In this document: positions 1 through 64,000 of the stretch, piece by piece
How positions within the stretch are numbered: position 1 is the stretch's first letter
Layout of the letters: each line of letters starts with the position of its first letter
Source of the DNA: Promicromonospora iranensis
Lineage (GTDB): Bacteria > Actinomycetota > Actinomycetes > Actinomycetales > Cellulomonadaceae
Direction: 5' to 3'
DNA length: 64,000 nt
Assembly: GCF_028994805.1 (NCBI RefSeq)
Contig: NZ_JAJQQP010000001.1
Span: 124,001-188,000 of the forward strand
Translations under genes and position numbers: made by a program
The notes under the pieces: generated by a model
Seen by the model: the letters and a program-made list of their open reading frames with translations, nothing else
Database searches by the model: none
Told to the model about the DNA's origin: nothing

Positions 1-762
1 CGCTGCCGCGCGGGCCCGGCGCTCGGCGTCGGGCAGCGGCTCGTAACCGGGGCGTACGGCACCGAAGGGGTGCGTGCCGTCGGCCGCGAGCGCCGCCGTC
101 CGGGACTCGATGAACGCCTCGGCCCGGCGGATGATGTCGAGCGAGCGTGCCTCGCACTCCTCGCTCGTGTCGCCCCAGGCGGTGATGCCGTGGCCGCCCA
201 GGATGCAGCCGATGGCCTGCGGGTTCTCCGCCTTGATGGCGGCGATGTCCAGGCCGAGCTGGAAGCCGGGGCGGCGCCACGGCACCCACACCACGTCGGA
301 GCCGAAGATCTCACGGGTGAGCGCCTCGCCGTCGGCCGCGGCGGCCACCGCGATGCCGGAGTCGGGGTGCAGGTGGTCCACGTGGGCGGCGTCGACCAGG
401 CCGTGCATCGCCGTGTCGATCGAGGGCGCCGCGCCCCCCTTGCCGTGCAGGCAGTAGTCGAAGGCGGCGACCATCTCGTCCTCGCGGTCCAGGCCCGGGT
501 AGACGTCGACGAGCGCCCGCATCCGGTCCAGGCGCAGCACCGCCAGGCCCGTGGCCTGGAGCGTGCCGAGGTCGCCGCCGGAGCCCTTGACCCACAGCAG
601 CTCGACGGGCTCGCCCGTCACGGGGTCGGTGGCGTTCCCCTTCGCGGACGTGTTGCCGCCCGCGTAGTTGGTGTTCCGGGGGTCGGCGCCCAGCCGGTTC
701 GAGCGGGCGACGAGCGAGGTGACCGTCGGGTTGTCTGTCGCGTCGGCAGTCTGGTTCGTCAT
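1..762 (-). CDS. rhaD: Bifunctional L-rhamnulose-1-phosphate aldolase/short-chain dehydrogenase, N-terminal part
   Basis: Partial gene; its C-terminal part lies beyond base 1 and 254 residues are visible. The visible part is a class II (zinc) aldolase domain: an N-terminal glycine-rich loop (NYAGGNTSAKGN, about 32-43), then KGSGGDLG at about 59-66, and the HVDHLHPD motif with likely metal ligands His127, His130 and His132. Family knowledge: these long actinobacterial and Bacillus proteins fuse the aldolase to an SDR, splitting rhamnulose-1-phosphate to dihydroxyacetone phosphate and L-lactaldehyde and oxidising or reducing the aldehyde. The SDR half cannot be seen here. The ATG at 762 overlaps the stop of the upstream hydrolase gene by 4 bases (ATGA), so it is the third gene of the rhaI operon. 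No rhamnulokinase gene is visible; it may lie beyond the left edge. Confidence 0.88.
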   Translation of the reverse strand, partial: MTNQTADATDNPTVTSLVARSNRLGADPRNTNYAGGNTSAKGNATDPVTGEPVELLWVKGSGGDLGTLQATGLAVLRLDRMRALVDVYPGLDREDEMVAAFDYCLHGKGGAAPSIDTAMHGLVDAAHVDHLHPDSGIAVAAAADGEALTREIFGSDVVWVPWRRPGFQLGLDIAAIKAENPQAIGCILGGHGITAWGDTSEECEARSLDIIRRAEAFIESRTAALAADGTHPFGAVRPGYEPLPDAERRARAAA

Positions 763-1658
763 CGGGCTGCTGCTTCCGTCTCTGGTCGGTCGTTGGGTGC
801 TTCGTGGGGCGTGCCGACGAGCGCGTCGGCGGTGAGCCACGTGATGAGGCGCGCGATGCTGCGCACCGCGCCGGGAGTCTCAGGATGGTTGAGGTGGCCG
901 TGCTTCGTGCCGTCCTCCCGGACGAGCAGGACGTCGACCCCTGCGGCAGCCAGCTCGGCGGCGTACGCCTCGCCCGAGGCGCGCAGGGCGTCGTGGTCGG
1001 AGTTGAGGACGAACGTGGGCGGCAGGCCCCGCAGGTCCTGGCCTCCCGGGAAGGCGTACGGCGACGTCGGCGGGCCTTCGTGCCCCAGGTAGTTGGCGTT
1101 CATCGACGCGAGGAAGCCGGGGTCGCGCCAGTCCGACGCCGTCTTCTCGAACAGCTCCGCGCTCGGCGCCGGGAGCTCGAAGTGCGCCACGGCGTAGGCG
1201 AGCACGACGCTGCGCGGCGGCGTGCCACCCGCGTCCCGGAGGCGCAGGGACGCGCCGCCCGCCAGGTTCCCGCCGGCGCTCGCCCCGCCGAGCGACCATC
1301 GTTCGGGTCCGACACCGAGGCCGGCGTTCTGCGCCCAGCCGTGTGCGAACGACACCTCCTCGGACGCCACCGGGAACCGTACGCCGGGCGGTTGACCGTC
1401 CGGTCCGGTCCACGGTCCCGCCGGGTCGGAGGCAGGCGCGAGCCGGTAGTCGACGCTCACGACGACGACGCCGGCGTCCGCAAGGCTCCGGGCTACCCAG
1501 TCGGCCTCGAGCATGTCGAGGCTGCCGCGGATGAACGCACCGCCGTGTGCCCAGACCAGGCCGGCGACCCGCTCGGCGTCGGCCGCGGGCTCGTAGACCC
1601 GCACGCGGAGGTCGCCGTGCGGGCCGTCCAGCACGCGGTCCTCGACGGTGACGCTCAC
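759..1658 (-). CDS. Alpha/beta hydrolase (HSL-type esterase) inside the rhamnose operon
   Basis: Intracellular esterase/lipase-like enzyme of about 299 residues without a signal peptide. It carries the oxyanion motif HGG (38-40) within WAHGGAFIRG, the nucleophile motif GGASAGG with Ser127, a late NSDHDALR acid segment and KHGHLN with the catalytic His. This set is typical of the hormone-sensitive-lipase/acetyl-esterase branch. The GTG start at 1658 gives a 4-base overlap (GTGA) with rhaI; an in-frame ATG at 1667 is the alternative. Its own stop overlaps the rhaD start by 4 bases. Being coupled on both sides, it is very probably co-translated with rhamnose catabolism and may remove acyl groups from rhamnose or rhamnosides or open a lactone. 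The substrate is inference. Confidence 0.85.
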   Translation of the reverse strand: MSVTVEDRVLDGPHGDLRVRVYEPAADAERVAGLVWAHGGAFIRGSLDMLEADWVARSLADAGVVVVSVDYRLAPASDPAGPWTGPDGQPPGVRFPVASEEVSFAHGWAQNAGLGVGPERWSLGGASAGGNLAGGASLRLRDAGGTPPRSVVLAYAVAHFELPAPSAELFEKTASDWRDPGFLASMNANYLGHEGPPTSPYAFPGGQDLRGLPPTFVLNSDHDALRASGEAYAAELAAAGVDVLLVREDGTKHGHLNHPETPGAVRSIARLITWLTADALVGTPHEAPNDRPETEAAAR

Positions 1659-2830
1659 GCGCCCCATCCTGCCTGGGCGCCTCCGACCCGCTCGGCGGCG
1701 ATCTTCTCGGCATAGCCGGACGCCGCGAAGGCAGCGGTCGGGTTCGGGTCCAGGCCCATCTCCTCGCGCACCTCGGCGACGAGCGGGCGGACGTCGGTGT
1801 CGTACGCGTCCATGAGCACGCCGTGCGCGCCGAGCACGTCGCCCGACAGCTGCGCGGCGGTGAGCGCCTCGACGTCCACGAGCAGGGCCTTCGCCGTCGC
1901 CTCCTGGACGTTCATGACCGAGCGGATCTGGGCGGGGATCTTCGGCTCGATGTTGTGGCACTGGTCGAGCATGAAGTTGACGCCGCTGTCCGGAGCGTGG
2001 GCACCGGCTGAAACGATCTCGTGCATGATCCGGAACAGCTGGAACGGGTCCGCGGCACCGACCATGAGGTCGTCGTCGGCGTAGAAGCGGCTGTTGAAGT
2101 CGAAGGCGCCGAGGCGGCCCTGCCGCAGCAGCTGCGCCACGATGAACTCGATGTTGGTGCCGGGCGCGTGGTGGCCGGTGTCGAGCACCACCTTGGCCCG
2201 GTCGCCCAGGGCCATGACGTGCAGCAGCGACGTGCCCCAGTCCGGGACGTCGGTGATGTAGAACGCGGGCTCGAAGAACTTGTACTCGAGCACCATGTGC
2301 TGGTCGTCGTCGAGCGCGGCGTAGATCTCGGCGAGCGACTCGGCGATCCGGTCCTGCCGGGCCCGGATCGAGTCCTGGCCGGGGTAGTTCAGGCCGTCGG
2401 AGAGCCAGACCTTGAGGTCCTTGGACCCCGTGGCCCGCATGACGTCGATGCACTGCTTGTGGTGGTCCACCGCCTTGGCCCGCACCCGGGGGTCGGGGTG
2501 GGCGAGGGAGCCCAGCATGAAGTCGTCGTCCTGGAAGACGTTCGAGTTGATCATGCCGATCCGCACGCCCAGGTCCGCGGCGTGCCGCGCGAGGACCTCG
2601 AAGTCGTCGACCAGGTCCCACGGGATGTGCAGGCTCACGCGCGGCGCGACGCCGGTGTACTGGTGCACCTGCGCGGCGTCGGCCAGCTTCTCGAACGGGT
2701 CGCGCGGCACGCCCGCCTGGCCGAAGACCTTGAACCTCGTCCCCGAGTTGCCGAACGCCCACGACGGCAGCTCGATCGTCTGCTGCCGGAGCGCGGACTT
2801 GGCCGCCTCGGTCCGTGCGGATGCCGCCAT
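1655..2830 (-). CDS. rhaI: L-rhamnose isomerase
   Basis: Converts L-rhamnose to L-rhamnulose in the cytoplasm. The 391-residue protein matches the Pseudomonas stutzeri/actinobacterial RhaI type (TIM barrel of the xylose-isomerase superfamily) rather than enterobacterial RhaA. Likely metal and substrate residues are visible: Glu182 and Lys184 in VLEYKFFEP, Asp217 and His220/His221 in VLDTGHHAPG, and Asp244 in FDFNSRFYADDD. The ATG at 2830 was chosen because AGGGAGGA stands 5 bases upstream; the frame stays open further upstream but crosses an operator. First gene of an operon with the esterase and rhaD. A LacI-type operator lies at 2869-2880, about 40 bases before the start. Confidence 0.93.
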   Translation of the reverse strand: MAASARTEAAKSALRQQTIELPSWAFGNSGTRFKVFGQAGVPRDPFEKLADAAQVHQYTGVAPRVSLHIPWDLVDDFEVLARHAADLGVRIGMINSNVFQDDDFMLGSLAHPDPRVRAKAVDHHKQCIDVMRATGSKDLKVWLSDGLNYPGQDSIRARQDRIAESLAEIYAALDDDQHMVLEYKFFEPAFYITDVPDWGTSLLHVMALGDRAKVVLDTGHHAPGTNIEFIVAQLLRQGRLGAFDFNSRFYADDDLMVGAADPFQLFRIMHEIVSAGAHAPDSGVNFMLDQCHNIEPKIPAQIRSVMNVQEATAKALLVDVEALTAAQLSGDVLGAHGVLMDAYDTDVRPLVAEVREEMGLDPNPTAAFAASGYAEKIAAERVGGAQAGWGA

Positions 2831-2868
2831 GGCGTCCTCCCTCTCCGCGCACACCCTCGTACGCACCT

Positions 2869-2880
2869 TGAAACGATTCA
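2869..2880. promoter_or_regulatory. LacI-type operator upstream of rhaI
   Basis: The 12-mer TGAAACGATTCA, near-palindromic around a central CG, sits 38 bases before the rhaI start. It matches the site set found before the other rhamnose and rhamnogalacturonan genes of this window. A LacI-family repressor is the likely binder; the gene at 11988 is the best candidate. Confidence 0.7.
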
Positions 2881-2948
2881 CTGAAAGCCTATTCCGGCGA
2901 TGCCGGGTGGTCAAGCGTGGACCCGCGGCCCGCCCCGCCGATCGGCAC

Positions 2949-2981
2949 AAAAACGGATGGCCGGCAGCCCTTGGGCTGCCG
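2949..2981 (-). terminator. Intrinsic terminator after the peptidoglycan amidase gene
   Basis: CGGCAGCCC and GGGCTGCCG form a 9-base-pair perfect stem (2962-2981). On the minus strand it is followed about 8 bases later by a run of five T. It lies 46 bases past the stop of the amidase gene. Confidence 0.6.
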
Positions 2982-3027
2982 ACCACCTGTCTCCTTGCCG
3001 ATCATCCGCCCCGAGGCGGCCGTGCGC

Positions 3028-5046
3028 TCAGTACCGCGAGTCCGCGTAGGCGAGGTACCTCGAGGTGACCAGGATCGACCGCCGCAGCGTCGCCTCGTCC
3101 TTGCTCGCGTTGTTGGTCAGCGTGTCGACCCAGAACGTCGTGGTGCTGTCGCTCGGCGTCTCGTTCAGGTAGTGCTGGTAAGTGGCGACCACTCGCACCT
3201 GCACCGCCGAGCGGTTGCGCCAGAGGGCGTCGACGACGCCCGCCCGGCCCAGCGTGGACAGCCGCGGCACCCAGTGGTCGAGCTGGCTCGCCGTGGGCGC
3301 CCGGTGCAGAATGTGCTCGTACAGCGCGGTGATGTACGCGCGGTCGGTGCCACCCACATGGCGGTAGTACGTCGAGGTCCCCATGAGGAACGGCTCGGCC
3401 TCGTCGATCGTCCGCGTCCCGTTGCGCACGCCGGCGATGTGGCTGTCCACCTGGGCGTCCGACGGCGTGTAGCCCAGCGTGTCCTGGAACGCGGCGATGA
3501 TCCGCGCGGTCCGGTAGTTGTTCGACGTCGCCATGGCGTCGGCGAGGTCTCCCTGGCCGTTCACCGACACGCGGTACTCCCAGCCCTCGATCTCGGCCGT
3601 GGTGGCCTCGCGGCCGAGGCTGTCCTTGTAGACCGCCTGGACGAAGTTCGTGTACTGCTCCGCGACCTCGGTGTACTCCTCTGCGTACGCGGCCGCCGCG
3701 TTGCGGATGCTCGCGAGCTGCGGGTAGCCCATGTCACCGGGGCACTCCGTCCGGTGCGTGTCGCGGTGCCCGAACACGCGCGGCAGCACCACCTGCTCGC
3801 CCGCGCCGTACCGGCCACCCGAGGTGAGGCCCGCCGAGGTGAAGGTCGCGCTCTCGGCAGGGTTCGCCCCGTACTGCGAGAGCCGGTAGCCGGCGATCTG
3901 CGCGACACCGTCCTTCTGCGCGGCCGACGGCGCCACGTTCGTGTAGGTACCGACCATGGACACACCGACGGTCCGGGTGTTGAACCCGCCTGCGTGCGCA
4001 CCGATGATCGGGTCCTCGATGCTGCCCTGGGCGCCCTCGTAGATGTTGCCCCACTTGTCGACCAGGAAGTTGTAGCCGATGTCGCACCAGCCGTGGCTGT
4101 TCTGGTGGTACGCCTGGTCGTTGCGGATGAGCTGCATCGCCTCGGCGACCGTCGCGTAGTCGTTGGGGTTCACCGTGTGGTGCACGACGGCGCCGTCGAG
4201 GCGGTCCGCCGCACCCCAGGTGGTGCCCGGCACGCCGTCCCCGCCCGCGGGCGGGCAGTCGTCGATGGGGCGCGGCGGGGCGGCACCCCACTCGGCGCGC
4301 GTCACGATCGTCGGCGCGTTCGTTGCCGCCGACGCCTCCACCGCGCCCGACGTCGTCGCGGCGACCGTCTGGACCTGCTCCGACGTCACGAGGGTGAGCC
4401 TGATGCCCTCGGGGACCGATGCCGCCTTGTCGACGGTGGCCACCTGGACCGCCACCGCCTCGCCCACGTGCACCGGCGCGGACAGGAACTCCAACTGCTC
4501 ACCGTCAGGCACGTCGCTGGACTTCTCCAGGTGCGTCCACTGGCCCCAGGTGCCGTCCTCCGCCTGGGCCCGGACCTGCAGCTCCGGCACCTCGGCGTCG
4601 ATCGCGGCCGGCCAGCTCGCACCGACGGTCTGGAACCCCGCAGGGGCGGCCACCTCGCCGGCGATGCGCCCGGCGTCGTCGGTCGTGTCGAGCACGACCT
4701 CACCGTCGGCAACGGTGCTGTGCTCTGCGGCCGCGGCACGCGCGGCCGGTGCCGCCTTGGTGACGTCGGCGACCCGCTCGGTCTCGGCGGCGGGAGCCGC
4801 TGCGACCGCGACGGTCTCGACCGTTGCCTCCGTGGTCCCGGCGTCCGGGAGGGCGGAGTCCTCCGGGGCTGCCGGGGCCGAGCGGCCCTCGGGCTCGAAG
4901 GACGGCGTCTGCGCTGCCGCCGACGGCGCGACCGCGCCACCGAGCATGATCGCCGGCGCCGCGCCGAGGATGATTGCCCTCCCCACCACGCTGCGGGCGA
5001 CCGAAGCCCTCTTCGATCTGGATGTTGCCGCCACATGCCGAGCCAC
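3028..5046 (-). CDS. Secreted PGRP-type N-acetylmuramoyl-L-alanine amidase with C-terminal DUF4214-like region
   Basis: Exported peptidoglycan hydrolase of about 672 residues. A basic, hydrophobic signal segment covers roughly residues 12-46 and ends in an Ala-rich cleavage zone. A linker and beta-rich region follow. The PGRP/amidase_2 domain spans about 248-450: TRAEWGA, VVHH (His289/290), CDIGYNFLVDKWG and GHRDTHRTECPGD with His427 and Cys435 as likely zinc ligands. The C-terminal 200 residues repeat motifs such as FVQAVYKDSLGREAT and YEHILHRAPTASQLDHW, characteristic of DUF4214 (S-layer or RTX-associated). The GTG at 5046 was chosen because GGAGGA stands 6 bases upstream; the upstream ATG at 5064 has no ribosome site. 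It lies between the two rhamnose operons but shows no functional link to them. Confidence 0.88.
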   Translation of the reverse strand: MARHVAATSRSKRASVARSVVGRAIILGAAPAIMLGGAVAPSAAAQTPSFEPEGRSAPAAPEDSALPDAGTTEATVETVAVAAAPAAETERVADVTKAAPAARAAAAEHSTVADGEVVLDTTDDAGRIAGEVAAPAGFQTVGASWPAAIDAEVPELQVRAQAEDGTWGQWTHLEKSSDVPDGEQLEFLSAPVHVGEAVAVQVATVDKAASVPEGIRLTLVTSEQVQTVAATTSGAVEASAATNAPTIVTRAEWGAAPPRPIDDCPPAGGDGVPGTTWGAADRLDGAVVHHTVNPNDYATVAEAMQLIRNDQAYHQNSHGWCDIGYNFLVDKWGNIYEGAQGSIEDPIIGAHAGGFNTRTVGVSMVGTYTNVAPSAAQKDGVAQIAGYRLSQYGANPAESATFTSAGLTSGGRYGAGEQVVLPRVFGHRDTHRTECPGDMGYPQLASIRNAAAAYAEEYTEVAEQYTNFVQAVYKDSLGREATTAEIEGWEYRVSVNGQGDLADAMATSNNYRTARIIAAFQDTLGYTPSDAQVDSHIAGVRNGTRTIDEAEPFLMGTSTYYRHVGGTDRAYITALYEHILHRAPTASQLDHWVPRLSTLGRAGVVDALWRNRSAVQVRVVATYQHYLNETPSDSTTTFWVDTLTNNASKDEATLRRSILVTSRYLAYADSRY

Positions 5047-5134
5047 AGTTTGTCCTCCTCGCATCGAGCGCGGATTGCACCAGGGCGAACCACGCAAATA
5101 ACACAGGGACCCTAGCGGCGACCGCCCCGGCGCA

Positions 5135-5175
5135 CCCCCAAACTTCACCCGGCCCCTGTGGGTGAAGTTTGGGGG
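5135..5175. terminator. Perfect 16-bp hairpin in the rhaS-amidase gap
   Basis: The arms 5135-5150 (CCCCCAAACTTCACCC) and 5160-5175 pair perfectly around a 9-base loop. It lies downstream of rhaS on the minus strand, just after a second, longer hairpin at 5186-5258. There is no U-tract. A terminator of the importer operon is the simplest reading. Confidence 0.55.
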
Positions 5176-5185
5176 CAGCCCGGGC

Positions 5186-5258
5186 GGCGTGTTCGGTAGT
5201 ACGTCAGGTGATCGGCACCCCCGGGGTACCGATCACCTGACGTACTACCGAACACGCC
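5186..5258. terminator. Perfect 30-bp hairpin immediately after rhaS
   Basis: The arms 5186-5215 and 5229-5258 are exact reverse complements over 30 bases (outer end GGCGTGTTCGG) with a 13-base loop. It starts 17 bases past the rhaS stop and has no U-tract. Such I-shaped hairpins are proposed terminators in actinobacteria. The length and perfection are unusual. Confidence 0.6.
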
Positions 5259-5274
5259 ACCCCTCGGGGCCAAG

Positions 5275-6294
5275 CTAGAAGTCGAAGTCTCCGATGTTGG
5301 TCTCGTCGTAGACGTACGGGTCGCCCAGCAGGACCTCGCCGTCGGCCCCCACCGTGAACTCGCCCAGGCGGCCTGCGTCGAAGGTGTCGCCCTCCTCACC
5401 CGCGATGTCGCCGGAGGCCAGGGCCGCGGCGGCCTGCGTCGCCAGGTAGCCGAGGTCGGTCGGGTTCCAGAGGGCGAACGCCTCGACGGTGCCGTCCTCG
5501 ACGTACTCCCGCATCTGGTTGGGCGTGCCGAGGCCGGTGACGGCCACCCTGCCCTTGGCATCCGACGTGGACACGTAGCGCGCCGCCGCGGCGATGCCGA
5601 CGGTGGTCGGCGAGACGATGCCCTTGAGGTCCGGGTGGGACTGGAGCAGAGCCGCCGTCTTGTCGAACGAGGTCTGGTCGTCGTCGTCGCCGTAGACGAT
5701 CTCCACCAGCTCGATGTCCGGGTAGTCGGAGGCCAGCTTCTCCTCCATGAGCGCGATCCAGGCGTTCTGGTTGGTCGCGTTGGCCGAGGCAGACAGGATC
5801 GCGATCTCGCCCTCGCCGCCGATCTGGTCGGCGACCAGCTCGAGCTGCTTGTCCGCGATGCCCTCGGGCGAGGCCTGGTTCACGAACAGGTCACGGAACT
5901 GCGGCTCGGTGTCCGAGTCGAAGGTGACCACCTTGGTGCCCGCCGACCGCGCCTCCTCCAGGGCGTCACCGATCGCCGTGGGGTCGTTGGCCGACACGAC
6001 CAGCGCGCCGACACCCTGCTGTGCGGCGGTGTTGATGAACGGCACCTGGGCATCGGGCGACGCGGCGTCCGGGCCGACCTCCTCGACCGTGGCGCCCAGC
6101 TCGTCGGCCGCCTCCTGCGCGCCGGCCGTCGAGGCCTCGAAGTACGGGTTGCCGAGGTTCTTGGGCAGCATGGTGATGGTGACGTCGTCGGTACCACCGC
6201 CGCCGTCACCGCCCCCGTCACCCGAACCGCACGCGGTGAGCCCGAGAGCCAGCACGGCGGCCGTGCCGGCCGCGAGCACAGATGTGAACCTCAT
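5275..6294 (-). CDS. rhaS: Rhamnose ABC importer, substrate-binding lipoprotein
   Basis: Extracellular sugar-binding lipoprotein of 339 residues from the periplasmic-binding-protein type 1 (RhaS/LsrB/RbsB) group. The signal peptide ends at a lipobox, LGLTACGSG, with Cys22 as the lipidation site, then a Gly/Asp linker. The mature start DVTITMLPKNLGNPYF is typical of the rhamnose- and autoinducer-2-binding branch. The ATG at 6294 has AGGGAGA 6 bases upstream. It is the last gene of rhaT-rhaQ-rhaP-rhaS, 11 bases after rhaP. Two long hairpins follow. L-rhamnose is assigned from the operon context and the RhaM and RhaI neighbours. Confidence 0.88.
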   Translation of the reverse strand: MRFTSVLAAGTAAVLALGLTACGSGDGGGDGGGGTDDVTITMLPKNLGNPYFEASTAGAQEAADELGATVEEVGPDAASPDAQVPFINTAAQQGVGALVVSANDPTAIGDALEEARSAGTKVVTFDSDTEPQFRDLFVNQASPEGIADKQLELVADQIGGEGEIAILSASANATNQNAWIALMEEKLASDYPDIELVEIVYGDDDDQTSFDKTAALLQSHPDLKGIVSPTTVGIAAAARYVSTSDAKGRVAVTGLGTPNQMREYVEDGTVEAFALWNPTDLGYLATQAAAALASGDIAGEEGDTFDAGRLGEFTVGADGEVLLGDPYVYDETNIGDFDF

Positions 6295-6305
6295 CGTCCG
6301 TCTCC

Positions 6306-7301
6306 CTACGTTCGCTGTCCGGCGGCATCTCGCCGCCGGACTCTCAGGCCGCCCGCGATTCGCGGGGCGACCACGGAAACAACCAGTGCCGTGCCGATCA
6401 CGATGTTGATGACGTTGACCGTGACACCCTCCAGGCGGAGCGCGCTGCCGAGCACACCGATGAGCAGGACGCCCGCGACCACGCCGTGGATCGCGCCCCG
6501 CCCGCCGAAGATGGAGACCCCGCCCAGCAGCACGGCGGCGACCACCTGGAGCTCCATGCCGGTCGCGTTGTCGCCGCGCGCGCTGCCGTAGCGGAGCGTG
6601 TAGTAGACACCCGCGAGCGCCGACACCGCCCCGGACAGCACGAACAGGATCAGCAGGGTGCGCTTGACGTCGACGCCGGAGAACCGGGCGGCCTCGCTGC
6701 TGCGGCCGATGTCCAGCACGTCCCGACCGAAGGGCGTCGCGTGCAGCAGCACCGCGAAGACGGCGATCAGCGCGAGGAGGCCGAGGGTGATCACCGGGTA
6801 GGGCGACTCCCCCAGGTTCTCCGTGGCGCCGTCGGTCCAGGGCTCGGGGAAACCGGTGACCGCGGTCGTACCGAGCAGGCCGACGGCGAGGCCTCGGTAG
6901 AGCGCGAGCGAGCCGATCGTGACGGCCAGCGACGGCAGGCCCGCGTACGCGACCAGGGCCCCGTTGACCGCGCCGCACACCGCCCCGAGCAGGACCGAGG
7001 CCAGCAGCGCTGCCCAGAGGCCGAGCCCTGCCTGGTAGAGCAGGCCGAACGTCACGCTGGAGAGCCCGACCACCGACGCGACGGACAGGTCGATCTCGCC
7101 GGTCACGATGATTAGCGTCATGGGGAGGGCGATGAGCAGCACGGGGGCGACGTCGAGCACCAGGTAGGTGATGGTGAGCGGGCCGTCGAAGCCCTGCACC
7201 ACCGCTGACGCGACGATCCAGGCCACCACCAGGATCAGGATGGTGAGCATCTCGCGGGTGAGCAGCGCACGCTGCCACCACGGGCGGGCGTGGGTCCTCA
7301 T
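6306..7301 (-). CDS. rhaP: Rhamnose ABC importer permease
   Basis: Polytopic membrane protein of 331 residues of the branched-chain/ribose-type (BPD_transp_2) permease family, with about 8-10 hydrophobic segments. It shows the family signatures MTLIIVTGEIDLSVASVVGL near residue 65 and LLGGVSIFGGRG near 275. The ATG at 7301 overlaps the stop of the preceding permease by 4 bases (ATGA). It forms the membrane pore with the neighbouring permease and is powered by the ATPase encoded at 8347-9876. Which of the two permeases is rhaP and which rhaQ follows gene order and is not certain. Confidence 0.87.
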   Translation of the reverse strand: MRTHARPWWQRALLTREMLTILILVVAWIVASAVVQGFDGPLTITYLVLDVAPVLLIALPMTLIIVTGEIDLSVASVVGLSSVTFGLLYQAGLGLWAALLASVLLGAVCGAVNGALVAYAGLPSLAVTIGSLALYRGLAVGLLGTTAVTGFPEPWTDGATENLGESPYPVITLGLLALIAVFAVLLHATPFGRDVLDIGRSSEAARFSGVDVKRTLLILFVLSGAVSALAGVYYTLRYGSARGDNATGMELQVVAAVLLGGVSIFGGRGAIHGVVAGVLLIGVLGSALRLEGVTVNVINIVIGTALVVSVVAPRIAGGLRVRRRDAAGQRT

Positions 7302-8350
7302 GCGGTCGCCTCCTCGCGGTCGTCCGGGCCGGTGCCGGGCGGCGCGTCGCCGGGCGGCGTCGTGGCGGGTGGGTCGGTGTCGCGGGCGGCGGCCAGGCGC
7401 CGCGATCGGCGGTTCGCGAGCACGCGGTCCAGCGCGATGGCGCCGATGATGAGGACGCCGACCACCGCGCGCTGCCAGAAGTCGGGGATGCCCACGACGG
7501 GCAGCGCGCGGTTGATGGTCAGCAGCAGCATCGCGCCGAGCGCGGCGCCCGCGACGGTGCCGCTGCCCCCGAAGATCGCCACGCCGCCCACGACCACGGC
7601 GCCGACGACCTGCAGCTCCATGCCGAGGCCCGCACCCGACGACACGGTCCCGTAGCGGGCGGCGAACATCACGCCGGCCAGCCCGGCGAGCGCACCACCC
7701 AGGGCGAAGGCACCGAGCAGCCGGCGTCGGACGGGCAGGCCCTGCAGCGCCGCGGCGTCGGGGTCGGAGCCGGTGGCGTAGAGCTGCCGCCCGCCGCGCG
7801 AGGTGTGCAGGTAGTAGGCGACGGCCAGGAGCACCACCGCGCCGACGATCGTCAGCACCGGGACGCCCAGCACCTGCCGGGTGCCCAGGCCGAGGAAGGT
7901 GCGCGGCATGTCGCCGGCGTCGATCCGGTCGCTGCCGGCCCAGGTCAGGGTCACGCCGCGGTAGACGTACAGGGTGCCGAGCGTGATGACGAGGGCGGGC
8001 ACCCGGGCGAACGCGACGATGGCGCCGTTGATCAGGCCGAGCAGCGCCCCGGCCGCGACGGCGACCAGCGCCACCACGAGGATCGGGAGGTCCGGTGCCG
8101 CCAGGAACAGGCGGCCCGTCAGGTAGGCGGTGAGACCCAGCACCGACCCGACGGACAGGTCCACGTTGCGCGTGATGACGACCACTGCCTGGCCCACCGC
8201 GAGCACCACGAGGATCGCGGGCGTGAGCAGGAGGTCCCGCCAGCCGCCCGCGCTCAGCAGAAAGCCCGGCTGGACGGCGGTGGTCACGCCGATCACCACC
8301 AGGAGGGCGAGAGCGATGCCTGCCTCGCGGCGGCGGAGCACGTTCCTCAC
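7298..8350 (-). CDS. rhaQ: Rhamnose ABC importer permease
   Basis: Second ribose-type permease, 350 residues. The motifs AVVVITRNVDLSVGSVLGL near residue 60 and VVVGGVAIFGGSG near 270 mirror those of its partner. A hydrophilic, Pro/Asp/Glu-rich tail of about 35 residues follows the last membrane segment. The GTG at 8350 overlaps the ATPase stop by 4 bases (GTGA), showing tight translational coupling. The two permeases are paralogous and should form a heterodimer. Confidence 0.87.
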   Translation of the reverse strand: MRNVLRRREAGIALALLVVIGVTTAVQPGFLLSAGGWRDLLLTPAILVVLAVGQAVVVITRNVDLSVGSVLGLTAYLTGRLFLAAPDLPILVVALVAVAAGALLGLINGAIVAFARVPALVITLGTLYVYRGVTLTWAGSDRIDAGDMPRTFLGLGTRQVLGVPVLTIVGAVVLLAVAYYLHTSRGGRQLYATGSDPDAAALQGLPVRRRLLGAFALGGALAGLAGVMFAARYGTVSSGAGLGMELQVVGAVVVGGVAIFGGSGTVAGAALGAMLLLTINRALPVVGIPDFWQRAVVGVLIIGAIALDRVLANRRSRRLAAARDTDPPATTPPGDAPPGTGPDDREEATA

Positions 8351-9876
8351 GCGGCCCCCTCGGTCGCGGCGTCGCTCCGGGTCGCGCCCGGGGTCGCCGC
8401 GCGCATCACGGCCTCGGGCGTCGCCTCCGCGCGGCTCAGCTCGACGGCGATCCGCCCCTCCCGCACCACGAGCACCCGGTCGGCCATCCCCAGCACCTCC
8501 GGCAGCTCGGACGAGATCATGAGGACCGCCAGCCCTTCGGCGGCCAGGGTGGACAGCAACCGGTGCACCTCTGCCTTGGTACCGACGTCGATGCCGCGGG
8601 TCGGCTCGTCCACCATGAGCACCTTCGGCCCGGTTGCCAGCCACTTGGCGAGCACCACCTTCTGCTGGTTGCCGCCGCTCATGGTGGTGGCGAGCGCGTC
8701 CAGCGCCCCCGCCTTCACGGCCAGCCGGCCGGACCAGTCGCGCGCGAGCCGCGCCTCGGCGTCGGGCACCAGGATGCCGAGGCGCGCCAGGCGGCGTCGC
8801 GCGACCGACGACACGTTGCGCACCACCGACGACTCGGTGACCAGGCCCTGCAGGCGCCGGTCCTCGGGGACCAGGGCGAGGCCCGCGGCGATGGCCGCGG
8901 CCGGGTCGCCCGGCCGCAGCGTCCGGCCGCCGACGGTGACGCGCCCGGCGTCGTACCGGTCGATACCGAAGACCGCCCGCGCGATCTCGCTGCGCCCGGC
9001 CCCGACGAGGCCCGCCAGGCCGACGATCTCGCCCGCCCGCACCTCGAAGGAGACGTCGTGGAAGGTGCCCGTCGACTCCAGCCCTTCGACCCGCAGCGCC
9101 ACCTCGCCGGGCGTGCTCGGCACCTTCGGGTAGAGCTCGGCCACGTCGCGGCCCACCATGCGGCGCACCAGCTCGTCCGGCGTGACGTCGGCGACGGCGT
9201 CCGTGGAGACGTGCGCGCCGTCCCGCATGACGGTGACGGTGTCGCAGAGGTCGGCCACCTCGTCGAGGCGGTGCGAGATGAAGACGACGGCACGCCCGGC
9301 GTCGCGCAGCCCGCGGGCGACGGCGAACAGCCTGCGCACCTCGACGGCGCTGAGTGCCGCCGTCGGCTCGTCCATGACCAGGAGGCGGGCGTCCAGGGAG
9401 ATCGCCTTGGCGATCTCGACGATCTGCTGGTCCGCGATCGACAGGCCCTCCGCGGGACGGTCCGGGTCCAGGTCGACGCCGAGCTCCCGGAACAGGTCGC
9501 GCGCACCCTCCCGCATGGCGCGCCGGTCGATCCGGCGGAGACGGCCGAGCGGCTCGCGGCCGAGAAAGATGTTCTCGGTGACGGTGAGGTCGGGAAAGCT
9601 CGCGGGCTCCTGATGGATGACGGCGACGCCGGCGGCCTTGGCCTCCGCGGGACCGGCGAAGTCGACGGGCGCACCGTCGAGCTCGACGACGCCCGCGTCC
9701 CGCCGGTGCACCCCGCCCACGATCTTGACCAGCGTGGACTTCCCCGCGCCGTTCTCTCCGACGAGGGCGTGGATGCTGCCGGCCTGGACCACCAGGGTGC
9801 CGGAGCGGAGCGCCGCCACAGGCCCGAAGGACTTGGCCACCCCGTCGAGGCGCAGCGTCGGTGCGGCGTTCGGCAT
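8347..9876 (-). CDS. rhaT: Rhamnose ABC importer ATPase with two ABC domains
   Basis: Cytoplasmic 509-residue ATPase with tandem nucleotide-binding domains, as in RbsA/MglA/RhaT proteins. The first half has Walker A GENGAGKST (about 36-44), LSIADQQ as signature region and MDEPTAAL as Walker B. The second half has the degenerate Walker A LVGAGRSE, signature SGGNQQK and VDEPTRGID. The ATG at 9876 follows GGAGAGAG. First gene of the importer operon, with a LacI-type operator about 64 bases upstream at 9940-9950. It diverges from the APC permease gene. Confidence 0.92.
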   Translation of the reverse strand: MPNAAPTLRLDGVAKSFGPVAALRSGTLVVQAGSIHALVGENGAGKSTLVKIVGGVHRRDAGVVELDGAPVDFAGPAEAKAAGVAVIHQEPASFPDLTVTENIFLGREPLGRLRRIDRRAMREGARDLFRELGVDLDPDRPAEGLSIADQQIVEIAKAISLDARLLVMDEPTAALSAVEVRRLFAVARGLRDAGRAVVFISHRLDEVADLCDTVTVMRDGAHVSTDAVADVTPDELVRRMVGRDVAELYPKVPSTPGEVALRVEGLESTGTFHDVSFEVRAGEIVGLAGLVGAGRSEIARAVFGIDRYDAGRVTVGGRTLRPGDPAAAIAAGLALVPEDRRLQGLVTESSVVRNVSSVARRRLARLGILVPDAEARLARDWSGRLAVKAGALDALATTMSGGNQQKVVLAKWLATGPKVLMVDEPTRGIDVGTKAEVHRLLSTLAAEGLAVLMISSELPEVLGMADRVLVVREGRIAVELSRAEATPEAVMRAATPGATRSDAATEGAA

Positions 9877-9939
9877 CTCTCTCCGTCGAGCTGTGCGGGC
9901 GGTCAACGGTGACCGCAGGGCTGTCCTCACACATCGGGT

Positions 9940-9950
9940 TGAATCGTTCA
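9940..9950. promoter_or_regulatory. LacI-type operator variant before the rhamnose importer operon
   Basis: TGAATCGTTCA is one base shorter than the other sites of the set but lies within the larger dyad GGTTGAATCGTTCAAACC. It is in the 218-base divergent region between rhaT and the APC permease, so it could affect both. Confidence 0.55.
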
Positions 9951-10094
9951 AACCGATACCTCGGAAGATAGACCCGCCGGCACAGAGCGTCAAGAACTTT
10001 CGGCGCGCCCGTTGCCGTGCTGTTCCCCTTACGGAACCCTGGGTCGATCAGGGGCGATGTCCGCCCCGTCCTACGCACTGGAGGGGGACCGGAG

Positions 10095-11534
10095 ATGAGC
10101 CGACCGATGGCCGAGCAGCACGCAGCTCTCGGCGAGGAACCAACCGAGCTCAAGCGGGTGATGGGGCCCAAGCTTCTCCTGCTCTTCATCGTCGGCGACA
10201 TCCTCGGTACGGGCGTCTACGCGCTCACCGGACAGGTCGCGGCAGAAGTCGGCGGGGCGGCATGGGCGCCGTTCATCGTCGCCTTCGTCATCGCACTCAT
10301 CACCGCGTTCTCCTATCTGGAGCTGGTGACCAAGTATCCGCAGGCCGCCGGCGCCGCCCTGTACACGCACAAGGCGTTCGGCGTGCACTTCCTGACCTTC
10401 ATGGTCTGCTTCACCGTCATGTGCTCCGGCATCACGTCGGCGTCCACCGCCGCCCGGGCCGTCGGGTCCAACCTGCTCGTGGGGTTCGGCGTCGAGGAAC
10501 CCAACACCTGGGTGGTGGTCGGCATCGCCCTGGTCTTCATGGCGCTGGTCGCGGCGGTGAACCTGCGCGGCGTCGGCGAGTCGGTCAAGGCCAACATCGT
10601 GCTCACCATCGTCGAGCTGTCCGGCCTGCTCTTCATCATCCTGGTCGGGATCTTCGCCGTGTTCGGCGGGCAGGCCGACCTCAGCCGCGTGATGGTGTTC
10701 GAGAGCCCCGGTGACAAGAACGCCTTCCTCGCCGTGACCGCGGCGACGTCGCTCGCGTTCTTCGCCATGGTCGGGTTCGAGGACGCCGTCAACATGGCCG
10801 AGGAGACGCGGGAACCGGTGAAGATCTTCCCGCGCATCATGATCACCGGCATCGGCATCACCGGCGTCATCTACGTGCTGGTCGCGATCGTCACCGTGGC
10901 GATCGTGCCCGTGGGCGAGCTCGGCGAGAGCGACACACCGCTCACGCTCGTGGTCCAGCGGGCCCTGCCGGACTTCCCCATGGGCTCCATCTATCCGTTC
11001 ATCACCATCTTCGCCGTCGCGAACTCGGCCCTGATCAACATGCTGATGGCGTCACGCCTGCTGTACGGCATGGCCAAGCAGAAGGTGCTGCCCTCGTTCC
11101 TCGGGAAGGTCGCACCAGGCCGCCGGACGCCGTGGGCGGCGATCCTGTTCACGACCGGCGTCTCGTTCGGGCTCATCGTGCTCGTGACCCTGCAGGGGGA
11201 GTCCGGCGTCATCGCGGCGCTGGGCGGTACCACCTCGCTCCTGCTGCTCGCCGTGTTCACCATCGTGAACATCGCGGTGCTCAAGCTGCGGAACAACATC
11301 GTGGAGCGCAAGCACTTCGTGGCGCCGACCGTGCTGCCGATCCTCGGCGCGCTGCTCTGCGCGTTCTTCGTCGGGCCGTGGACCGGGCGCGATCCGCTCC
11401 AGTACCAGATCGCGGGCTGGCTCCTGCTCATCGGCGTGGTCCTGTGGTTCGTCACCTGGTCGTTCAACCGTCCGGAGCCCACCCAGATCACGGATCCGAA
11501 CGCGCTCAGCGAACGCGAGGGCGGCGTCAACTAA
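10095..11534 (+). CDS. APC-family amino acid permease
   Basis: Membrane transporter of 479 residues with about 12 hydrophobic helices. The N-terminal helix carries the glycine-rich GDILGTGVYALTGQVA motif typical of the amino acid-polyamine-organocation family, and FFAMVGFEDAVNMAEETREP near 230 is the conserved helix-6 to loop region. The ATG at 10095 follows GGGGGACCGGAG. It is divergent from the rhamnose importer operon and convergent with rhaM. The substrate cannot be read from the sequence; it does not fit the sugar theme and may be a bystander. Confidence 0.85.
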   Translation: MSRPMAEQHAALGEEPTELKRVMGPKLLLLFIVGDILGTGVYALTGQVAAEVGGAAWAPFIVAFVIALITAFSYLELVTKYPQAAGAALYTHKAFGVHFLTFMVCFTVMCSGITSASTAARAVGSNLLVGFGVEEPNTWVVVGIALVFMALVAAVNLRGVGESVKANIVLTIVELSGLLFIILVGIFAVFGGQADLSRVMVFESPGDKNAFLAVTAATSLAFFAMVGFEDAVNMAEETREPVKIFPRIMITGIGITGVIYVLVAIVTVAIVPVGELGESDTPLTLVVQRALPDFPMGSIYPFITIFAVANSALINMLMASRLLYGMAKQKVLPSFLGKVAPGRRTPWAAILFTTGVSFGLIVLVTLQGESGVIAALGGTTSLLLLAVFTIVNIAVLKLRNNIVERKHFVAPTVLPILGALLCAFFVGPWTGRDPLQYQIAGWLLLIGVVLWFVTWSFNRPEPTQITDPNALSEREGGVN

Positions 11535-11557
11535 CCCGCCCCCCTCCCGCGAGGTAG

Positions 11558-11926
11558 TCACCTGGTGGTCGGCAGGCCCAGCGCCGCCAGCTGGCCCTCC
11601 AGGTGGAACACCTCGTCCAGCAGCACGAAGCCGTCGTCGGGATTGCCCTCGTCGACGAAGAATCCCGACATCGCTGCCTGCCAGCGGGCATTGACCTCGG
11701 TCGCCGCCATGCCCCGCTGCGCTGCCTCGTAGTCGTCGGTCTCGAGGACGCCGACGAGCAGTCCGTCGTCGCGCAGGAACAGGTGGTAGTCGCGCCAGCC
11801 CGTGTCCCGCAGGGCCTCCAGCATCTCTGGCCAGACGGCGGCGTGTGCCGCCCGGTACTCCGGGATACGGTCTGCCCGCACCCGTGATGTGAAACAGACG
11901 CGTGCGCCAGCAGCACTGCTCGACAT
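11558..11926 (-). CDS. rhaM: L-rhamnose mutarotase
   Basis: Small cytoplasmic protein of 122 residues of the RhaM family, which interconverts alpha and beta anomers of L-rhamnose so that the isomerase receives its preferred form. Family features visible are the N-terminal VCFTSRVRADRIPEYRAAHAAVWPE (one conserved His), DYHLFLRDDGLLVGVLE and the aromatic/acidic end EVFHLEGQ. The ATG at 11926 was chosen because GGAGGA stands 6 bases upstream. It is divergent from the lacI gene at 11988 with an operator at 11947-11958 between them. Confidence 0.93.
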   Translation of the reverse strand: MSSSAAGARVCFTSRVRADRIPEYRAAHAAVWPEMLEALRDTGWRDYHLFLRDDGLLVGVLETDDYEAAQRGMAATEVNARWQAAMSGFFVDEGNPDDGFVLLDEVFHLEGQLAALGLPTTR

Positions 11927-11946
11927 GTCCGTCCTCCGGTTCCTCG

Positions 11947-11958
11947 TGAAACGGTTCA
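11947..11958. promoter_or_regulatory. LacI-type operator between rhaM and its regulator
   Basis: TGAAACGGTTCA lies in the 61-base divergent gap, 21 bases from the rhaM start and 30 from the lacI start. The position suggests control of both genes, including autoregulation. Confidence 0.7.
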
Positions 11959-11987
11959 TAATGTAGCCCGAAGCAAGGAGGCACTCC

Positions 11988-13013
11988 ATGACCCAGCCGG
12001 CCGCTCACCGACGAGCATCCATCGCCGACGTCGCCCGTGCTGCCGGTGTCTCCGTCGGCACGGTCTCCAACGTCCTCAACCGACCCGAGCGCGTGCTCCC
12101 CGCGACCCGCGAGCGGGTCGAGGCCGCGATCGACGAGCTGAGCTTCGTGCGCAACGGGTCCGCGCGGCAGCTCCGCGCCGGGACCATCACGACCATCGGC
12201 GCCATCGTCCTGGACATCGCCAACCCGTTCTTCACCGACGTCGCACGGGGGATCGAGGAGCGGCTGGACCGCGACGACTTCACGCTCATGGTGGCGTCGT
12301 CCGACGACGACCCCGACCGCGAGCAGCGCTACCTGCGCCTGTTCGAGGAGCACGGCGTGCAGGGTGTCATGGTCGTGCCGGCCACCCACGACATCGAGCA
12401 CCTCCTCGCCGTCCGCCGGCGGGGCACCGGCGTCGTGCTGCTGGACCGGCCGTCGTCGGACCCGGGCATCTCGTCGGTGGCCGTCGACGACGTCCGCGGG
12501 GGCGAGCTCGCCGCGCGGCACCTCCTGGACGAGGGCCACACGCGCATCGTGTTCCTCAACGGGCCGCACACCATCAGGCAGTGCGCCGACCGGCACGAAG
12601 GGGTGACCAAGGCGCTGGCCGCTGCCGGGCTCGACCCGGCGTCCGCCCTGGTGGAGGTCACGGTGACCAGCCTGAACGCCGAGGGGGGCGAGGCCGCGAT
12701 CCGCGCGATCCTGGATTCCGGCAACCGGCCCACCGCGGTCTTCTGCGTGAACGACCTGGTCGCGCTGGGTGTGCTGCGCACGCTCCGCACGGAGAACATC
12801 GCCGTCCCCACCGAGATGGCGGTCGTGGGGTACGACGACGTCGCGTTCGCCGCCGAGCTCTCCACGCCCCTGACCTCGGTGCGCCAGCCGACGCACGAGC
12901 TCGGTGTCCGGGCGGCGGACCTCCTGCTCAGCGGACCGGACACGGCGGCAGAGCACGTGATGTTCCAGCCGACTCTCGTGGTGCGGGGCTCGAGCTCGAC
13001 GTCAGCGAGCTGA
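11988..13013 (+). CDS. LacI-family regulator, candidate rhamnose/rhamnogalacturonan repressor
   Basis: DNA-binding repressor of 341 residues. The N-terminal LacI helix-turn-helix and hinge cover about 10-60 (ASIADVARAAGVSVGTVSNVLNRPE), followed by a periplasmic-binding-protein-like effector domain to the end (VVGYDDVAFAAELSTPLTSV near 275). The recognition helix VGTVSNVLN is the common LacI form. A strong AAGGAGG precedes the ATG. Its location next to rhaM and an operator, and the spread of the same operator before rhaI, the rhamnose importer and the rhamnogalacturonan lyases, makes it the best candidate for the shared repressor. The effector (rhamnose or a rhamnose derivative) is inference. 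Confidence 0.88.
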   Translation: MTQPAAHRRASIADVARAAGVSVGTVSNVLNRPERVLPATRERVEAAIDELSFVRNGSARQLRAGTITTIGAIVLDIANPFFTDVARGIEERLDRDDFTLMVASSDDDPDREQRYLRLFEEHGVQGVMVVPATHDIEHLLAVRRRGTGVVLLDRPSSDPGISSVAVDDVRGGELAARHLLDEGHTRIVFLNGPHTIRQCADRHEGVTKALAAAGLDPASALVEVTVTSLNAEGGEAAIRAILDSGNRPTAVFCVNDLVALGVLRTLRTENIAVPTEMAVVGYDDVAFAAELSTPLTSVRQPTHELGVRAADLLLSGPDTAAEHVMFQPTLVVRGSSSTSAS

Positions 13014-13235
13014 GTGAGGCCAGGCGTCCGGCTGCGCCGGACGCCTGCGGCGAGCCGTCAGGAAGGCCGCGGGGCCGAGGATCGGCACGACGAGGATGAC
13101 GAGCAGCGTCAGGACGGCCTCACCGGTCCGCGACCAGCGGGTCCTGAACCAGACGACGAGCGCGGCGAAGGTCAGCCCGAGGGACAACAGCGCGCCGACG
13201 GTCCAGATCAGGTCGTACGGCGACAGTGCGAACAT
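13002..13235 (-). CDS. Small PLDc_N-type membrane protein
   Basis: A 77-residue protein with two hydrophobic segments (about 8-30 and 40-60) separated by a short basic loop (FRTRWSRTGE), then an Arg-rich tail. This is the layout of the PLDc_N (phospholipase D-nuclease N-terminal) membrane domain that often occurs alone in actinobacteria. The function of the stand-alone form is unknown. GAGAGG precedes the ATG. Its 3' end overlaps the 3' end of the convergent lacI gene by 12 bases and contains a hairpin. Confidence 0.7.
   Translation of the reverse strand: MFALSPYDLIWTVGALLSLGLTFAALVVWFRTRWSRTGEAVLTLLVILVVPILGPAAFLTARRRRPAQPDAWPHSAR
13021..13047. terminator. Hairpin terminator for lacI inside the convergent gene
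   Basis: CAGGCGTCCGG and CCGGACGCCTG form an 11-base-pair perfect stem with a 5-base loop, starting 8 bases after the lacI stop. It lies within the last codons of the convergent small membrane protein. There is no U-tract. Confidence 0.5.
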
Positions 13236-13411
13236 GGTCGGCCTCTCGGCTTCGGTGGGTGTCGTGGCCGACGCTAGCGCACGGCGTCCCGGCGCGTCCC
13301 GGACGTTCGGAGACGGCCCCGGGTGCGGCCGGGCCCATAACGTTTAAGCCCGTTGCCGCGCGCGACCGACCGCTCCTAACGTGCGAGTCCCCACTCTTTC
13401 TGGAGGCAATG

Positions 13412-14722
13412 ATGCCGAGGCTTCGAAATCGTTTACCACTCGCTTGGGCCGTCGTCCTGACGGCGGTGACGAGCCTGGCCGTCTCGGCCGTCGGTGCACA
13501 GGCCGTGCCCGCCGAGGCGGTGGCGCCGGCCGGCGTCACGAGCCTGTCAGCCGACACGAGCCTGTCAGCCGCAGGCGTGACCGGCCAGGCCGGGACCGCC
13601 GACGAGTTCGACGGCGCCGACTGCGTCGTCGGACCGGGCGCTCCCGGCACCGACGCCAGGCTGCCCGACCCGTTCACCCGGAACGACGGCACCCGGATCA
13701 CCGCGAAGGCCGACTGGGAGTGCCGCCGGGCCGAGATCAAGAAGCACGCGGAGGACACGATCTACGGCGCGAAGCCGGCCGCCCCGCAGAGCGTCACGGG
13801 CACGGTGTCGAGGACCGGGATCACCGTGAACGTGTCCGACCAGGGCCGGTCCACGAGCTTCTCGGCCTCGGTCGACCTGCCGAGCGGCAGCGGCCCGTTC
13901 CCCGCCGTCGTCGTGCTGGGCGGGTTCGGGGCGGACACCGCCACGATCAAGAACAGCGGCGCCGCCGTGATCAGCTTCGACCCGTACGTCGCCGGAGCCG
14001 AGGGCACGGGCCGCAGCACCAAGCGGGGCGCGTTCTACGACCTCTACGGGTCGTCGAGCAGCACGGGCCTGCTGGTCGCGTGGGGCTGGGGCGTGAGCCG
14101 CATCATCGACGTCATCGAACGCTCGGACGGCAGCATCCTGCGCACCGACTCGTTCGGTGTGACGGGCTGCTCGCGCTTCGGCAAGGGGGCGTTCGTGACC
14201 GGCGCGTTCGACCAGCGCATCGACCTGACGATGCCCGTCGAGTCGGGTACCGCCGGTGCGCCGATCCTGCGCGGCGTCGCCACCGAGTCCGGCGCGCAGC
14301 CGCTGAGCAGCGGGTACGGCGAGCAGCCGTGGCTCGGCGATGCCTTCGGCAGTCACGTGAACAACCCTGCCGGCCTGCCCGTCGACACCCACTCGGTGAT
14401 CGGGATGATCGCGCCGCGCGGACTGTTCCTGATGGAGAACCCGAGCGTCGACTGGCTGGGGGCTCGCTCCGGGAGCGTCGCCGCACTGGCCGGCCGGGAG
14501 ATCTACACGGCACTCGGCGTGACATCCAACATCTCGTACGTCTCCGACGTCGCGGACGGCACGCACTGCGCCAACCGGGCGGAGTGGCGCGCGCCGATGC
14601 AGGCGAGCATCCAAAAGTTCCTGCTGGGCACGGGCAACGCGCCCGGAGTGTTCCGCGTGGCCCCGAGCAAGTCCGGCAACCTGGCGGACTGGCGCACCTG
14701 GACGACCCCGCAGCTGAGCTGA
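13412..14722 (+). CDS. Secreted CE15 glucuronoyl esterase (4-O-methyl-glucuronoyl methylesterase)
   Basis: Exported esterase of 436 residues. The signal peptide covers about 1-32 (ending SAVGAQA). The catalytic fold carries the CE15 hallmark GCSRFGKG at 252-259 with Ser254 as nucleophile, VESG with Glu277, and DGTHC with His385 as the likely catalytic His. Family knowledge: CE15 enzymes cleave ester links between lignin alcohols and glucuronic acid on xylan, and some act on other uronate methyl esters. GGAGG stands 5 bases before the second of two adjacent ATGs, so 13412 is preferred to 13409. Convergent with the PL11 lyase gene across a 24-bp hairpin. It fits the GH67 alpha-glucuronidase encoded at 40188. 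Confidence 0.87.
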   Translation: MPRLRNRLPLAWAVVLTAVTSLAVSAVGAQAVPAEAVAPAGVTSLSADTSLSAAGVTGQAGTADEFDGADCVVGPGAPGTDARLPDPFTRNDGTRITAKADWECRRAEIKKHAEDTIYGAKPAAPQSVTGTVSRTGITVNVSDQGRSTSFSASVDLPSGSGPFPAVVVLGGFGADTATIKNSGAAVISFDPYVAGAEGTGRSTKRGAFYDLYGSSSSTGLLVAWGWGVSRIIDVIERSDGSILRTDSFGVTGCSRFGKGAFVTGAFDQRIDLTMPVESGTAGAPILRGVATESGAQPLSSGYGEQPWLGDAFGSHVNNPAGLPVDTHSVIGMIAPRGLFLMENPSVDWLGARSGSVAALAGREIYTALGVTSNISYVSDVADGTHCANRAEWRAPMQASIQKFLLGTGNAPGVFRVAPSKSGNLADWRTWTTPQLS

Positions 14723-14738
14723 CCGGCCCACCGCCCTT

Positions 14739-14801
14739 CGTTGAGTGCTGGGTATTTGCGCTCCAGGAGCCCGGAACAGCGCAAATACCCAGCACTCAAC
14801 G
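14739..14801. terminator. Long perfect hairpin, family A, between convergent genes
   Basis: The arms 14739-14762 and 14778-14801 are exact reverse complements over 24 bases (core TTGAGTGCTGGGTATTTG) with a 15-base loop. It separates the 3' ends of the CE15 and PL11 genes, so a bidirectional terminator is likely. The arm sequence recurs at 30288, 52106 and 60823. Confidence 0.65.
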
Positions 14802-14807
14802 AGGGGG

Positions 14808-17147
14808 TCAGGGGCGGGTCACTGTCGACCAGTCGGTGTCCGAGGCCAGGTAGAAGCCCGGGTACGACGGCTGGTTGTACGACGTCTGCTGACGTGCCAC
14901 CTCGACGCGGTACTGCCGGTCCTGCATGAGCGCGTACAGGGCGATGTCGGTCGGCTCGGTGGTCGTGAACAGCCGCAGCGCACTCGAGTCCGTGGTCCGC
15001 ACCAGCACCTCCTCGCGCCAGTCGCCGAGCACGTCGGCCACGAGGGACGGGTTGCCCTTGGTGCCGTTGTTCGTCAGCGTCCCGTCCAGGGTCGCCACCG
15101 TGCCGCGCGACCGGTCCTTGATCGTCGGCACCGCATCGCCCGAGCCCTCGATGATCTGCGTGGTCCCGTCACCGGCCCAGCGCACCGACTGGTTCGTGCC
15201 CATGGTCGTCGACGACACCTGCTCCCCCGTGGCACTCAGCGTGCCCGACCCGAGCGTGCCGTCCGGCATGGACGCCCACACCTCGATGCCCGGCACGTCC
15301 GGCTGTACGTCGCCGATCATCGCCCGGCCGGTGTCCCGCCCGGAGTACTGCCCGAACAGCACCTCGCCGTCCTCCGCCGAACGCAGCGCGGAGCCGTACG
15401 GGGCCCACGCGCCGCCCTCGTGCGCGGTCCAGATCTCGAGCCCGGGACGCGCCGGGTCGATGTCGGTCACGTGCATGGCGTCGCCGTGGCCCAGCCCGGC
15501 CTGCGCACCCGGGTTCGCCGAGCCTTCGGGCAGCGTGTCGGACGACGAGTACAGCAGCGAGCCGTCGTCGTCGAGGGTCGCCGAACCGTAGACGATCTCC
15601 TGCTTGCCGTCCGCGTCGACGTCGGCCGCCGAGAGCGAGTGGAAGCCCTGCGTGGTGAGGCTGCCCCACTCGGGCGAGGTGCCCGGCACGCCGTGCGGGC
15701 TGTCGTTGAACGGGTTGGACATCGGCGTCCAGCCCGAGTCGGCCAGCCAGCGCTTGGTCAGTCGCTTGCCGTCCCAGTCGTACGCCGCGACCGTGGAGCG
15801 AGTGTAGTAGCCGCGCGCGAAGATCGCGCTGGGCCGCCCCTCGGACAGGTAGGCCACGCCCGCGAGGAACCGGTCCACCCGGTTGCCCGGCTCGATGCGC
15901 GACATGGCGTAGTCACCCCAGAGCAGGCCGTCGTCGGTGCGCCCCGGCTCGTAGTCGACGGTCTGCATGGGCTTGCCGCTCCGCCCGTCGAAGACCGTGA
16001 GGTATTCCGGGCCGCTGATGACGAAGCCCTCGAAGCTGCGCAGCTGGTTCCGCGTCGAGCGGGCCGGCGCGTAGACGTCGATGAAGTGGTCGGCCGCGGC
16101 GCGGGCGTCGGCGTCGGACAGCGGGTAGGACCACCGGGCGTCGAGGCCCCATGCCTCCTCGAGGGTGGCGGGCCACTGCCCGCTGGTCACCTCGGACCGC
16201 GACGACCAGCCGCGGAACACGTCCACGAGGTGCTCGTAGTAGTCGCCGGCCGACATCCGGTAGTCGTCGGCGTGGGTCACACCGGCCGCCCGGTCGTCCC
16301 GCGGGATCCCGATGTAGCGCTGCCCAGCGGGCCTGCCGTTGCGGTACGTGGTCACGCGTGTGCCGGGGGCCGTCTTGACCATCAGCTCGGCGCGGCCGTC
16401 GCCGTCGAAGTCGTAGACGGGGAACTGCGCGTAGTGCGCGCCCGCGCGGATGTTGACGCCCAGGTCGACGCGCCAGAGCTGCGTGCCGTCGAGCTCGTAG
16501 GCGTCGAGGTAGGCGTTGCCGGTGTACCCGACCTGCGACACGTCCTTGGAGTTGGACGGGTCCCACTTCACGACGATCTCGTACTCGTCGTCGCCGTCGA
16601 GGTCCGCGACGGACGCGTCGTTGGCGCGGTACGTGTAGGCCTCGCCCGCCGGCGTGACGCCGTCGGCAGGCTTGTTCAGCGGGATGTCGAGGTGCCCGTC
16701 GCCCCAGACGGTGGTCGTCGCCGACCGGCCCGCGCTCGGCCCGCTGAGCGGCACCACCCGGTACCGCGAGTCGGCGGTCCCGGCGACGTCGAGGTAGTTG
16801 GTCGAGCCCGACACCTTCGCGACGCGCCGCCCGTCGCGGAACACCGCGAAGTCGGGACCCTTGAGCCCGGCGTCGGTATGACCGGTGACCTCCGGCGCGA
16901 GCAGCCGCCAGCTGAGGAACACCCCCTCGCTGGTCGCCGCGGCGACGAGGCCGCGACCGAGCCGCTCGGTTCCGGACCGCTCTCCACCCCGGTCGCCCTG
17001 GGCTGTGGTCTCCACGGCCTGGGCCGCCGCCGGCACGTTCGTGGGGGCGGCCACCGTACCGGCCGACGCCGCCACCGGTACGCCGCTCACGCCGAGGCAG
17101 AGCGCTGTCGCCAGGACAGCACCCGCCCGGATTCTCCTCGGGACCAT
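14808..17147 (-). CDS. Secreted rhamnogalacturonan lyase, family PL11
   Basis: Exported lyase of 779 residues that should cut the rhamnose-galacturonate backbone of rhamnogalacturonan I by beta-elimination. The signal peptide covers about 1-30. The mature protein opens with a fibronectin-like beta domain, then the PL11 beta-propeller with repeated calcium-binding, Asp-rich blades (DLDGDDEYEIVVKWD, DFDGDGRAELMVKT, ADVDADGKQEIVYGS). It ends SYNQPSYPGFYLASD, typical of YesW/YesX-like proteins. The ATG at 17147 has GAGAGGAA 8 bases upstream. It diverges from the PcRGLX-type lyase gene; two operator-like sites lie between them. No carbohydrate-binding module is evident beyond the N-terminal region. 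Confidence 0.92.
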   Translation of the reverse strand: MVPRRIRAGAVLATALCLGVSGVPVAASAGTVAAPTNVPAAAQAVETTAQGDRGGERSGTERLGRGLVAAATSEGVFLSWRLLAPEVTGHTDAGLKGPDFAVFRDGRRVAKVSGSTNYLDVAGTADSRYRVVPLSGPSAGRSATTTVWGDGHLDIPLNKPADGVTPAGEAYTYRANDASVADLDGDDEYEIVVKWDPSNSKDVSQVGYTGNAYLDAYELDGTQLWRVDLGVNIRAGAHYAQFPVYDFDGDGRAELMVKTAPGTRVTTYRNGRPAGQRYIGIPRDDRAAGVTHADDYRMSAGDYYEHLVDVFRGWSSRSEVTSGQWPATLEEAWGLDARWSYPLSDADARAAADHFIDVYAPARSTRNQLRSFEGFVISGPEYLTVFDGRSGKPMQTVDYEPGRTDDGLLWGDYAMSRIEPGNRVDRFLAGVAYLSEGRPSAIFARGYYTRSTVAAYDWDGKRLTKRWLADSGWTPMSNPFNDSPHGVPGTSPEWGSLTTQGFHSLSAADVDADGKQEIVYGSATLDDDGSLLYSSSDTLPEGSANPGAQAGLGHGDAMHVTDIDPARPGLEIWTAHEGGAWAPYGSALRSAEDGEVLFGQYSGRDTGRAMIGDVQPDVPGIEVWASMPDGTLGSGTLSATGEQVSSTTMGTNQSVRWAGDGTTQIIEGSGDAVPTIKDRSRGTVATLDGTLTNNGTKGNPSLVADVLGDWREEVLVRTTDSSALRLFTTTEPTDIALYALMQDRQYRVEVARQQTSYNQPSYPGFYLASDTDWSTVTRP

Positions 17148-17221
17148 CGTCGAATTCCTCTCTGAATTCTGCACTGGGAGGGTGCCCGACGGCGACGTTG
17201 CCGCCGGGCACCGCGCGGTCC

Positions 17222-17233
17222 TGAAAGGATTCA
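17222..17233. promoter_or_regulatory. LacI-type operator in the divergent lyase promoter region, site 1
   Basis: TGAAAGGATTCA matches the recurrent operator except at the centre (GG for CG). It lies 75 bases before the PL11 start in the 287-base region between the two lyase genes. Confidence 0.5.
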
Positions 17234-17255
17234 AGACCAGAGACGAGGCTGTCTC

Positions 17256-17267
17256 TAAATCGGTACA
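17256..17267. promoter_or_regulatory. LacI-type operator in the divergent lyase promoter region, site 2
   Basis: TAAATCGGTACA matches TGAATCGATACA (28969) at 10 of 12 positions. Its centre lies 34 bases from site 1. The rest of the 17148-17434 gap shows no convincing gene. Confidence 0.4.
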
Positions 17268-17434
17268 AGGTCAAGACCCGGGCTCATCCGATGGCTGCGC
17301 GTAAATGTCCGTTCCGCCATCCGGCGACGTTCCTGGACCTACCTTCCCTGCGGAAGCTGCTGGACCTGCGCGCGTCGACGCCGACCGAGCAGGAGCTCGA
17401 CATCCGAGTGCACCACCCGAAGGAGATGAACATC

Positions 17435-20161
17435 GTGGTTCATGTCAGCCGTCGTACCGTCCTGACCTCCGCCCTCACCGCAGGAGCTGCCGCCCTCGTC
17501 CCCCGCGACGCGCACGCCGCCGTCCCGGCGGCCACCCCACCGCCGGTCCTGCGGTCCCACGACCCGGTCGAGCTGCGCTGGCTCGATCGCGACACCCCTG
17601 CCACCCTGGCAGGCGGCACCACCTGGGGTGTGCCGTGGCCGCGCGGGGCGTTCTCGCCCGACCAGCAGTTCTCCCTGAGCACCGCCGCCGGCGAGGCGGT
17701 GCCCGTGCAGACGTGGCCGACGGCCTGGTGGCCCGACGGCTCGGTCAAGTGGACCGCGCACGCCGTCAGCGAGGACGCACCGCGCGCCGAGACCTACCGG
17801 CTGGGTGCGGGCCGGCCGGCCACGGGCGCGCACGCGATAGCGGTCAGGGAGTCGGCGGCAGAGATCACCGTCGACACCGGCGTCGTCCGGGTCGCGTTCG
17901 CCCGGCACGGGAACCAGGTGGTCCGGTCGGTGCGGCGTGGGGGCGTGGTGCTCGCGCACTCCGGGCGCCTGGTGGTCTCCCGCCAGGACAAGCCCGACAC
18001 GGACGGCCCCCAGGCGATCCGCTTCGAGTCCTTCACGGGGTCCGTGAGCTCGGTGGTCGTCGAGCAGTCCGGGCCGGTCCGCGCGGTGGTCCGGGTGGAG
18101 GGCAAGCACCGCAAGGGATCCCGGGAATGGCTCCCCTTCGTGCTCCGCTTCTCGCTGTTCGCGGGCTCGGACGGGATCCGCGTCGTGCACACGTTCCTGT
18201 TCGACGGCGACGAGGAGCGCGACTTCATCAACGGCATCGGCGTGCGGTTCACCGTGCCGATGCGGGGCGAGCTGTACGACCGTCACGTGCGGTTCGCGGG
18301 GACGGACGGCGGCGTGCTGTCCGAGGCCGTCCGCGGCATCACCGGACTACGGCGCGACCCGGGTGCCGCCGTCCGGCGGGCGCAGGTCGCCGGCGAGGCG
18401 CTGCCCGACCCGGCCACCTGGGACCAGCGCGTCACGTCACGCCTGCACTGGATCCCCGCGTTCGGTGACTACAGCCTCAGCCAGCTCACGGCGCAGGGCT
18501 TCGAGATCCGCAAGCGCACCGGCAAGGGCCACTCGTGGCTCCGGGTCGACGACGGTGAGCGGGCCGCCGGGCTCGGCTACGTGGGGACGCCGTCGGGCGG
18601 GCTGGCCTTCGGGATGCGCAACTTCTGGCAGCTCCACCCCACCGAGCTGGAGATCACCGGGGCCGCCACCGAGGAGGCGGAGGCGACGGTGTGGCTGTGG
18701 TCACCGCGGGCGGGCGCGATGGACCTGCGGTTCTACCACGACGGCATGGGCCAGGACACCTACCCCGAGCAGCTCGACGCCCTCGAGATCACGTACGAGG
18801 ACTACGAGCCAGGGTTCGGCACCCCGTACGGCGTCGCCCGCACCAGCGAGCTGATGTTCTGGGCCCTCGGCGCCACGCCGACCGCGGAGCGGTTCACCGA
18901 GCTCGCCGCCGCGAACAGCGCACCGCCGCTGATCGTGAGCAGCCCGGAGCACAACCACGCGGCGGGCGTGTTCGGCTCGTGGTCCCCCGTCGACCGGTCG
19001 ACGCCGGCCCGCGCGACCATCGAGGACCGGCTCGACGCGATCCACAGCTACCACCAGGACCAGGTGGACCAGCGGTCCTGGTACGGGTTCTGGGACTACG
19101 GCGACGTGATGCACACCTACGACGTCGACCGGCACCAGTGGCGCTACGACGTCGGCGGCTACGCCTGGGACAACTCCGAGCTCTCCACCGACCTGTGGCT
19201 CTGGTACCACTACCTGCGCACCGGCGACGCCGCCGCGTTCCGGCTGGCCGAGGCGATGACCAGGCACACCGGCGAGGTGGACGTCTACCACCTCGGCGTG
19301 TGGAAGGGCCTCGGCACCCGGCACTCCGTCCTGCACTGGGGCGACAGCGCCAAGCAGGTCCGGATCAGCAACGCGAACTACCGCCGCTTCTACTACTTCC
19401 TCACCGGCGACGAGCGCACGGGCGACCTGCTGCACGAGCTCGTCGACTCCGACCGCACCTACCTGGTGCTCAACGCCACCCGCAAGATCGACGGGTCCAC
19501 CGGCCCCTACGACCCCGACCCGACCGCGCTGCCCTTCGGCACGACGACGGACTGGGGCGCCGTCGCCGGAGCGTGGCTCACCGAGTGGGAACGGAACGGC
19601 GACCCGGACGCGCGGAAGCGCCTGCTCGCGAGCGCCCGGTCGATCGCCGCCCTGCCCAACGGCTGGGTCCAGGGCGGCACCACCTACGACCTGACGACGG
19701 CGACGTTCAGCTCGGGCCCCGAGAGGACCGTGTCGATAGGCAGCCTGAGCTCGGTGTTCGGGCTGATCGAGGTGATGACCGAGCTGCTCGACCTGGTCGA
19801 CGAGCCGGAGGTCGAGGCCAGGTGGGTCGAGTTCTGCCGCCTGTACAACGGGACGGCGGCGGAGCAGCAGGCGGTCACCGGCGCGTCCTGGGGCAGCCTC
19901 AACCTGCGCCAGGCCTACTCGCGGGCCACGGCGTACGCCGCCGTCCGGCTGGACGACGACACGCTCGCCGACCGCGCCTGGCAGGAGCTGCGCACCGGGC
20001 ACGCCGGATACCCGGACGGGCACGACTGGGGGACGCGCCGCATCGAGCCGCCCCGGGTGCTGCACCCGGTCGACGAGGCCAGCTTCTCGACCAACGCCAG
20101 TGCCCAGTACGGGCTCGCGGCGATCCAGTGCCTGTCCCTGGTCGGAGACCGGCTCCGCTGA
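17435..20161 (+). CDS. Exported PcRGLX/YetA-type exo-rhamnogalacturonan lyase
   Basis: Large secreted enzyme of about 908 residues. The N-terminus has twin arginines before a hydrophobic stretch (SRRTVLTSALTAGAAALVP), suggesting Tat export. The mature part matches the RIFT-barrel plus alpha/alpha-barrel architecture of the Penicillium exo-rhamnogalacturonan lyase PcRGLX and Bacillus YetA (family PL26). Visible segments are LRWLDRDTPATLAGGTTWGV, WPDGSVKWTAHAV, WYGFWDYGDVMHTYD near 575 and SYHQDQVD. The GTG at 17435 was preferred because GGAG lies 9 bases upstream; the ATG at 17426 abuts that same site. It should release unsaturated disaccharides from chain ends. Divergent from PL11 and convergent with the DUF624 gene. 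Confidence 0.85.
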   Translation: MVHVSRRTVLTSALTAGAAALVPRDAHAAVPAATPPPVLRSHDPVELRWLDRDTPATLAGGTTWGVPWPRGAFSPDQQFSLSTAAGEAVPVQTWPTAWWPDGSVKWTAHAVSEDAPRAETYRLGAGRPATGAHAIAVRESAAEITVDTGVVRVAFARHGNQVVRSVRRGGVVLAHSGRLVVSRQDKPDTDGPQAIRFESFTGSVSSVVVEQSGPVRAVVRVEGKHRKGSREWLPFVLRFSLFAGSDGIRVVHTFLFDGDEERDFINGIGVRFTVPMRGELYDRHVRFAGTDGGVLSEAVRGITGLRRDPGAAVRRAQVAGEALPDPATWDQRVTSRLHWIPAFGDYSLSQLTAQGFEIRKRTGKGHSWLRVDDGERAAGLGYVGTPSGGLAFGMRNFWQLHPTELEITGAATEEAEATVWLWSPRAGAMDLRFYHDGMGQDTYPEQLDALEITYEDYEPGFGTPYGVARTSELMFWALGATPTAERFTELAAANSAPPLIVSSPEHNHAAGVFGSWSPVDRSTPARATIEDRLDAIHSYHQDQVDQRSWYGFWDYGDVMHTYDVDRHQWRYDVGGYAWDNSELSTDLWLWYHYLRTGDAAAFRLAEAMTRHTGEVDVYHLGVWKGLGTRHSVLHWGDSAKQVRISNANYRRFYYFLTGDERTGDLLHELVDSDRTYLVLNATRKIDGSTGPYDPDPTALPFGTTTDWGAVAGAWLTEWERNGDPDARKRLLASARSIAALPNGWVQGGTTYDLTTATFSSGPERTVSIGSLSSVFGLIEVMTELLDLVDEPEVEARWVEFCRLYNGTAAEQQAVTGASWGSLNLRQAYSRATAYAAVRLDDDTLADRAWQELRTGHAGYPDGHDWGTRRIEPPRVLHPVDEASFSTNASAQYGLAAIQCLSLVGDRLR

Positions 20162-20204
20162 CCCGCGCCAGTCGCCGCTCGCACGCCTGCGCGGCGGGCG
20201 GGGG

Positions 20205-20897
20205 TCAGAGACGGTCGAGCCGGCGGGTCTCGACCGCCACCGCCGCCAGGCTGAGCAGGCCGCCCGTCACCAGCACGAGCGGCGTGAGCATCCAGACCAG
20301 CACCACGCACATGGCCAGGGCGGCGACCAGCAGCGCGGACCCGGCCACGTCGTCGCGGGCCCGGGCGGCTCCGCGCGACAGCAGCTGCCGGACGCCACCC
20401 GTGCCCGGCGTGGCCGTCGAGCCCGGCGCCGTGTCGTCGTCGGACCATGCGGCCGCGGCGCGCACCAGCACCACCGCGGCGCACACGGCGACCACCCACG
20501 TCACCCAGCGGACGGCGGACGAGCCCGGGAGCGCGCCCGACGCCGTCAGCCCGGTGTTGACCACGACGACGACCACGGCGAGCACCACCAGCACGCCCAG
20601 CAGCCAGAGGCCGCGCACCGCCGCGACCCAGTCCCGTACGAAGGTGCGCACGGAGGTGTCATAGCCGCCGAGATGACGGCGCAGGTGCGCGACGCCGGCC
20701 GCGAGCGCCGCGGGCAGCGTCACCAGGGGCAGGCTCCCGACAAGAACGAGGAGCCCGGTCAGCAGCGTCTCGCCGAGGAGGGCGAACCGGCTCTCGCCCG
20801 CCACGCGGCGGCCACGCTCCGGCTGCTCCTCGGGCTCGTCGGCCTGCTCCTGAGAGTTCACGGGGACCCCGACTCCTCTGTCGGACGGCGGCGACAC
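20205..20897 (-). CDS. DUF624 (YesL-like) membrane protein
   Basis: Integral membrane protein of 230 residues with four to six hydrophobic segments, for example GETLLTGLLVLVGSLPLVTLPAA near 40-65 and the Val-rich GVLVVLAVVVVVVNTGL near 105. YesL-type DUF624 proteins recur in rhamnogalacturonan and oligosaccharide ABC-importer clusters of Gram-positives, but their role is unknown. The start is a GTG with GGAG 8 bases upstream. A LacI-type operator lies 25 bases before it (20922-20933), tying it to the rhamnose/rhamnogalacturonan set. The upstream lipoprotein gene is in the same orientation, 139 bases away. Confidence 0.75.
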   Translation of the reverse strand: MSPPSDRGVGVPVNSQEQADEPEEQPERGRRVAGESRFALLGETLLTGLLVLVGSLPLVTLPAALAAGVAHLRRHLGGYDTSVRTFVRDWVAAVRGLWLLGVLVVLAVVVVVVNTGLTASGALPGSSAVRWVTWVVAVCAAVVLVRAAAAWSDDDTAPGSTATPGTGGVRQLLSRGAARARDDVAGSALLVAALAMCVVLVWMLTPLVLVTGGLLSLAAVAVETRRLDRL

Positions 20898-20921
20898 CTG
20901 CGTCGCTCCGCCGTCGCGTCC

Positions 20922-20933
20922 TGAAACGATACA
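20922..20933. promoter_or_regulatory. LacI-type operator before the DUF624 gene
   Basis: TGAAACGATACA, one base from the rhaI site, is placed 25 bases upstream of the DUF624 start. Confidence 0.6.
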
Positions 20934-21036
20934 AAGGGACCTTAGCAGCCGGGCGCACGGGTCGAGCCTGCCGAGGAGTCCCGACAGGCTCGACCAGCGC
21001 CGGCTGGCTCGGCCAGCGGCGGCTCAGCGGGGCGGC

Positions 21037-22335
21037 TCAGCTCCCTGCGGCGAGTGCGGCCTCCGCTTCCGTGAAGAACTGGTCCACCGCCTCGTCCAGG
21101 CCGACCGCTCCGTGCGCCAGGTCGCCGTTGACCCGCGTGAACGCGGTCTCGACGGTGCCGAACCCGGCGACCGGCGGGGGCGCAGAACCAGTCAGATGCG
21201 GCTCGAGCGCGGCCTCGTACTCCACCACCTGCGCGTCCAGCCCTTCGGGCTCGAAGCCGTCCAGGGCGGTCGACGACGCCGGGACGCCGCGCGAGATGCC
21301 GAAGATCTCGCCGACCTCAGGGTCGTTGGTGATGAAGTCGATGAGGGCAGCCGCCTCTTCCGGGTGCTCCGACCCGGCAGCCATGGACAGCATCAGGGAC
21401 GGCTTGAGGAACAGGCCACGCTGCTCGGGGTCGTCCGCGGGCAGGGGCAGCATCTCGAGGTCGGCGCCGCCGGAGCCCTCGCTGAACCGCACCAGGAAGT
21501 TGTCCCAGCTGATGTCGGCCGCCGTCTCCTGGGCGCCGATGGCGTCGACACCCTCGAGCTGGTCCAGGCGCTCCGCCGGCAGGAAGGCGCCGTCCTCGTG
21601 CAGGGGCGCGGCCCGCCCCCACCACGCGGCCAGGTCGTCCTTCGTGAAGCCCAGCGCGCCGTCCTCGTCGAAGAGCGCCTTCCCCTGCTGCCCGAGCCAG
21701 ATCTGGAACAGCCAGAGGGCCTGCGTGTAGTCCACGGAGCCGTGCACCACCGGGTCCTGGTCCGCGCCCGCCTCGGCGACGTCCGCCAGGAACGCGTCGT
21801 ACTCGTCCCAGGTCAGGTCGCCCTCGGGCGGCTCGACGCCCAGCTCCCCGAGCAGGTCCGTGTTCACGATCGTCGCCAGCGTGTTGGTGCTGGTGGGGAT
21901 CGCGAAGGTCTGGCCGTCGAGCTGCGTGGCCTCGACCAGGCCCTCGGGCAGGGCCGAGGTGTCGATCTGCTCGCCGACGTGCTCGTCGAGCGGGGCGATG
22001 CGCCCGCTCTGCCCGTACTCGGCGAGGTAGGCGAGGTCCATCTGGATGACGTCGGGCAGGCTGCCGCTCGCCGCCTCGGTGTTCCGCGCGCTCCAGTAGT
22101 CGCCCCAGGCCGCGAAGTTCGTGCGTACCTCGACACCGGGGTGCTGCTCCTCGAAGAGTGTCACCGCTTCCTCGTACCGCTCGGCGCGCGTCGTGTCGCC
22201 CCACCAGGCGAAGTCGAGGACCACCGTCTCGTCCCCGCCGCCGGTGTCGCCAGCCGAACATCCCGTCACCACCAGCGGCAGCACAGCTGCCGCGGCGATC
22301 AGGGCCCGGGCGCTGCGTGCGTCCGTTCGTATCAT
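21037..22335 (-). CDS. Orphan ABC sugar-binding lipoprotein (SBP type 1)
   Basis: Extracellular solute-binding lipoprotein of 432 residues, with signal peptide and lipobox LVVTGCSAG. It belongs to the extracellular solute-binding family 1 (MalE-like). It is clearly paralogous to the lipoprotein at 27577-28911: both carry a WWGD, RYEEAVTLFEE, DLAYxxxY, IPTSTNTL-type series and WDEYDAxxxxVxEAGADxDP. No permease gene adjoins it, so it may feed the permeases encoded at 25701-27574. The ATG at 22335 has AAGGAGG upstream, and the 16 bases GAGCAAGGAGGCTCAC are identical to those before the paralogue. Confidence 0.85.
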   Translation of the reverse strand: MIRTDARSARALIAAAAVLPLVVTGCSAGDTGGGDETVVLDFAWWGDTTRAERYEEAVTLFEEQHPGVEVRTNFAAWGDYWSARNTEAASGSLPDVIQMDLAYLAEYGQSGRIAPLDEHVGEQIDTSALPEGLVEATQLDGQTFAIPTSTNTLATIVNTDLLGELGVEPPEGDLTWDEYDAFLADVAEAGADQDPVVHGSVDYTQALWLFQIWLGQQGKALFDEDGALGFTKDDLAAWWGRAAPLHEDGAFLPAERLDQLEGVDAIGAQETAADISWDNFLVRFSEGSGGADLEMLPLPADDPEQRGLFLKPSLMLSMAAGSEHPEEAAALIDFITNDPEVGEIFGISRGVPASSTALDGFEPEGLDAQVVEYEAALEPHLTGSAPPPVAGFGTVETAFTRVNGDLAHGAVGLDEAVDQFFTEAEAALAAGS

Positions 22336-22427
22336 CGTGAGCCTCCTTGCTCAGCCGTCTGCGCCTCCGCGCACGGCAGAATGCTGCCTGCCGCGCGCAA
22401 GGAACCGACGAAAACGGACAAGAACGG

Positions 22428-23501
22428 TCAGGCGCGGGGCGCGCCGCCACACGACTCCCGGACCGTGAGGCGCGGCAGCAGGTCGACGTGGCGTGGCGGG
22501 CGGCGGTCCTCCTCGCCCCGCTCGGCCATCCGGTCGACCAGCAGGCGGAGCGCCTCGCGCCCCAGCTCCCAGCGCGGCGGGGTGACGGCGGTGAGCGGAA
22601 CGGCCGCCAGCTCGGCGTTCTCGTCGTCGTACGCCACGATCGCGAGGTCCTCCGGTACCCGCAGGCCCCGGTCCAGGGCGGCCTCCACGAAGCGCGCCGC
22701 ATGGTGGTCCGTGTGCACGAGGACGGCGCGCACCCGGGCCCGTGCGCACTCGTCGAGCAGCCGGCCGACCGCGAGCTCCAGCTCGGCCGGGTCGTCCTCG
22801 CCCTTGGGCAGGGACGCCGACGGCGCAGCCCCCAGCCCGAGGCGCTCGGCCGCCTGCCGGTAGCCCTCGCGCACGTACGGCGCGGTAGGCGTCCGGTCGT
22901 ACACGGCGAGAGCGATGCGGTCGTGGCCGAGGGCGGCCAGGTGCTCGACGGCGACCACCGCGCCGTGCGTCAGGTCCGTCCGGGCCAGGTCCAGCTCGCT
23001 GAGCCGGGTCATCCCGTCGATACGGCGCTCCACGAGGACGACGGGCACCGGGATGGCGGAGGCCCACGCGGCAAGCTCCGCGGGCTCCCGGCCGCGGGTG
23101 GTCGGGGCGATGGCGATGCCCGCGGCGCCCAGGGCGATCATGCGCGCGACCTGGGCCTCCTCCACCTCCGGCCGGTAGTGCGACACCCCGAGCACCAGCC
23201 GGGCCCGGACCGCGGGGGCCAGCGACTCCATGCCGCGCACGAACTGGGGAAAGTGTGTGGCCGTGCTGGGCACCACCACGCCGACCAGGACCCGTGCGGC
23301 CTCGGGCCCCCGGGACGAGCGGAGCGCTATCGCCCCGCCGTGCACCCGCGCCAGCTTGCCGGCCCGGTCGAGCGCCATGATGTCGCGGCGGATGGTGACC
23401 TCGGAGACGCCGAGCCGCTCCGCGGCCTCCGCCGAGCGGAGGCTCCCCCGCAGCTCGACCTCACGCAGCAGGTACTCGTGACGCGCCGTCGGCAGCTTCA
23501 T
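22428..23501 (-). CDS. Hybrid regulator: DeoR-type DNA-binding domain with LacI-type sugar-sensing domain
   Basis: Transcription factor of 357 residues. The N-terminal 55 residues are a DeoR helix-turn-helix (RHEYLLREVELRGSLRSAEA, then LGVSEVTIRRDIMALDRAGKL and RVHGGAI). The rest, from about 70 on, is a LacI/GalR-like periplasmic-binding fold (VGVVVPSTATHFPQFVRGME, AIVAYDDENAELAAVPLTAVTPPRWELG). The start has a very strong GGGGGAGG site. Divergent from the DUF2264 gene and upstream of the orphan lipoprotein, so it probably controls these two. The palindrome GTCCGATCGGAC at 23618 is a candidate binding site. Confidence 0.85.
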   Translation of the reverse strand: MKLPTARHEYLLREVELRGSLRSAEAAERLGVSEVTIRRDIMALDRAGKLARVHGGAIALRSSRGPEAARVLVGVVVPSTATHFPQFVRGMESLAPAVRARLVLGVSHYRPEVEEAQVARMIALGAAGIAIAPTTRGREPAELAAWASAIPVPVVLVERRIDGMTRLSELDLARTDLTHGAVVAVEHLAALGHDRIALAVYDRTPTAPYVREGYRQAAERLGLGAAPSASLPKGEDDPAELELAVGRLLDECARARVRAVLVHTDHHAARFVEAALDRGLRVPEDLAIVAYDDENAELAAVPLTAVTPPRWELGREALRLLVDRMAERGEEDRRPPRHVDLLPRLTVRESCGGAPRA

Positions 23502-23528
23502 GCTCCCCCTCCCCCCGTCCCCCACCGT

Positions 23529-23589
23529 GTTGTGGGCGTGATCGTTGCGCCTGCAAGGGGCGGGAGATCGCACCGATCGCGCTCACAAC
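23529..23589. repeat. Imperfect inverted repeat, family C, in a divergent promoter gap
   Basis: The arms 23529-23549 and 23569-23589 pair over 21 bases with three mismatches (left arm GTTGTGGGCGTGATCGTTGC). A closely related repeat occurs at 33645-33705. It lies upstream of both flanking genes, so it is not in a terminator position. Confidence 0.5.
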
Positions 23590-23617
23590 CCAAGGTGGTT
23601 GGTGCTTGAGCGGAAAT

Positions 23618-23629
23618 GTCCGATCGGAC
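23618..23629. promoter_or_regulatory. Palindrome, candidate DeoR/LacI-hybrid operator
   Basis: GTCCGATCGGAC is a perfect 12-base palindrome 34 bases before the DUF2264 start. The assignment to the adjacent regulator is by position only. Confidence 0.35.
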
Positions 23630-23662
23630 GCACCGCTCACCCGGGTCGATGAGACTCCCGCA

Positions 23663-25690
23663 GTGACGAGTCCTGACACCGCCCACCACACCGCCCTCCG
23701 GCCTGCTCAGCGCTGGACGCGCGACCGCTGGCTGACCACTGCCGACCAGCTGCTCGACGCGACGGCCGCGCACGCCTCCCCCGGCCGCTCGCTCATCCGG
23801 CTGCCCGGGCCCGTCAGCGCCTCGGGCGGATGGAGCGACGGGCTCGAGGGCTACGCCCGCACGTTCCTGCTCGCCGCGTTCCGTCTGCGGGGTGAGGACG
23901 GCGACGACCCGCACAGGCTCCTGGAGCGCTACGCCGACGGTCTGCGGCACGGCACCGACCCCGCTCACCCCGAGCGCTGGCCCCGGATCGACGAGCGGCG
24001 GCAGGCGGTCGTCGAGGCAGCCTCCGTCGCGGTGGCGCTGTCCGAGACCCGGGAGTGGCTCTGGGACCGGCTCGACCCGGCCGCGCAGGAGCGCACGGTC
24101 GACTGGCTGGCCGGGATCGTCGGCACCCGCGGGTACCGCAACAACTGGATCTGGTTCCAGAACATCATCGAGGAGTTCCTCGTGTCGGTCGGCGGACCGT
24201 GGGACCAGGCCGACCTCGACCGCAACGAGGAGCTCCAGGAGCGCCTGTACGTGGGCGACGGCTGGTACTCCGACGGGCACGGCCGGGACGGGCGGCGGCA
24301 GTCCTTCGACTGGTACGCCGGCTGGGCCTGGCACTTCTACCCCGTGCTGCACGCCCGCATCCAGGACCGTCCGCTGGCGCGACGGCACGCCGACCGGCTG
24401 CACGCCTACCTCGGCCAGGCCCGGCACCTGGTGGGCTCGACCGGCGCGCCCCTCCTGCAGGGCCGGTCGGCCACCTACCGGCTGGGCATGCTCGCCCCGT
24501 TCTGGGCGGGCGCCCTGGCGGACGCGACGCCGCTCGCACCGGGCGAGACCCGCGCACTGACGGGCGCCGTCGCCGAGCACTTCCTGGCCGCCGGGTCGGT
24601 CGACGAGCACGGCCTCCTGCCGATCGGCTGGCACCACCGCTACGACCGGGTCCGGCAGCTGTACACCGGGGCGGCGTCGCCGTACTGGGCGAGCAAGGGA
24701 TTCCTCGGCCTGCTGCTCCCGCCGGACCACGCCGTCTGGACGGCGGAGCCCGAGACGCCCGAAGCCTGGCACGACGGCGCGGTGGTGCCGCTGCGCGCAC
24801 CGGGCTGGCTCGTCTCCAGCACGCCGGAGGACGGCCTCGTCCGCATCGTCAACCACGGTTCGGACCGCCTCCTGGAGCACGCGGCGGAGCCCCGCGCCGA
24901 CGACCCGTTCTACCGCCGGACCGCCTACGCCAACCTGGTCTCGCCCCAGCTCTCGCAGGACGCGATCGCCGCTCCCGTCGAGTCGCACGTCGCGCTGCTC
25001 GACGCCGACGGCACCCCGTCCCACCGCGACGGCGTCGACCGGCTGGCGCTCGGCGATCACGTGGCCACCTCGTGGTCGCGGGTGCACTGGCTGGACCTTC
25101 CCGGTGCGGCGTCGGACGGCGGTGCCGCCACCTGGGTGGCGATGCGCCGTGGGCCACGCCTGGTCACCGCGTCGGTGGTGCGCGGCCGGTTCGAGGTCCG
25201 CATCGGCTGGTACCTCCAGGACGTGCCGGACGGCGTGCCCGGGAACGGTACGGACGTCGACGGCGCGGCGTGGCCACGCGAGGTCGGCCCGTGGAGCCTG
25301 CAGGTGGGTGGCTGGGCACTGGCCGCGCCGGACGCGGCCCGGCTGACCGTCGAGACGGGTGCGGACTGGGTGCGCGTCGCGCGACCCGACGGGCTGTCCT
25401 CGCTCGTCAAGGCGCTGACCGGGCTCGGTGTGCCCGGGACCAGGCGACGGCTGGGGGCCGACCCGCTGGGAGCGGCGTCGGCGACCCCGTGGCTGCGCAG
25501 CAGCCGGCCCGTGGCTCCCGGGGAGGTGGGCGCGGCGCTCGTCGTGCTGACCGGGGCCTCGTCGCCGCTCGACCTGCACGCCGTCGAGTCGGTGACGCGG
25601 CTGCCCGACGCCGACCGCACCCGGGTCGCCGTCCGCTGGCGGGGCGGGCTGGTGGACGTCGTCGACGGACCCACCAGCCCTGCCCCGTGA
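23663..25690 (+). CDS. DUF2264-domain protein, probable intracellular polysaccharide-processing enzyme
   Basis: About 675 residues, no signal peptide. The N-terminal two thirds are a DUF2264 domain (RWTRDRWLTTADQLLDATAA, WSDGLEGYARTFLLAAFR, RNNWIWFQNIIEEFLVSVGG, WYSDGHGRDGRRQSFDWYAGWAWHF). The pattern is a helical (alpha/alpha)-toroid as in heparinase and alginate-lyase relatives, followed by a beta-sandwich-like C-terminal part. Conserved His, Tyr, Asp and Trp residues suggest an enzyme acting on oligosaccharides, but no activity can be assigned. The GTG at 23663 is chosen; a TTG at 23606 with AAGGTGG upstream is possible. Flanked by a hybrid regulator and a sugar ABC importer. Confidence 0.78.
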   Translation: MTSPDTAHHTALRPAQRWTRDRWLTTADQLLDATAAHASPGRSLIRLPGPVSASGGWSDGLEGYARTFLLAAFRLRGEDGDDPHRLLERYADGLRHGTDPAHPERWPRIDERRQAVVEAASVAVALSETREWLWDRLDPAAQERTVDWLAGIVGTRGYRNNWIWFQNIIEEFLVSVGGPWDQADLDRNEELQERLYVGDGWYSDGHGRDGRRQSFDWYAGWAWHFYPVLHARIQDRPLARRHADRLHAYLGQARHLVGSTGAPLLQGRSATYRLGMLAPFWAGALADATPLAPGETRALTGAVAEHFLAAGSVDEHGLLPIGWHHRYDRVRQLYTGAASPYWASKGFLGLLLPPDHAVWTAEPETPEAWHDGAVVPLRAPGWLVSSTPEDGLVRIVNHGSDRLLEHAAEPRADDPFYRRTAYANLVSPQLSQDAIAAPVESHVALLDADGTPSHRDGVDRLALGDHVATSWSRVHWLDLPGAASDGGAATWVAMRRGPRLVTASVVRGRFEVRIGWYLQDVPDGVPGNGTDVDGAAWPREVGPWSLQVGGWALAAPDAARLTVETGADWVRVARPDGLSSLVKALTGLGVPGTRRRLGADPLGAASATPWLRSSRPVAPGEVGAALVVLTGASSPLDLHAVESVTRLPDADRTRVAVRWRGGLVDVVDGPTSPAP

Positions 25691-25700
25691 CCCAGGCGGG

Positions 25701-26588
25701 TCAGCCCTTGAGGCCCTGCGTGGCGACACCGTCGACGAGATACCGCTGGAACAGCACGAAGAACAGCAGCACCGGCACGAGCGCGAGCACGGCCATGGCC
25801 ATCTGCGCGCCGTAGTCGGACACCGAGGTCTGGTCCACGTAGATCCGGAGCGCGATCGGCAGCGGGTACGTGTCGGGCTGCTTGAGGTAGAGCAGCGGCC
25901 CGAGGAAGTCGTTCCACGACCAGATGAAGGCGAAGATCGAGCTGGTGATCACGGCCGGCCGCATCAGCGGGAGCAGCACCAGCCGGAAGATCCCCCAGTG
26001 GCCGCACCCGTCGATCCGCGCGGCCTCGTCGAGCTCGCGGGGCAGCCCACGCAGGAACTGCACCATGAGGAACACGAAGAACGCCTCGGTGGCCAGGAAC
26101 TTCGGGGCCAGCAGCGGCAGGAACGTGTTCACCATGCCCATCGAGTTGAACAGGATGTACTGCGGGATGATCACCACGTGGAACGGCAGCAGCATCGTGC
26201 CGATCATGATGGCGAAGTACACCCCGCGGCCGGGGAAGTTGATGCGCGCGAACGCGTAGGCCGACACGGTGGCCGACAGCACGATGCCGACCACCGAACC
26301 GACAGCAAGGATCAGCGAGTTGAGGACGAAGGACCAGAACGGGACCCCGCCGATCCCGCCGAGCGCCGACGCGTAGTTGTCCAGCGTCCACGTCTCGGGC
26401 CACAGGTTCACGTTGCCGACGATGTCGCCGTTCGGCTTGAACGAGCTCATCACCATCCACAGGCCCGGATACAGGATCACGACCGCGATCGCGAGCACGA
26501 GCACGTGGAAGACCACCGAGCTGGTGCGCTTCTTTCGCTTCGCGACCGCGCTCGCGGCAGCACTCGCCGTTGTCATCGCAGTTGTCAT
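25701..26588 (-). CDS. ABC sugar importer permease, MalG type
   Basis: Membrane permease of 295 residues with six hydrophobic segments. It shows the cytoplasmic EAA loop (LPRELDEAARIDGCGHWGIFRLVLLPL, near 190-215) that docks to the ATPase. It ends FQRYLVDGVATQGLKG, the usual CUT1-family C-terminus. The ATG at 26588 overlaps the stop of the partner permease by 4 bases (ATGA) and has GGGAG upstream. No ATPase gene is in this operon, as is usual for actinobacterial CUT1 systems that share an MsiK-type ATPase. It ends 10 bases from the convergent DUF2264 gene. Confidence 0.9.
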   Translation of the reverse strand: MTTAMTTASAAASAVAKRKKRTSSVVFHVLVLAIAVVILYPGLWMVMSSFKPNGDIVGNVNLWPETWTLDNYASALGGIGGVPFWSFVLNSLILAVGSVVGIVLSATVSAYAFARINFPGRGVYFAIMIGTMLLPFHVVIIPQYILFNSMGMVNTFLPLLAPKFLATEAFFVFLMVQFLRGLPRELDEAARIDGCGHWGIFRLVLLPLMRPAVITSSIFAFIWSWNDFLGPLLYLKQPDTYPLPIALRIYVDQTSVSDYGAQMAMAVLALVPVLLFFVLFQRYLVDGVATQGLKG

Positions 26589-27574
26589 CGCACGTCTCCC
26601 GTGTAGTGGACCCACGCACGCGAGGTGCGGAACAGGATGGCAGTGATGATCCCGACGACGAGCACGAGCACCCAGGCCATGGCCGAGGCGTACCCCATGC
26701 GGAACTCCGTGAAGCCCTTGATGTAGAGGTAGAACGTGTAGAACAGCGTCGAGTCGGCGGGACCGCCGGTGCCGCCGGAGATGATGAAGGCCGAGCTGAA
26801 GACCTGGAACGCGCCGATGGTCTCGAGCAGCAGGTTGAAGAACAGCACGGGGGACAGCATCGGGATCGTCACCGACACGAAGCGCCGGATCGGCCCCGCG
26901 CCGTCCACCGCGGCCGCCTCGTGGAGCTCGGCGGGGATCTGCTTGAGCCCGGCCAGGAAGATCACCATGGGGGCGCCGAACTGCCATACCGCCAGCAGGA
27001 TCATCATCGGCATGGTCATGTCGGGGTTGCCCACCCAGCCACCGCCGGGCAGGCCGAAGAACTGCTGGACCCGGTCGGCGACGCCGTCGTCGATGAACAT
27101 GGCGCGCCACACGATCGCCACGGAGACGCTGGCCCCGATGAGCGAGGGCGCGTAGAACATCGAGCGGTAGGCGCCCTGCCCGCGGTGCTTCGCGTTCAGG
27201 AGCAGCGCCACCGCCAGGGCGGCGGCCAGCTTGACCGGCACACCCACGAACACGTAGATCGCGGTGACCTGCGCCGACTTGAGGAAGCGCGGGTCGGCGA
27301 ACAAGGCGGTGAAGTTGTCGATGCCGACGAACTCCGGCGCCCGGAACAGGTTGTAGTCCGTGAACGCCAGGTACAGCGACATCAGCATCGGGCCGGCGGT
27401 CAGCAGCCCGAACCCGAGCAGCCACGGGGACAGGAACGCGTAGCCGGCACGCGTCTCGGCCCGGCTGCGCGGCGGCTTGGCGGCGCCGCCCCGCGCGGGG
27501 GACGACTGGGTCGTCTTCCCCCGCGCGCTGCCGCGCCCAGCCTGGCGGCCGCGCTCGGTCGTCGTAGCTGACAT
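26585..27574 (-). CDS. ABC sugar importer permease, MalF type
   Basis: Permease of 329 residues. A Ser/Arg/Gly-rich cytoplasmic N-terminus of about 45 residues precedes six membrane segments, starting YAFLSPWLLGFGLLTAGPM. The EAA loop IPAELHEAAAVDGAGPIRRFVSVTIPM lies near 225-250. The ATG at 27574 is taken as start; an in-frame GTG at 27580 would overlap the lipoprotein stop by 4 bases and is equally plausible. Second gene of the lipoprotein-permease-permease operon. Confidence 0.9.
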   Translation of the reverse strand: MSATTTERGRQAGRGSARGKTTQSSPARGGAAKPPRSRAETRAGYAFLSPWLLGFGLLTAGPMLMSLYLAFTDYNLFRAPEFVGIDNFTALFADPRFLKSAQVTAIYVFVGVPVKLAAALAVALLLNAKHRGQGAYRSMFYAPSLIGASVSVAIVWRAMFIDDGVADRVQQFFGLPGGGWVGNPDMTMPMMILLAVWQFGAPMVIFLAGLKQIPAELHEAAAVDGAGPIRRFVSVTIPMLSPVLFFNLLLETIGAFQVFSSAFIISGGTGGPADSTLFYTFYLYIKGFTEFRMGYASAMAWVLVLVVGIITAILFRTSRAWVHYTGDVR

Positions 27575-27576
27575 GC

Positions 27577-28911
27577 TCACTGCCCGCCGAGGTTCGCTTC
27601 GGCGCTCTGGAACCACTGGTCGGCGAACTCTTCCGCCGTGACGTTGCCGTACGCGAGCTCCTCGCCGAGGCGCTTGAACTCGGCCTCGACCACGCCGTAG
27701 CCCTCGCCCGGGAGAGGCGTATCGGCCGTGACCCGGTCGGCCACCTCTTCCTCGTAGGTGACGATCTTCTGGTCGATCGAGCCGTCCTCCAGCTCCATCG
27801 CGTCCTTCTGGGCCGGCACGGCGGGCACGCCCTTCGACGTGCCGAAGATCTTGCCCACCTCCGGGTCGTTGACCAGGAAGTCGATCAGCGCGGCCGCGGC
27901 GTCCGGCTCCTGCGTGTTCGCCGACGACGCGAGCAGCATCGACGGCTTCCAGAACTGCTGCGAGCCCTCGGCGCCCGTGGGCACCGGCAGCAGGCCGAGG
28001 TTCTCCGTGCCCGCGCCGGCCGCGTACCCGGCCAGCATGTTGTCCCAGGTGAGCTCGGTGACCGACTCGTTCACCTGCATGCCGGTGAGCGGCTCGACCT
28101 GCTTCGTCCGCTCGATCGGGAAGAACACACCGTCGTCCCGCAGCGGCTGGGTGCGCTCGACCCAGGCGACCAGGTCCGCCTTCTCGAAGGCCGGCGTGCC
28201 GTCCTCCGCGAACGCCGTCTTGCCCTGCTGGAGCAGCCACTGGATGAACAGCCAGAGGGTGCCCGTGTAGTCGCCGCCACCATAGATCTGCGGGTCGTGG
28301 TCGGCGCCCGCCTCGCTGACCTCACGGATCCAGGCGTCGTACTCGTCCCAGGTCAGGCCCTCCGCGGGCGGCTCGACGCCCAGCTCGTCCAGCAGGTCCT
28401 GGTGGTAGAACATGCCGAGCGTGTTGGTGCTGGTCGGGACACCGAACTGCCCGCCGTTCACCGCACCCGAGCCGAGCAGGGTCTCGTCGTAGTCGCCGGT
28501 CTCCAGGTTGACGCCGACCTGGCTCGACAGGTCGAGCAGCTGGTTGTTCGACGCGTACTGGTGGATGTAGGCGAGGTCCATCTGGAAGACGTCGGGCAGG
28601 GTCTGGCCGGCCGCCTCGGTGGTGCGGGTGGTCCAGTAGTCGTCCCACGCCTGGAACTGGGTCGAGACGTCGATGTTCGGGTACTTCTCCTCGAACAGCG
28701 TCACCGCTTCCTCGTACCGGGACGCACGGTCGTCGTCCCCCCACCAGACGAGGGACAGCTCGATGTCCCGGTCGGTGGCGACGGGCGCGGCCTCGGCCGA
28801 GGAGGCGGCGCTGCCGCCTCCCGAGCAGGCGGAGAGGGCGAGTGCTGATGCCGCCGCGAGGGCCGTGGCGTGGACGGCGGCCTTCCTGGCGGTGGTTCGT
28901 GTGCGGACCAC
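27577..28911 (-). CDS. ABC sugar importer, substrate-binding lipoprotein
   Basis: Extracellular solute-binding protein family 1 of 444 residues, with signal peptide and lipobox ALALSACSGG. Paralogous to the lipoprotein at 21037-22335 across its whole length. The GTG at 28911 was chosen because AAGGAGG stands 6 bases upstream in a 16-base block identical to that of the paralogue. First gene of the importer operon. Two LacI-type operators lie at 28969 and 29035, so uptake is probably induced with the rhamnogalacturonan genes; a rhamnose- or uronate-containing oligosaccharide is a reasonable guess. Confidence 0.9.
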   Translation of the reverse strand: MVRTRTTARKAAVHATALAAASALALSACSGGGSAASSAEAAPVATDRDIELSLVWWGDDDRASRYEEAVTLFEEKYPNIDVSTQFQAWDDYWTTRTTEAAGQTLPDVFQMDLAYIHQYASNNQLLDLSSQVGVNLETGDYDETLLGSGAVNGGQFGVPTSTNTLGMFYHQDLLDELGVEPPAEGLTWDEYDAWIREVSEAGADHDPQIYGGGDYTGTLWLFIQWLLQQGKTAFAEDGTPAFEKADLVAWVERTQPLRDDGVFFPIERTKQVEPLTGMQVNESVTELTWDNMLAGYAAGAGTENLGLLPVPTGAEGSQQFWKPSMLLASSANTQEPDAAAALIDFLVNDPEVGKIFGTSKGVPAVPAQKDAMELEDGSIDQKIVTYEEEVADRVTADTPLPGEGYGVVEAEFKRLGEELAYGNVTAEEFADQWFQSAEANLGGQ

Positions 28912-28968
28912 GTGAGCCTCCTTGCTCGTACTGCTGTTGGCACGCCGGCTGCATCCTCGACGGCCGAC

Positions 28969-28980
28969 TGAATCGATACA
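28969..28980. promoter_or_regulatory. LacI-type operator before the sugar importer operon, site 1
   Basis: TGAATCGATACA, 58 bases before the lipoprotein start. It is followed at once on the plus strand by ATACCG. Confidence 0.6.
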
Positions 28981-29034
28981 ATACCGCTCCGGGAAGCGTT
29001 GTCCAGGGCCTGAGGTCAGGAATTCGTAACGAAG

Positions 29035-29046
29035 TGCATCGATACA
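29035..29046. promoter_or_regulatory. LacI-type operator before the sugar importer operon, site 2
   Basis: TGCATCGATACA, 66 bases from site 1 centre to centre. Paired sites suggest looping or flanking of the promoter. Confidence 0.5.
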
Positions 29047-29124
29047 GGTCGGCGCATGGTCGACCGGGGCGGACGCAGCGGACATGGGGTGGGCGCAGGG
29101 TGGGCGCGGAGCTGCGCCCACCGG

Positions 29125-30225
29125 TCAGGAACGAGCGCCGACGTCCTTCACGGGCGCCCACGCAGGGCCGGTACCGCGCATGGACTCGTGGAAGGGATCA
29201 CCCGGCCGGATCTCACCCGCGCGAACCACCGCGCCGGTGAACGCCGACCGGTAGATCGCGGCGACCAGCTCGAGCGTGCCGCGCACGTCGGCCACGGTGA
29301 CCGGGGGCGCCTCGCCCGCGGCGAGGGCCCGGTAGGTCGGCACGAGCTGGGCCAGGTGCCCGGACGGCAGCGCCGTGGCGTCCGGCTGCCACAGCTGCGC
29401 GACGTCGTCCCGCCCCTTCGCCGGCGTGAACGTCCAGTCGGCGTCGCCGTACCCGTACAGGTGCGACAGCTCGACGGTGGCCGCCTCGGTGTCGAACCGC
29501 AGGTCAGACGTCTCGCGCGGGGACAGCAGGGAGTTGGTGACGGTCGCCATCGCGCCGTTGGCGAAGCGGACGATCGCCATCGACACGTCCTCGGTGTCCA
29601 CGTGCCGGGCGAGCCGCCCGGCCATCGCCGTCACCTCGGACCACGGGCCGAGGACCGCCAGCAGCAGGTCGAACTGGTGGATGCCGTGGCCCATCGTGGG
29701 CCCGCCGCCCTCCGTGTCCCACCGGCCGCGCCACGGCACCTCGAAGTACTCGGGCGCACGGAACCACAGGGTGTCGCAGGTCGCCACGAGCGGGCGACCC
29801 AGCGCGCCGTCGTCGAGCAGCCGGCGGAGCTGGCGCAGCCCGTGCCCGAACCGGTGCTGCACCACCTGCGTGAAGGTAGCCGTCGAGGCCGCCTCGGCCT
29901 CCGCGATCTGGTCGAGCTCCGCGAGGGAGAGGGTGGCCGGCTTCTCCACCACCACGTGCACGCCGGCCTCGAGCGCGGCCACCGCGGCGGCCACGTGGGC
30001 GCCCGGTGGGGTGCACACGTGCAGCACGTCGGTGTCGGCGAGCACGCCGGCCAGGTCGGTGCCGTATCCGGCGACGCCGTGCTTCCGCGCGAACTCCTCC
30101 GCCCGGGCCGGGTCGATGTCGAGCGCGTGGGCCAGCACGGCGTCCACGCCGTGCTCCGGCAACCCGGCGATCGCCTCCGCGTGGGCTCCGGCGATGGCAC
30201 CCGTACCCAGGATCGTGACTCTCAT
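29125..30225 (-). CDS. Gfo/Idh/MocA-family oxidoreductase
   Basis: Cytoplasmic NAD(P)-dependent dehydrogenase of 366 residues. The Rossmann domain starts at residue 3 (VTILGTGAIAGAHAEAI) and carries EKPATLSL at about 93-100, the conserved Lys of the family. The C-terminal alpha/beta domain contains GPTMGHGIHQFDLL with the likely catalytic His. The substrate is a sugar or inositol-type polyol that cannot be read from sequence. GGACGGAGAG precedes the ATG. The perfect operator TGAATCGATTCA stands 23 bases upstream, so it belongs to the same regulon as the rhamnose genes; a role on rhamnogalacturonan-derived sugars is inference. Confidence 0.85.
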   Translation of the reverse strand: MRVTILGTGAIAGAHAEAIAGLPEHGVDAVLAHALDIDPARAEEFARKHGVAGYGTDLAGVLADTDVLHVCTPPGAHVAAAVAALEAGVHVVVEKPATLSLAELDQIAEAEAASTATFTQVVQHRFGHGLRQLRRLLDDGALGRPLVATCDTLWFRAPEYFEVPWRGRWDTEGGGPTMGHGIHQFDLLLAVLGPWSEVTAMAGRLARHVDTEDVSMAIVRFANGAMATVTNSLLSPRETSDLRFDTEAATVELSHLYGYGDADWTFTPAKGRDDVAQLWQPDATALPSGHLAQLVPTYRALAAGEAPPVTVADVRGTLELVAAIYRSAFTGAVVRAGEIRPGDPFHESMRGTGPAWAPVKDVGARS

Positions 30226-30247
30226 GTCTCTCCGTCCTCGTCGACGA

Positions 30248-30259
30248 TGAATCGATTCA
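30248..30259. promoter_or_regulatory. Perfect LacI-type operator before the Gfo/Idh gene
   Basis: TGAATCGATTCA is a perfect 12-base palindrome, the most symmetrical member of the operator set. It lies 23 bases before the start codon. Confidence 0.7.
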
Positions 30260-30287
30260 CTCGCAGTTCAGACCGTACCAGGCACCA

Positions 30288-30346
30288 TTGAGTGCGGGAT
30301 ATTTGTCCAACCGAGCGGGCTGAGACAACAAATATCCCGCACTCAA
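30288..30346. terminator. Long perfect hairpin, family A, after the hexuronate operon
   Basis: The arms 30288-30306 (TTGAGTGCGGGATATTTGT) and 30328-30346 are exact reverse complements over 19 bases with a 21-base loop. It lies 14 bases past the reductase stop and upstream of the Gfo/Idh promoter. Confidence 0.65.
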
Positions 30347-30359
30347 CGACGGGCGCGGG

Positions 30360-31853
30360 TCAGCGGTTGACCGCGCCGATCTCCGCGGCCACCGCGTCCA
30401 GGAAGCTCTCCGGCGTGCTCTCGGGCAGCAGCCCCGGCAGCCCGAGCAGCGCCCGGACGTCCTCCTCGGCGCCGGCCAGGCCTTCGACGTCGCCCAGGCC
30501 GTCGGCGCCGCCCGGCACCTCGAAGGCAGTGACCACCGCGGCCAGTTCCTCCGCCCGGGGGTCGTCCACACCCTCTCCGGAGCGCGTCCGGCGTCGGACG
30601 AACTCGGCCCAGGCGGCCAGGCCGAACGCCACGCCCGCCGGCTCCCGGCCGTCGGCGAGCGCGTCCGCGAGGACACCGCCCCACCGGAACGGGATCTTCT
30701 GCGTGCCGTCCATCGCCACCTGCGCGGTGGTGTGCCCGGTGTGCGGGTTGGCGAACCGGGCAAGGATCTGCTCGCCGTACTGGTGCAGGTCCAGGCCGTC
30801 GGGCGCGGTGAGCGTCGGCAGCGCGTCCTCGAAGAGATACTGCCTGGCACGCTGCGCGATCACCGGGTCGGTCACCGCCGCCGCGATGGTCGCGTGCCCG
30901 GCGAGCCACCCGGAGTACGCGACGAGCGAGTGCGTCCCGTTGAGCAGCCGCAGCTTGGCCTGCTCGAACGGCGCGACGTCCTTGGTGAGTGTGGCGCCGG
31001 CGGCCTCCCACGCGGGGCGCGGGCCGGCGAACCGGTCCTCGATGACCCACTGCGCGAACGGTTCGCCGACCACGAGCCCTTCGTCCCGCACACCGAGTGC
31101 CTGCGCGACGTGGTCGCGCTGCTCCGGCGTCGTCGCGGGCACGATCCGGTCGACCATGGAGCACGGGAACGTGACCCGGGCGTCGAGGAACCCACGCAGG
31201 GTGTCTCCCTCCGTGCCCGGGAGACCGGCGTCCGCCGCCTGGCGCAGCAGGCGTTCGAGCACCCGTCCGTTGTCCACCATGTTGTCGCAGGTCAGTACGG
31301 TGATCGGGGCGCCGGAGGCCGCGCGTGCCGCGAGGCCGCGCACCAGGAGCCCGATCGCCGAGCCGGCCGCACGGACGGAGGTCTCCCCGCGGGCGTCGGC
31401 CCGGAGCGCCTCGAGGTCCCCCGCCACAGCGTCCAGGTCGAGGGACCCGTCCGGTCGCCGGGCGTACCCCTTCTCCGTGATGGTCAGCGTCACCACGTGG
31501 GTGGTCGGCGCCGCGAGCGTCGCCAGCACCCGCTCGGTCTCCTCGGCGGGATAGGCGACGTCGACGACCGAGCCGATCAGCTCGACCGACGACTCCTGCT
31601 CGCCCGCCGTCAGCACCGCGTACACGCCGCCCTGAGGACGGAGCTGGTCGCGGACCGTCGCGGACCGCTGGGTCACGCCGAGGATGCCCCACGAGGTGTC
31701 CCCCGTGGCGATCGCCGCGCGTTCGGTATAGACGGCCTGGTGAGCCCGGTGGAACGCCCCGATGCCGAGGTGGACGATGCCCACCGCCGTCGGCATCACC
31801 GGCGCGTCGATGCCCACGGGGACGTTGTCCCGGTGCAGGCGGTCGTCAGTCAT
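30360..31853 (-). CDS. Mannitol-dehydrogenase-family oxidoreductase, probable fructuronate/tagaturonate reductase
   Basis: NAD(P)-dependent polyol/aldonate dehydrogenase of 497 residues. The N-terminal Rossmann part opens VGIVHLGIGAFHRAHQAVYT. The C-terminal catalytic part holds the invariant KLRLLNGTHSLVAYSG, in which the Lys, Asn and His form the family's active site. UxuB/UxaB enzymes of this family reduce fructuronate to mannonate or tagaturonate to altronate. The pairing with uxaC and a LacI-controlled importer supports this, although mannitol dehydrogenase cannot be excluded from sequence alone. Last gene of the operon; its start overlaps the upstream permease by 8 bases. Confidence 0.85.
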   Translation of the reverse strand: MTDDRLHRDNVPVGIDAPVMPTAVGIVHLGIGAFHRAHQAVYTERAAIATGDTSWGILGVTQRSATVRDQLRPQGGVYAVLTAGEQESSVELIGSVVDVAYPAEETERVLATLAAPTTHVVTLTITEKGYARRPDGSLDLDAVAGDLEALRADARGETSVRAAGSAIGLLVRGLAARAASGAPITVLTCDNMVDNGRVLERLLRQAADAGLPGTEGDTLRGFLDARVTFPCSMVDRIVPATTPEQRDHVAQALGVRDEGLVVGEPFAQWVIEDRFAGPRPAWEAAGATLTKDVAPFEQAKLRLLNGTHSLVAYSGWLAGHATIAAAVTDPVIAQRARQYLFEDALPTLTAPDGLDLHQYGEQILARFANPHTGHTTAQVAMDGTQKIPFRWGGVLADALADGREPAGVAFGLAAWAEFVRRRTRSGEGVDDPRAEELAAVVTAFEVPGGADGLGDVEGLAGAEEDVRALLGLPGLLPESTPESFLDAVAAEIGAVNR

Positions 31854-32700
31854 CGCGTGTCTCCTTCACCTGTGCCACGAGCTGCGTCGGGTTCACGAAC
31901 CGCAGCGCCACCACGAGCATGACCAGCATGGTCGCGGTGTAGATCACCGACATGGCCGAGATGAGCTGTCTCGCCTCGCCACCGCCGGCGGATGTCATGC
32001 CACGGTAGATCGCCACGACGAGTGTGTCCGATCCAGGACCGGACACGAGGAACGTCAGCTCGAACAGCCCGACGGTCCGGACGAGTACGAGGATCGCCGC
32101 GGCGAGGATACCTGGCACGAGCAGCGGGGCGAGGACGCGCGTGAACACCTGGCGGGTCCGCGCCCCGCACATCCGGGCCGCCGACTCGATGGCGGGGTTG
32201 ATCTGCTCGATGAACGGGGTCATCGTCAGGATCACGAACGGCACGGACGGCACGAGGTTGACCAGCACGACGGCGGTCAGCGTGCGCCCGAGCCCGAAGG
32301 AGTACATGACCGTCGCGAGCGGGATGCCGTACGTGATGGGCGGCATGAGCACCGGCAGCAGGAACAGGAGCATGACGGCGCGCTTGCCCGGGAAGTCGCG
32401 ACGGGCCAGCACGTACGCGGCAGGCACGCCCACCAGTACGGAGACGACCACGACGGTCACGGCCACAAAGACGGTGACGCCCACCACCTCGCCCAGGGCG
32501 AACCGGTCCCAGGCTTCCGTGTAGCGGTCGGTGGTCAGCCCTTCGGGGAACCAGGTGTCGAACCACTGGCGGCCGAACGAGTCGACGACCACCGCGATGA
32601 GGATGCCCAGCAGGAACACCGCGAACGCGGCCATGCCGGCCCACACGAACCAGGTGGACGGCCGGGCGGCGAGCGGCCGCTCCAGCGTTGAGACGGCCAT
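31846..32700 (-). CDS. ABC importer permease, PotC type
   Basis: Permease of 284 residues with six membrane segments of the spermidine/putrescine-iron type. The conserved cytoplasmic loop is NPAIESAARMCGARTRQVFTRVLAPLL, near 185-210. Its ATG overlaps the stop of the partner permease by 1 base (TGATG). The context implies hexuronate uptake rather than polyamine or iron. Confidence 0.88.
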   Translation of the reverse strand: MAVSTLERPLAARPSTWFVWAGMAAFAVFLLGILIAVVVDSFGRQWFDTWFPEGLTTDRYTEAWDRFALGEVVGVTVFVAVTVVVVSVLVGVPAAYVLARRDFPGKRAVMLLFLLPVLMPPITYGIPLATVMYSFGLGRTLTAVVLVNLVPSVPFVILTMTPFIEQINPAIESAARMCGARTRQVFTRVLAPLLVPGILAAAILVLVRTVGLFELTFLVSGPGSDTLVVAIYRGMTSAGGGEARQLISAMSVIYTATMLVMLVVALRFVNPTQLVAQVKETRDD

Positions 32701-33629
32701 CAGCCCTTCCCTCCGGTAGTCCCTCGGTACAGCAGCGACCGCAGACCCAGCACGGCCGCCACGACGAGCAGCTCGACCGCGCCCATCATCAGCGCGATGG
32801 TGGACGCCATCGCGTAGTCGTTCTGCTCGCCGAACGCCCGGAACGCCATGAGTGACATGACCCGGGTCTCGCCCATGGCGTCACCGACAAGCCGTGCGGA
32901 CGGGAACACGGAGAACGCGAGCACGAACGTCAGCACGAACGTGGTGGCGAGGCCTGGCGCCAGCAGGGGCAGGATGATCCGCCGGAACCGCTGCCACCAG
33001 CCGGCGCCGAGCGTCTTGGCCGCCCGTTCGAGTGACGGGTCGATGCCCGACAGGTACGACGAGATCAGCAGGAACGCGAACGGAAAACCGGTGATCACCA
33101 GGGAGAACATGACGCCCAGGTAGTTGTTCACCAGCTTGAGCGGCTCGTCGATGAGGCCGATCTCCAGCAGCGCCCGGTTGATCCAGCCCTGACGCCCGGC
33201 GAAGATCAGCAGCCCCTGCGCCGTGAGCACGGTGCCCAGCGTGATGGGCAGGACCAGCAGGGAAGTCAGCAGCCGCTTGCCGCGGAACCGGTGCCGCAGC
33301 ACCATCGCCACCGGCACCGACGCGAGCACGTTGAACAGCGCGGCCGGCAGCGCGAGCCGCATGGTGAGCCAGACGGAGTCGAACACGAACGGATCGCGGA
33401 AGAACGCCACGTAGTTGGCGAGGATCCCGCCGCCCCACTGCTCCTGCATCGCCGCGGTGGGCTGGACGGTGAGCCCGATCCCGTACGAGAACGGGTACAC
33501 GAACAGGGCGAGCGCCACGACCAGGCCGGGCACGAGCAGGAGCAGCGTCGGGTCGATGCCCCGCTCGGCCAGGCGGTGCCGCAGGCTCGCGGTCGCCCGC
33601 CCCGTCTGCTGTCCGCCGACGCCGCTCAC
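32700..33629 (-). CDS. ABC importer permease, PotB type
   Basis: Permease of about 309 residues with a short Arg-rich cytoplasmic N-terminus and six membrane segments. The EAA-like loop is DPSLERAAKTLGAGWWQRFRRIILPLL, near 205-230. The GTG at 33629 with AGGGG about 8 bases upstream is preferred; longer in-frame starts would run through an inverted repeat at 33645-33705. That repeat separates this gene from the ATPase gene in the same operon. Confidence 0.87.
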   Translation of the reverse strand: MSGVGGQQTGRATASLRHRLAERGIDPTLLLLVPGLVVALALFVYPFSYGIGLTVQPTAAMQEQWGGGILANYVAFFRDPFVFDSVWLTMRLALPAALFNVLASVPVAMVLRHRFRGKRLLTSLLVLPITLGTVLTAQGLLIFAGRQGWINRALLEIGLIDEPLKLVNNYLGVMFSLVITGFPFAFLLISSYLSGIDPSLERAAKTLGAGWWQRFRRIILPLLAPGLATTFVLTFVLAFSVFPSARLVGDAMGETRVMSLMAFRAFGEQNDYAMASTIALMMGAVELLVVAAVLGLRSLLYRGTTGGKG

Positions 33630-33644
33630 GTTCTCGACCCCTGG

Positions 33645-33705
33645 GCTGGGAGCGCGATCGTTGCGCCTCTGCCGGACACGTCGGCGCATCGGTCGCGCCC
33701 ACAAC
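33645..33705. repeat. Imperfect inverted repeat, family C, inside the hexuronate importer operon
   Basis: The arms 33645-33667 and 33683-33705 pair over 23 bases with five mismatches. They share GCGCGATCGTTGCGCC and GTTGTGGGCGC-type segments with the repeat at 23529-23589. It fills most of the 88-base gap between the ATPase stop and the next permease start and could modulate expression of the downstream genes. Confidence 0.5.
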
Positions 33706-33717
33706 CGAGATCGCGCG

Positions 33718-34848
33718 TCATGCCGCCACCTCCACCGGCACGACGGCGTCCAACGAGTCCGGGAACACCAGCACCCGCTCGACGGGCGCCGTCAGCCAGA
33801 CCGAGCCGCCGACCTGGGGGGCCACGGGCGTCCGTGCGTGCAGCATCGTGTCGCCCGTCTGCACACCGACGGCGTGCTCGCGGCCGTGGTACTCGACCAC
33901 CGAGACGGTGCCGGGAACGGTGCCGGGAACAGTGCCCGCGCCGGCCGAACCGGGCGGGTCCTGCGCGACCACGAAGTCGTCGGGGCGGATCGCCACCCGC
34001 ACGCTGTCCCCCGCGCTCAGGACACCGACGGCGCTCCCGGTGAGCCGGGCCCCGCCGTCGGCGGTCCCGGGGAGCTGGACGACCGCCTCGCCCCCGGACA
34101 CCGACACGACGGTGGCGGGCAGGATGTTCCGGTACCCCATGAAGTCCGCGACGTACCAGCTCGTCGGGCTCTCGTAGAGCTCGTCCGGCGTGCCCACCTG
34201 CTGCACGCGGCCCTCCCGCATGACGACCAGGCGGTCGGCCAGGGACAGTGCCTCCTCCTGGTCGTGCGTGACGTAGATCGTGGTGAGCCCGAGCGACTGG
34301 TGCAGCCGCCGGATCTCGGTGCGCATGTCGAGGCGGAGCTTCGCGTCGAGGTTCGACAGGGGCTCGTCCATGAGCACGAGCGACGGCTCGAGCACCACCG
34401 CGCGGGCGATGGCGACACGCTGCTGCTGCCCGCCCGAGAGCTGGCCCGGGAGCTTCTTGGCGTGCTCGTCGAGCTTGACGAGCTTGATCGCCTCGCGCAC
34501 CCGCGATTCGATCTCCGCGCGCGGCCGGCCCTGCATCTGCAGGCCGAACGCGACGTTCTTCTCCACGGACAGGTGCGGGAACAGCGCGTAGGACTGGAAC
34601 ACCATCCCGAACCCGCGCCGCTCCGGTGGCAGCGTGTCGATGCGCTTGCCGTCGAGCAGGATCTCGCCGTGCGTCAGCGGGAGCAGGCCCGCGAGACAGT
34701 TCAGCGCCGTCGACTTGCCGCAGCCCGACGGTCCCAGCAGGGCGACGAACTCGCCGGACTTGATCGTCAGGTCCAGCCCGGACAGCGCGTCCACCCCGCC
34801 GAACCGCCGGCCGACGCCGCGCAGCTCCAGGGAATCGAAGTCACTCAC
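33718..34848 (-). CDS. ABC importer ATPase (PotA/UgpC type)
   Basis: Cytoplasmic ATPase of 376 residues. Walker A GPSGCGKST at 39-47, Q-loop MVFQSYALFPHL, signature LSGGQQQRVAIARA near 140, Walker B LVLMDEPLSNLDAKLR, switch VTHDQEEA, then a TOBE-type beta domain from about 240. A GTVPGTVPGTV repeat lies in the C-terminal domain. The start GTG follows the lipoprotein stop with no gap (TGAGTG). It energises the permeases encoded downstream. Confidence 0.92.
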   Translation of the reverse strand: MSDFDSLELRGVGRRFGGVDALSGLDLTIKSGEFVALLGPSGCGKSTALNCLAGLLPLTHGEILLDGKRIDTLPPERRGFGMVFQSYALFPHLSVEKNVAFGLQMQGRPRAEIESRVREAIKLVKLDEHAKKLPGQLSGGQQQRVAIARAVVLEPSLVLMDEPLSNLDAKLRLDMRTEIRRLHQSLGLTTIYVTHDQEEALSLADRLVVMREGRVQQVGTPDELYESPTSWYVADFMGYRNILPATVVSVSGGEAVVQLPGTADGGARLTGSAVGVLSAGDSVRVAIRPDDFVVAQDPPGSAGAGTVPGTVPGTVSVVEYHGREHAVGVQTGDTMLHARTPVAPQVGGSVWLTAPVERVLVFPDSLDAVVPVEVAA

Positions 34849-36078
34849 TCAGGCCTCTTCCTCTACCTTGCCGCCGCCGACCTCGCGGTCCCAGATGTCG
34901 AACGCGGTCACCATCGACTCGGCGTCGAGCGGCACCACGGCGTCCTGCGACTCGATGAGCTCGTCGAACTCAGGACGGCCGAACTCCTCGATCACGTCCT
35001 GCGATGCCTGCGGCGCGAGGTCGAGCGTGGCGCCCTCGACGGCCGGTCCGGGGTAGAAGTAGCCGGCGTCGTACGCCTTGGCGTTCTGCTCCGGGGTGAG
35101 CATGTCCTGCAGCAGGAGCATGATCGCGCTGATCTTGTCCGCGCTCTGTCCCTTCGGGATCGCCGCGTAGTGCGCGTCGGTCACCCAGGTGAAGTCGTCG
35201 AGCGCGGCGGCCTCCAGCGTGTTCGGGAGCTGCCCCTCGGCACGCGGCGCGATCTCCCAGCCGGTGGTCGTGGGGACCATGGCCCAGGTGCCGTCGGCCA
35301 TGTTCGTCACCACCTGCCCCGTACCCGTGGGGTAGGTGTCGACGTGCTGGCCGAGCTCCTTGAGGTACGCCCAGGTCTTGTCCCAGCCGTTCTCGGGGTC
35401 GGTCGGGTCCTCGTCCCCCAGGATGTAGGGCAGGCCCATGAGGAACGTGCGCCCGGGGCCGGAGTTCGCGGGGCGGGCGTACCCGAACTTGCCGGGGTTG
35501 GCCTCCGCCCACTCCAGCAGCTCCTCCGGGGTGGCCGGCGGCGTGTCGACGACGTCGGGGTTGTACTGCAGCAGCGGCCCCGACGGGTAGTACGTCGTCA
35601 CCACGCCGAAGCCCTGGGCGAGCTCCTGCATCTTGGCGGCGGGCTCCAGGTAGTTCTCCTGGTTCGACACGCGGTCGCCGTAGTCGTCCACGATCGGCAG
35701 CCACAGGTCCTGGCTGATGCCGGCAGCCAGCCCGTCGTTGCCGGTGAACACGACGTCGATCGACAGGTTCCCGCTGTCGACCTGCGGCTTGACGAGGCCG
35801 GTGACGTCGGGCGCGCCGCCCGTCTCCCAGGTGACGGACTCGATGACGTCCGGGTTGTTCTCGACGAACTCGTCGACCATGCCCTCGGTGAGCCGCTGGT
35901 TGCCCGCGACGTCGAGGATGTTCAGGGTGACGGGCTCGGAGGGCGTGTCCGGGACGTCGGCGGGGTCGCTGACGGCGGCACCGCCCTCGCCCCCTTGGGA
36001 TGCCGGCGGCGCGCACGCGGTCAGCAGGGTCAGTGCCGCGACGCCGACGAGCGCCATGGCCTTCTTCGAGGTTCGCAT
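34849..36078 (-). CDS. ABC importer, substrate-binding lipoprotein (PotD/iron-binding-like)
   Basis: Extracellular binding lipoprotein of 409 residues, with signal peptide and lipobox LLTACAPP. The mature part (VTLNILDVAGNQRLTEGMVDEF, FGVVTTYYPSGPLLQYNP, AKAYDAGYFYPGPAVEG) belongs to the extracellular solute-binding family that serves spermidine/putrescine and Fe(III) importers. Here it lies between a LacI gene and hexuronate enzymes, so a hexuronate or oligouronide is the likely ligand. GAGAGGAAGG precedes the ATG. There is no clear promoter in the 55-base gap to lacI, so it is probably read from the lacI promoter. Confidence 0.87.
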   Translation of the reverse strand: MRTSKKAMALVGVAALTLLTACAPPASQGGEGGAAVSDPADVPDTPSEPVTLNILDVAGNQRLTEGMVDEFVENNPDVIESVTWETGGAPDVTGLVKPQVDSGNLSIDVVFTGNDGLAAGISQDLWLPIVDDYGDRVSNQENYLEPAAKMQELAQGFGVVTTYYPSGPLLQYNPDVVDTPPATPEELLEWAEANPGKFGYARPANSGPGRTFLMGLPYILGDEDPTDPENGWDKTWAYLKELGQHVDTYPTGTGQVVTNMADGTWAMVPTTTGWEIAPRAEGQLPNTLEAAALDDFTWVTDAHYAAIPKGQSADKISAIMLLLQDMLTPEQNAKAYDAGYFYPGPAVEGATLDLAPQASQDVIEEFGRPEFDELIESQDAVVPLDAESMVTAFDIWDREVGGGKVEEEA

Positions 36079-36133
36079 AGTGCCTTCCTCTCTCTCGGGC
36101 TCCATCGCCCAGGGTGTGTCGCCGGGTCGGGCG

Positions 36134-37147
36134 TCAGTCGACCGGCCCGGCAGGGACGGGTCCTGTGGACCCGCGAATCGTGAGCTCCACGGGGAGCTGC
36201 GAGCTGGCTGGGGTCCCGCCGCGCAGGCGGGCGAGCAGCAGGTCGACGGCGCGCCGGCCCAGGCGGGCGAGCGGCGCGTGCACCGTCGTGAGGGCCGGTG
36301 AGACCAGCGTGGCGAGCTGGACGTCGTCGAACCCCACCACCGACATCTCGCCCGGCACGTCGACACCGCGGTGCCGCAGCCGGTCCAGGATGCCGAGCGC
36401 CATGAGGTCGTTGAACGCGACGACGGCGGTGACGCCGCTCGCGACGGCGTGGTCGGCCGCCTGGGTGCCGCCGGCGAAGTAGGGCTGGAAGCTACCGAGC
36501 TCCACGAGCTCGACGTCCCGCTGCTCGGCGGCGACGGCCAGCCCGGCGACCCGGCGTCCGCCCGACCAGGACGATGCCGGACCGGCGGCCACGCCCACCC
36601 TCCGGTGCCCGAGCGCCGAGAGATGCCCGAGCGCCTGAGCGACGCCGTCGGCGTCGTCCACCGAGACGGACGGGATCTCCGGCGCCGTGGCGTCGGCCGT
36701 GCCGCCGACCAGCTCCCGGCTGGCCAGGACCGCGGTCACGCCGTTCAGCGCCGCACGCAGCTCCGCGTCGCCCGACCGTGGCGAGGCCACGAGCAGGCCG
36801 TCCGTCCGGGCGGCGAGGGCGTCGATCAGCTCGGCCTCGACGTCGGGGTCCTCGTCGGAGTCGGCCACGAAGACCTCGTAGCCCTCCGCGCGGGCGTGTG
36901 CCTGTACCGCCTTGGTCACCGTCGCGAAGTAGGGGTTCTCGAGGTCGGGTACCAGCAGGCCGACGGCGTGCGTGCGCCCCATCCGCAGGCCGCTCGCCGC
37001 ATGGTTCGGCCGGTAGCCCAGCTCCGCCGCCACACGCGTCACGCGGTCACGGGTCTCCGCGGCGACCCGTTCGGGAGACGCGAGGGCGCGCGACACCGTG
37101 GAGATCGAGACTCCGGCGGCGCGAGCGACGTCGTGCACCGTGACCAT
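36134..37147 (-). CDS. LacI-family regulator of the hexuronate genes
   Basis: Repressor of 337 residues. The helix-turn-helix is at about 1-55 (VTVHDVARAAGVSISTVSRALASPERV) and the effector domain follows (VVGFDDVQLATLVSPALTTV near 275). The start ATG at 37147 has a perfect AAGGAGG 4 bases upstream; an earlier in-frame ATG lies inside the operator and is rejected. Divergent from uxaC, with two operators between them, and placed ahead of the importer genes. It should repress uxaC, itself and the importer operon until a uronate pathway intermediate appears. Confidence 0.9.
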   Translation of the reverse strand: MVTVHDVARAAGVSISTVSRALASPERVAAETRDRVTRVAAELGYRPNHAASGLRMGRTHAVGLLVPDLENPYFATVTKAVQAHARAEGYEVFVADSDEDPDVEAELIDALAARTDGLLVASPRSGDAELRAALNGVTAVLASRELVGGTADATAPEIPSVSVDDADGVAQALGHLSALGHRRVGVAAGPASSWSGGRRVAGLAVAAEQRDVELVELGSFQPYFAGGTQAADHAVASGVTAVVAFNDLMALGILDRLRHRGVDVPGEMSVVGFDDVQLATLVSPALTTVHAPLARLGRRAVDLLLARLRGGTPASSQLPVELTIRGSTGPVPAGPVD

Positions 37148-37174
37148 GGCACCTCCTTGTGACCGTTGCGACGC

Positions 37175-37220
37175 TGCAAACGTTTGCACTCTACCCTAGG
37201 TTAGAGTGCAAACGTTCGCA
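37175..37220. promoter_or_regulatory. Paired LacI operators between lacI and uxaC
   Basis: TGCAAACGTTTGCA (37175-37188, perfect palindrome) and TGCAAACGTTCGCA (37207-37220) form the ends of one 46-base inverted repeat. The outer 19 bases pair with a single mismatch around the centre CCCTAGGT. The site type differs from the rhamnose operators, so a separate repressor is used. Confidence 0.75.
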
Positions 37221-37278
37221 CCCATCCTCCGTCCGGCCGATACCGCACCGGCCAGGCAATGACGCCAGGAGCACACGA

Positions 37279-38706
37279 ATGACCCCATGGACCCTGCACC
37301 CCGACCGAGCGCTGCCCGCCGACCCTGTGACGCGGCCGATCGCCCGCGAGATCTACCAGGCGGTGCGGGACCTCCCGATCGTGTCGATGCACGGCCACGT
37401 CGACGTCGCCGCCTTCGCGGACGACGAGCCGTTCCCCGACCCCGCCCAGCTCCTCGTGGTGCCCGACCACTACCTGACGCGGATGCTCGTGTCGCAGGGC
37501 GCGAAGCTGCCCGAGCTGGGGGTGGGCCCGGCGGACACTCCCGGCCTCGAGTCGGACCCCCGCGAGATCTTCCGGCGTTTCTGCGGGGGCTGGAAGCACT
37601 TCCGGGGCACGCCCACGCGGTACTGGTTGGAGCACGAGCTCGTCGAGATCTTCGGCGTGACGGTGCGGCCGTCCGCCGAGACCGCCGACCAGGTCTACGA
37701 CCAGATCGCGGAGTGCCTCGCCGACCCGTCCTTCCGGCCGCGCGCCCTCCTCGACCGGTTCGGCATCGAGACCATCGGCACCACCGACCCGGCGTGGAGC
37801 ACCCTCGAGGACCACGCCCGCCTTGCCGTCGACCTGCCGGGCCGCGTGCTGCCGACCTTCCGCCCGGACCCGCTGCTGCACCCCGCGCGCCGGACCTGGC
37901 AGGGTGACCTGGAGCGGCTCGCCGCGGCGTCGGGCATCGCCACCGACACCTACACCGGCTACCTGGCGGCGCTCCGCGAGCGCCGTGCCGCCTTCGTCGC
38001 GGCCGGCGGCCTGGCCACCGACCACGGCCACCTCAGCGCGGACACCACCCCGCTGCCCGACGACGCCGCGCGCAACCTGTTCGAGAAGGCGCTGAAGGGC
38101 GGCACGGACGGCTCGGGGATCAGCACGGCGGAGGAGGCGGCTTTCTCCGCGCACATGCTGTTCCAGATGGCGGCGATGTCCGCGGAGGACGGCCTGGTCA
38201 TGCAGCTCCACCCGGGCGTGCTGCGGGATCACGACCCGGCGGTCGCCGCCACGTTCGGACCCGACAAGGGGTACGACATCCCCGTCGTGACCGAGTTCGC
38301 GCACGGCCTGAGGCCCGTGCTGGAGGCGTTCGGCAGCTCGGAGAGCTTCCGGATGATCGCCTTCACCGTGGACGAGGACGTGTACTCGCGGGAGCTGGCG
38401 CCGCTGGCGGGCGTGTACCCGGCGCTCCGGCTCGGGGCGCCGTGGTGGTTCCTGGACGCGCCGGACGCGATGCGCCGGTTCCGGGAGGCGGCCACGGAGA
38501 CCGCGGGCTTCTCGAACATGTCGGGCTTCGTCGACGACACCCGCGCGTTCTGCTCGATCCCCGCGCGCCACGACCTGGCCCGCCGGGTGGACGCCGGCTA
38601 CCTGGCCCGCCTGGTGGCCGAGCACCGGCTCGAGCTGGACGAGGCGCTCGACACCGCGGCCGACCTGGCCTATCACCTGCCGAAGCTGGCCTACGCGGCC
38701 CGCTGA
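37279..38706 (+). CDS. uxaC: Glucuronate/galacturonate isomerase
   Basis: Uronate isomerase of 475 residues that converts D-glucuronate to D-fructuronate or D-galacturonate to D-tagaturonate. It has the amidohydrolase-like metal site MHGHVD (His38, His40), the TRYWLEHELVEIFGV segment, FRPDPLLHP, VMQLHPGVLRDHD, and the family end segment GFVDDTRAFCSIPARHDLARRVDAGYLARLV. The ATG at 37279 has AGGAG 7 bases upstream; the open frame before it crosses the operators. Divergent from the LacI gene. A long hairpin follows the stop. Confidence 0.94.
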   Translation: MTPWTLHPDRALPADPVTRPIAREIYQAVRDLPIVSMHGHVDVAAFADDEPFPDPAQLLVVPDHYLTRMLVSQGAKLPELGVGPADTPGLESDPREIFRRFCGGWKHFRGTPTRYWLEHELVEIFGVTVRPSAETADQVYDQIAECLADPSFRPRALLDRFGIETIGTTDPAWSTLEDHARLAVDLPGRVLPTFRPDPLLHPARRTWQGDLERLAAASGIATDTYTGYLAALRERRAAFVAAGGLATDHGHLSADTTPLPDDAARNLFEKALKGGTDGSGISTAEEAAFSAHMLFQMAAMSAEDGLVMQLHPGVLRDHDPAVAATFGPDKGYDIPVVTEFAHGLRPVLEAFGSSESFRMIAFTVDEDVYSRELAPLAGVYPALRLGAPWWFLDAPDAMRRFREAATETAGFSNMSGFVDDTRAFCSIPARHDLARRVDAGYLARLVAEHRLELDEALDTAADLAYHLPKLAYAAR

Positions 38707-38743
38707 GCGGGCCCGCGCCGACTGGCCGACCCGTGCCGACCCG

Positions 38744-38815
38744 CCCTCTTCGAGGTCTAAGTTTTCTCCCCTCTGAAGCGTTTCAGAGCGGAGAAAACTT
38801 AGACCTCGAAGAGGG
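38744..38815. terminator. Long perfect hairpin, family B, between uxaC and the SGNH gene
   Basis: The arms 38744-38769 and 38790-38815 are exact reverse complements over 26 bases (core TTCGAGGTCTAAGTTTTCTC). The apex CTCTGAAGCGTTTCAGAG adds a further 7-bp stem with a 4-base loop. It lies between convergent gene ends. The arm recurs at 45101-45160. Confidence 0.65.
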
Positions 38816-38841
38816 TGGGTGGGCCGTGCCGGGGCGGCGGG

Positions 38842-40023
38842 TCAGCTGCGGGGCGGGGCCAGCGGAGCAGCCTCGGCGAAGGCCAGCGCCGCGAAGCGTT
38901 CGCCGATGCGGCGGTGCGTGGCGTCGTCCGGGTGGAGCCGGTCGGGCAGGGGCAGCTCGTCGGCGTCGGCGGGGCCGTACAGCGCGCGGCCGTCGAGGTG
39001 GTGCAGGTTCGGGTCGTCGCCCGCGCGCTCCGCCACGATGCGGGCGAGGTGCTCGCGGATCACGGTGAGGGTGAGCTTGCCCGCCGCCCGCTCGGCCGGG
39101 TCGCCCGTGGCGCGGAACCGCAGCTGCCCCTCGGCGAGAGCCGCGGTGTCGAAGGCGCCGGGGCCTGGCGTGTCCTCGTGGATCGGGCAGAGGATGGGTG
39201 AGACCACCAGCAGCGGCGTGTCCGGATGGCCGTCGCGGACGGTGTCGAGGAACCCGTGGACGGCGGGGCCGAAGGCGCGCAGGCGCATGAGGTCGGCGTT
39301 CACGATGTTGATGCCGATCTTCAGGCTGATCAGGTCGGCGGAGGTGTCACGCATGACACGTGCGGTGAACGGGTCGAGCAGCGCGCTGCCACCGAACCCG
39401 AGGTTGACGAGGTCGACCCCGCCGAGCGCCGCGGCCACCGCGGGCCACGTGCCCGTGGGCCGCACCGCGTTGGAGCCCTGGCTGATCGAGCTGCCGTGGT
39501 GCAGCCACACGGGCCGCCGTTCCGGCGAGGGGCGCACCGGGGCGTCGGTGCGCAGCTCGACGAGCTCGACGGTCTCGTTGTGGGGCAGCCAGAGCTCGAC
39601 GGACTTCTCGCCGTCCGGCAGCTCGTCGAACCGGACGCCGTCGACGCCGCCCTGCTCGACCTCGCGGGCGCCCGTGGCCATGTCGATGGTCACGACGGTG
39701 GCCGCCGCGAGGCTGCCGTGCCCGGCAGGGCGGCCATCGACCACCAGGTCGAAGACGCCGAGCGGCCTGGCCGGAGCGCCGCGGAAGCCGAACCGGGTCG
39801 CGAGCGCGCGCAGCTCGATGCTCGTGGCGGCGGTCGTGAAGGCCAGTCGCACCCCGGAGGGCTGGGACTCGGCCATGGCGAGCTGGGGGTCGGCGGCCTG
39901 GGTCCGCGCCCAGGCCGGCAGCCGGTGCACCCGGACGCCGGACGGTGTCTGCTCGAGCTCGGGGGCGCCGCGCAGCAGGTCGGCGGTCACAGGGGTGGTG
40001 TGCTGGAGCAGCCGGGCGGTCAT
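38842..40023 (-). CDS. SGNH/GDSL-type carbohydrate esterase
   Basis: Hydrolase of 393 residues without a signal peptide. The N-terminal half is a beta-rich domain (LLRGAPELEQTPSGVRVHRLPAWA). The C-terminal half is an SGNH fold with WLHHGSSISQGSNAV (Ser nucleophile), a NLGFGGSALLDPF block II, KIGINIVNADL block III and DRLHPDDATH, the catalytic Asp-His pair. Such enzymes deacetylate xylan or pectin oligomers. The ATG at 40023 is taken although no strong ribosome site is visible. It is divergent from the GH67 gene and probably works on the same imported oligosaccharides. Confidence 0.82.
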   Translation of the reverse strand: MTARLLQHTTPVTADLLRGAPELEQTPSGVRVHRLPAWARTQAADPQLAMAESQPSGVRLAFTTAATSIELRALATRFGFRGAPARPLGVFDLVVDGRPAGHGSLAAATVVTIDMATGAREVEQGGVDGVRFDELPDGEKSVELWLPHNETVELVELRTDAPVRPSPERRPVWLHHGSSISQGSNAVRPTGTWPAVAAALGGVDLVNLGFGGSALLDPFTARVMRDTSADLISLKIGINIVNADLMRLRAFGPAVHGFLDTVRDGHPDTPLLVVSPILCPIHEDTPGPGAFDTAALAEGQLRFRATGDPAERAAGKLTLTVIREHLARIVAERAGDDPNLHHLDGRALYGPADADELPLPDRLHPDDATHRRIGERFAALAFAEAAPLAPPRS

Positions 40024-40187
40024 GCCCACAGCGTATGGGCGGCGGGCTGCCGGGCGCCGGACGGCGGGCCTGCTGCATCCTGGTGAGGAACCCGGACCGG
40101 GAGTAGACCTGAGCCAGCTCGCTGAGGCACAGTTCAAGCACAACGCCACATATATGCACATCAACCGCAAGACGGACGGGACGACCC

Positions 40188-42290
40188 ATGACCGGTGACA
40201 CTCAGCGTTCGACCGCCGCCCCCCACGCGGCCTGGCTGCCCGACGGCGCGTTCGCCGCGCTCGGCAGCCGTCGCGTGGTCGTGGCCGGAGACGGCGCGCT
40301 CACGGGAACGGTCGCGGAAGAGGTGGCGGCGGCGACAGCACGGTTCGGCGGTGCGTTCTCGCGCCTCGAGGTGGGCGACGCCGTCGCCGACGCGGAGCTG
40401 GTGCTGACGCTCTCGCCGGCCGAGACCTCGCCCGCCGCGAGCTCACCCGCCGACCACGGCGAGGACACCGACGAGAGCTTCCGGTTCACGCGGGAGGCAG
40501 GCGCCGTCGTCGTGCAGGCGCGGACGGACGCCGGGCTGCTGCGCGGCCTGTTCCACGTCGTCCGCCTGGGCGAGGCCGCGTTCGACGGGCCGGACGCCGA
40601 CGAGACGCACGCCCCCGCCACCGACCTGCGGATGCTCGACCACTGGGACAACGTGGACGTGCACCCCACGATGGGCCAGGTGGAACGTGGATATTCCGGC
40701 GGTTCCATCTTTTACGACAACGGTTTCGTCCGGTCGGACCTGTCCCGGGTGGAGCGGTACGCACGGCTGCTGGCCGCTGTCGGGATCAACCGGGTGGCGA
40801 TCAACAACGTCAACGTGCACGAGCACGAGGCGCACCTGCTGACCGACGACCTGGGCGACGTCGTCCGGATCGCCGCCGTCTTCCGGCGGTGGGGCATCCG
40901 GGTGCACCTGTCGGTGTCGTTCGCCTCGCCGATCCTGCTCGGCGGCCTCGGCACGTCGGACCCGCTCGACCAGGACGTCGCGCACTGGTGGGTACGCGCG
41001 GCAGCGCGGGTGTGGGACGCGATCCCGGACTTCGGCGGCTTCGTGGTCAAGGCCGACTCCGAGGGCCAGCCGGGCCCGTTCGCCTACGGCCGCACCCACG
41101 CCGACGGCGCGAACATGCTCGCCGCGGCAGTCGAACCCTACGACGGCCTGATCCACTGGCGGGCCTTCGTTTACAACCACCGGCAGGACTGGCGCGACCG
41201 GTCCACCGACCGCGCCCGCGCCGCCTTCGACCACTTCCACCCGCTGGACGGTACGTTCTCGGACAACGTGATCGTGCAGGTCAAGTACGGTCCGCTCGAT
41301 TTCCAGGTCCGGGAGCCCGTCTCGCCCGTCCTGGCCGCCATGCCGCACACCCGGATCGCCCTCGAGCTCCAGATCACCCAGGAGTACACGGGCCAGCAGA
41401 AGCATGCCGTGTACCTCGGGCCGCAGTGGAGCCAGATCCTCGGGTTCCGGTTCTGGGAGCCCACGGGCCGGGACGGCGGGTCGCCGACCGTCGCGGACCT
41501 CGCGACCGGCCGCGGCAAGGCCGCCGAGGACCCCGGCACCGGCACGTGGCGCAAGCCGGCGGGCGGTTTCGCCGCAGTCTCCAACGTGGGCGACGACGAG
41601 TTCTGGACGGGGCACCCGTTCGCCCAGGCGAACCTCTACGCGTACGGGCGGCTGTGCTGGGACCCGACCCTCGACCCCGCGACCCTGCTCGACGAGTGGG
41701 TGGGCCTCACGTTCCCGGGCGCGCCGGACGCCGTCCGGCAGGCCGTGCACACCGTGCTCGACCGGTCCTGGGAGACGTACGAGCAGTACACCGCGCCGCT
41801 CGGCGTGGGCTTCATGGTGCGGCCCGGCCACCACTACGGACCCGACGTCGACGGGTACGAGTACACCCCGTGGGGCACGTACCACTTCGCGGACCGCGAC
41901 GGGATCGGCGTCGACCGCACCGTGCGCACGGGGACCGGGTACGCGGGGCAGTACCCCTCGCCGTGGCGCGAGACGTACGAGTCGCTGTCGACCTGCCCCG
42001 ACGAGCTGCTGCTGTTCTTCCACCACGTGCCGTACACGCACGTGCTGCACAGCGGGACGACCGTGATCCAGCACATCTACGACACCCACTTCGAGGGCGT
42101 CGAACGGGTCGAGGCGATGATCGCCGCGTGGTCGGACGTCTCGACGCTCGTGGACCCGCGGCTCTCCGAGCGGGTGGCCGAGCGGTTCGCCGAGCAGCTG
42201 CACAGCGCGACCGAGTGGCGTGACCAGATCAGTGCGTACTTCCTCCGGAAGTCCGGCATCCCCGACGAACTCGGGCGAACCATCTACTGA
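40188..42290 (+). CDS. aguA: GH67 alpha-glucuronidase
   Basis: Intracellular 700-residue enzyme that removes (4-O-methyl-)glucuronic acid from the non-reducing end of xylo-oligosaccharides. It carries the GH67 catalytic set: VKADSEGQPGP with Glu292 as acid, YGPLDFQVREP with Asp371, and ELQITQEYTG with Glu399, spaced as in the Cellvibrio enzyme (292/365/393). The N-terminal domain (about 20-135) and the helical C-terminal region are complete, so the gene is full length. There is only a weak ribosome site (GACGGGACGA). Its product glucuronate would enter the uxaC route encoded just upstream. No operator of the two sets above was seen in the 164-base gap. Confidence 0.93.
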   Translation: MTGDTQRSTAAPHAAWLPDGAFAALGSRRVVVAGDGALTGTVAEEVAAATARFGGAFSRLEVGDAVADAELVLTLSPAETSPAASSPADHGEDTDESFRFTREAGAVVVQARTDAGLLRGLFHVVRLGEAAFDGPDADETHAPATDLRMLDHWDNVDVHPTMGQVERGYSGGSIFYDNGFVRSDLSRVERYARLLAAVGINRVAINNVNVHEHEAHLLTDDLGDVVRIAAVFRRWGIRVHLSVSFASPILLGGLGTSDPLDQDVAHWWVRAAARVWDAIPDFGGFVVKADSEGQPGPFAYGRTHADGANMLAAAVEPYDGLIHWRAFVYNHRQDWRDRSTDRARAAFDHFHPLDGTFSDNVIVQVKYGPLDFQVREPVSPVLAAMPHTRIALELQITQEYTGQQKHAVYLGPQWSQILGFRFWEPTGRDGGSPTVADLATGRGKAAEDPGTGTWRKPAGGFAAVSNVGDDEFWTGHPFAQANLYAYGRLCWDPTLDPATLLDEWVGLTFPGAPDAVRQAVHTVLDRSWETYEQYTAPLGVGFMVRPGHHYGPDVDGYEYTPWGTYHFADRDGIGVDRTVRTGTGYAGQYPSPWRETYESLSTCPDELLLFFHHVPYTHVLHSGTTVIQHIYDTHFEGVERVEAMIAAWSDVSTLVDPRLSERVAERFAEQLHSATEWRDQISAYFLRKSGIPDELGRTIY

Positions 42291-42394
42291 AGCGGATGAA
42301 ACTCGGTAACGCTTGGGCCACGGGCGCATCGTCGCCGAGACCGCGGGTGTCCCTCGGTGTGTAATCGAGATCCACTCACACCTGGTTGTCCCCC

Positions 42395-44509
42395 ATGCAT
42401 GCCACCGTATCCCCACCCACGCCCACGCCCCCGCCCACGCCGACGCCCCCGCCCGCCCGTCCGCACCTCACCGAGGTGCACGGCATGCGAGGTCTCGCTC
42501 TCCTGCTCGTGGTCCTCTTCCACCTCTTCGGCGGCGGACGGGTCTCCGGCGGCGTCGACGTCTTCCTCGTCGTCTCCGGGTTCCTCGTCACCGGGTCGCT
42601 CGTCCGGCGCGCCGAGACCGGCAGCCTCCGGCTCGGCTCGGTCTACGCGCGGAACCTGGCCCGCCTGGCACCGCCGGCCCTGGTGGTGCTCGCCGCCGTG
42701 GCCGTCGCCGCGTGGACGTTGCTCCCCACCGGGCGGTGGCTGGAGATCTGGCGGCAGGTCATCGCCTCCGGCCTCTACGTCGAGAACTGGGACCTGATCG
42801 CGAACACCCTCTCCTACGGTGCCGCCGGCCCGGCGGTCAGCCCGCTCCAGCACTTCTGGTCGCTGTCCGTCCAGGGACAGTTCCTGCTCGCCTGGCCGCT
42901 CGTGGTGCTCGTGGTGGCGTGGCTGTGCCGGCGGGCACGGACCGGGGTGCGGCGGCAGCTCGTGGTCCTCGTCGCGCTCGCGTCCGCCACCTCGTTCGCC
43001 TACGCGCTGTACCTCACCCAGGTCCTGCAGCCCACCGCGTACTTCCACACGGGTACCCGGTTCTGGGAGCTCGGTGTCGGCGCGCTGCTCGCGCTCGTCC
43101 CGCTGCGCGGTGCCGGCGGCCTGCGTGCCCTGGGCGCCTGGGCCGGCCTCGGCCTCATCGTGTCCTCGGGCTTCCTGCTCGACGGCGGGACGCTCTTCCC
43201 CGGCCCGTGGACGCTGTGGCCCGTGACAGGCGCGCTGCTGGTGCTCGCGGGCGCCGGCACGACCGTGGCGTGGGGTCCGCGCCGCCTGCTGGAGCTGGCA
43301 CCGCTGCGGTTCGTCGCCGACATCTCGTACGAGCTGTACCTGTGGCACTGGCCCGTGCTCATCTTCTACCTGGCCCTCCGGGGCTTCCCGGCGGTGGGTG
43401 TCCGGGGTGCGGCCCTCGTGCTCGCCGCGTCGCTGGTCCTCGCGTGGGTCACCCGCCAGCTGGTCGCCCGCCCCGTGGGACTCGCGCTACCACGCACCAT
43501 GGGCCCGGCACGCGCGGGCGGCACCCTGCTGGCGGCCGGCGTCGCGACGGCGCTCGTCGTGGTGCCCACGTTCGCGGCGAGCGTCGACCTGCGGAACCGG
43601 GAGGTCGCAGCGCTGGAGGCGCTCCAGCATCTCGGCCCCGCGTACACGGGCGCCCAGGCGCTGGCCGCCCCACGGCCGCGGACCACGCCGAACGCCTCGC
43701 ACACAGGGAACGCGGCCACCCTCCAGGAGGCGGCCGACGAGATGCCCGTGCGCCCCGACCCCGAGCTGGCGAAGACCGACGAGACCCGTGTGGACCACAA
43801 CCAGGAGTGCGTCCAGGTGCACGGCGACGGCCCTGGACTCGACCAGGTCCGGATGTGCACCCTTCATGACCCGGCCGAGCCGACCCGGACGGTGCTCGTC
43901 GCCGGCGGGTCGCACACCTACCAGTGGGCAGCGGCGGTGAACCGCGTGGCGCGGGAGAACGGCTGGCGGGTACTGGTCGCCGGCAAGGGGCAGTGCCGCC
44001 TGATGTACGAGCCGGTGCCGACCGACGACTGCGGGCGCTGGAGCGCGAACGTGCTGGCTGCCGCCGGCTCCCTGGATCCGGACGCGGTGTTCGTGACCGG
44101 CAGCCGCACCCACGAGGACCGGCGGGAGTTCGTCGTCCCTGTGGAGGTCGCGGCGTGGCAGCAGCTCGATGCCGTCGGCATCCCGGTGGTCACGATCCGG
44201 GACAACCCGAGGTTCCGCTGGAGCCCTCCGAACTGCGTCCGCGACAACGGCCGGGACGCCGCGCGGTGCGCCACGGACCGGTCGGACGTGTTCGCGGAGC
44301 GCAACCCGGTGCAGACCTTCCCGGGCATGCCCGCGTCCGCCGGGCACGTGGACCTCTCGGACGCACTCTGCGAGCCCCGCTCGTGCCCGCCCGTGGTTGG
44401 GAACGTGATGGTCTACCGGGACGGCTCGCACCTGACGGCCACCTATCTGCGCAGCCTCACCCCCGCGCTCGACAAGGCGGTGCGGCAGGCGGCACCCTGG
44501 CTGTACTGA
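42395..44509 (+). CDS. Acyltransferase-3 membrane protein with extracytoplasmic SGNH domain (OatA-like)
   Basis: 704-residue membrane protein. After a Pro/Thr-rich N-terminus, the acyltransferase-3 domain (about 30-390) has some ten hydrophobic helices, with EVHGMRGLALLLVVLFH as the catalytic His region and LYLWHWPVLIFY. The C-terminal 300 residues form an SGNH domain with VAGGSHTYQWA (Ser) and the closing DGSHLTATYLRSL (Asp, His). Family knowledge: OatA-like proteins O-acetylate peptidoglycan or surface polysaccharides. The ATG at 42395 is taken. It has no evident link to the sugar genes. Confidence 0.88.
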   Translation: MHATVSPPTPTPPPTPTPPPARPHLTEVHGMRGLALLLVVLFHLFGGGRVSGGVDVFLVVSGFLVTGSLVRRAETGSLRLGSVYARNLARLAPPALVVLAAVAVAAWTLLPTGRWLEIWRQVIASGLYVENWDLIANTLSYGAAGPAVSPLQHFWSLSVQGQFLLAWPLVVLVVAWLCRRARTGVRRQLVVLVALASATSFAYALYLTQVLQPTAYFHTGTRFWELGVGALLALVPLRGAGGLRALGAWAGLGLIVSSGFLLDGGTLFPGPWTLWPVTGALLVLAGAGTTVAWGPRRLLELAPLRFVADISYELYLWHWPVLIFYLALRGFPAVGVRGAALVLAASLVLAWVTRQLVARPVGLALPRTMGPARAGGTLLAAGVATALVVVPTFAASVDLRNREVAALEALQHLGPAYTGAQALAAPRPRTTPNASHTGNAATLQEAADEMPVRPDPELAKTDETRVDHNQECVQVHGDGPGLDQVRMCTLHDPAEPTRTVLVAGGSHTYQWAAAVNRVARENGWRVLVAGKGQCRLMYEPVPTDDCGRWSANVLAAAGSLDPDAVFVTGSRTHEDRREFVVPVEVAAWQQLDAVGIPVVTIRDNPRFRWSPPNCVRDNGRDAARCATDRSDVFAERNPVQTFPGMPASAGHVDLSDALCEPRSCPPVVGNVMVYRDGSHLTATYLRSLTPALDKAVRQAAPWLY

Positions 44510-44537
44510 CGCCGGCTGCCCGCGGCGCGCGGCGGGC

Positions 44538-45041
44538 TCACGGCGCGTGGCGGGTCTGGGCGTAGGTGCCCTTGGTGAACGCCAGGACCTTTGTCGGGTC
44601 CACGGCGAAGACCAGGGCGGGACCCCCGACGTCGTTGCGGAAGACACCGTCGCCCACCTCGTACGCCCACTGCCCGTCCCACTTGGTGCGCCAGGCCGCC
44701 GCGAGCCGCTCCAGCGTCGCGGAGTCGGTGACGCGGTAGGCGGGGCCCTCGACCACGACGTCGACACCCTCGTCCCAGGTGTCGCGGCCCGCGGTGAGCA
44801 CGACGTTCGGGTTGGCGGCGAGGTTGACCGCCTTCTGCTCCTCGGGACCCGTCGCGAAGTGCAGCGCACCGTCGAGCCAGACGGCGACCAGCGGTGTGAC
44901 GTGCGGGCGGCCGTCGGCACGTACCGTGGTCAGCCAGGTGATCTGGGCGTTCTCGAGCACCTCCTGCGTCGCCTGCCAGCTGGTCGGCTCGGCGCCGGGG
45001 GCGCTGAACCGGGCGTCGAGAGTGGTCACGGGGTCGTTCAT
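44538..45041 (-). CDS. Pyridoxamine 5'-phosphate oxidase-like flavin/F420-binding protein
   Basis: 167-residue split-barrel protein of the PPOX superfamily: ITWLTTVRADGRPHVTPLVAVWLDGALHFATG, then NPNVVLTAGRD and a C-terminal VFAVDPTKVLAFTKG. The actinobacterial branch often binds F420 or FMN and acts as an oxidoreductase or general stress protein. The start ATG at 45041 has GAGGAG upstream. Single gene; convergent with the acyltransferase gene. Confidence 0.82.
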   Translation of the reverse strand: MNDPVTTLDARFSAPGAEPTSWQATQEVLENAQITWLTTVRADGRPHVTPLVAVWLDGALHFATGPEEQKAVNLAANPNVVLTAGRDTWDEGVDVVVEGPAYRVTDSATLERLAAAWRTKWDGQWAYEVGDGVFRNDVGGPALVFAVDPTKVLAFTKGTYAQTRHAP

Positions 45042-45100
45042 GATCCTGCTCCTCAAGTTGGTGCGGAGAGCTCGATGCCGAACCGGTCAGGATCCTCCCC

Positions 45101-45160
45101 TTCGAGGTCTATCTTTCTCCGCTCTGAATCGGTTCAAAGCGGAGAAAGATAGACCTCGAA
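45101..45160. terminator. Long perfect hairpin, family B, between PPOX and YnfA genes
   Basis: The arms 45101-45123 and 45138-45160 pair perfectly over 23 bases (core TTCGAGGTCTATCTTTCTCC). The apex TGAATCGGTTCA is itself a 12-base dyad. The remaining sequence of the 291-base gap 45042-45332 shows no gene or other clear signal. Confidence 0.6.
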
Positions 45161-45332
45161 AAGGAGTGACGGTCGACTGTCACCAGGTCTGACCGGCGGC
45201 GAGCCCGGAAGTCATCGGAGCTGTGCTCGTCGGCGCGCCGGACCGGGAGCTGGTACCGGTCACAGACGATCGCCGAGGGCCGGACCAGAGGTCGGCCGGC
45301 TGGAGGAGAGGTCCGGTCAGGTGGCCTGGCGG

Positions 45333-45674
45333 CTAGCCCGCTGCTCCGCGCGGCGCGTACATGATGATCGCGACGCCGACCAGGCAGATCAGCGCCCCTG
45401 TCACGTCCCAGCGGTCGGGGCGGAAGCCGTCGACGACCATGCCCCAGACCAGCGAGCCGGCCACGAAGACGCCGCCGTAGGCCGCCAGGATGCGGCCGAA
45501 GTTCGCGTCGGGCTGCAGGGTCGCGAAGAACCCGTACAGGCCCAGCGCGATCACGCCGGCGCCGATCCACAGCCAGCCCCGGTGCTCGCGGACGCCCTGC
45601 CAGACGAGCCAGGCGCCGCCGATCTCGAACAGAGCGGCGGCGAGGAACAGGATGATCGAGCGTGTGACGTTCAT
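45333..45674 (-). CDS. YnfA-family four-helix membrane protein
   Basis: 113 residues with four hydrophobic helices. The family signatures are [47 protein letters not shown] and the end [24 protein letters not shown]. The YnfA family is related to small multidrug-resistance transporters; its substrate is not established. The ATG overlaps the stop of the upstream MerR-type regulator by 4 bases (ATGA), so the two are co-translated and metal- or toxicant-induced efflux is a reasonable inference. Confidence 0.88.
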
Positions 45675-46408
45675 CGAGCGCTGCCCGCCGCCTCGGGCAG
45701 CAGGTCGGCAAGCATGGACCCGGCTCCTGGTGGGGCGGTGAGGGTCAGATCGAACGTCGAGCCGTGCAGGTCGAAGCGGATGGCGTAGAACGCACAGCAC
45801 GTCTGCTCCGCCACCGCGAGGCCGGTCGCGCGGTCGAGGGCCGACGTCGGCAGCGTCGCCCGTACGCCGCCCTCCACGTCGACCCGCGGAGCTCCCGCGA
45901 GCAGCTCGCGCCACTCCTCGACCCGTGCCGAGTAGTCGCCGGAGCCGAGCGTGCAGGCGATCGGTCCCGGGGCGGCTCCAGCCATCGGCAGGCTCGGGCC
46001 CGGGTGGTCGAGATCGCTGCAGCAGCTGTCGCACGGCTCGTCGCGGTCAGGCAGAGCGTCGAGCCGCCCGACGGCGGTCGCCAGCGCCGAGCGCAGGTCC
46101 TCGAGGCCGCGCTCTCGCTCGGCCACCTCCACGGCACGCTCGACGAGCATCGGACGGTACCTGGCCCGCACGCTCTGGCACGGCTCGGACTCCCACGCGT
46201 CGGCGAGCTCCCGCACCGCAGCGAGCGGCAGGCCCAGCTGCTTGGCCTGTGCGATGAAGGCCAGCCGGCCCACAGCAGCGGGGCCGTAGACCCGGTAGCC
46301 GTTGCTCGAGCGCCCCGCCGGCAACAGCCCTTCGGCCTCGTAGTACCTCAGGGCCGACGTCGAGACACCGCTGCGGGCCGACAGCTCGGAGATCTTCATC
46401 CCGTCCAT
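45671..46408 (-). CDS. MerR-family regulator with cysteine-rich C-terminal extension
   Basis: 245-residue activator-type regulator. The N-terminal 70 residues are a MerR winged helix ([26 protein letters not shown]). The dimerisation helix carries the PCQSVRARY motif and a [10 protein letters not shown] cluster near 130. A C-terminal domain of about 100 residues ([35 protein letters not shown]) adds further Cys pairs, suggesting a metal or organometal sensor domain beyond ordinary MerR size. The ATG at 46408 or 46399 may be used. The palindrome at 46423-46442 is the probable operator. Co-translated with the YnfA gene. Confidence 0.88.
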
Positions 46409-46422
46409 GTCACGACGGTAAT

Positions 46423-46442
46423 CCTTCGAGTCGACTCGAAGG
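46423..46442. promoter_or_regulatory. MerR-type operator palindrome
   Basis: CCTTCGAGTCGACTCGAAGG is a perfect 20-base palindrome 15 bases before the regulator start. This is the dyad form seen between the -35 and -10 boxes of MerR promoters; the regulator probably controls its own operon here. Confidence 0.7.
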
Positions 46443-46455
46443 TCAAGCTCCGTGA

Positions 46456-46692
46456 TCAGCCCGCGTCGAACCGCTCCTCGCCCTCCAGGTCGGGATCGTC
46501 CTTGGGGTGCTCGCCCGGGATCGCCTGCTCGTCCGTGTCGGCGTCCGGGTCCTCCGGCTCCGGGACCTCGCGAGGCCCGGGATTCGCGCGGCCCTCGATG
46601 TCGTCGTCCGTGGAGACAGGATCGACACGCGGTCCGGGGTTGGTCTGCGGAACCGGTGCGTCGTCGGTCCGGTGGCCCTCGTTCTCGCTCAT
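46456..46692 (-). CDS. Small acidic hypothetical protein
   Basis: 78 residues, strongly acidic and rich in Asp, Glu and Pro, with no hydrophobic segment. NPGPR occurs twice (TNPGPRVDP and ANPGPREVP). It is probably intrinsically disordered. A strong GGAGGGAG stands before the ATG at 46692, which supports it being a real gene. Function not recognised. Confidence 0.6.
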   Translation of the reverse strand: MSENEGHRTDDAPVPQTNPGPRVDPVSTDDDIEGRANPGPREVPEPEDPDADTDEQAIPGEHPKDDPDLEGEERFDAG

Positions 46693-46813
46693 GCTGCGCT
46701 CCCTCCGGCTCGGTGGTGCGGCGGCGTGACCGTGGAGACGACCACGCCACCGCTCCTCGACGGTACGGCGGCGGCATCCCGCTCGCATCCAGGTGTCGTG
46801 AGACCGGTCCGTC

Positions 46814-47734
46814 CTACAGCGGCGTGTCCCCCGGGACCTTGAGGTCCTGCACCCGGGCGCGCGCCGGCAGACCGATGTCCCAGAACTCGATGGTCTGCAG
46901 CACCCAGAAGAGGGCGAAGATCAGCATCATCACCGTCTCGACCACGAACAGCGTCTGCGGGAACAGGTCCGGCAGATACCGGTCGAGGACCACCATGGTG
47001 GCCAGGCCCACCACGAGCACGGCCGCCATCACCACCGCGATCCACCGGTACCAGACCCGGTACGCCCGGGCGGACATGCCGCGCAGCCGTTCGAGCGCCT
47101 GGGCGGTGACCGCATGGTCCGAGCCGTTGATCCAGGCGACGGCCACGAGGCAGCCGAACAGCAGGACCGCCGCCGAGTAGTGCGCCGCGGTCAGGAAGCT
47201 CGCGGGCCAGGCCAGCAGCCAGACGCCGGTCCCCGCCCACGCCACCCAGGTGAGCCACAGGTCCCAGCCCTCGCGGCGGCCCAGGTCGTGCCGTCGGGGC
47301 CAGGTCGACAGGAGCAGGACGACACCACCGACCAGGAGCAGCGTGCCCACGTTGTTGCCCACCCGCTCCGGCACGTCCAGGCAGTACGGCTCGGCCGTGC
47401 ACATCGCGGCGTCGAGCGGCGTCGGGACCAGCGCCACGGCCACCGCGGACATGCCCGCGAAGTTGAGCAGCACCTCCTCGGCCCCGCGTCGGCCCTTGAT
47501 CGCGATCAGGCACGTGCCGATCGCCACCAGCGTGCCCACGAAGATGCTCTGCACCGGCGAGTAGAAGTACGCGCTGATCGACGCGTGCCACCACTCCTCG
47601 CCCGAACCGAGCCGACCGTGGTCGCGGACGATCTGCATCGTCAACGACACGAACAGCACCAGCACCACCGCCACGATCGCCACCCGCAGATAGCGGTAGG
47701 TCAGCCGTACCGGGTCCCCCTGCTTGATCGCCAT
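46814..47734 (-). CDS. Polytopic membrane protein of unknown function
   Basis: 306 residues with about seven to eight hydrophobic segments (for example LRVAIVAVVLVLFVSLTMQI, VGTLLLVGGVVLLLSTW and VVMAAVLVVGLATMVVLD). The loop EEWWHASISAYFYSPVQSIFVG and the Cys pair in AAMCTAEPYCLDVPERV resemble DUF998/DUF2254-like actinobacterial proteins only in general layout; no family is assigned. The ribosome site is weak. Single gene between the small acidic protein and the phosphoesterase. Confidence 0.7.
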   Translation of the reverse strand: MAIKQGDPVRLTYRYLRVAIVAVVLVLFVSLTMQIVRDHGRLGSGEEWWHASISAYFYSPVQSIFVGTLVAIGTCLIAIKGRRGAEEVLLNFAGMSAVAVALVPTPLDAAMCTAEPYCLDVPERVGNNVGTLLLVGGVVLLLSTWPRRHDLGRREGWDLWLTWVAWAGTGVWLLAWPASFLTAAHYSAAVLLFGCLVAVAWINGSDHAVTAQALERLRGMSARAYRVWYRWIAVVMAAVLVVGLATMVVLDRYLPDLFPQTLFVVETVMMLIFALFWVLQTIEFWDIGLPARARVQDLKVPGDTPL

Positions 47735-47792
47735 GCGCTTACTGTGGCCCACGTGCCGCAGAGCGGACAATGTTGCGCCGCCCCACCGACCG

Positions 47793-49472
47793 CTACCTCG
47801 TCAGCGGGTTGGGGATGGTCACCGACCGGACCACGTCGTTGACCTCGTTGTCCGGCGTGCGGTCGTCGACGGGGCCGAAGTCGCGGGCCTCGACCACCAC
47901 CCGGTCGCGGAACACGTCGACGGTGAGCCCGCGGTTGATGTCGCGCGTCACCACCTCCCTGATACCCGACGTGCTCTCCCCGCGCGCGTCCCACTCCACC
48001 TGGACCGCGCCGGTGTTCACCGTCCAGAAGCCGTCCGGGTGGCCCCCCGCCGTGCGGCGCTGCACCGCCCAGTCACCGAGCTCGAACGGGTAGTGCGTGT
48101 GCCCGCTGAACAGGATCGTGTTGGGGTGGGCGCCGAGCAGCTCGGTCAGCTCGTCGTTGTACTGGTAGCTGTCGCTGTACCAGGGGATCCACGACGCCGA
48201 GACCGTGTCGCCGAGCGGGAAGTGCGAGATCACCAGCACCTGCTTGTCGCGCTCGGACCAGTACGCGAGCCGCTCGCGCAGCCACTCGACCTGCTCGCGG
48301 GACATCGGCACCTCCGGCGGGCGCGCCGCCTCCTGGCCGAGGACCAGCACCGGTACGTCGCCGCCCGAGCCCTCCAGCAGGTACTCGTCCCACACCCGGT
48401 CCCGCTCCGCGAAGTTCAGGAACCGGTCGCGCAGGGTCTCCCACGACTCGCCCGTGTAGCTCTCGTGGTTGCCGATCGCCGCCACCACCTGCTCCGGCAG
48501 GACGTCGGCCGCACCGGCCATGACGTCGTCGACCTCCCGCCACTGCGCCGCCGAGCCCGAGTCGACGATGTCGCCCACCATCAGCAGCCCGGCCGGGTCG
48601 GGGCGGACGGCGTCGAGGTCGCGCAGGGCGTGGCCGAGGTCGTCCGGGTCGCCCTGGATGTCGCTGAGCACCCATGCCGTCGTCGGGTCGCCGCTCGCCG
48701 GGGGCAGGGCCGCCCGGACCGCCACGGAGTCGATCGCCCAGTACCAGGAGTTCGCGCCGGCGGTGAAGTGCCAGCGGAAGACCGCCCGCTTCGCGCCCCG
48801 CGGCACGTCGACCGGCAGCGACTCGGTGGCGTTCAGCAGTGCGCCGTCGTAGTCGTCGGTGACCGTGGAGCTGTCGTAGCGGACCAGCTCGGTCTCCGCG
48901 CCGCCGTCGAACGCGACCGTGACCCGGCCGGTCTGCCCGGCCCAGCCCCGGTAGTGCGAGTCGAAGGTGAGCTCGACCCGGTCGCGGCCCTTGACCTTGA
49001 CCGGCGCGGAGGCCAGCGTCGTCGCGTAGTCGCCCGGCGCGCCGGCGCCGTCGGCGAACTCGTCCGAGTCGGCCACGGCGATCACGTCCTGCGCGCGGGC
49101 GAACCGGTAGCGCATCTGGTCCTCGGCGTCGGTCCAGAAGTCACGGGTGGTGAACGACCAGCCGCGCCACTCCTCGACGCCGCCGTCCGCCATGTCCGGG
49201 CCGTTCTCGACGGACCAGCCCCGGGGAGCGGTGTGCGTGAAGCCCACGACGCCGTCCTCGATGCCCGGGTCCTCGGCACGCGGCAGCAGGTCGTCGGCGA
49301 GGGAGTCGAAGCTCTCCCGGTACAGCACACCGTCGGTGGCCCGGGTGTCGGGCTGCCCGTCCGGGCGGGCGGGGCCGGCCAGGGCGGTGCCCACGGTGCC
49401 AGCGGCGAGCAGGCTCGCCCCCACCAGCACGGCTGCCGTGCGTCGGGTCCGAGCGTGGAAGGTGGAGGTCAT
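47793..49472 (-). CDS. Secreted calcineurin-like metallophosphoesterase
   Basis: 559-residue exported protein. The signal peptide covers about 1-33 (ending GTALAG). A beta-sandwich region of about 200 residues follows, resembling a lectin-like N-terminal domain. The phosphoesterase domain holds the metal-binding series DIQGD, VGDIVDSG, GNHES, ISHFP and SGHTHYPFE. It probably hydrolyses a phosphomonoester or diester outside the cell. GAGAGG precedes the ATG. Single gene. Confidence 0.86.
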   Translation of the reverse strand: MTSTFHARTRRTAAVLVGASLLAAGTVGTALAGPARPDGQPDTRATDGVLYRESFDSLADDLLPRAEDPGIEDGVVGFTHTAPRGWSVENGPDMADGGVEEWRGWSFTTRDFWTDAEDQMRYRFARAQDVIAVADSDEFADGAGAPGDYATTLASAPVKVKGRDRVELTFDSHYRGWAGQTGRVTVAFDGGAETELVRYDSSTVTDDYDGALLNATESLPVDVPRGAKRAVFRWHFTAGANSWYWAIDSVAVRAALPPASGDPTTAWVLSDIQGDPDDLGHALRDLDAVRPDPAGLLMVGDIVDSGSAAQWREVDDVMAGAADVLPEQVVAAIGNHESYTGESWETLRDRFLNFAERDRVWDEYLLEGSGGDVPVLVLGQEAARPPEVPMSREQVEWLRERLAYWSERDKQVLVISHFPLGDTVSASWIPWYSDSYQYNDELTELLGAHPNTILFSGHTHYPFELGDWAVQRRTAGGHPDGFWTVNTGAVQVEWDARGESTSGIREVVTRDINRGLTVDVFRDRVVVEARDFGPVDDRTPDNEVNDVVRSVTIPNPLTR

Positions 49473-49611
49473 TCCGGGTGCCTCTCGTCGACCTGATACG
49501 TCCGGCGCAGACGCTACGGCCGTGAGGTGTCCACTGCCGGGCCCGGGGTCGACGCCCAGGTGAACGGTGCCGTCCGGGACAGCTGAGCGAGCGGGGTCGG
49601 TCCCGGCGCGA

Positions 49612-50364
49612 TCAGTCGGCGTCCGGCGCCGTGAACCGCTCCTCGACGTCGCGCAGGAGCTTCGCCGCGTTCCGCAGCACGGCGGCGACCCACAGCACCG
49701 ACAGCACGGCGAACGCCACCTCCGTCGCGAGGTAGACGACGCCACCCGCGAGGACCAGCAACGACAGCGTGCCGAGGGTGACGAGCGGCAGTCGGAACAG
49801 GTAGTACATCGACAGCCGCGCGACGTCGCGCGTGCGGAAGTTGAAGAACGACGTGATGACCAGTGCGTTCACACACCACAGCAGGAGCACCAGAAAGACT
49901 CCGAGCAGGATTCCGGCATACCAGTCCGGCACGCCGGTGGCACCGAAGTTCCCCAGGGTGACGCCCAGCACCGCCCCGGCGACGAGTGCCGGCACCCACA
50001 CCCTGAGCACGTCCGCCCAGTTCTGGCGGTAGCCGCGGAAGAACGATCGGGCAGGAGTCAGCCCTTCGGCCCGGAGGCGGTCCCGCAGCCCGTACAGCCC
50101 GGCGGAGAACGCCGGGCCCCACGGCACCAGGCACAGCGCCACCAGCGGCGCGTTGCGCGGGGACCGGTCCAGGAGCAGCAGGGGCAGCGTCCCCGGCAGC
50201 GTCGTCAGGATCATGAGCAGCCCGGTGACCAGGTACCAGTAGATCGCGTTGGTCACGCGGGACAGCGGACCCTCGCCGAACTCGGGACGCCCGGCCGGTG
50301 GGGCCGGCCGCTCCGTCGGCCAGTGCAGCGGGTCGCGGCGAGGTGTGTCGTCCGGTGTGGTCAC
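49612..50364 (-). CDS. DUF624 (YesL-like) membrane protein
   Basis: 250 residues. A Pro-rich cytoplasmic N-terminus of about 30 residues, then GPLSRVTNAIYWYLVTGLLMILTTLPGTLPLLLLD, typical of DUF624, and four more hydrophobic segments. The cytoplasmic loop RDRLRAEGLTPARSFFRGYRQNW is the conserved family part. The start is a GTG with GAGGGAG upstream. It lies downstream of the GH39 gene and LplABC-type importer, the usual setting for YesL proteins. Second DUF624 gene of the window. Confidence 0.82.
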   Translation of the reverse strand: MTTPDDTPRRDPLHWPTERPAPPAGRPEFGEGPLSRVTNAIYWYLVTGLLMILTTLPGTLPLLLLDRSPRNAPLVALCLVPWGPAFSAGLYGLRDRLRAEGLTPARSFFRGYRQNWADVLRVWVPALVAGAVLGVTLGNFGATGVPDWYAGILLGVFLVLLLWCVNALVITSFFNFRTRDVARLSMYYLFRLPLVTLGTLSLLVLAGGVVYLATEVAFAVLSVLWVAAVLRNAAKLLRDVEERFTAPDAD

Positions 50365-50395
50365 TCGCTCGTTCTCCCTCTCATGTGGCTCCCTG

Positions 50396-50425
50396 CTCCG
50401 ACCGGCTCCGATCGGCTCCGACCGG
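50396..50425. repeat. Three 10-base direct repeats upstream of DUF624
   Basis: CTCCGACCGG, CTCCGATCGG and CTCCGACCGG follow each other without spacing, 32 bases before the DUF624 start. The middle unit contains the palindrome CCGATCGG. Possible regulator site or slippage product. Confidence 0.4.
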
Positions 50426-50446
50426 TACAGCCTGGCGGCGAGGCCG

Positions 50447-52066
50447 TCACGTACTCAGCCGCCCGAGAATCCTGGCATCGTCCAGCCACGGCGGGGTCTC
50501 GTCCCGGACGAGGTCGATCTCGACGAGCGTGACCCCGTGGCGGCTGATGGTCAGGTCGAGGTCGACCCGGCCGGCGTCCGCCGTCGGGACGACGGGGAGC
50601 GAGTACGCGCGGCGGGCGGGCTCGCTCGCCTCGCGCAGCACATCGAGCTGTCTGCCCGACGGCGACGCGGGCCGCCCCATGGCTCCCCACGCCGCCCACG
50701 CGTTGCCCGCGGACTCGTCGACGTCGTGCCGGAGGACAAAAGCCCGCGCTCCGCTGGTCGAGTTGGTCGCGACCTGGCCGAGGGTCTCGGCCGGCTCGGC
50801 CGGCTCGGCCGGCTCGGCCGGCTCGGCCGGCTCGGCCGCCGAGGTGACCGGGAGACTCAGGTGCAGCTCGTGCCGCTCCGGTTCGGGTGCGGTGTCGGTG
50901 CCGCTCACCGGCTGCCAGGCGAGCACGGTGACCCTGCCCGTGGCGGGGTCCCTGGTCACGAGGTGGTCGGTGCCGCGGGCGAGGACGTCCTGTCCCATGC
51001 GCGCCATGAACGCGTACAGGTGGTACGTCGGCTTCTTCACCTGGCGGTGCGTGAGCATGCCGAACCCGCCGTGGAAGAACGCCGCGGGCACCCCGACCTC
51101 CTCGAAGACGTCGCAGAACGTCCAGTACGAGAACGAGTCCACGAGCTCGCCGCCGGCGGCGAGGACCGGCGCCAGGTAGGCCGCGTTGTAGGCGGTGTCG
51201 TGGATCGGGTTGTCCGGCCGGTAGCTCGTGTTGAACTCGGAGACGTGCAGCGGCAGCGCCGCCAGCGGCGTACCGGCGAGCAGCTTGCGGGGTGCCGCGA
51301 ACTGGTCGAGCAGGCTCTCCGGGGACCGGAGCGTCTGGTACACGCCGAACGGCACGTGCTGCGCGGGGCCGGAGGTGTACGCGTGCACGGACGTGAAGTC
51401 GATCGGCACGTCGCGGGACGTGACGAACTCGGCGAACGGCTCCCACCACTCGTCAGCGCCGGGCGAGAGGACGGGACCACCCACCTGCAGCGACGGGTCC
51501 ACGTCCTTGACGGCGGCCGCGGTCACCTCGTAGAGGCGGAAGTAGGCGGCCTGGTCGGCGTCCTTCCAGAAGTTGACCAGGTTGGGCTCGTTCCACACCT
51601 CGACCGGCCAGGTGCGGACCTCCTCCAGCCCGTACCGGTCGACCAGGTGTCGCAGGACCGCCCGCACGAGCGCCGCCCACTCGCGGTGGTCACGCGGCGG
51701 TGTGATGTTGCCCTTCCACCAGAAGACGGTGTCGGGGCCGGAGGCGAGCGCCTCCGGCATGAACCCGAGCTCCAGGAACGGCTTGATCCCGAGGCTCAGG
51801 TAGGTGTCGACCACCTGGTCGACGTAGGTGAACGCGTACCGGGTCCCGGAGTACCCGGCCTGGTCGTACGGCCGGTGCACCCCGACGTCGTCGGACAGCA
51901 GACCGTGGCCCCGGATGTACCGGAACCCGATGTCCTGCTGCACCAGGGCCAGGGACTCCTGGTAGTCCTGGCGGAGCGCCAGGTTCATGCGGCTGGTGCC
52001 GACGCAGGACCGCCAGGCGTCGCCCAGGACACCTGAGGGTTCGGCCGGGACGACGATGCGGGACAC
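50447..52066 (-). CDS. GH39-family glycosidase (beta-xylosidase-like)
   Basis: 539-residue intracellular glycoside hydrolase without a signal peptide. The TIM barrel carries VEVWNEPNL with Glu160 as acid/base and HVSEFNTSY with Glu277 as nucleophile, the spacing of GH39 beta-xylosidases (160/277-278). IGFRYIRGHGLLSDDVGVHR near 46-65 is another family hallmark. The beta domain near the C-terminus contains an AEP repeat (six 9-base units) that looks like a slippage-prone linker. It follows the LplABC importer genes in the same orientation, past a long hairpin, and probably cleaves the imported oligosaccharide. Xylose versus another sugar is not decided. Confidence 0.88.
   Translation of the reverse strand: MSRIVVPAEPSGVLGDAWRSCVGTSRMNLALRQDYQESLALVQQDIGFRYIRGHGLLSDDVGVHRPYDQAGYSGTRYAFTYVDQVVDTYLSLGIKPFLELGFMPEALASGPDTVFWWKGNITPPRDHREWAALVRAVLRHLVDRYGLEEVRTWPVEVWNEPNLVNFWKDADQAAYFRLYEVTAAAVKDVDPSLQVGGPVLSPGADEWWEPFAEFVTSRDVPIDFTSVHAYTSGPAQHVPFGVYQTLRSPESLLDQFAAPRKLLAGTPLAALPLHVSEFNTSYRPDNPIHDTAYNAAYLAPVLAAGGELVDSFSYWTFCDVFEEVGVPAAFFHGGFGMLTHRQVKKPTYHLYAFMARMGQDVLARGTDHLVTRDPATGRVTVLAWQPVSGTDTAPEPERHELHLSLPVTSAAEPAEPAEPAEPAEPAETLGQVATNSTSGARAFVLRHDVDESAGNAWAAWGAMGRPASPSGRQLDVLREASEPARRAYSLPVVPTADAGRVDLDLTISRHGVTLVEIDLVRDETPPWLDDARILGRLST
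50786..50839. repeat. Six tandem 9-base units inside the GH39 gene
   Basis: CTCGGCCGG is repeated five times exactly, with a sixth unit differing in its last base. The repeats encode an Ala-Glu-Pro run. As the unit is a multiple of three, copy-number changes would keep the frame. Confidence 0.8.
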
Positions 52067-52105
52067 AGGGCTCCTCGAAGGTTGGTGCGTGCGACAGGCT
52101 GGGCC

Positions 52106-52168
52106 CGTTGAGTGCGGGATATTTGTCCTTCAGAAGCGTTCCGAAGGGCAAATATCCCGCACTCAACG
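52106..52168. terminator. Long hairpin, family A, between the LplA-type gene and GH39
   Basis: The arms 52106-52125 and 52149-52168 pair perfectly over 20 bases (core TTGAGTGCGGGATATTTG). They continue through a G-U pair into an inner CCTTC/GAAGG stem. It lies 26 bases past the lipoprotein stop. Confidence 0.65.
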
Positions 52169-52194
52169 CCGGGCTCAGGGCCGGTCAGGCGGGG

Positions 52195-53853
52195 TTACTC
52201 GGTGACGCCTGCTGCGGAGTTCGCGCGGTCGACGTACTCCTGCATCCCTGAGCCCTCGAGCTCGGCGACGTAGGCGTCCCACTCGTCCAGCGGACGCTGA
52301 CCCAGGATGAACTGGGCCGTGGCCTGGAAGACCATGTCCTGCAGCGTCGTCTGCTGGAGCCCTGCCTGCTCCTGCTCCATCTCGTCGTAGGCGACGGCCG
52401 GCGGGATGTCCAGCTCCTCCTTGACCGCGTTCATGTCCTGGATGTACTCGATCGCCTCCTCGCTGCGCATCGACAGGTCCAGATCCTGGGTCGAGCCGTG
52501 GGCCAGGGAGAAGACGCCGTTGTAGTAGCCGAAGTCGGCGTTGAGCAGCTGGGGCGCACCGGTGTTCAGGGCGCCCCACTCGATGTCCTCCTTGAGGACG
52601 CGCTTGTCGCCCTCCCACTCGAACGTCTCGCCCTCGACGCCCCACTTGGCGAACTCGAGGCCCTCGTCGGAGTAGTACAGCCAGTCGACGAACTGCAGCA
52701 TCGCCAGGAAGTCCTCCTGCTCGGCGGCACCGGCGGCGAACATCAGACCGGACTCGCGGCGCGTGCCACCGGCGATGTTGTCGCCGGCCGGACCGCCGGG
52801 AACCGTGATCATCTCGATCTCGGAGTCCTCGTCACCGATCTCCTCGAAGGCGCTCCGGTACTCCAGGATGACCTGGTCGTTGGTACCGATCGCGGCGGCC
52901 TGGCCCGAGGCGAACTTCTGCTGGGCCTGCTCGTCCTCCTGGGTGAGCGCCTCCGGGTCGAGCAGCCCGTCCTCGACCAGACCGGCGAAGTACTCCACGA
53001 GGGTCCGGTACTCCTCCGAGGCACCGGCGTACACGTAGGTGCCTTCGTCCTGGTTCCACTGCAGGCCCAGGCCGTAGCCCCAGCCCGCCACCGTGCCGAA
53101 GTTCGGCGCGGCCGCGGAGATCGTGGCCTCGACCGGTCCGTTGATCGACCAGCGGTCGGTCATCGGGTACTGCAGGTCCGGGTTCTCCTCCTTGATCACC
53201 TGGAGCTGTTCCGCGTACTCGTCCCAGGTCGCCGGGTGCTCCAGGCCTGCCTTTTCCCAGAGGTCCTTGCGGATGGCGACCGTGTAGGTGCCAGGGATGA
53301 CGATCTCGTGGATCCCCGGGATCATGTAGTACTTGCCGTCCTCCTGCTTCTGGGCGTCGATCTCCTCCTGCAGGTCCCACGCCTCGACCTTCTCCTGGAA
53401 GTTCGGCATGTACTGCACGTAGTCGGAGATCGGCAGCAGGGCGCCACCGCTCACGAACGGCGCCTCGTCCCCGGGGTAGGTGACGGGCATGATGTCCGGT
53501 GCGTCACCGGAGCTGATCAGGACCGACCGGCGCTGGGCCATATCCTCCAGCGGCACGTTCTCGTAGTCGAACGTGACGTTCTGGTCCTGCTCCAGGTGCT
53601 GGATGATCGACCAGTCGTCCTTGAACGGATAGTTCGGGTGGTCGCGGTACAGCAGGCCGAAGCTGACCGGCTCGGTCGCCTTGAACGTGGTGCCGGCTTC
53701 GAAGTCCTCCATGTAGCCGACCTGCGTCGCCGTGTCGATGGCGCCGTCCTCGCCGCCGTCGTCACCGTCGCTGCCGACCGAGCACGCGGTGAGCGTGACG
53801 GCCAGGACCGATGCGGTGATGCCCGCGGCGGTCCTTCTGCGGGTGATCCTCAT
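52195..53853 (-). CDS. Oligosaccharide-binding lipoprotein, LplA/YtcQ type
   Basis: 552-residue extracellular binding protein with signal peptide and lipobox VTLTACSVG. The family features are LLYRDHPNYPFKDDWSIIQHLEQDQNVTF, DIMPVTYPGDEAPFVSGGALLPISDYV and YYMIPGIHEIVIPGTYTVAIRKDLWEKAG. LplA-like proteins are large and serve importers of complex, often uronate-containing oligosaccharides. GGAGGAG precedes the ATG. It stands downstream of the two permease genes with an 85-base gap. Confidence 0.88.
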   Translation of the reverse strand: MRITRRRTAAGITASVLAVTLTACSVGSDGDDGGEDGAIDTATQVGYMEDFEAGTTFKATEPVSFGLLYRDHPNYPFKDDWSIIQHLEQDQNVTFDYENVPLEDMAQRRSVLISSGDAPDIMPVTYPGDEAPFVSGGALLPISDYVQYMPNFQEKVEAWDLQEEIDAQKQEDGKYYMIPGIHEIVIPGTYTVAIRKDLWEKAGLEHPATWDEYAEQLQVIKEENPDLQYPMTDRWSINGPVEATISAAAPNFGTVAGWGYGLGLQWNQDEGTYVYAGASEEYRTLVEYFAGLVEDGLLDPEALTQEDEQAQQKFASGQAAAIGTNDQVILEYRSAFEEIGDEDSEIEMITVPGGPAGDNIAGGTRRESGLMFAAGAAEQEDFLAMLQFVDWLYYSDEGLEFAKWGVEGETFEWEGDKRVLKEDIEWGALNTGAPQLLNADFGYYNGVFSLAHGSTQDLDLSMRSEEAIEYIQDMNAVKEELDIPPAVAYDEMEQEQAGLQQTTLQDMVFQATAQFILGQRPLDEWDAYVAELEGSGMQEYVDRANSAAGVTE

Positions 53854-53938
53854 GATTCTCCTCCAGTTGTGAACGTCGTTGTTCGCGACGGTCAGATGGG
53901 CTGGTTCAGCTGTGGGGTACCGGCGGGACGGCGGGGCG

Positions 53939-54862
53939 TCAGCCCTTGACCGAGCCGAGCATCACGCCGGAGACGAAGTACTTCTGGACGAACGGGTAGA
54001 CGCACACGATCGGGATCACCGTCAGCAGCATGGTCACGGCCTGGAGGTTGGCACCGATCTGTACCTCCTCCATGCCTGCCTCCCGGCCCGCGCCGGTCGC
54101 ACCGGCCAGCAGGTTGCGCAGGTAGAGCGTCACCGGCTGGAGCTCGGGGTCGCTCAGATAGAGCATCGCCGGGAACCAGGAGTTCCAGAACGCGACGGCG
54201 TAGAAGAGGATCATGGTCGCCACGACCGCCTTGGACAGCGGCAGCACGATCCGGAAGAAGATCCCGTAGACGGTCATGCCGTCGATCGCCGCGGCCTCTT
54301 CGAGGTCGTTCGGGAAGTTCTCGAAGAACGCCTTCATGACGAGCAGGTTGAACGCGCTGATGGCGTTCGGGATGATGATCGCCCAGACCGTGTTCTTGAA
54401 CCCGAGGCCGGAGATCAGCAGGTAGTTCGGCACGAGACCACCGTTGAAGAACATGGTCACCACGACCATGCCGATGAAGAACGACCGCCCCTTGAGGTGC
54501 TTCTTCGCCAGCGCGTAGGCCATCGTGGTGGTGAGAGCCATGGCGATGGCGGTCCCGCCGACCGTGTGGACGATCGTGTTCCCGTAGCCCGTCCAGAACC
54601 GGTCCTGGGTCAGCACCTCCATCAGCGTGGTGGTGTTGAAGCCCCGGGGCCACAGGTTCACCTGGCCGGCGACGATGTAGCCGTGCGAGCTGAACGCCTT
54701 GGCGATCAGGTTCACGAACGGGTACAGCGTGACGCCGCAGACGATCACCAGCACGGTGGCGTTGACGACGCGGAACACCGTGTAGGAGCGGGAGTCCTTG
54801 ACCGTCTTCGGGACCTGCCGGACCCGGGTGATGTCCGGGACGTTCTGATCCGTGGTCACCAT
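53939..54862 (-). CDS. ABC oligosaccharide importer permease, LplC type
   Basis: 307 residues, six membrane segments. The EAA loop is NDLEEAAAIDGMTVYGIFFRIVLPLSKA, near 185-212, and the end YFVSGVMLGSVKG is typical of LplC/YtcP. Its start overlaps the stop of the LplB-type gene by 7 bases. There is no ATPase gene in the operon, so a shared MsiK-like ATPase is expected. Confidence 0.9.
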   Translation of the reverse strand: MVTTDQNVPDITRVRQVPKTVKDSRSYTVFRVVNATVLVIVCGVTLYPFVNLIAKAFSSHGYIVAGQVNLWPRGFNTTTLMEVLTQDRFWTGYGNTIVHTVGGTAIAMALTTTMAYALAKKHLKGRSFFIGMVVVTMFFNGGLVPNYLLISGLGFKNTVWAIIIPNAISAFNLLVMKAFFENFPNDLEEAAAIDGMTVYGIFFRIVLPLSKAVVATMILFYAVAFWNSWFPAMLYLSDPELQPVTLYLRNLLAGATGAGREAGMEEVQIGANLQAVTMLLTVIPIVCVYPFVQKYFVSGVMLGSVKG

Positions 54863-55869
54863 AGGGAAGCTCCAACCGTGCGCTTGGCGATCGCGTTCGC
54901 TGAGAGGACAAGGGTCAGACCGATGAGCGCCTCGAACAGGCCGATCGCGGCACCGTAGGAGAAGCTGCCGCTGTTCAGTGCGACGCGGTAGATGTAGGTC
55001 GCGATGACGTCACCCGACGCGTACGTCAGCGGGTTGTACAGCAGCAGCACCTTCTCGAACCCGACGGCCATGAACGTGCCGATGTTCAGGATCAGGAGCA
55101 CGACGATCGTCGGGCGGATGCCCGGCAGCGTGATGTGCCAGGTCTGCTGCCACCGGTTGGCGCCGTCGATCCGTGCGGCCTCGTAGAGCTGGTCGTCGAT
55201 GGTGGTCAGCGCGGCCAGGTAGAGGATGGTGCCGAACCCGACGACCTGCCAGATCTCCGACGTCACGTAGATCGTCCGGAACCAGTCGTCCCGCTGCATG
55301 AACGAGACGGGGTCGGCTCCGACGGCGGTGATGACCTGGTTGACGGTGCCGTTGAGCGCCGTGAGCTGGTAGACGAAGCCGGCCACGATCACGATGGACA
55401 TGAAGTGCGGCAGATAGGTGATCGTCTGCGCGATCTTCTTGAACCGCCGGGACCGCAGCTCGTTGAGCATCAGGGCCAGCACGATGGGCAGCGGGAAGAC
55501 GACGACCAGGGTGAGCGTGCCCAGGACGATGGTGTTGAGGAAGACGTCCCAGAACTTAGGGTCCGAGATGAACATCTCGATGTAGTAGAAGCCGACCCAC
55601 TCGTCGCCGAACATCGAGCTGCCCGGCCGGAACCGTCGGAACGCGACGATGTTCCCGGCCATCGGCACGTACCTGAAGATGATCAGATAGGCGACGGGCA
55701 GGATCAGGAACGTGTAGAGCCGCCAGTCCCTGCGCAGTGCGCGCGCCCATGTGTAGGTGTTCCGCAGCTGCTGGGGCGGCGGACCGTCCGCGCTCACGTC
55801 GTCCGCCCCACCCGGCGGTGTCCCAGCCGTCTGCGGCACGGTGTCGACCGTCCCGGTGCCTCGTGCCAT
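54856..55869 (-). CDS. ABC oligosaccharide importer permease, LplB type
   Basis: 337 residues. A hydrophilic N-terminus of about 45 residues, then six membrane segments (YTFLILPVAYLIIFRYVPMAG) and the EAA loop DDQLYEAARIDGANRWQQTWHITLPGI near 240-265. The MAGNIVAFRRF segment is a LplB/YteP hallmark. The ATG at 55869 has CCGGAGGA upstream; the earlier in-frame start lacks a site. First gene of the operon, with a LacI-type operator about 70 bases upstream. Confidence 0.9.
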   Translation of the reverse strand: MARGTGTVDTVPQTAGTPPGGADDVSADGPPPQQLRNTYTWARALRRDWRLYTFLILPVAYLIIFRYVPMAGNIVAFRRFRPGSSMFGDEWVGFYYIEMFISDPKFWDVFLNTIVLGTLTLVVVFPLPIVLALMLNELRSRRFKKIAQTITYLPHFMSIVIVAGFVYQLTALNGTVNQVITAVGADPVSFMQRDDWFRTIYVTSEIWQVVGFGTILYLAALTTIDDQLYEAARIDGANRWQQTWHITLPGIRPTIVVLLILNIGTFMAVGFEKVLLLYNPLTYASGDVIATYIYRVALNSGSFSYGAAIGLFEALIGLTLVLSANAIAKRTVGASLW

Positions 55870-55938
55870 CGCTGTCCTCCGGCCACGACGTCGTGCCCCG
55901 GACCCGTCGCTGGACCCGGTCCACATCGTCGTGGAACG

Positions 55939-55972
55939 TTTTCGAAAACTATCGGCTCGATTGCCGATAGTT
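55939..55972. promoter_or_regulatory. Operator region before the LplB-type operon
   Basis: The palindrome TTTTCGAAAA (55939-55948) runs directly into an inverted repeat, AACTATCGGC (55947-55956) and GCCGATAGTT (55963-55972). The TTTCGAAA core recurs beside the divergent LacI gene at 56125, so both genes are probably bound by that repressor. Confidence 0.55.
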
Positions 55973-56124
55973 TGGTTTCTCGGACAGTAGGGTGACTCCG
56001 CTCACACAGTCAAGCCATGGTCACCCCGTACCAGGTCACGATTCGATGTCGCCCGGTCTCCGCCAAACCGGGCGCTTCTGCGGTGTACCGTCAGACGTAA
56101 CGGGCCGAAAGTTGCGGCGACAGG

Positions 56125-56132
56125 TTTCGAAA
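56125..56132. promoter_or_regulatory. Second TTTCGAAA site, before the LacI gene
   Basis: TTTCGAAA within GGTTTCGAAAAGG lies 17 bases before the ATG at 56150, a position suited to autoregulation. The rest of the 280-base divergent gap shows no other clear site. Confidence 0.4.
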
Positions 56133-56149
56133 AGGTGGTAGCGACCGGT

Positions 56150-57196
56150 ATGGCTGAGCTCAGCACTGGAACGGGTGGACGGGCCCCCGTGGCGCCGACA
56201 CCGACGATCGCCACGATCGCGCGCGAGGTCGGCGTCTCGGTACCGACGGTGTCGAAGGTGCTGAACGGCCGGGCCGACGTCGCCCCCGCCACCCGCGACC
56301 GCGTCGAGGCCGCCCTGGAGAAGCACCAGTACCGCCGTCGCCGTCCGGCGACCGCGCCACCGGGCACCGGGCTGATCGATCTGGTGTTCCACCGGCTCGG
56401 CTCGGCCTGGTCGATGGAGATCATCCGCGGCGTCGAGCGGGCCGCGGCCGCACACCGCACGAGCGTGATCCTGTCCGAGCTGGGTGGTGAGCACCGGCCG
56501 CCGCAGACCTGGCTCGACACGACGATGTCACGGCCACCGCTCGGCGTGCTGCTCGTCGCCGCGAACCTCACCGACGCCCAGCACCAGCAGCTCGACCGGC
56601 GCAGCATCCCCTACGTGGTGATCGACACCGACGGCGAGCCCCCTGCCGACGTCGCCTCGGTGGGCTCCGACAACTGGAACGGCGGGCTGCAGGCCACTCG
56701 CCACCTGCTGGCACTGGGGCACCGCCGGATCGCGATGATCACCGGGCCGTGGGACATGCTGTGCAGCCGCGCGCGCGTCGACGGGTTCCGCTCGGCACAC
56801 GACGAGGCCGGCGCCGTCGTCGACCCGGAGCTGGTGCGCGAGGGCAACTTCTACACCGAGGCCGGCTTCGACCGGGGCATGGAGCTGCTGAGCCTGCCGG
56901 ACCGCCCGACGGCGGTGTTCGCCGGTTCCGACATGCAGGCCCTCGGACTGCTCCGCGCCGCCCACCAGCTCGGCCTGCGCGTGCCGGAGGACCTGTCGGT
57001 GGTGGGCTACGACGACCTGCCGCTGGCCTCCTGGGTGGGCCCGCCGCTGACGACCGTGCGGCAGCCGCTCGCCGAGATGGGAGCGGCCGCCACGCAGATC
57101 CTGCTCGACATCGCACGGGGGCGGCCACCGAAGGTCAGCCGTCTCAACCTCTCGACCGAGCTGGTGGTCAGGGACTCGACGGCACCACCGAGCTGA
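56150..57196 (+). CDS. LacI-family regulator of the LplABC/GH39 locus
   Basis: 348-residue repressor. The helix-turn-helix is at about 20-70 (PTIATIAREVGVSVPTVSKVLNGRADV), with a typical hinge and a periplasmic-binding-type sensor domain (VASVGSDNWNGGLQATRHLLALGHRRIAMITGP). The recognition helix VPTVSKVLNG differs from the other two LacI proteins here, in line with its different TTTCGAAA sites. The ATG at 56150 is taken; a GTG at 56135 is possible. Divergent from the importer operon. Confidence 0.88.
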   Translation: MAELSTGTGGRAPVAPTPTIATIAREVGVSVPTVSKVLNGRADVAPATRDRVEAALEKHQYRRRRPATAPPGTGLIDLVFHRLGSAWSMEIIRGVERAAAAHRTSVILSELGGEHRPPQTWLDTTMSRPPLGVLLVAANLTDAQHQQLDRRSIPYVVIDTDGEPPADVASVGSDNWNGGLQATRHLLALGHRRIAMITGPWDMLCSRARVDGFRSAHDEAGAVVDPELVREGNFYTEAGFDRGMELLSLPDRPTAVFAGSDMQALGLLRAAHQLGLRVPEDLSVVGYDDLPLASWVGPPLTTVRQPLAEMGAAATQILLDIARGRPPKVSRLNLSTELVVRDSTAPPS

Positions 57197-57215
57197 GCCC
57201 GCGCCGTCGGGTCGC

Positions 57216-58211
57216 TCAGACCGAGCGCGCGTGCGCCGCGAGCCGGTCGAACGCCGCGTCCAGCTCGGCGTCCACCACCTGCGCCTCGGGGTGGGCGTCG
57301 AACCACGACATCTGCTCCGCCGCGCCGACGTCGTAGGTGATGGTGGTGCCGAACTCGGGCACCAGCGCCCGCACCTTCGAGATGTCGAAGACCATCGAGT
57401 GCGCCTTGTCCCCCACCAGCCCCGGCCCGATCTCGGGAAGCACCCGGGCGACCGTCTCGGACGCGACGTGCACCAGGTCGGGGTTCGGCACGCCCGCCGC
57501 GTCGGCCAGCCAGGTGTAGATCTGGTCCCAGGTGGGGGCGTGCGTCCCGGTGATGTGGAAGGTGTCCCCGACGGCGAGCGGGTGGCCGAGCAGGCCCACG
57601 AACCCGACCGCGAAGTCCTCGGTGTGCGTCAGCGTCCACAGCGACGTGCCGTCACCGTGGACGACCACCGGCTTGCCGGCGCGCAGGCGGGCGACGTCGG
57701 TCCACCCGCCCGACGTCGGCAGCAGCGTGCGGTCGTACGTGTGCGACGGTCGCACGATCGTCGCGGGGAACCCGTTGTCCCGGTACTCGCGGACCAGCAG
57801 GTCCTCGCACGCGATCTTGTCCCGCGAGTACTGCCAGAACGGGTTGCGCAGCGGCGTCGACTCCCGGACGGGCAGCCGCGACGGCGGCGTCTGGTACGCC
57901 GACGCCGACGAGATGAACACGTACTGCGCGGTCCGGCCCGCGAACTGCGCGACGTCGCGGGCCACGTGCTCCGGGCTGAACGCCCGGAACTGCGCGACGA
58001 CGTCGAACTCCCGTGAGCCCAGCGCCTCGGCGACCGCCCCGGCGTCGTTCGCGTCCGCGACAAGGGTCTCGACGTCCGCGGGGAGCGGACGGATCGAGGA
58101 CCGGCCTCTGTTGAGCACCGTCACCCGGTGCCCGAGCCGTGCGGCCCGGGCCACCGAGGCATGGCTGATGATTCCGCTTCCACCGATGAACAGGATGCTC
58201 TTGGACGACAT
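57216..58211 (-). CDS. NAD-dependent epimerase/dehydratase-family protein
   Basis: 331-residue extended SDR protein. The N-terminal Rossmann motif is FIGGSGIISHASVARAARLGHRVTVLNRG (a GGxGxxS variant), with SSASAYQTP and YSRDK as the catalytic Tyr-Lys region near 130. The C-terminal half resembles the sugar-nucleotide or isoflavone-reductase-like branch found next to sugar-acid genes. No substrate is assigned. GAGGA precedes the ATG. Downstream of kdgK with a 29-base gap, so probably in the same transcript. Confidence 0.8.
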   Translation of the reverse strand: MSSKSILFIGGSGIISHASVARAARLGHRVTVLNRGRSSIRPLPADVETLVADANDAGAVAEALGSREFDVVAQFRAFSPEHVARDVAQFAGRTAQYVFISSASAYQTPPSRLPVRESTPLRNPFWQYSRDKIACEDLLVREYRDNGFPATIVRPSHTYDRTLLPTSGGWTDVARLRAGKPVVVHGDGTSLWTLTHTEDFAVGFVGLLGHPLAVGDTFHITGTHAPTWDQIYTWLADAAGVPNPDLVHVASETVARVLPEIGPGLVGDKAHSMVFDISKVRALVPEFGTTITYDVGAAEQMSWFDAHPEAQVVDAELDAAFDRLAAHARSV

Positions 58212-58240
58212 GTCGCCAATCCTCGCACCCCAAGGCCAGG

Positions 58241-59341
58241 TCAGCGCTGTACGCGGGCACTTCCTCCGCCGGCCAGCTTGGCGACCTCGGCGAGCGTCAC
58301 CATGGTGGTGTCGCCCGGGGTCGTCATCGCGAGCGCACCGTGGGCGGCGCCGTACTCGACGGCCTCCTGGAGCGAGCCCAGCTCCATGAGCCCGTACGCC
58401 AGGCCCGAGGCGAACGAGTCGCCGCCACCGACGCGGTCGAAGATCTCCAGGTCGGCCCGGTGGGTGGCCTCGGCGAAGCCCTCCTTGCGCGACCAGGCGA
58501 CGGCACCCCAGTCGTTGCGCGACGCCGACCGCACCCCACGCAGCGTCGTCGCGATCACCTGGAAGTTCGGGTACGCCTCGGACGCGGTCTCGATCATGGC
58601 CCGGAACGCACCGGTGTCCAGGTCGGTGAGGTTCTCGTCGACGCCCTCGACCTCGAACCCGAGCGAGGCCGTGAAGTCCTCCTCGTTGCCGATCATCACG
58701 TCGACGTGCCGGGCCAGACGCCGGTTGACCTCCCGGGCGCGCTCCTCGCCGCCGATGCCCTTCCACAGCGAGGGCCGGTAGTTCAGGTCGTACGACACGA
58801 TGGTCCCGTGGCGGCGGGCGGCCGCCATCGCGGCCTCGGCGACGTCGGCGCTGCTCTCGGAGAGCGCGGCGAAGATCCCGCCCGTGTGCAGCCAGCGCAC
58901 GCCCCGGGAGAACAGCGCGTCCCAGTCGACGTCGTCGGGCTTCATCTGCGAGATGGCGGTGTTGCCGCGGTCGCTCACCCCGACGGCGCCGCGCGCCCCG
59001 AAGCCGCGCTCCGTGAAGTTGAGGCCGTTGCGCACCTGGCGGCCGATGCCGTCGTACGGAACCCACTGCACGTGCCGGGTATCGAGGCCGCCGGTGAGCA
59101 TGAAGTCCTCGACCAGCCGGCCGATCTCGTTGTCGGCGAGCGCCGTCACGATCGCGCCGCGCAGACCGAAGCAGCGGCGCAGACCGCGGGCGACGTTGTA
59201 CTCGCCGCCGCCCTCCCACACGTCGAAGTTGCGGGCGGTGCGCACGCGCCGGTTGCCCGGGTCGAGGCGAAGCATCACCTCGCCGAGGGCGACGACGTCG
59301 TACGCGCTCTCGGCGGCGGGGCGGACGGTGAGCGAGGTCAT
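58241..59341 (-). CDS. kdgK: 2-keto-3-deoxygluconate kinase (PfkB family)
   Basis: 366-residue sugar kinase that phosphorylates 2-keto-3-deoxygluconate (KDG), the meeting point of uronate and pectin breakdown. The N-terminal motif is ALGEVMLRLDPG with EGGGEYNVARGL, the sugar-binding glycines. The C-terminal DRVGGGDSFASGLAYGL has the catalytic Asp in GGGD near 310. The start overlaps the eda stop by 1 base (TGATG). Somewhat longer than average KdgK because of inserts in the middle. The role is supported by the directly linked aldolase gene. Confidence 0.9.
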   Translation of the reverse strand: MTSLTVRPAAESAYDVVALGEVMLRLDPGNRRVRTARNFDVWEGGGEYNVARGLRRCFGLRGAIVTALADNEIGRLVEDFMLTGGLDTRHVQWVPYDGIGRQVRNGLNFTERGFGARGAVGVSDRGNTAISQMKPDDVDWDALFSRGVRWLHTGGIFAALSESSADVAEAAMAAARRHGTIVSYDLNYRPSLWKGIGGEERAREVNRRLARHVDVMIGNEEDFTASLGFEVEGVDENLTDLDTGAFRAMIETASEAYPNFQVIATTLRGVRSASRNDWGAVAWSRKEGFAEATHRADLEIFDRVGGGDSFASGLAYGLMELGSLQEAVEYGAAHGALAMTTPGDTTMVTLAEVAKLAGGGSARVQR

Positions 59342-60018
59342 CAGTTCTTCCCTTCCTTGCTGGTCGAGCCGGTCACGATCTGTGCGGCGAGCGCCACGGC
59401 GTCGCGCGTGCGGGTGGTGATCTGGTCCCAGTCGCCCGCGGTGACGAGCTGGCGGTCGACCATCCAGGAGCCGCCGACGGCGAGCACGGGCTTCAGCGTC
59501 AGGTAGTCGGCGAGGTTGGCGGTGCTGACGCCGCCCGTCGGCACGAACCGCAGGCCCGGGAACGGCGCGGAGAAGGCCTTGATGGCCGCCGGTCCGCCGA
59601 CGACGGACGCCGGGAACAGCTTGACGACGTCGATCCCGAGGTCGAGTGCGGCCATGATCTCCGACGGCGTGGCTACGCCGGGCAGCACGGGGATGCCGTG
59701 CTCCTGGGCGCGCCGCACGACGGCGGCCGACAGCCCCGGGGACACGATGTAGCGGGCGCCGGCGGCGGCGACGTCGTCCACCTGCTGCGCGGTGGTCACG
59801 GTGCCCGCGCCCACGACGACGTCGGGATGGTTCTTCGCGACCGCGCGGATGGCGTCGACGCCGCCCGCGAGCCGCAGCGTGATCTCGGCGACGGGCAGGC
59901 CGCCCGCGACGAGCGCGTCGGCCAGGCGGGCGCCCTCGTCGGCGCCGTCGACCACGACGACCGGCACGAGCCGGTGGGCGGCGAGGGTCTCGAGGACTGT
60001 GCTGTCCGCGGATGACAT
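59341..60018 (-). CDS. eda: 2-keto-3-deoxy-6-phosphogluconate aldolase
   Basis: 225-residue class I aldolase that splits KDPG to pyruvate and glyceraldehyde 3-phosphate. Glu45 lies in AEITLR and the Schiff-base Lys133 in DVVKLFPAS. GAGTVTTAQQV and RFVPTGGVS are the phosphate-binding loops. First gene of eda-kdgK-epimerase and divergent from the IclR gene. Together with KdgK it completes the route from hexuronates to central metabolism. Confidence 0.93.
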   Translation of the reverse strand: MSSADSTVLETLAAHRLVPVVVVDGADEGARLADALVAGGLPVAEITLRLAGGVDAIRAVAKNHPDVVVGAGTVTTAQQVDDVAAAGARYIVSPGLSAAVVRRAQEHGIPVLPGVATPSEIMAALDLGIDVVKLFPASVVGGPAAIKAFSAPFPGLRFVPTGGVSTANLADYLTLKPVLAVGGSWMVDRQLVTAGDWDQITTRTRDAVALAAQIVTGSTSKEGKN

Positions 60019-60026
60019 CGGATCTC

Positions 60027-60066
60027 CGTTTCGCTATGGTGAACGCCTGTTGTTCACTGCGAAACG
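60027..60066. promoter_or_regulatory. Nested dyad between eda and the IclR gene
   Basis: CGTTTCGC (60027-60034) pairs with GCGAAACG (60059-60066), and GTGAAC (60039-60044) pairs with GTTCAC (60052-60057). It fills the 69-base divergent gap and is a likely operator for the adjacent IclR protein. Confidence 0.6.
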
Positions 60067-60087
60067 CATGCTACGTGAGGGAGCCCC

Positions 60088-60825
60088 ATGGATGCCAGCC
60101 CGCTCGGGAGCGTCGACAAGGCGCTGCTGGCGCTCGACACGCTCGCCGGCTTCGGGGCGGGGGGCGCCTCGCTGGCCGCTCTCGCGCAGGCCGTCGGTGT
60201 CAGCAAGCCGACCCTGCACCGCACGCTCGCCGCGCTGCGCCACCGGGGGTACGCCGAGCAGACCCCGGACGGCGCCTACCGGCTCGGTCCGGCCGCGCTC
60301 GCCCTCGGCAGCTCGTACCTGGCCGAGGAGAACCTGCCCGCGCTGCTGCACCCGGCCCTGACCGCACTGAGCGAGAAGACCGACGAGCTGGTGCACCTCG
60401 GTGTGCTCGCCGGGCGTGAGGTGGTCTACCTCGACAAGGTCGAGCCGCAGCGGGCGGTCCGCGTGTGGTCCGCCGTCGGGCGGCGGCGGGCGGCCGCGAC
60501 GACCGCGCTCGGCCGCGCGCTGCTGTCGGTCCAGGATCTCGACGACGCGGCGCTCGCCCGGTTCGCCGGTGACGAGGCCCGCCTGGGCCGGCTCCGCGAG
60601 GCGCTGGCCGAGGCCCGGCTCGCCGGGATCGCCGGCGAGACGGAGGAGAACGAGCCAGGCATCGCCTGCATCGCGATCCCCCTGCTCCGGGCAGGACGGG
60701 CCGTCGCGGCGGTCAGCATCACCGCGCCGGTCGAGCGGCTCACCGGCGCGGCGCGTGCCGAGCGGGTGGCGGCGCTCCGCGACGTCCTCTCGGCCCTCCT
60801 CCCGGCCGGCCTGACCACCCCGTGA
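60088..60825 (+). CDS. IclR-family regulator (KdgR-like)
   Basis: 245-residue transcription factor. The helix-turn-helix occupies about 8-65 (SVDKALLALDTLAGFG, LAQAVGVSKPTLHRTLAALRHRGYAEQ). The IclR effector domain follows (ELVHLGVLAGREVVYLDKVEP near 110, then CIAIPLLRAGRAVAAVSITAPVERL). GAGGGAG precedes the ATG. Divergent from eda-kdgK, so it probably senses KDG or a related keto-deoxy acid, as KdgR proteins do. Its stop codon forms the start of a long hairpin. Confidence 0.88.
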   Translation: MDASPLGSVDKALLALDTLAGFGAGGASLAALAQAVGVSKPTLHRTLAALRHRGYAEQTPDGAYRLGPAALALGSSYLAEENLPALLHPALTALSEKTDELVHLGVLAGREVVYLDKVEPQRAVRVWSAVGRRRAAATTALGRALLSVQDLDDAALARFAGDEARLGRLREALAEARLAGIAGETEENEPGIACIAIPLLRAGRAVAAVSITAPVERLTGAARAERVAALRDVLSALLPAGLTTP

Positions 60826-60879
60826 GTGCTGGCTATCTGCGGCTTCCGGGGCCGGAACAGCACAGATAGCCAGCACTCA
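60823..60879. terminator. Long hairpin, family A, between the IclR and SDR genes
   Basis: The arms 60823-60839 (TGAGTGCTGGCTATCTG) and 60863-60879 pair perfectly over 17 bases; the left arm begins with the IclR stop codon. The inner TTCCGG/CCGGAA forms a second stem. The two genes are convergent. Confidence 0.65.
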
Positions 60880-60902
60880 GTGGGTGGGGTGGCGGTGGAG
60901 GG

Positions 60903-61697
60903 TCAGCGGGCCAGCCAGCCGCCGTCGACCGCGAGGACCTGGCCGTGCACGTAGGCGGCCGCCGCGGACGCGAGGAACACCACCGTGCCGCCGATGTCCT
61001 CGGCGGTGCCCCAGCGGCCGGCCGGGATGCGCGTCGAGATCTGCTGGGAGCGCACCGGATCACGCAGCAGCGCTTCGTTCATCTCGGTGTCCATGTACCC
61101 GGGCGCGACGGCGTTGACGTTCACGCCCTGTCCGGCCCACTCGTTGCAGAGCGCCTTCGTGAGCTGAGCCACGGCACCCTTGCTCGCCGCGTAGGCCGGG
61201 ACGGTGATCCCACCCTGGAAGCTGAGCAGCGAGGCCACGTTGACGACCTTGCCGCGCCCGCGCTCGAGCATCGGGCGCCCGAAGAGCTGGCACAGCCGGA
61301 ACACCGCGCGCAGGTTGACCTGGAGCACCGCGTCCCAGGCGTCGATCGGGAAGTCCACGGCCGCGTGCCGGTCCTGCGTCCCCGCGTTGTTGACGAGGAT
61401 GTCGACGTCACCGTCCGCGAGCACCTGGGCCGCCGCTTCCTCGACGGACGCCAGGTCGGCCAGGTCGACCGGCACGAACCGCAGCTCGCGGCCACGCGCG
61501 GTGGCGTGCTCGGTGAGGTCGGCCCCGGGCCCGGACCGTGCCAGGACCACCACGTCGGCTCCGGCGTCGAGCAGGGACCGCGTGATGCCCGCACCGAGCC
61601 CGCGCGCCCCGCCCGTGACGACGGCGGTCGAACCGGCCAGCGAGAACGGCCCCGAGGATGCCCCGGGCGCCGCCGAGGCCTGCAGGTCGCCGGTCAT
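60903..61697 (-). CDS. Short-chain dehydrogenase/reductase (KduD-like)
   Basis: 264 residues with the classical SDR set: TGGARGLGAGI cofactor loop near 30, NNAGTQDR, the catalytic region ASLLSFQGG and YAASK, then NAVAPGYMDTEMN. The end [13 protein letters not shown] is typical. It resembles KduD/2-deoxygluconate 3-dehydrogenases, which handle keto-deoxy sugars from pectin; the precise substrate is uncertain. Last gene of an operon with the zinc dehydrogenase and a 2-hydroxyacid dehydrogenase; similar to the partial SDR at 63782. Confidence 0.85.
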   Translation of the reverse strand: MTGDLQASAAPGASSGPFSLAGSTAVVTGGARGLGAGITRSLLDAGADVVVLARSGPGADLTEHATARGRELRFVPVDLADLASVEEAAAQVLADGDVDILVNNAGTQDRHAAVDFPIDAWDAVLQVNLRAVFRLCQLFGRPMLERGRGKVVNVASLLSFQGGITVPAYAASKGAVAQLTKALCNEWAGQGVNVNAVAPGYMDTEMNEALLRDPVRSQQISTRIPAGRWGTAEDIGGTVVFLASAAAAYVHGQVLAVDGGWLAR

Positions 61698-62734
61698 GCC
61701 CCGTCCCCCGCCGGGGTGACCAGCACCTTCAGCGCGGCTCCCCCGTCGGCGGCCGCCGCGACCGCCGCCGAGACCTCCGCCAGCGGGAAGACCTGCACGG
61801 GCACGCGGTCCAGGCCCAGCGCGTCCGCCGCGACGAGCTCGATCGCGCGCACGACGTCGGCCCGGGTGTAGACGCGCACCCCGCGCACGGACAGCTCCTT
61901 GAAGCAGACGGCGCGGAGGTCCACGGGCGCCGGCGCCTTGTGCACGCCGACCACCACCACCGAGCCGAGCACGCGGGTGGCTGCGGTCAGCTCCGGCGTC
62001 ACGGCCGGGTGCCCGGCCGCGTCGAACGTGATGTCGGCGCCCTCGCCCCCGGTGTGCTCGAGCACCACGTCCGTCAGCGTCCGGTCGCCGGGGACGACGG
62101 TGAGGCCGAGGTCCTCGAGGACGCCACGGCGCCAGGCCGACGGCTCGCTCACGATCACGCGAGCCGCGCCCGCGTGCCGGGCCACGAGCGCCGTGAGGAC
62201 GCCGATCGGCCCACCGCCGGCCACCGCCACGACGTCGCCGGCGCCGACGCGCGCCGTGCTCACCGCGTGCACCGCCACCGCGAGCGGCTCGACCAGGGCG
62301 CCCACGCGCGGGTCCACGCCGTCCGGCAGCCGGTGCAGCACCGCCGGGGGCAGGGCCACGTACTCCGCGAGCCCGCCGGGTGCGTCGATGCCGTAGAGCT
62401 GCAGGTCACGACAGACGTGGGTGGCGCCATCCCGGCAGGCGCGGCAGTCCCCGCAGGAGATCAGCGGTTCGACGACGACGGTCGTGCCGGCGTCCGGGCC
62501 GCCGTGACCAGGCGCGACCACGGTCCCGACGATCTCGTGGCCGGGGACGAGCCCGGCCGCCGCGCGCGGATGAGCACCGTGCACGATGGCCAGGTCGGTG
62601 CCGCAGATGCCGTTGTACAGCACCCGCACCAGGGCCCAGCCGGGCGGCACCTGAGGGAGCGGCAGGTCGCGCACGCTCAGGGTGTCCGCCGCGTCCCACA
62701 CGGCGGCGGTCATGGTGGTCGGGTTGCTCGGCAT
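61694..62734 (-). CDS. Zinc-dependent alcohol/polyol dehydrogenase
   Basis: 346-residue medium-chain dehydrogenase. The catalytic zinc site begins GICGTDLAIVHG and GHEIVG. The structural zinc lobe CGDCRACRDGATHVC has four Cys. The nucleotide loop is AGGGPIGVLTA near 170. This is the threonine/sorbitol/galactonate-type branch. Its stop overlaps the next SDR start by 4 bases (ATGA). It probably oxidises a sugar acid or polyol produced in the same operon. Confidence 0.88.
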   Translation of the reverse strand: MPSNPTTMTAAVWDAADTLSVRDLPLPQVPPGWALVRVLYNGICGTDLAIVHGAHPRAAAGLVPGHEIVGTVVAPGHGGPDAGTTVVVEPLISCGDCRACRDGATHVCRDLQLYGIDAPGGLAEYVALPPAVLHRLPDGVDPRVGALVEPLAVAVHAVSTARVGAGDVVAVAGGGPIGVLTALVARHAGAARVIVSEPSAWRRGVLEDLGLTVVPGDRTLTDVVLEHTGGEGADITFDAAGHPAVTPELTAATRVLGSVVVVGVHKAPAPVDLRAVCFKELSVRGVRVYTRADVVRAIELVAADALGLDRVPVQVFPLAEVSAAVAAAADGGAALKVLVTPAGDGA

Positions 62735-62735
62735 G

Positions 62736-63785
62736 TCAGGCTCCGATCGGCTGAGCGGCCAGGGCCAGGTGGGCGGTGCGTCCGCGACCCCAGGCCTCGG
62801 GGTTCACCACCTCGCGGGGCGGGCGACCGGCGAGCACGTCGACGACGTTCTGCGCCGTGCGCCGCTTCAGCTCCCGGTAGGACTCCTCCGTGTACCAGGC
62901 GAGGTGGGGCGTGAGCACCACGTTGTCGAACCGGGTCAGCGGGTGGTCGGTGGGCAGCGGCTCGACGTCGTGCGTATCGATGGCGGCACCGCCGATCGCG
63001 CCCCTGTCGAGCGCCGCGACCAGCGCCTCGGTGTCCACCACCCCGCCGCGCGCCGTGTTCACGACCACCGTCGTCGGGCGCATCAGCGCGAGCTGGTCGG
63101 GCCCGATCATGCCGCGGGTGCCGTCGTGCAGGGGCACGTGCACGGACACGACGTCGGCGGTCGCGCACAGCTCCTCGAGCGTCACGGCGGACACACCGCG
63201 GTAGTCGGCGCCCGGGGTGGCGAGCACGTCGTAGCCCACGACCTGGTACCCCAGACCCGCGGCCTTGCGGGCCGTGGCCCGCCCGATCCGGCCGAGCCCG
63301 ACGACGCCGAAGGTGCGCCCGGCGATCTGGTGCAGCGGCCGCACCCTCGGCAGGTCGACCCGGCCGGCACGCACCCCGCGGTCGAGCAGCGGGATGCCCC
63401 GCACGACGGCGAGCGCCATGCCTATCGCGTGGTCGGAGACCGCCTCGGTGCCGTAGTCGGGCACGTTGCACACCGCGATGCCGCGCTCGGTGGCGGCCTG
63501 GACGTCCACCGAGTCGACGCCGACGCCGTAGCGGCCGATGACGCGCAGGCGGGGCAGGGCGTCCATGAGCGCGGCGTCGATCGTCGCGTACTGGACGAGG
63601 ATCCCGTCGGCGTCGGCGCAGGCGCCTTCCAGCGCCGTGCGGTCGTGCGCCTGCTCGACGCGGAAGGTCGCCCCGGCCGCCCGTGCGACGTCTTCCTCCT
63701 GGAGGAACGCGTCGTGGTCGCACTCGGTGACCACGACCGTCGGGGTGGCTGTCCACCCGGCCGCCGGGGCCGTCGTCGCCGTCAC
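62736..63785 (-). CDS. D-2-hydroxyacid dehydrogenase (C-terminal-binding-protein type)
   Basis: 349-residue NAD-dependent 2-hydroxyacid dehydrogenase. [12 protein letters not shown] and [15 protein letters not shown] give the cofactor motif near 165, and the active site has NTARGGVVD (Arg), [11 protein letters not shown] (Glu) and [11 protein letters not shown] (His). The GTG at 63785 overlaps the upstream SDR stop by 4 bases (GTGA); a GTG at 63797 is also possible. It probably reduces or oxidises a 2-keto acid formed from uronates. Confidence 0.86.
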
Positions 63786-64000
63786 CGGGCCAGCCACCCG
63801 CCGTCGACGGGGAGGATCGCGCCGTGCACGTAGTCCGACGCCGGCGCGGCGAGGTAGAGCACCGCGCCTGCGATGTCCTCGGGTGTGGCCCAGCGGCCCG
63901 CCGGGATGCGTCCGAGGATCTCGGCGTTGCGGTCCGCGTCGCTCCGGAGGGCGTCGGTGTTGTCGGTGGCGACGTAGCCGGGTGCCACCGCGTTGACGTT
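63782..64000 (-). CDS. Short-chain dehydrogenase/reductase, C-terminal part
   Basis: Partial gene running off the right edge; only the last 72 residues are visible ([18 protein letters not shown] ... ending [10 protein letters not shown]). The [13 protein letters not shown] and WATPEDIAG segments are the usual SDR C-terminal motifs and match 2-deoxy-D-gluconate 3-dehydrogenase (KduD) closely in style. First visible gene of the operon that continues leftward to 60903. Confidence 0.8.

Follow-up and report, generated by a model that had tools for sequence, protein, structure and literature searches.

Four long hairpins in a 64,000-nucleotide stretch of the Promicromonospora iranensis genome (hereafter, the window) are, judged from the sequence, best read as copies of a mobile-looking palindrome of 59–60 bases that is dispersed over the genome. 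We refer to this palindrome as family A, and consider it probable (roughly 0.6) that it is a non-autonomous mobile palindrome, resembling REP sequences or the Rickettsia palindromic elements (RPE), which settles behind stop codons and probably functions as a two-way terminator.

Family A in the window and in related genomes

An earlier note on this DNA had described four intergenic hairpins with near-identical arms, and all four were recovered at their places, each exactly 59 bp end to end (Table 1). The arm pattern, searched with up to three mismatches, gave eight matches in the window, two per site, compared with a mean of 0.09 and a maximum of 2 in 100 shuffled sequences. A small correction applies to the palindrome at 60822, which is correctly located but overlaps the stop codon of a called gene. 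RNA folds of 79-nt stretches at the four sites, in the order of Table 1, had energies of -59.9, -46.0, -53.5 and -56.4 kcal/mol, corresponding to z-scores of -11.6, -7.5, -9.8 and -8.0. An Rfam search of the window returned no match at the gathering score.

Table 1. Long palindromes in the window and their neighbouring genes
Feature	Position	Strand	Context
Family A palindrome	14739-14801 (59 bp core 14741-14799 + CG each side)	.	Convergent called genes 13466-14722 (+) and 14808-17147 (-)
Family A palindrome	30288-30346	.	Tandem; 13 nt past stop of called gene 30360-31853 (-)
Family A palindrome	52106-52168 (59 bp core 52108-52166 + CG each side)	.	Past stop of called gene 52195-53853 (-)
Family A palindrome	60822-60880	.	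Convergent called genes; TGA within the palindrome ends gene 60088-60825 (+)
Family B palindrome, core GAGGTCTAAGTTTTCTCC	38735-38824	.	Flanked by called genes 37279-38706 (+; Pfam: UxaC) and 38842-40023 (-), convergent; fold -80.0 kcal/mol
Family B palindrome, core GAGGTCTATCTTTCTCC	45095-45166	.	Tandem; ~170 nt past nearest called 3' end; - strand fold -59.8 kcal/mol
Palindrome of family labelled F, core GTAGTACGTCAGGTGATCGG	5182-5262	.	12 nt past stop of called gene starting 5275 (-)

The dispersal proposed from the window was borne out at the genome level, where 53 copies of family A were found in P. iranensis and none with a reversed-pattern control. The family was present in 10 of 13 genomes of the genus (own genome included) and in 15 of 150 genomes of the taxonomic family; the 13 genus genomes carried 53, 63, 62, 23, 17, 15, 8, 6, 5, 5, 0, 0 and 0 copies. 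Among 137 distinct copies at the loci examined, 62 lay between convergent and 56 between tandem genes, 3 between divergent genes, 10 within genes and 6 at locus edges, so that family A shows the many-copy, dispersed and mainly extragenic distribution of REP/BIME sequences. The median distance to gene 3' ends was 9 nt in the own genome (n = 62) and 10 nt in relatives (n = 118). A stable hairpin directly past the stop codon is a trait of intrinsic terminators; the U-tract that would follow the stem in such terminators was missing, as had been noted earlier, and the bases past the stem were CG and then G-rich sequence (56 tandem sites, own and related loci). Terminators lacking a U-tract are discussed for actinobacteria.

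The complete unit measures 59 or 60 bp (63–64 bp including the flanking CG) around a centre of approximately 23 bp. All 102 arms found by single-arm search in the own-genome loci examined, most of which had been collected as palindromes, were paired, at 59 bp in 83 cases and at 60 bp in 19. The 59-bp length and the 3'-end location led us to consider integron attC sites. The attC boxes follow the order RYYYAAC...GTTRRRY, with extrahelical bases; in family A the box order is reversed and the stem is regular, and this reading was rejected.

Fixed arms and drifting centres

Across 41 copies, arm identity was 0.90, whereas centre identity was 0.39, compared with 0.33 after shuffling. The arms covaried as a stem, with a score of 0.208 compared with 0.094 in shuffles, none of 500 of which reached it, and no more than 0.078 on sliding. 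Two of five covariation measures were weaker. There were 10 pairs altered on both sides compared with 8.2 in shuffles, 5 of 500 of which did as well; for further pair types the numbers were 24 and 21.7, and 58 of 500 shuffles did as well. The outer arm positions were fixed, whereas covariation occurred in the hairpin's inner stem. Divergence at 25 orthologous pairs was 1.3% at arm positions 1–8, 4.0% at positions 9–18, 12% in the inner stem and 16.4% in the centre. This comparison covers 38 P. iranensis sites only and includes one pair that may not be orthologous (L104/L045); it is also biased by the requirement for a match to the arm pattern on both sides. One orthologous copy (L123 compared with L041) had an inverted centre. 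The GAGTGC of the arm resembles the CIRCE operator, the half-sites of which face the other way.

Within the centre, position 24 was a pyrimidine in 95 of 109 copies and position 36 a purine in 98 of 109. The pair, which was picked afterwards and is one of 11 positions inspected, showed no pairing correlation (C-G 19, C-A 25, T-G 19, T-A 25), and in 49 tandem 59-bp sites, which are transcribed from one side, position 24 was still a pyrimidine in 44 and position 36 a purine in 43. A position pair that is symmetric yet unpaired suggests that the palindrome is read as double-stranded DNA. Sense-strand mismatches at 56 tandem sites comprised 28 G-U and 33 A-C; since G-U was not favoured over A-C, these mismatches do not point to RNA pairing in particular as the property under selection.

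Family exchange at gene ends and in-frame copies

In the genus genomes, long palindromes of about ten families lie behind genes, family A among them. When gene ends of reciprocal-best orthologues were compared in two regions of these genomes, a long palindrome was present on both sides in 641 pairs, on one side in 434 and on neither in 1617, and 494 of the 641 had no exact 10-nt stretch in common. Families C and E occupied the same gene end in genomes G000 and G002, behind genes with 97–98% protein identity. The G000–G002 counts are rough, because several gene ends scored as empty carry a weaker, sub-threshold palindrome; family labels also left many palindromes there unassigned. By the earlier note's own criterion, its reading would be refuted if related species had unrelated stems at these loci. 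Such stems do occur, but many of them belong to other dispersed palindrome families, so that the mobile picture is changed rather than removed. Nesting was rejected as a general route of exchange: in a scan of 312 palindromes, 24 had two core matches, of which one was a clear case (family E between A-like arms, in G010) and the rest were for the most part weak matches in the flanks or two cores belonging to a single larger family. Family E was likewise rejected as a widespread actinobacterial repeat, its strict palindrome occurring in just 2 of 296 genomes of the class.

Family A was also found in frame within unrelated genes, with orthologues lacking the insert, as described for Rickettsia. 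It was present within kdpB in 2 of 12 species and absent in 10, and among 13 species with an ABC-F-like gene, 4 had an intact copy there and 3 a decayed one, whereas in 6 none was recognisable. The 60-bp length was found in 8 of 10 intragenic copies compared with 19 of 126 elsewhere (p = 3.2e-5).

Proposed mobility and recognition, and alternative explanations

The mobility of the palindromes, which we infer from comparison of genomes, would take the following form. The families would settle mainly directly past stop codons and occasionally within genes, in frame. Being symmetric, family A would most likely act behind genes as a terminator or 3'-end hairpin in both directions, a function suggested by its position and structure. 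A requirement for a hairpin at gene ends would account for a slot that is retained even as one family replaces another in it, and some factor would read the arm sequence, probably in double-stranded DNA. The proposal of a dispersed, REP/BIME-like mobile palindrome reused as terminator fits the 53 copies, the placement at stop codons, the in-frame copies and the family exchange. The associated transposase did not follow: Y1 (RAYT) transposase (PF01797) had no match in the own genome or in any of the 13 genus genomes, under a control that was positive in 5 of 14 named genomes. No larger element with family A ends was seen in the single-arm scan. A further, rather speculative possibility is that competing families share gene-end slots and displace one another, moved by an enzyme that reads the arms of the 59–60 bp palindrome as double-stranded DNA.

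The note's other proposal, in which a protein factor recognises the stem, is supported in part by the fixed arms, the drifting inner stem and centre, and the one symmetric unpaired position pair. Carried to its end, it would make the palindromes sites of a dedicated DNA-binding protein, kept by binding and not by mobility, where a symmetric complex on both arms (approximately 41 bp apart, four helical turns) forms a roadblock terminator or a chromosome-organising site. The fixed outer arm beside a covarying inner stem, positions 24 and 36 (also in tandem sites) and the constant length, which in family C was 59 bp at 16 of 16 distinct sites under a pattern allowing 58–62, all favour such a protein. 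We nevertheless think it unlikely, since the in-frame copies in kdpB, the ABC-F-like gene and others, and the unrelated families that take its place at gene ends, are hard to fit with one protein. It is quite improbable that these are ordinary intrinsic terminators without U-tracts, the similar stems of which reflect the spreading and homogenising of copies through template switching or ectopic gene conversion between palindromes, in the absence of a transposition enzyme. Stop-codon placement, convergent bias and the lack of Y1 transposase matches would be expected under this explanation, template switching would also yield arm-to-arm covariation, and the inverted centre of one orthologous copy agrees with it. 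However, gene conversion needs a pre-existing homologous copy, whereas kdpB is without family A in most species, and the same slot holds unrelated families. DNA uptake signals are largely single words. Inverted pairs of such a signal forming terminators, as in Neisseria and Pasteurellaceae, would account for a common word recurring in gene-end stems; uptake words, some of them in terminator stems, generally number at least 1,000 per genome in the portion of the source used here (PMC1852404), whereas matches to the family A arm (up to two mismatches) numbered 61 on one strand of the own genome and 60 on the other, counts that leave little room for single arms; the arms examined were also paired at a fixed spacing. 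We therefore rejected this reading as hardly credible.

The mobile palindrome that we favour is not identical to any of the known systems. REP/BIME sequences are likewise dispersed palindromes in 3' intergenic space, but family A differs from REP/BIME with RAYT in its near-perfect stem, its fixed length, its in-frame copies and the missing Y1_Tnp. RPE, as partly excerpted from PMC10969869, comprise several families in one genome, many in frame in unrelated protein-coding genes, and resemble the present palindromes by description; they are approximately 150 bp long, whereas family A measures 59–60 bp and lies mainly past stop codons, and in this genus unrelated families occupy orthologous gene ends. 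The same excerpt describes SPRITE, BOX and RUP of Streptococcus pneumoniae as small inverted-repeat MITEs, some terminator-like and some nested. Family A is also a small, terminator-like inverted repeat, but its centre is short, and no target-site duplication was clear by eye among the rows listed of the G000–G002 alignments. Work by Petrillo et al. and by Cozzuto et al. describes stem-loop families repeated within bacterial genomes, as well as stem-loops that are concentrated 3' of genes, as here; the portions of these papers used here (PMC2267715, PMC1590033) give Corynebacterium and Mycobacterium as the high-GC Gram-positives and do not mention family exchange at orthologous gene ends. Titles and abstract openings of the open-licence papers retrieved contained no description of the present families, and the arm sequences were not found in print there.

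As a whole, these dispersed palindromes of actinobacteria occupy gene-end slots that are common across species while the family differs, and they also enter genes in frame, which ties the evolution of terminators to mobile DNA. If the displacement of competing families is true, host terminators become a habitat of selfish DNA. Species at approximately 95% protein identity would provide a setting in which to follow the turnover of these elements and to seek their mover.

Copies of family A and their position relative to genes

The earlier note had described four palindromes with shared arms lying between unrelated genes. All four are present, each measuring 59 bp from end to end, and their flanking genes belong to unrelated Pfam families. 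The arm pattern matched the window 8 times (0.09 expected), and no Rfam family matched anywhere in the window at gathering score. In 11 other genomes of the genus, the syntenic stretches lack an orthologue of the glucuronyl-esterase-like gene that adjoins the first palindrome.

Features discussed in the text, with RNA folding values for the window copies
Feature	Record	Positions	Folding energy (kcal/mol)	z-score
Family A, first copy	window	14741-14799	-59.9	-11.6
Family A, second copy	window	30288-30346	-46.0	-7.5
Family A, third copy	window	52108-52166	-53.5	-9.8
Family A, fourth copy	window	60822-60880	-56.4	-8.0
Glucuronyl-esterase-like gene	window	13466-14722		
Hairpin CCCCCAAACTTCACCC	window	5135-5175		
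Long palindrome	window	5182-5262		
Palindrome TGCAAACGTTTGCACTC...	window	37175-37220		
Family A with inverted centre	L123	2982-3040		
Orthologous copy of the preceding	L041	4942-5000		
Nodosilinea palindrome	L099	119-174		

The proposed search for further copies, in the genome and in close relatives, was positive. The genome holding the window (G000; 5.84 Mb, 31 contigs) contained 42, 48 and 53 copies under strict, looser and loosest patterns, respectively, and a reversed-pattern control gave 0 copies at each stringency. Family A was found in 15 of 150 genomes of the bacterial family, spread over 3 of 25 genera, and in 10 of the 13 Promicromonospora genomes, own included. Carriers named among the matches listed were Promicromonospora species, Antribacter soli, Cellulosimicrobium marinum and one Nodosilinea; the 56-bp palindrome of this cyanobacterium, with GAGTGCGGGGTAT arms, was the sole match outside actinobacterial genera among those listed, and may be a chance match. 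At two places in G000 (loci L001 and L110), two copies lie approximately 0.9-1.0 kb apart.

With gene ends taken from our own codon-usage gene caller rather than from standard annotation, 50 own copies were convergent (20), tandem (22), divergent (2) or in-gene (6), and 87 copies in relatives were convergent (42), tandem (34), divergent (1), in-gene (4) or at a locus edge (6). The median distance to a gene 3′ end was 9 nt in G000 (n = 62) and 10 nt in relatives (n = 118); for 8 and 18 of these distances, respectively, the palindrome supplied the stop codon with its own TGA (distance -4). As a baseline, gaps of at least 40 bp in 448 kb of G000 comprised 140 tandem, 67 divergent and 34 convergent ones, while the 70 long palindromes of all families there were 35 tandem, 4 divergent, 25 convergent and 6 in-gene.

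Fixed length, constrained arms and in-frame copies

Of 142 matches in the examined loci (137 distinct sequences, the four window copies counting twice and the Nodosilinea match being included), 112 have a 59-bp core and 27 a 60-bp core; three further lengths occur once each. CG flanks the core on both sides (136 sites: G 130 and C 126 on the left, C 133 and G 124 on the right); beyond it, pairing falls to the expectation from composition, the left side being C-rich and the right side G-rich. In a single-arm search of the examined own loci, 102 of 102 arms had a partner giving 59 or 60 bp, a partly circular count because most of these loci had been picked by the full palindrome; the less circular genome-wide figure, allowing up to 2 mismatches, was at least 61 and at least 60 single arms on the two strands.

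Identity among 41 own copies was 0.90 in the arm, a value inflated by the search pattern, which fixes 11 of 18 bases per arm, and 0.39 in the centre (0.33 shuffled). In an ungapped alignment of these copies, covariation over the 23 stem pairs was 0.208 against 0.094 shuffled, none of 500 shuffles reaching it, and sliding the stem gave no more than 0.078. Two weaker measures gave 10 double-change pairs against 8.2 (reached in 5 of 500 shuffles) and, for further pair types, 24 against 21.7 (58 of 500). In one orthologous pair (L123 and L041), the G000 and P. iranensis copies differ by an inversion of the centre with respect to the flanks.

Pairing is strong at positions 19 (p = 1.5e-11) and 20 (p = 1.7e-6). 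Positions 24 and 36, a pair chosen afterwards out of 11 positions, are Y in 95 and R in 98 of 109 sites, and are uncorrelated (19, 25, 19, 25). A dimer that reads DNA would be expected to produce a preference of this kind, symmetric yet unpaired. The preference recurs in 49 tandem sites (Y in 44, R in 43). Over 56 tandem sites, G-U mismatches (28) were not in excess over A-C (33), which counts against an RNA-only view.

Ten family A copies in the examined loci, 6 own and 4 in relatives and some of them orthologous, lie in frame within genes and code for about 20 residues (e.g. LSAGY...STQ). Two of the six own genes score above the curated cut-off, KdpB with 920 bits (cut-off 528) and an error-prone DNA polymerase with 1369 bits (cut-off 939); the other four, an ABC-F-like protein, CofGH, a xanthine-dehydrogenase-like protein and an ABC ATPase, score below theirs. 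The length of 60 bp was found in 8 of 10 in-gene copies against 19 of 126 others (p = 3.2e-5), the survivors being those that keep the frame. In kdpB, family A is present in G000 and its congener G002 and absent from 10 other species, and G001 gave no kdpB match; at a second site, a family E palindrome is in frame in G009 (L254) and G010 (L256), translating as RVELVET...ISTSSTSD-like residues, and partial in G005. Of 13 genomes, 4 hold an intact family A copy in the ABC-F-like gene and 3 a decayed one; in the other 6 none can be recognised.

Other families and their exchange at orthologous gene ends

Per 448 kb, G000 carried 70 long palindromes (64 outside called genes) and G002 carried 66 (61 outside), and a mirror-repeat control on G000 gave 1. 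Over 1.82 Mb from the 13 genus genomes, 312 were extragenic, at densities between 13.6 and 26.0 per 100 kb; they form about ten recurring families by our own core labels, and 123 match none of the cores. Length is again fixed in family C (59 bp at 16 of 16 distinct sites, 58-62 permitted) and family B (60 bp at 12 of 12, 58-64 permitted), and, with the register kept, 12 of the 20 positions in the consensus arm of C fit family A (shuffled mean 7.0, p = 0.013). In G011 (L223/L230) and G009 (L221/L229), symmetrically placed repeats of the arm unit lengthen family D palindromes to 133-141 bp, giving them the look of nested copies. In the window, the hairpin at 5135 directly adjoins a long palindrome. 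The 46-bp palindrome at 37175, between divergent genes and upstream of a uxaC-like gene, looks like an operator of the sugar-regulator type, unlike the 3′-end families; its 9-mer AACGTTTGC is shared by palindromes from 7 genomes of the genus, G000 among them.

Between G000 and G002 (332 orthologues, median identity 95.5%), eight gene ends (genes 4, 6, 14, 67, 76, 230, 258 and 344) carry C or D in G000 but E in G002, E being assigned by eye where the label failed; in the clearest cases the flanks align right up to the palindrome. Other ends retain their family, for example A at five and B at four. Across the genus genomes, too, differing families occupy one and the same gene end, and in G010 a family E palindrome lies between remnants of A-like arms. 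When orthologues were paired as reciprocal best matches with 80% identity or more, in two regions covering 12 and 13 genomes, a long palindrome stood at the gene end in both members of 641 pairs, one of 434 and neither of 1617. These counts give a direction rather than a probability, given that neither species pairs nor convergent genes are independent of each other. A common exact stretch of at least 10 nt was found in 147 of the 641 and in 4.9% of 1500 random palindrome pairs. The other 494 pairs lack such a stretch. Unrelated stems at the same loci, the outcome that by the earlier note would refute its reading, do occur in relatives, but the stems found there instead often belong to a different dispersed family.

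Probable mobility and termination, and the constraint on the arms

We found no published description of these palindrome families in the open-licence literature. The nearest described elements are RPEs, with ten families and in-frame insertions, and the pneumococcal SPRITE, BOX and RUP elements (PMC10969869); PMC2267715 and PMC1590033 describe stem-loop families and their 3′ bias, and PMC1852404 uptake-signal terminators. Long palindromes, some repeated, also lie behind genes in the stretches examined from three genomes of the same family and from one outside it (G295), in which a 69-bp palindrome, CGGGATAGTCCCTGACGTAAATCAAG..., is found twice in 100 kb (L245-L249), so that such repeats may be wider than the genus.

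It is established that the palindromes are dispersed, of fixed length, placed at gene ends and constrained in their arms, that differing families occupy the same slot, and that copies are present in some genomes and absent from others. This points to mobility, probably by an agent other than a Y1 transposase (RAYT, PF01797), the REP-associated gene suggested by the earlier note, of which none was found in the 13 genus genomes, G000 included. Placement, symmetry and stem strength argue for two-way termination. Since the arms are also retained inside a gene in 4 species, termination alone does not seem to explain their conservation. In addition, the arms would have to be recognised by the mover or by a DNA-binding factor, or the copies would have to be homogenised among themselves.
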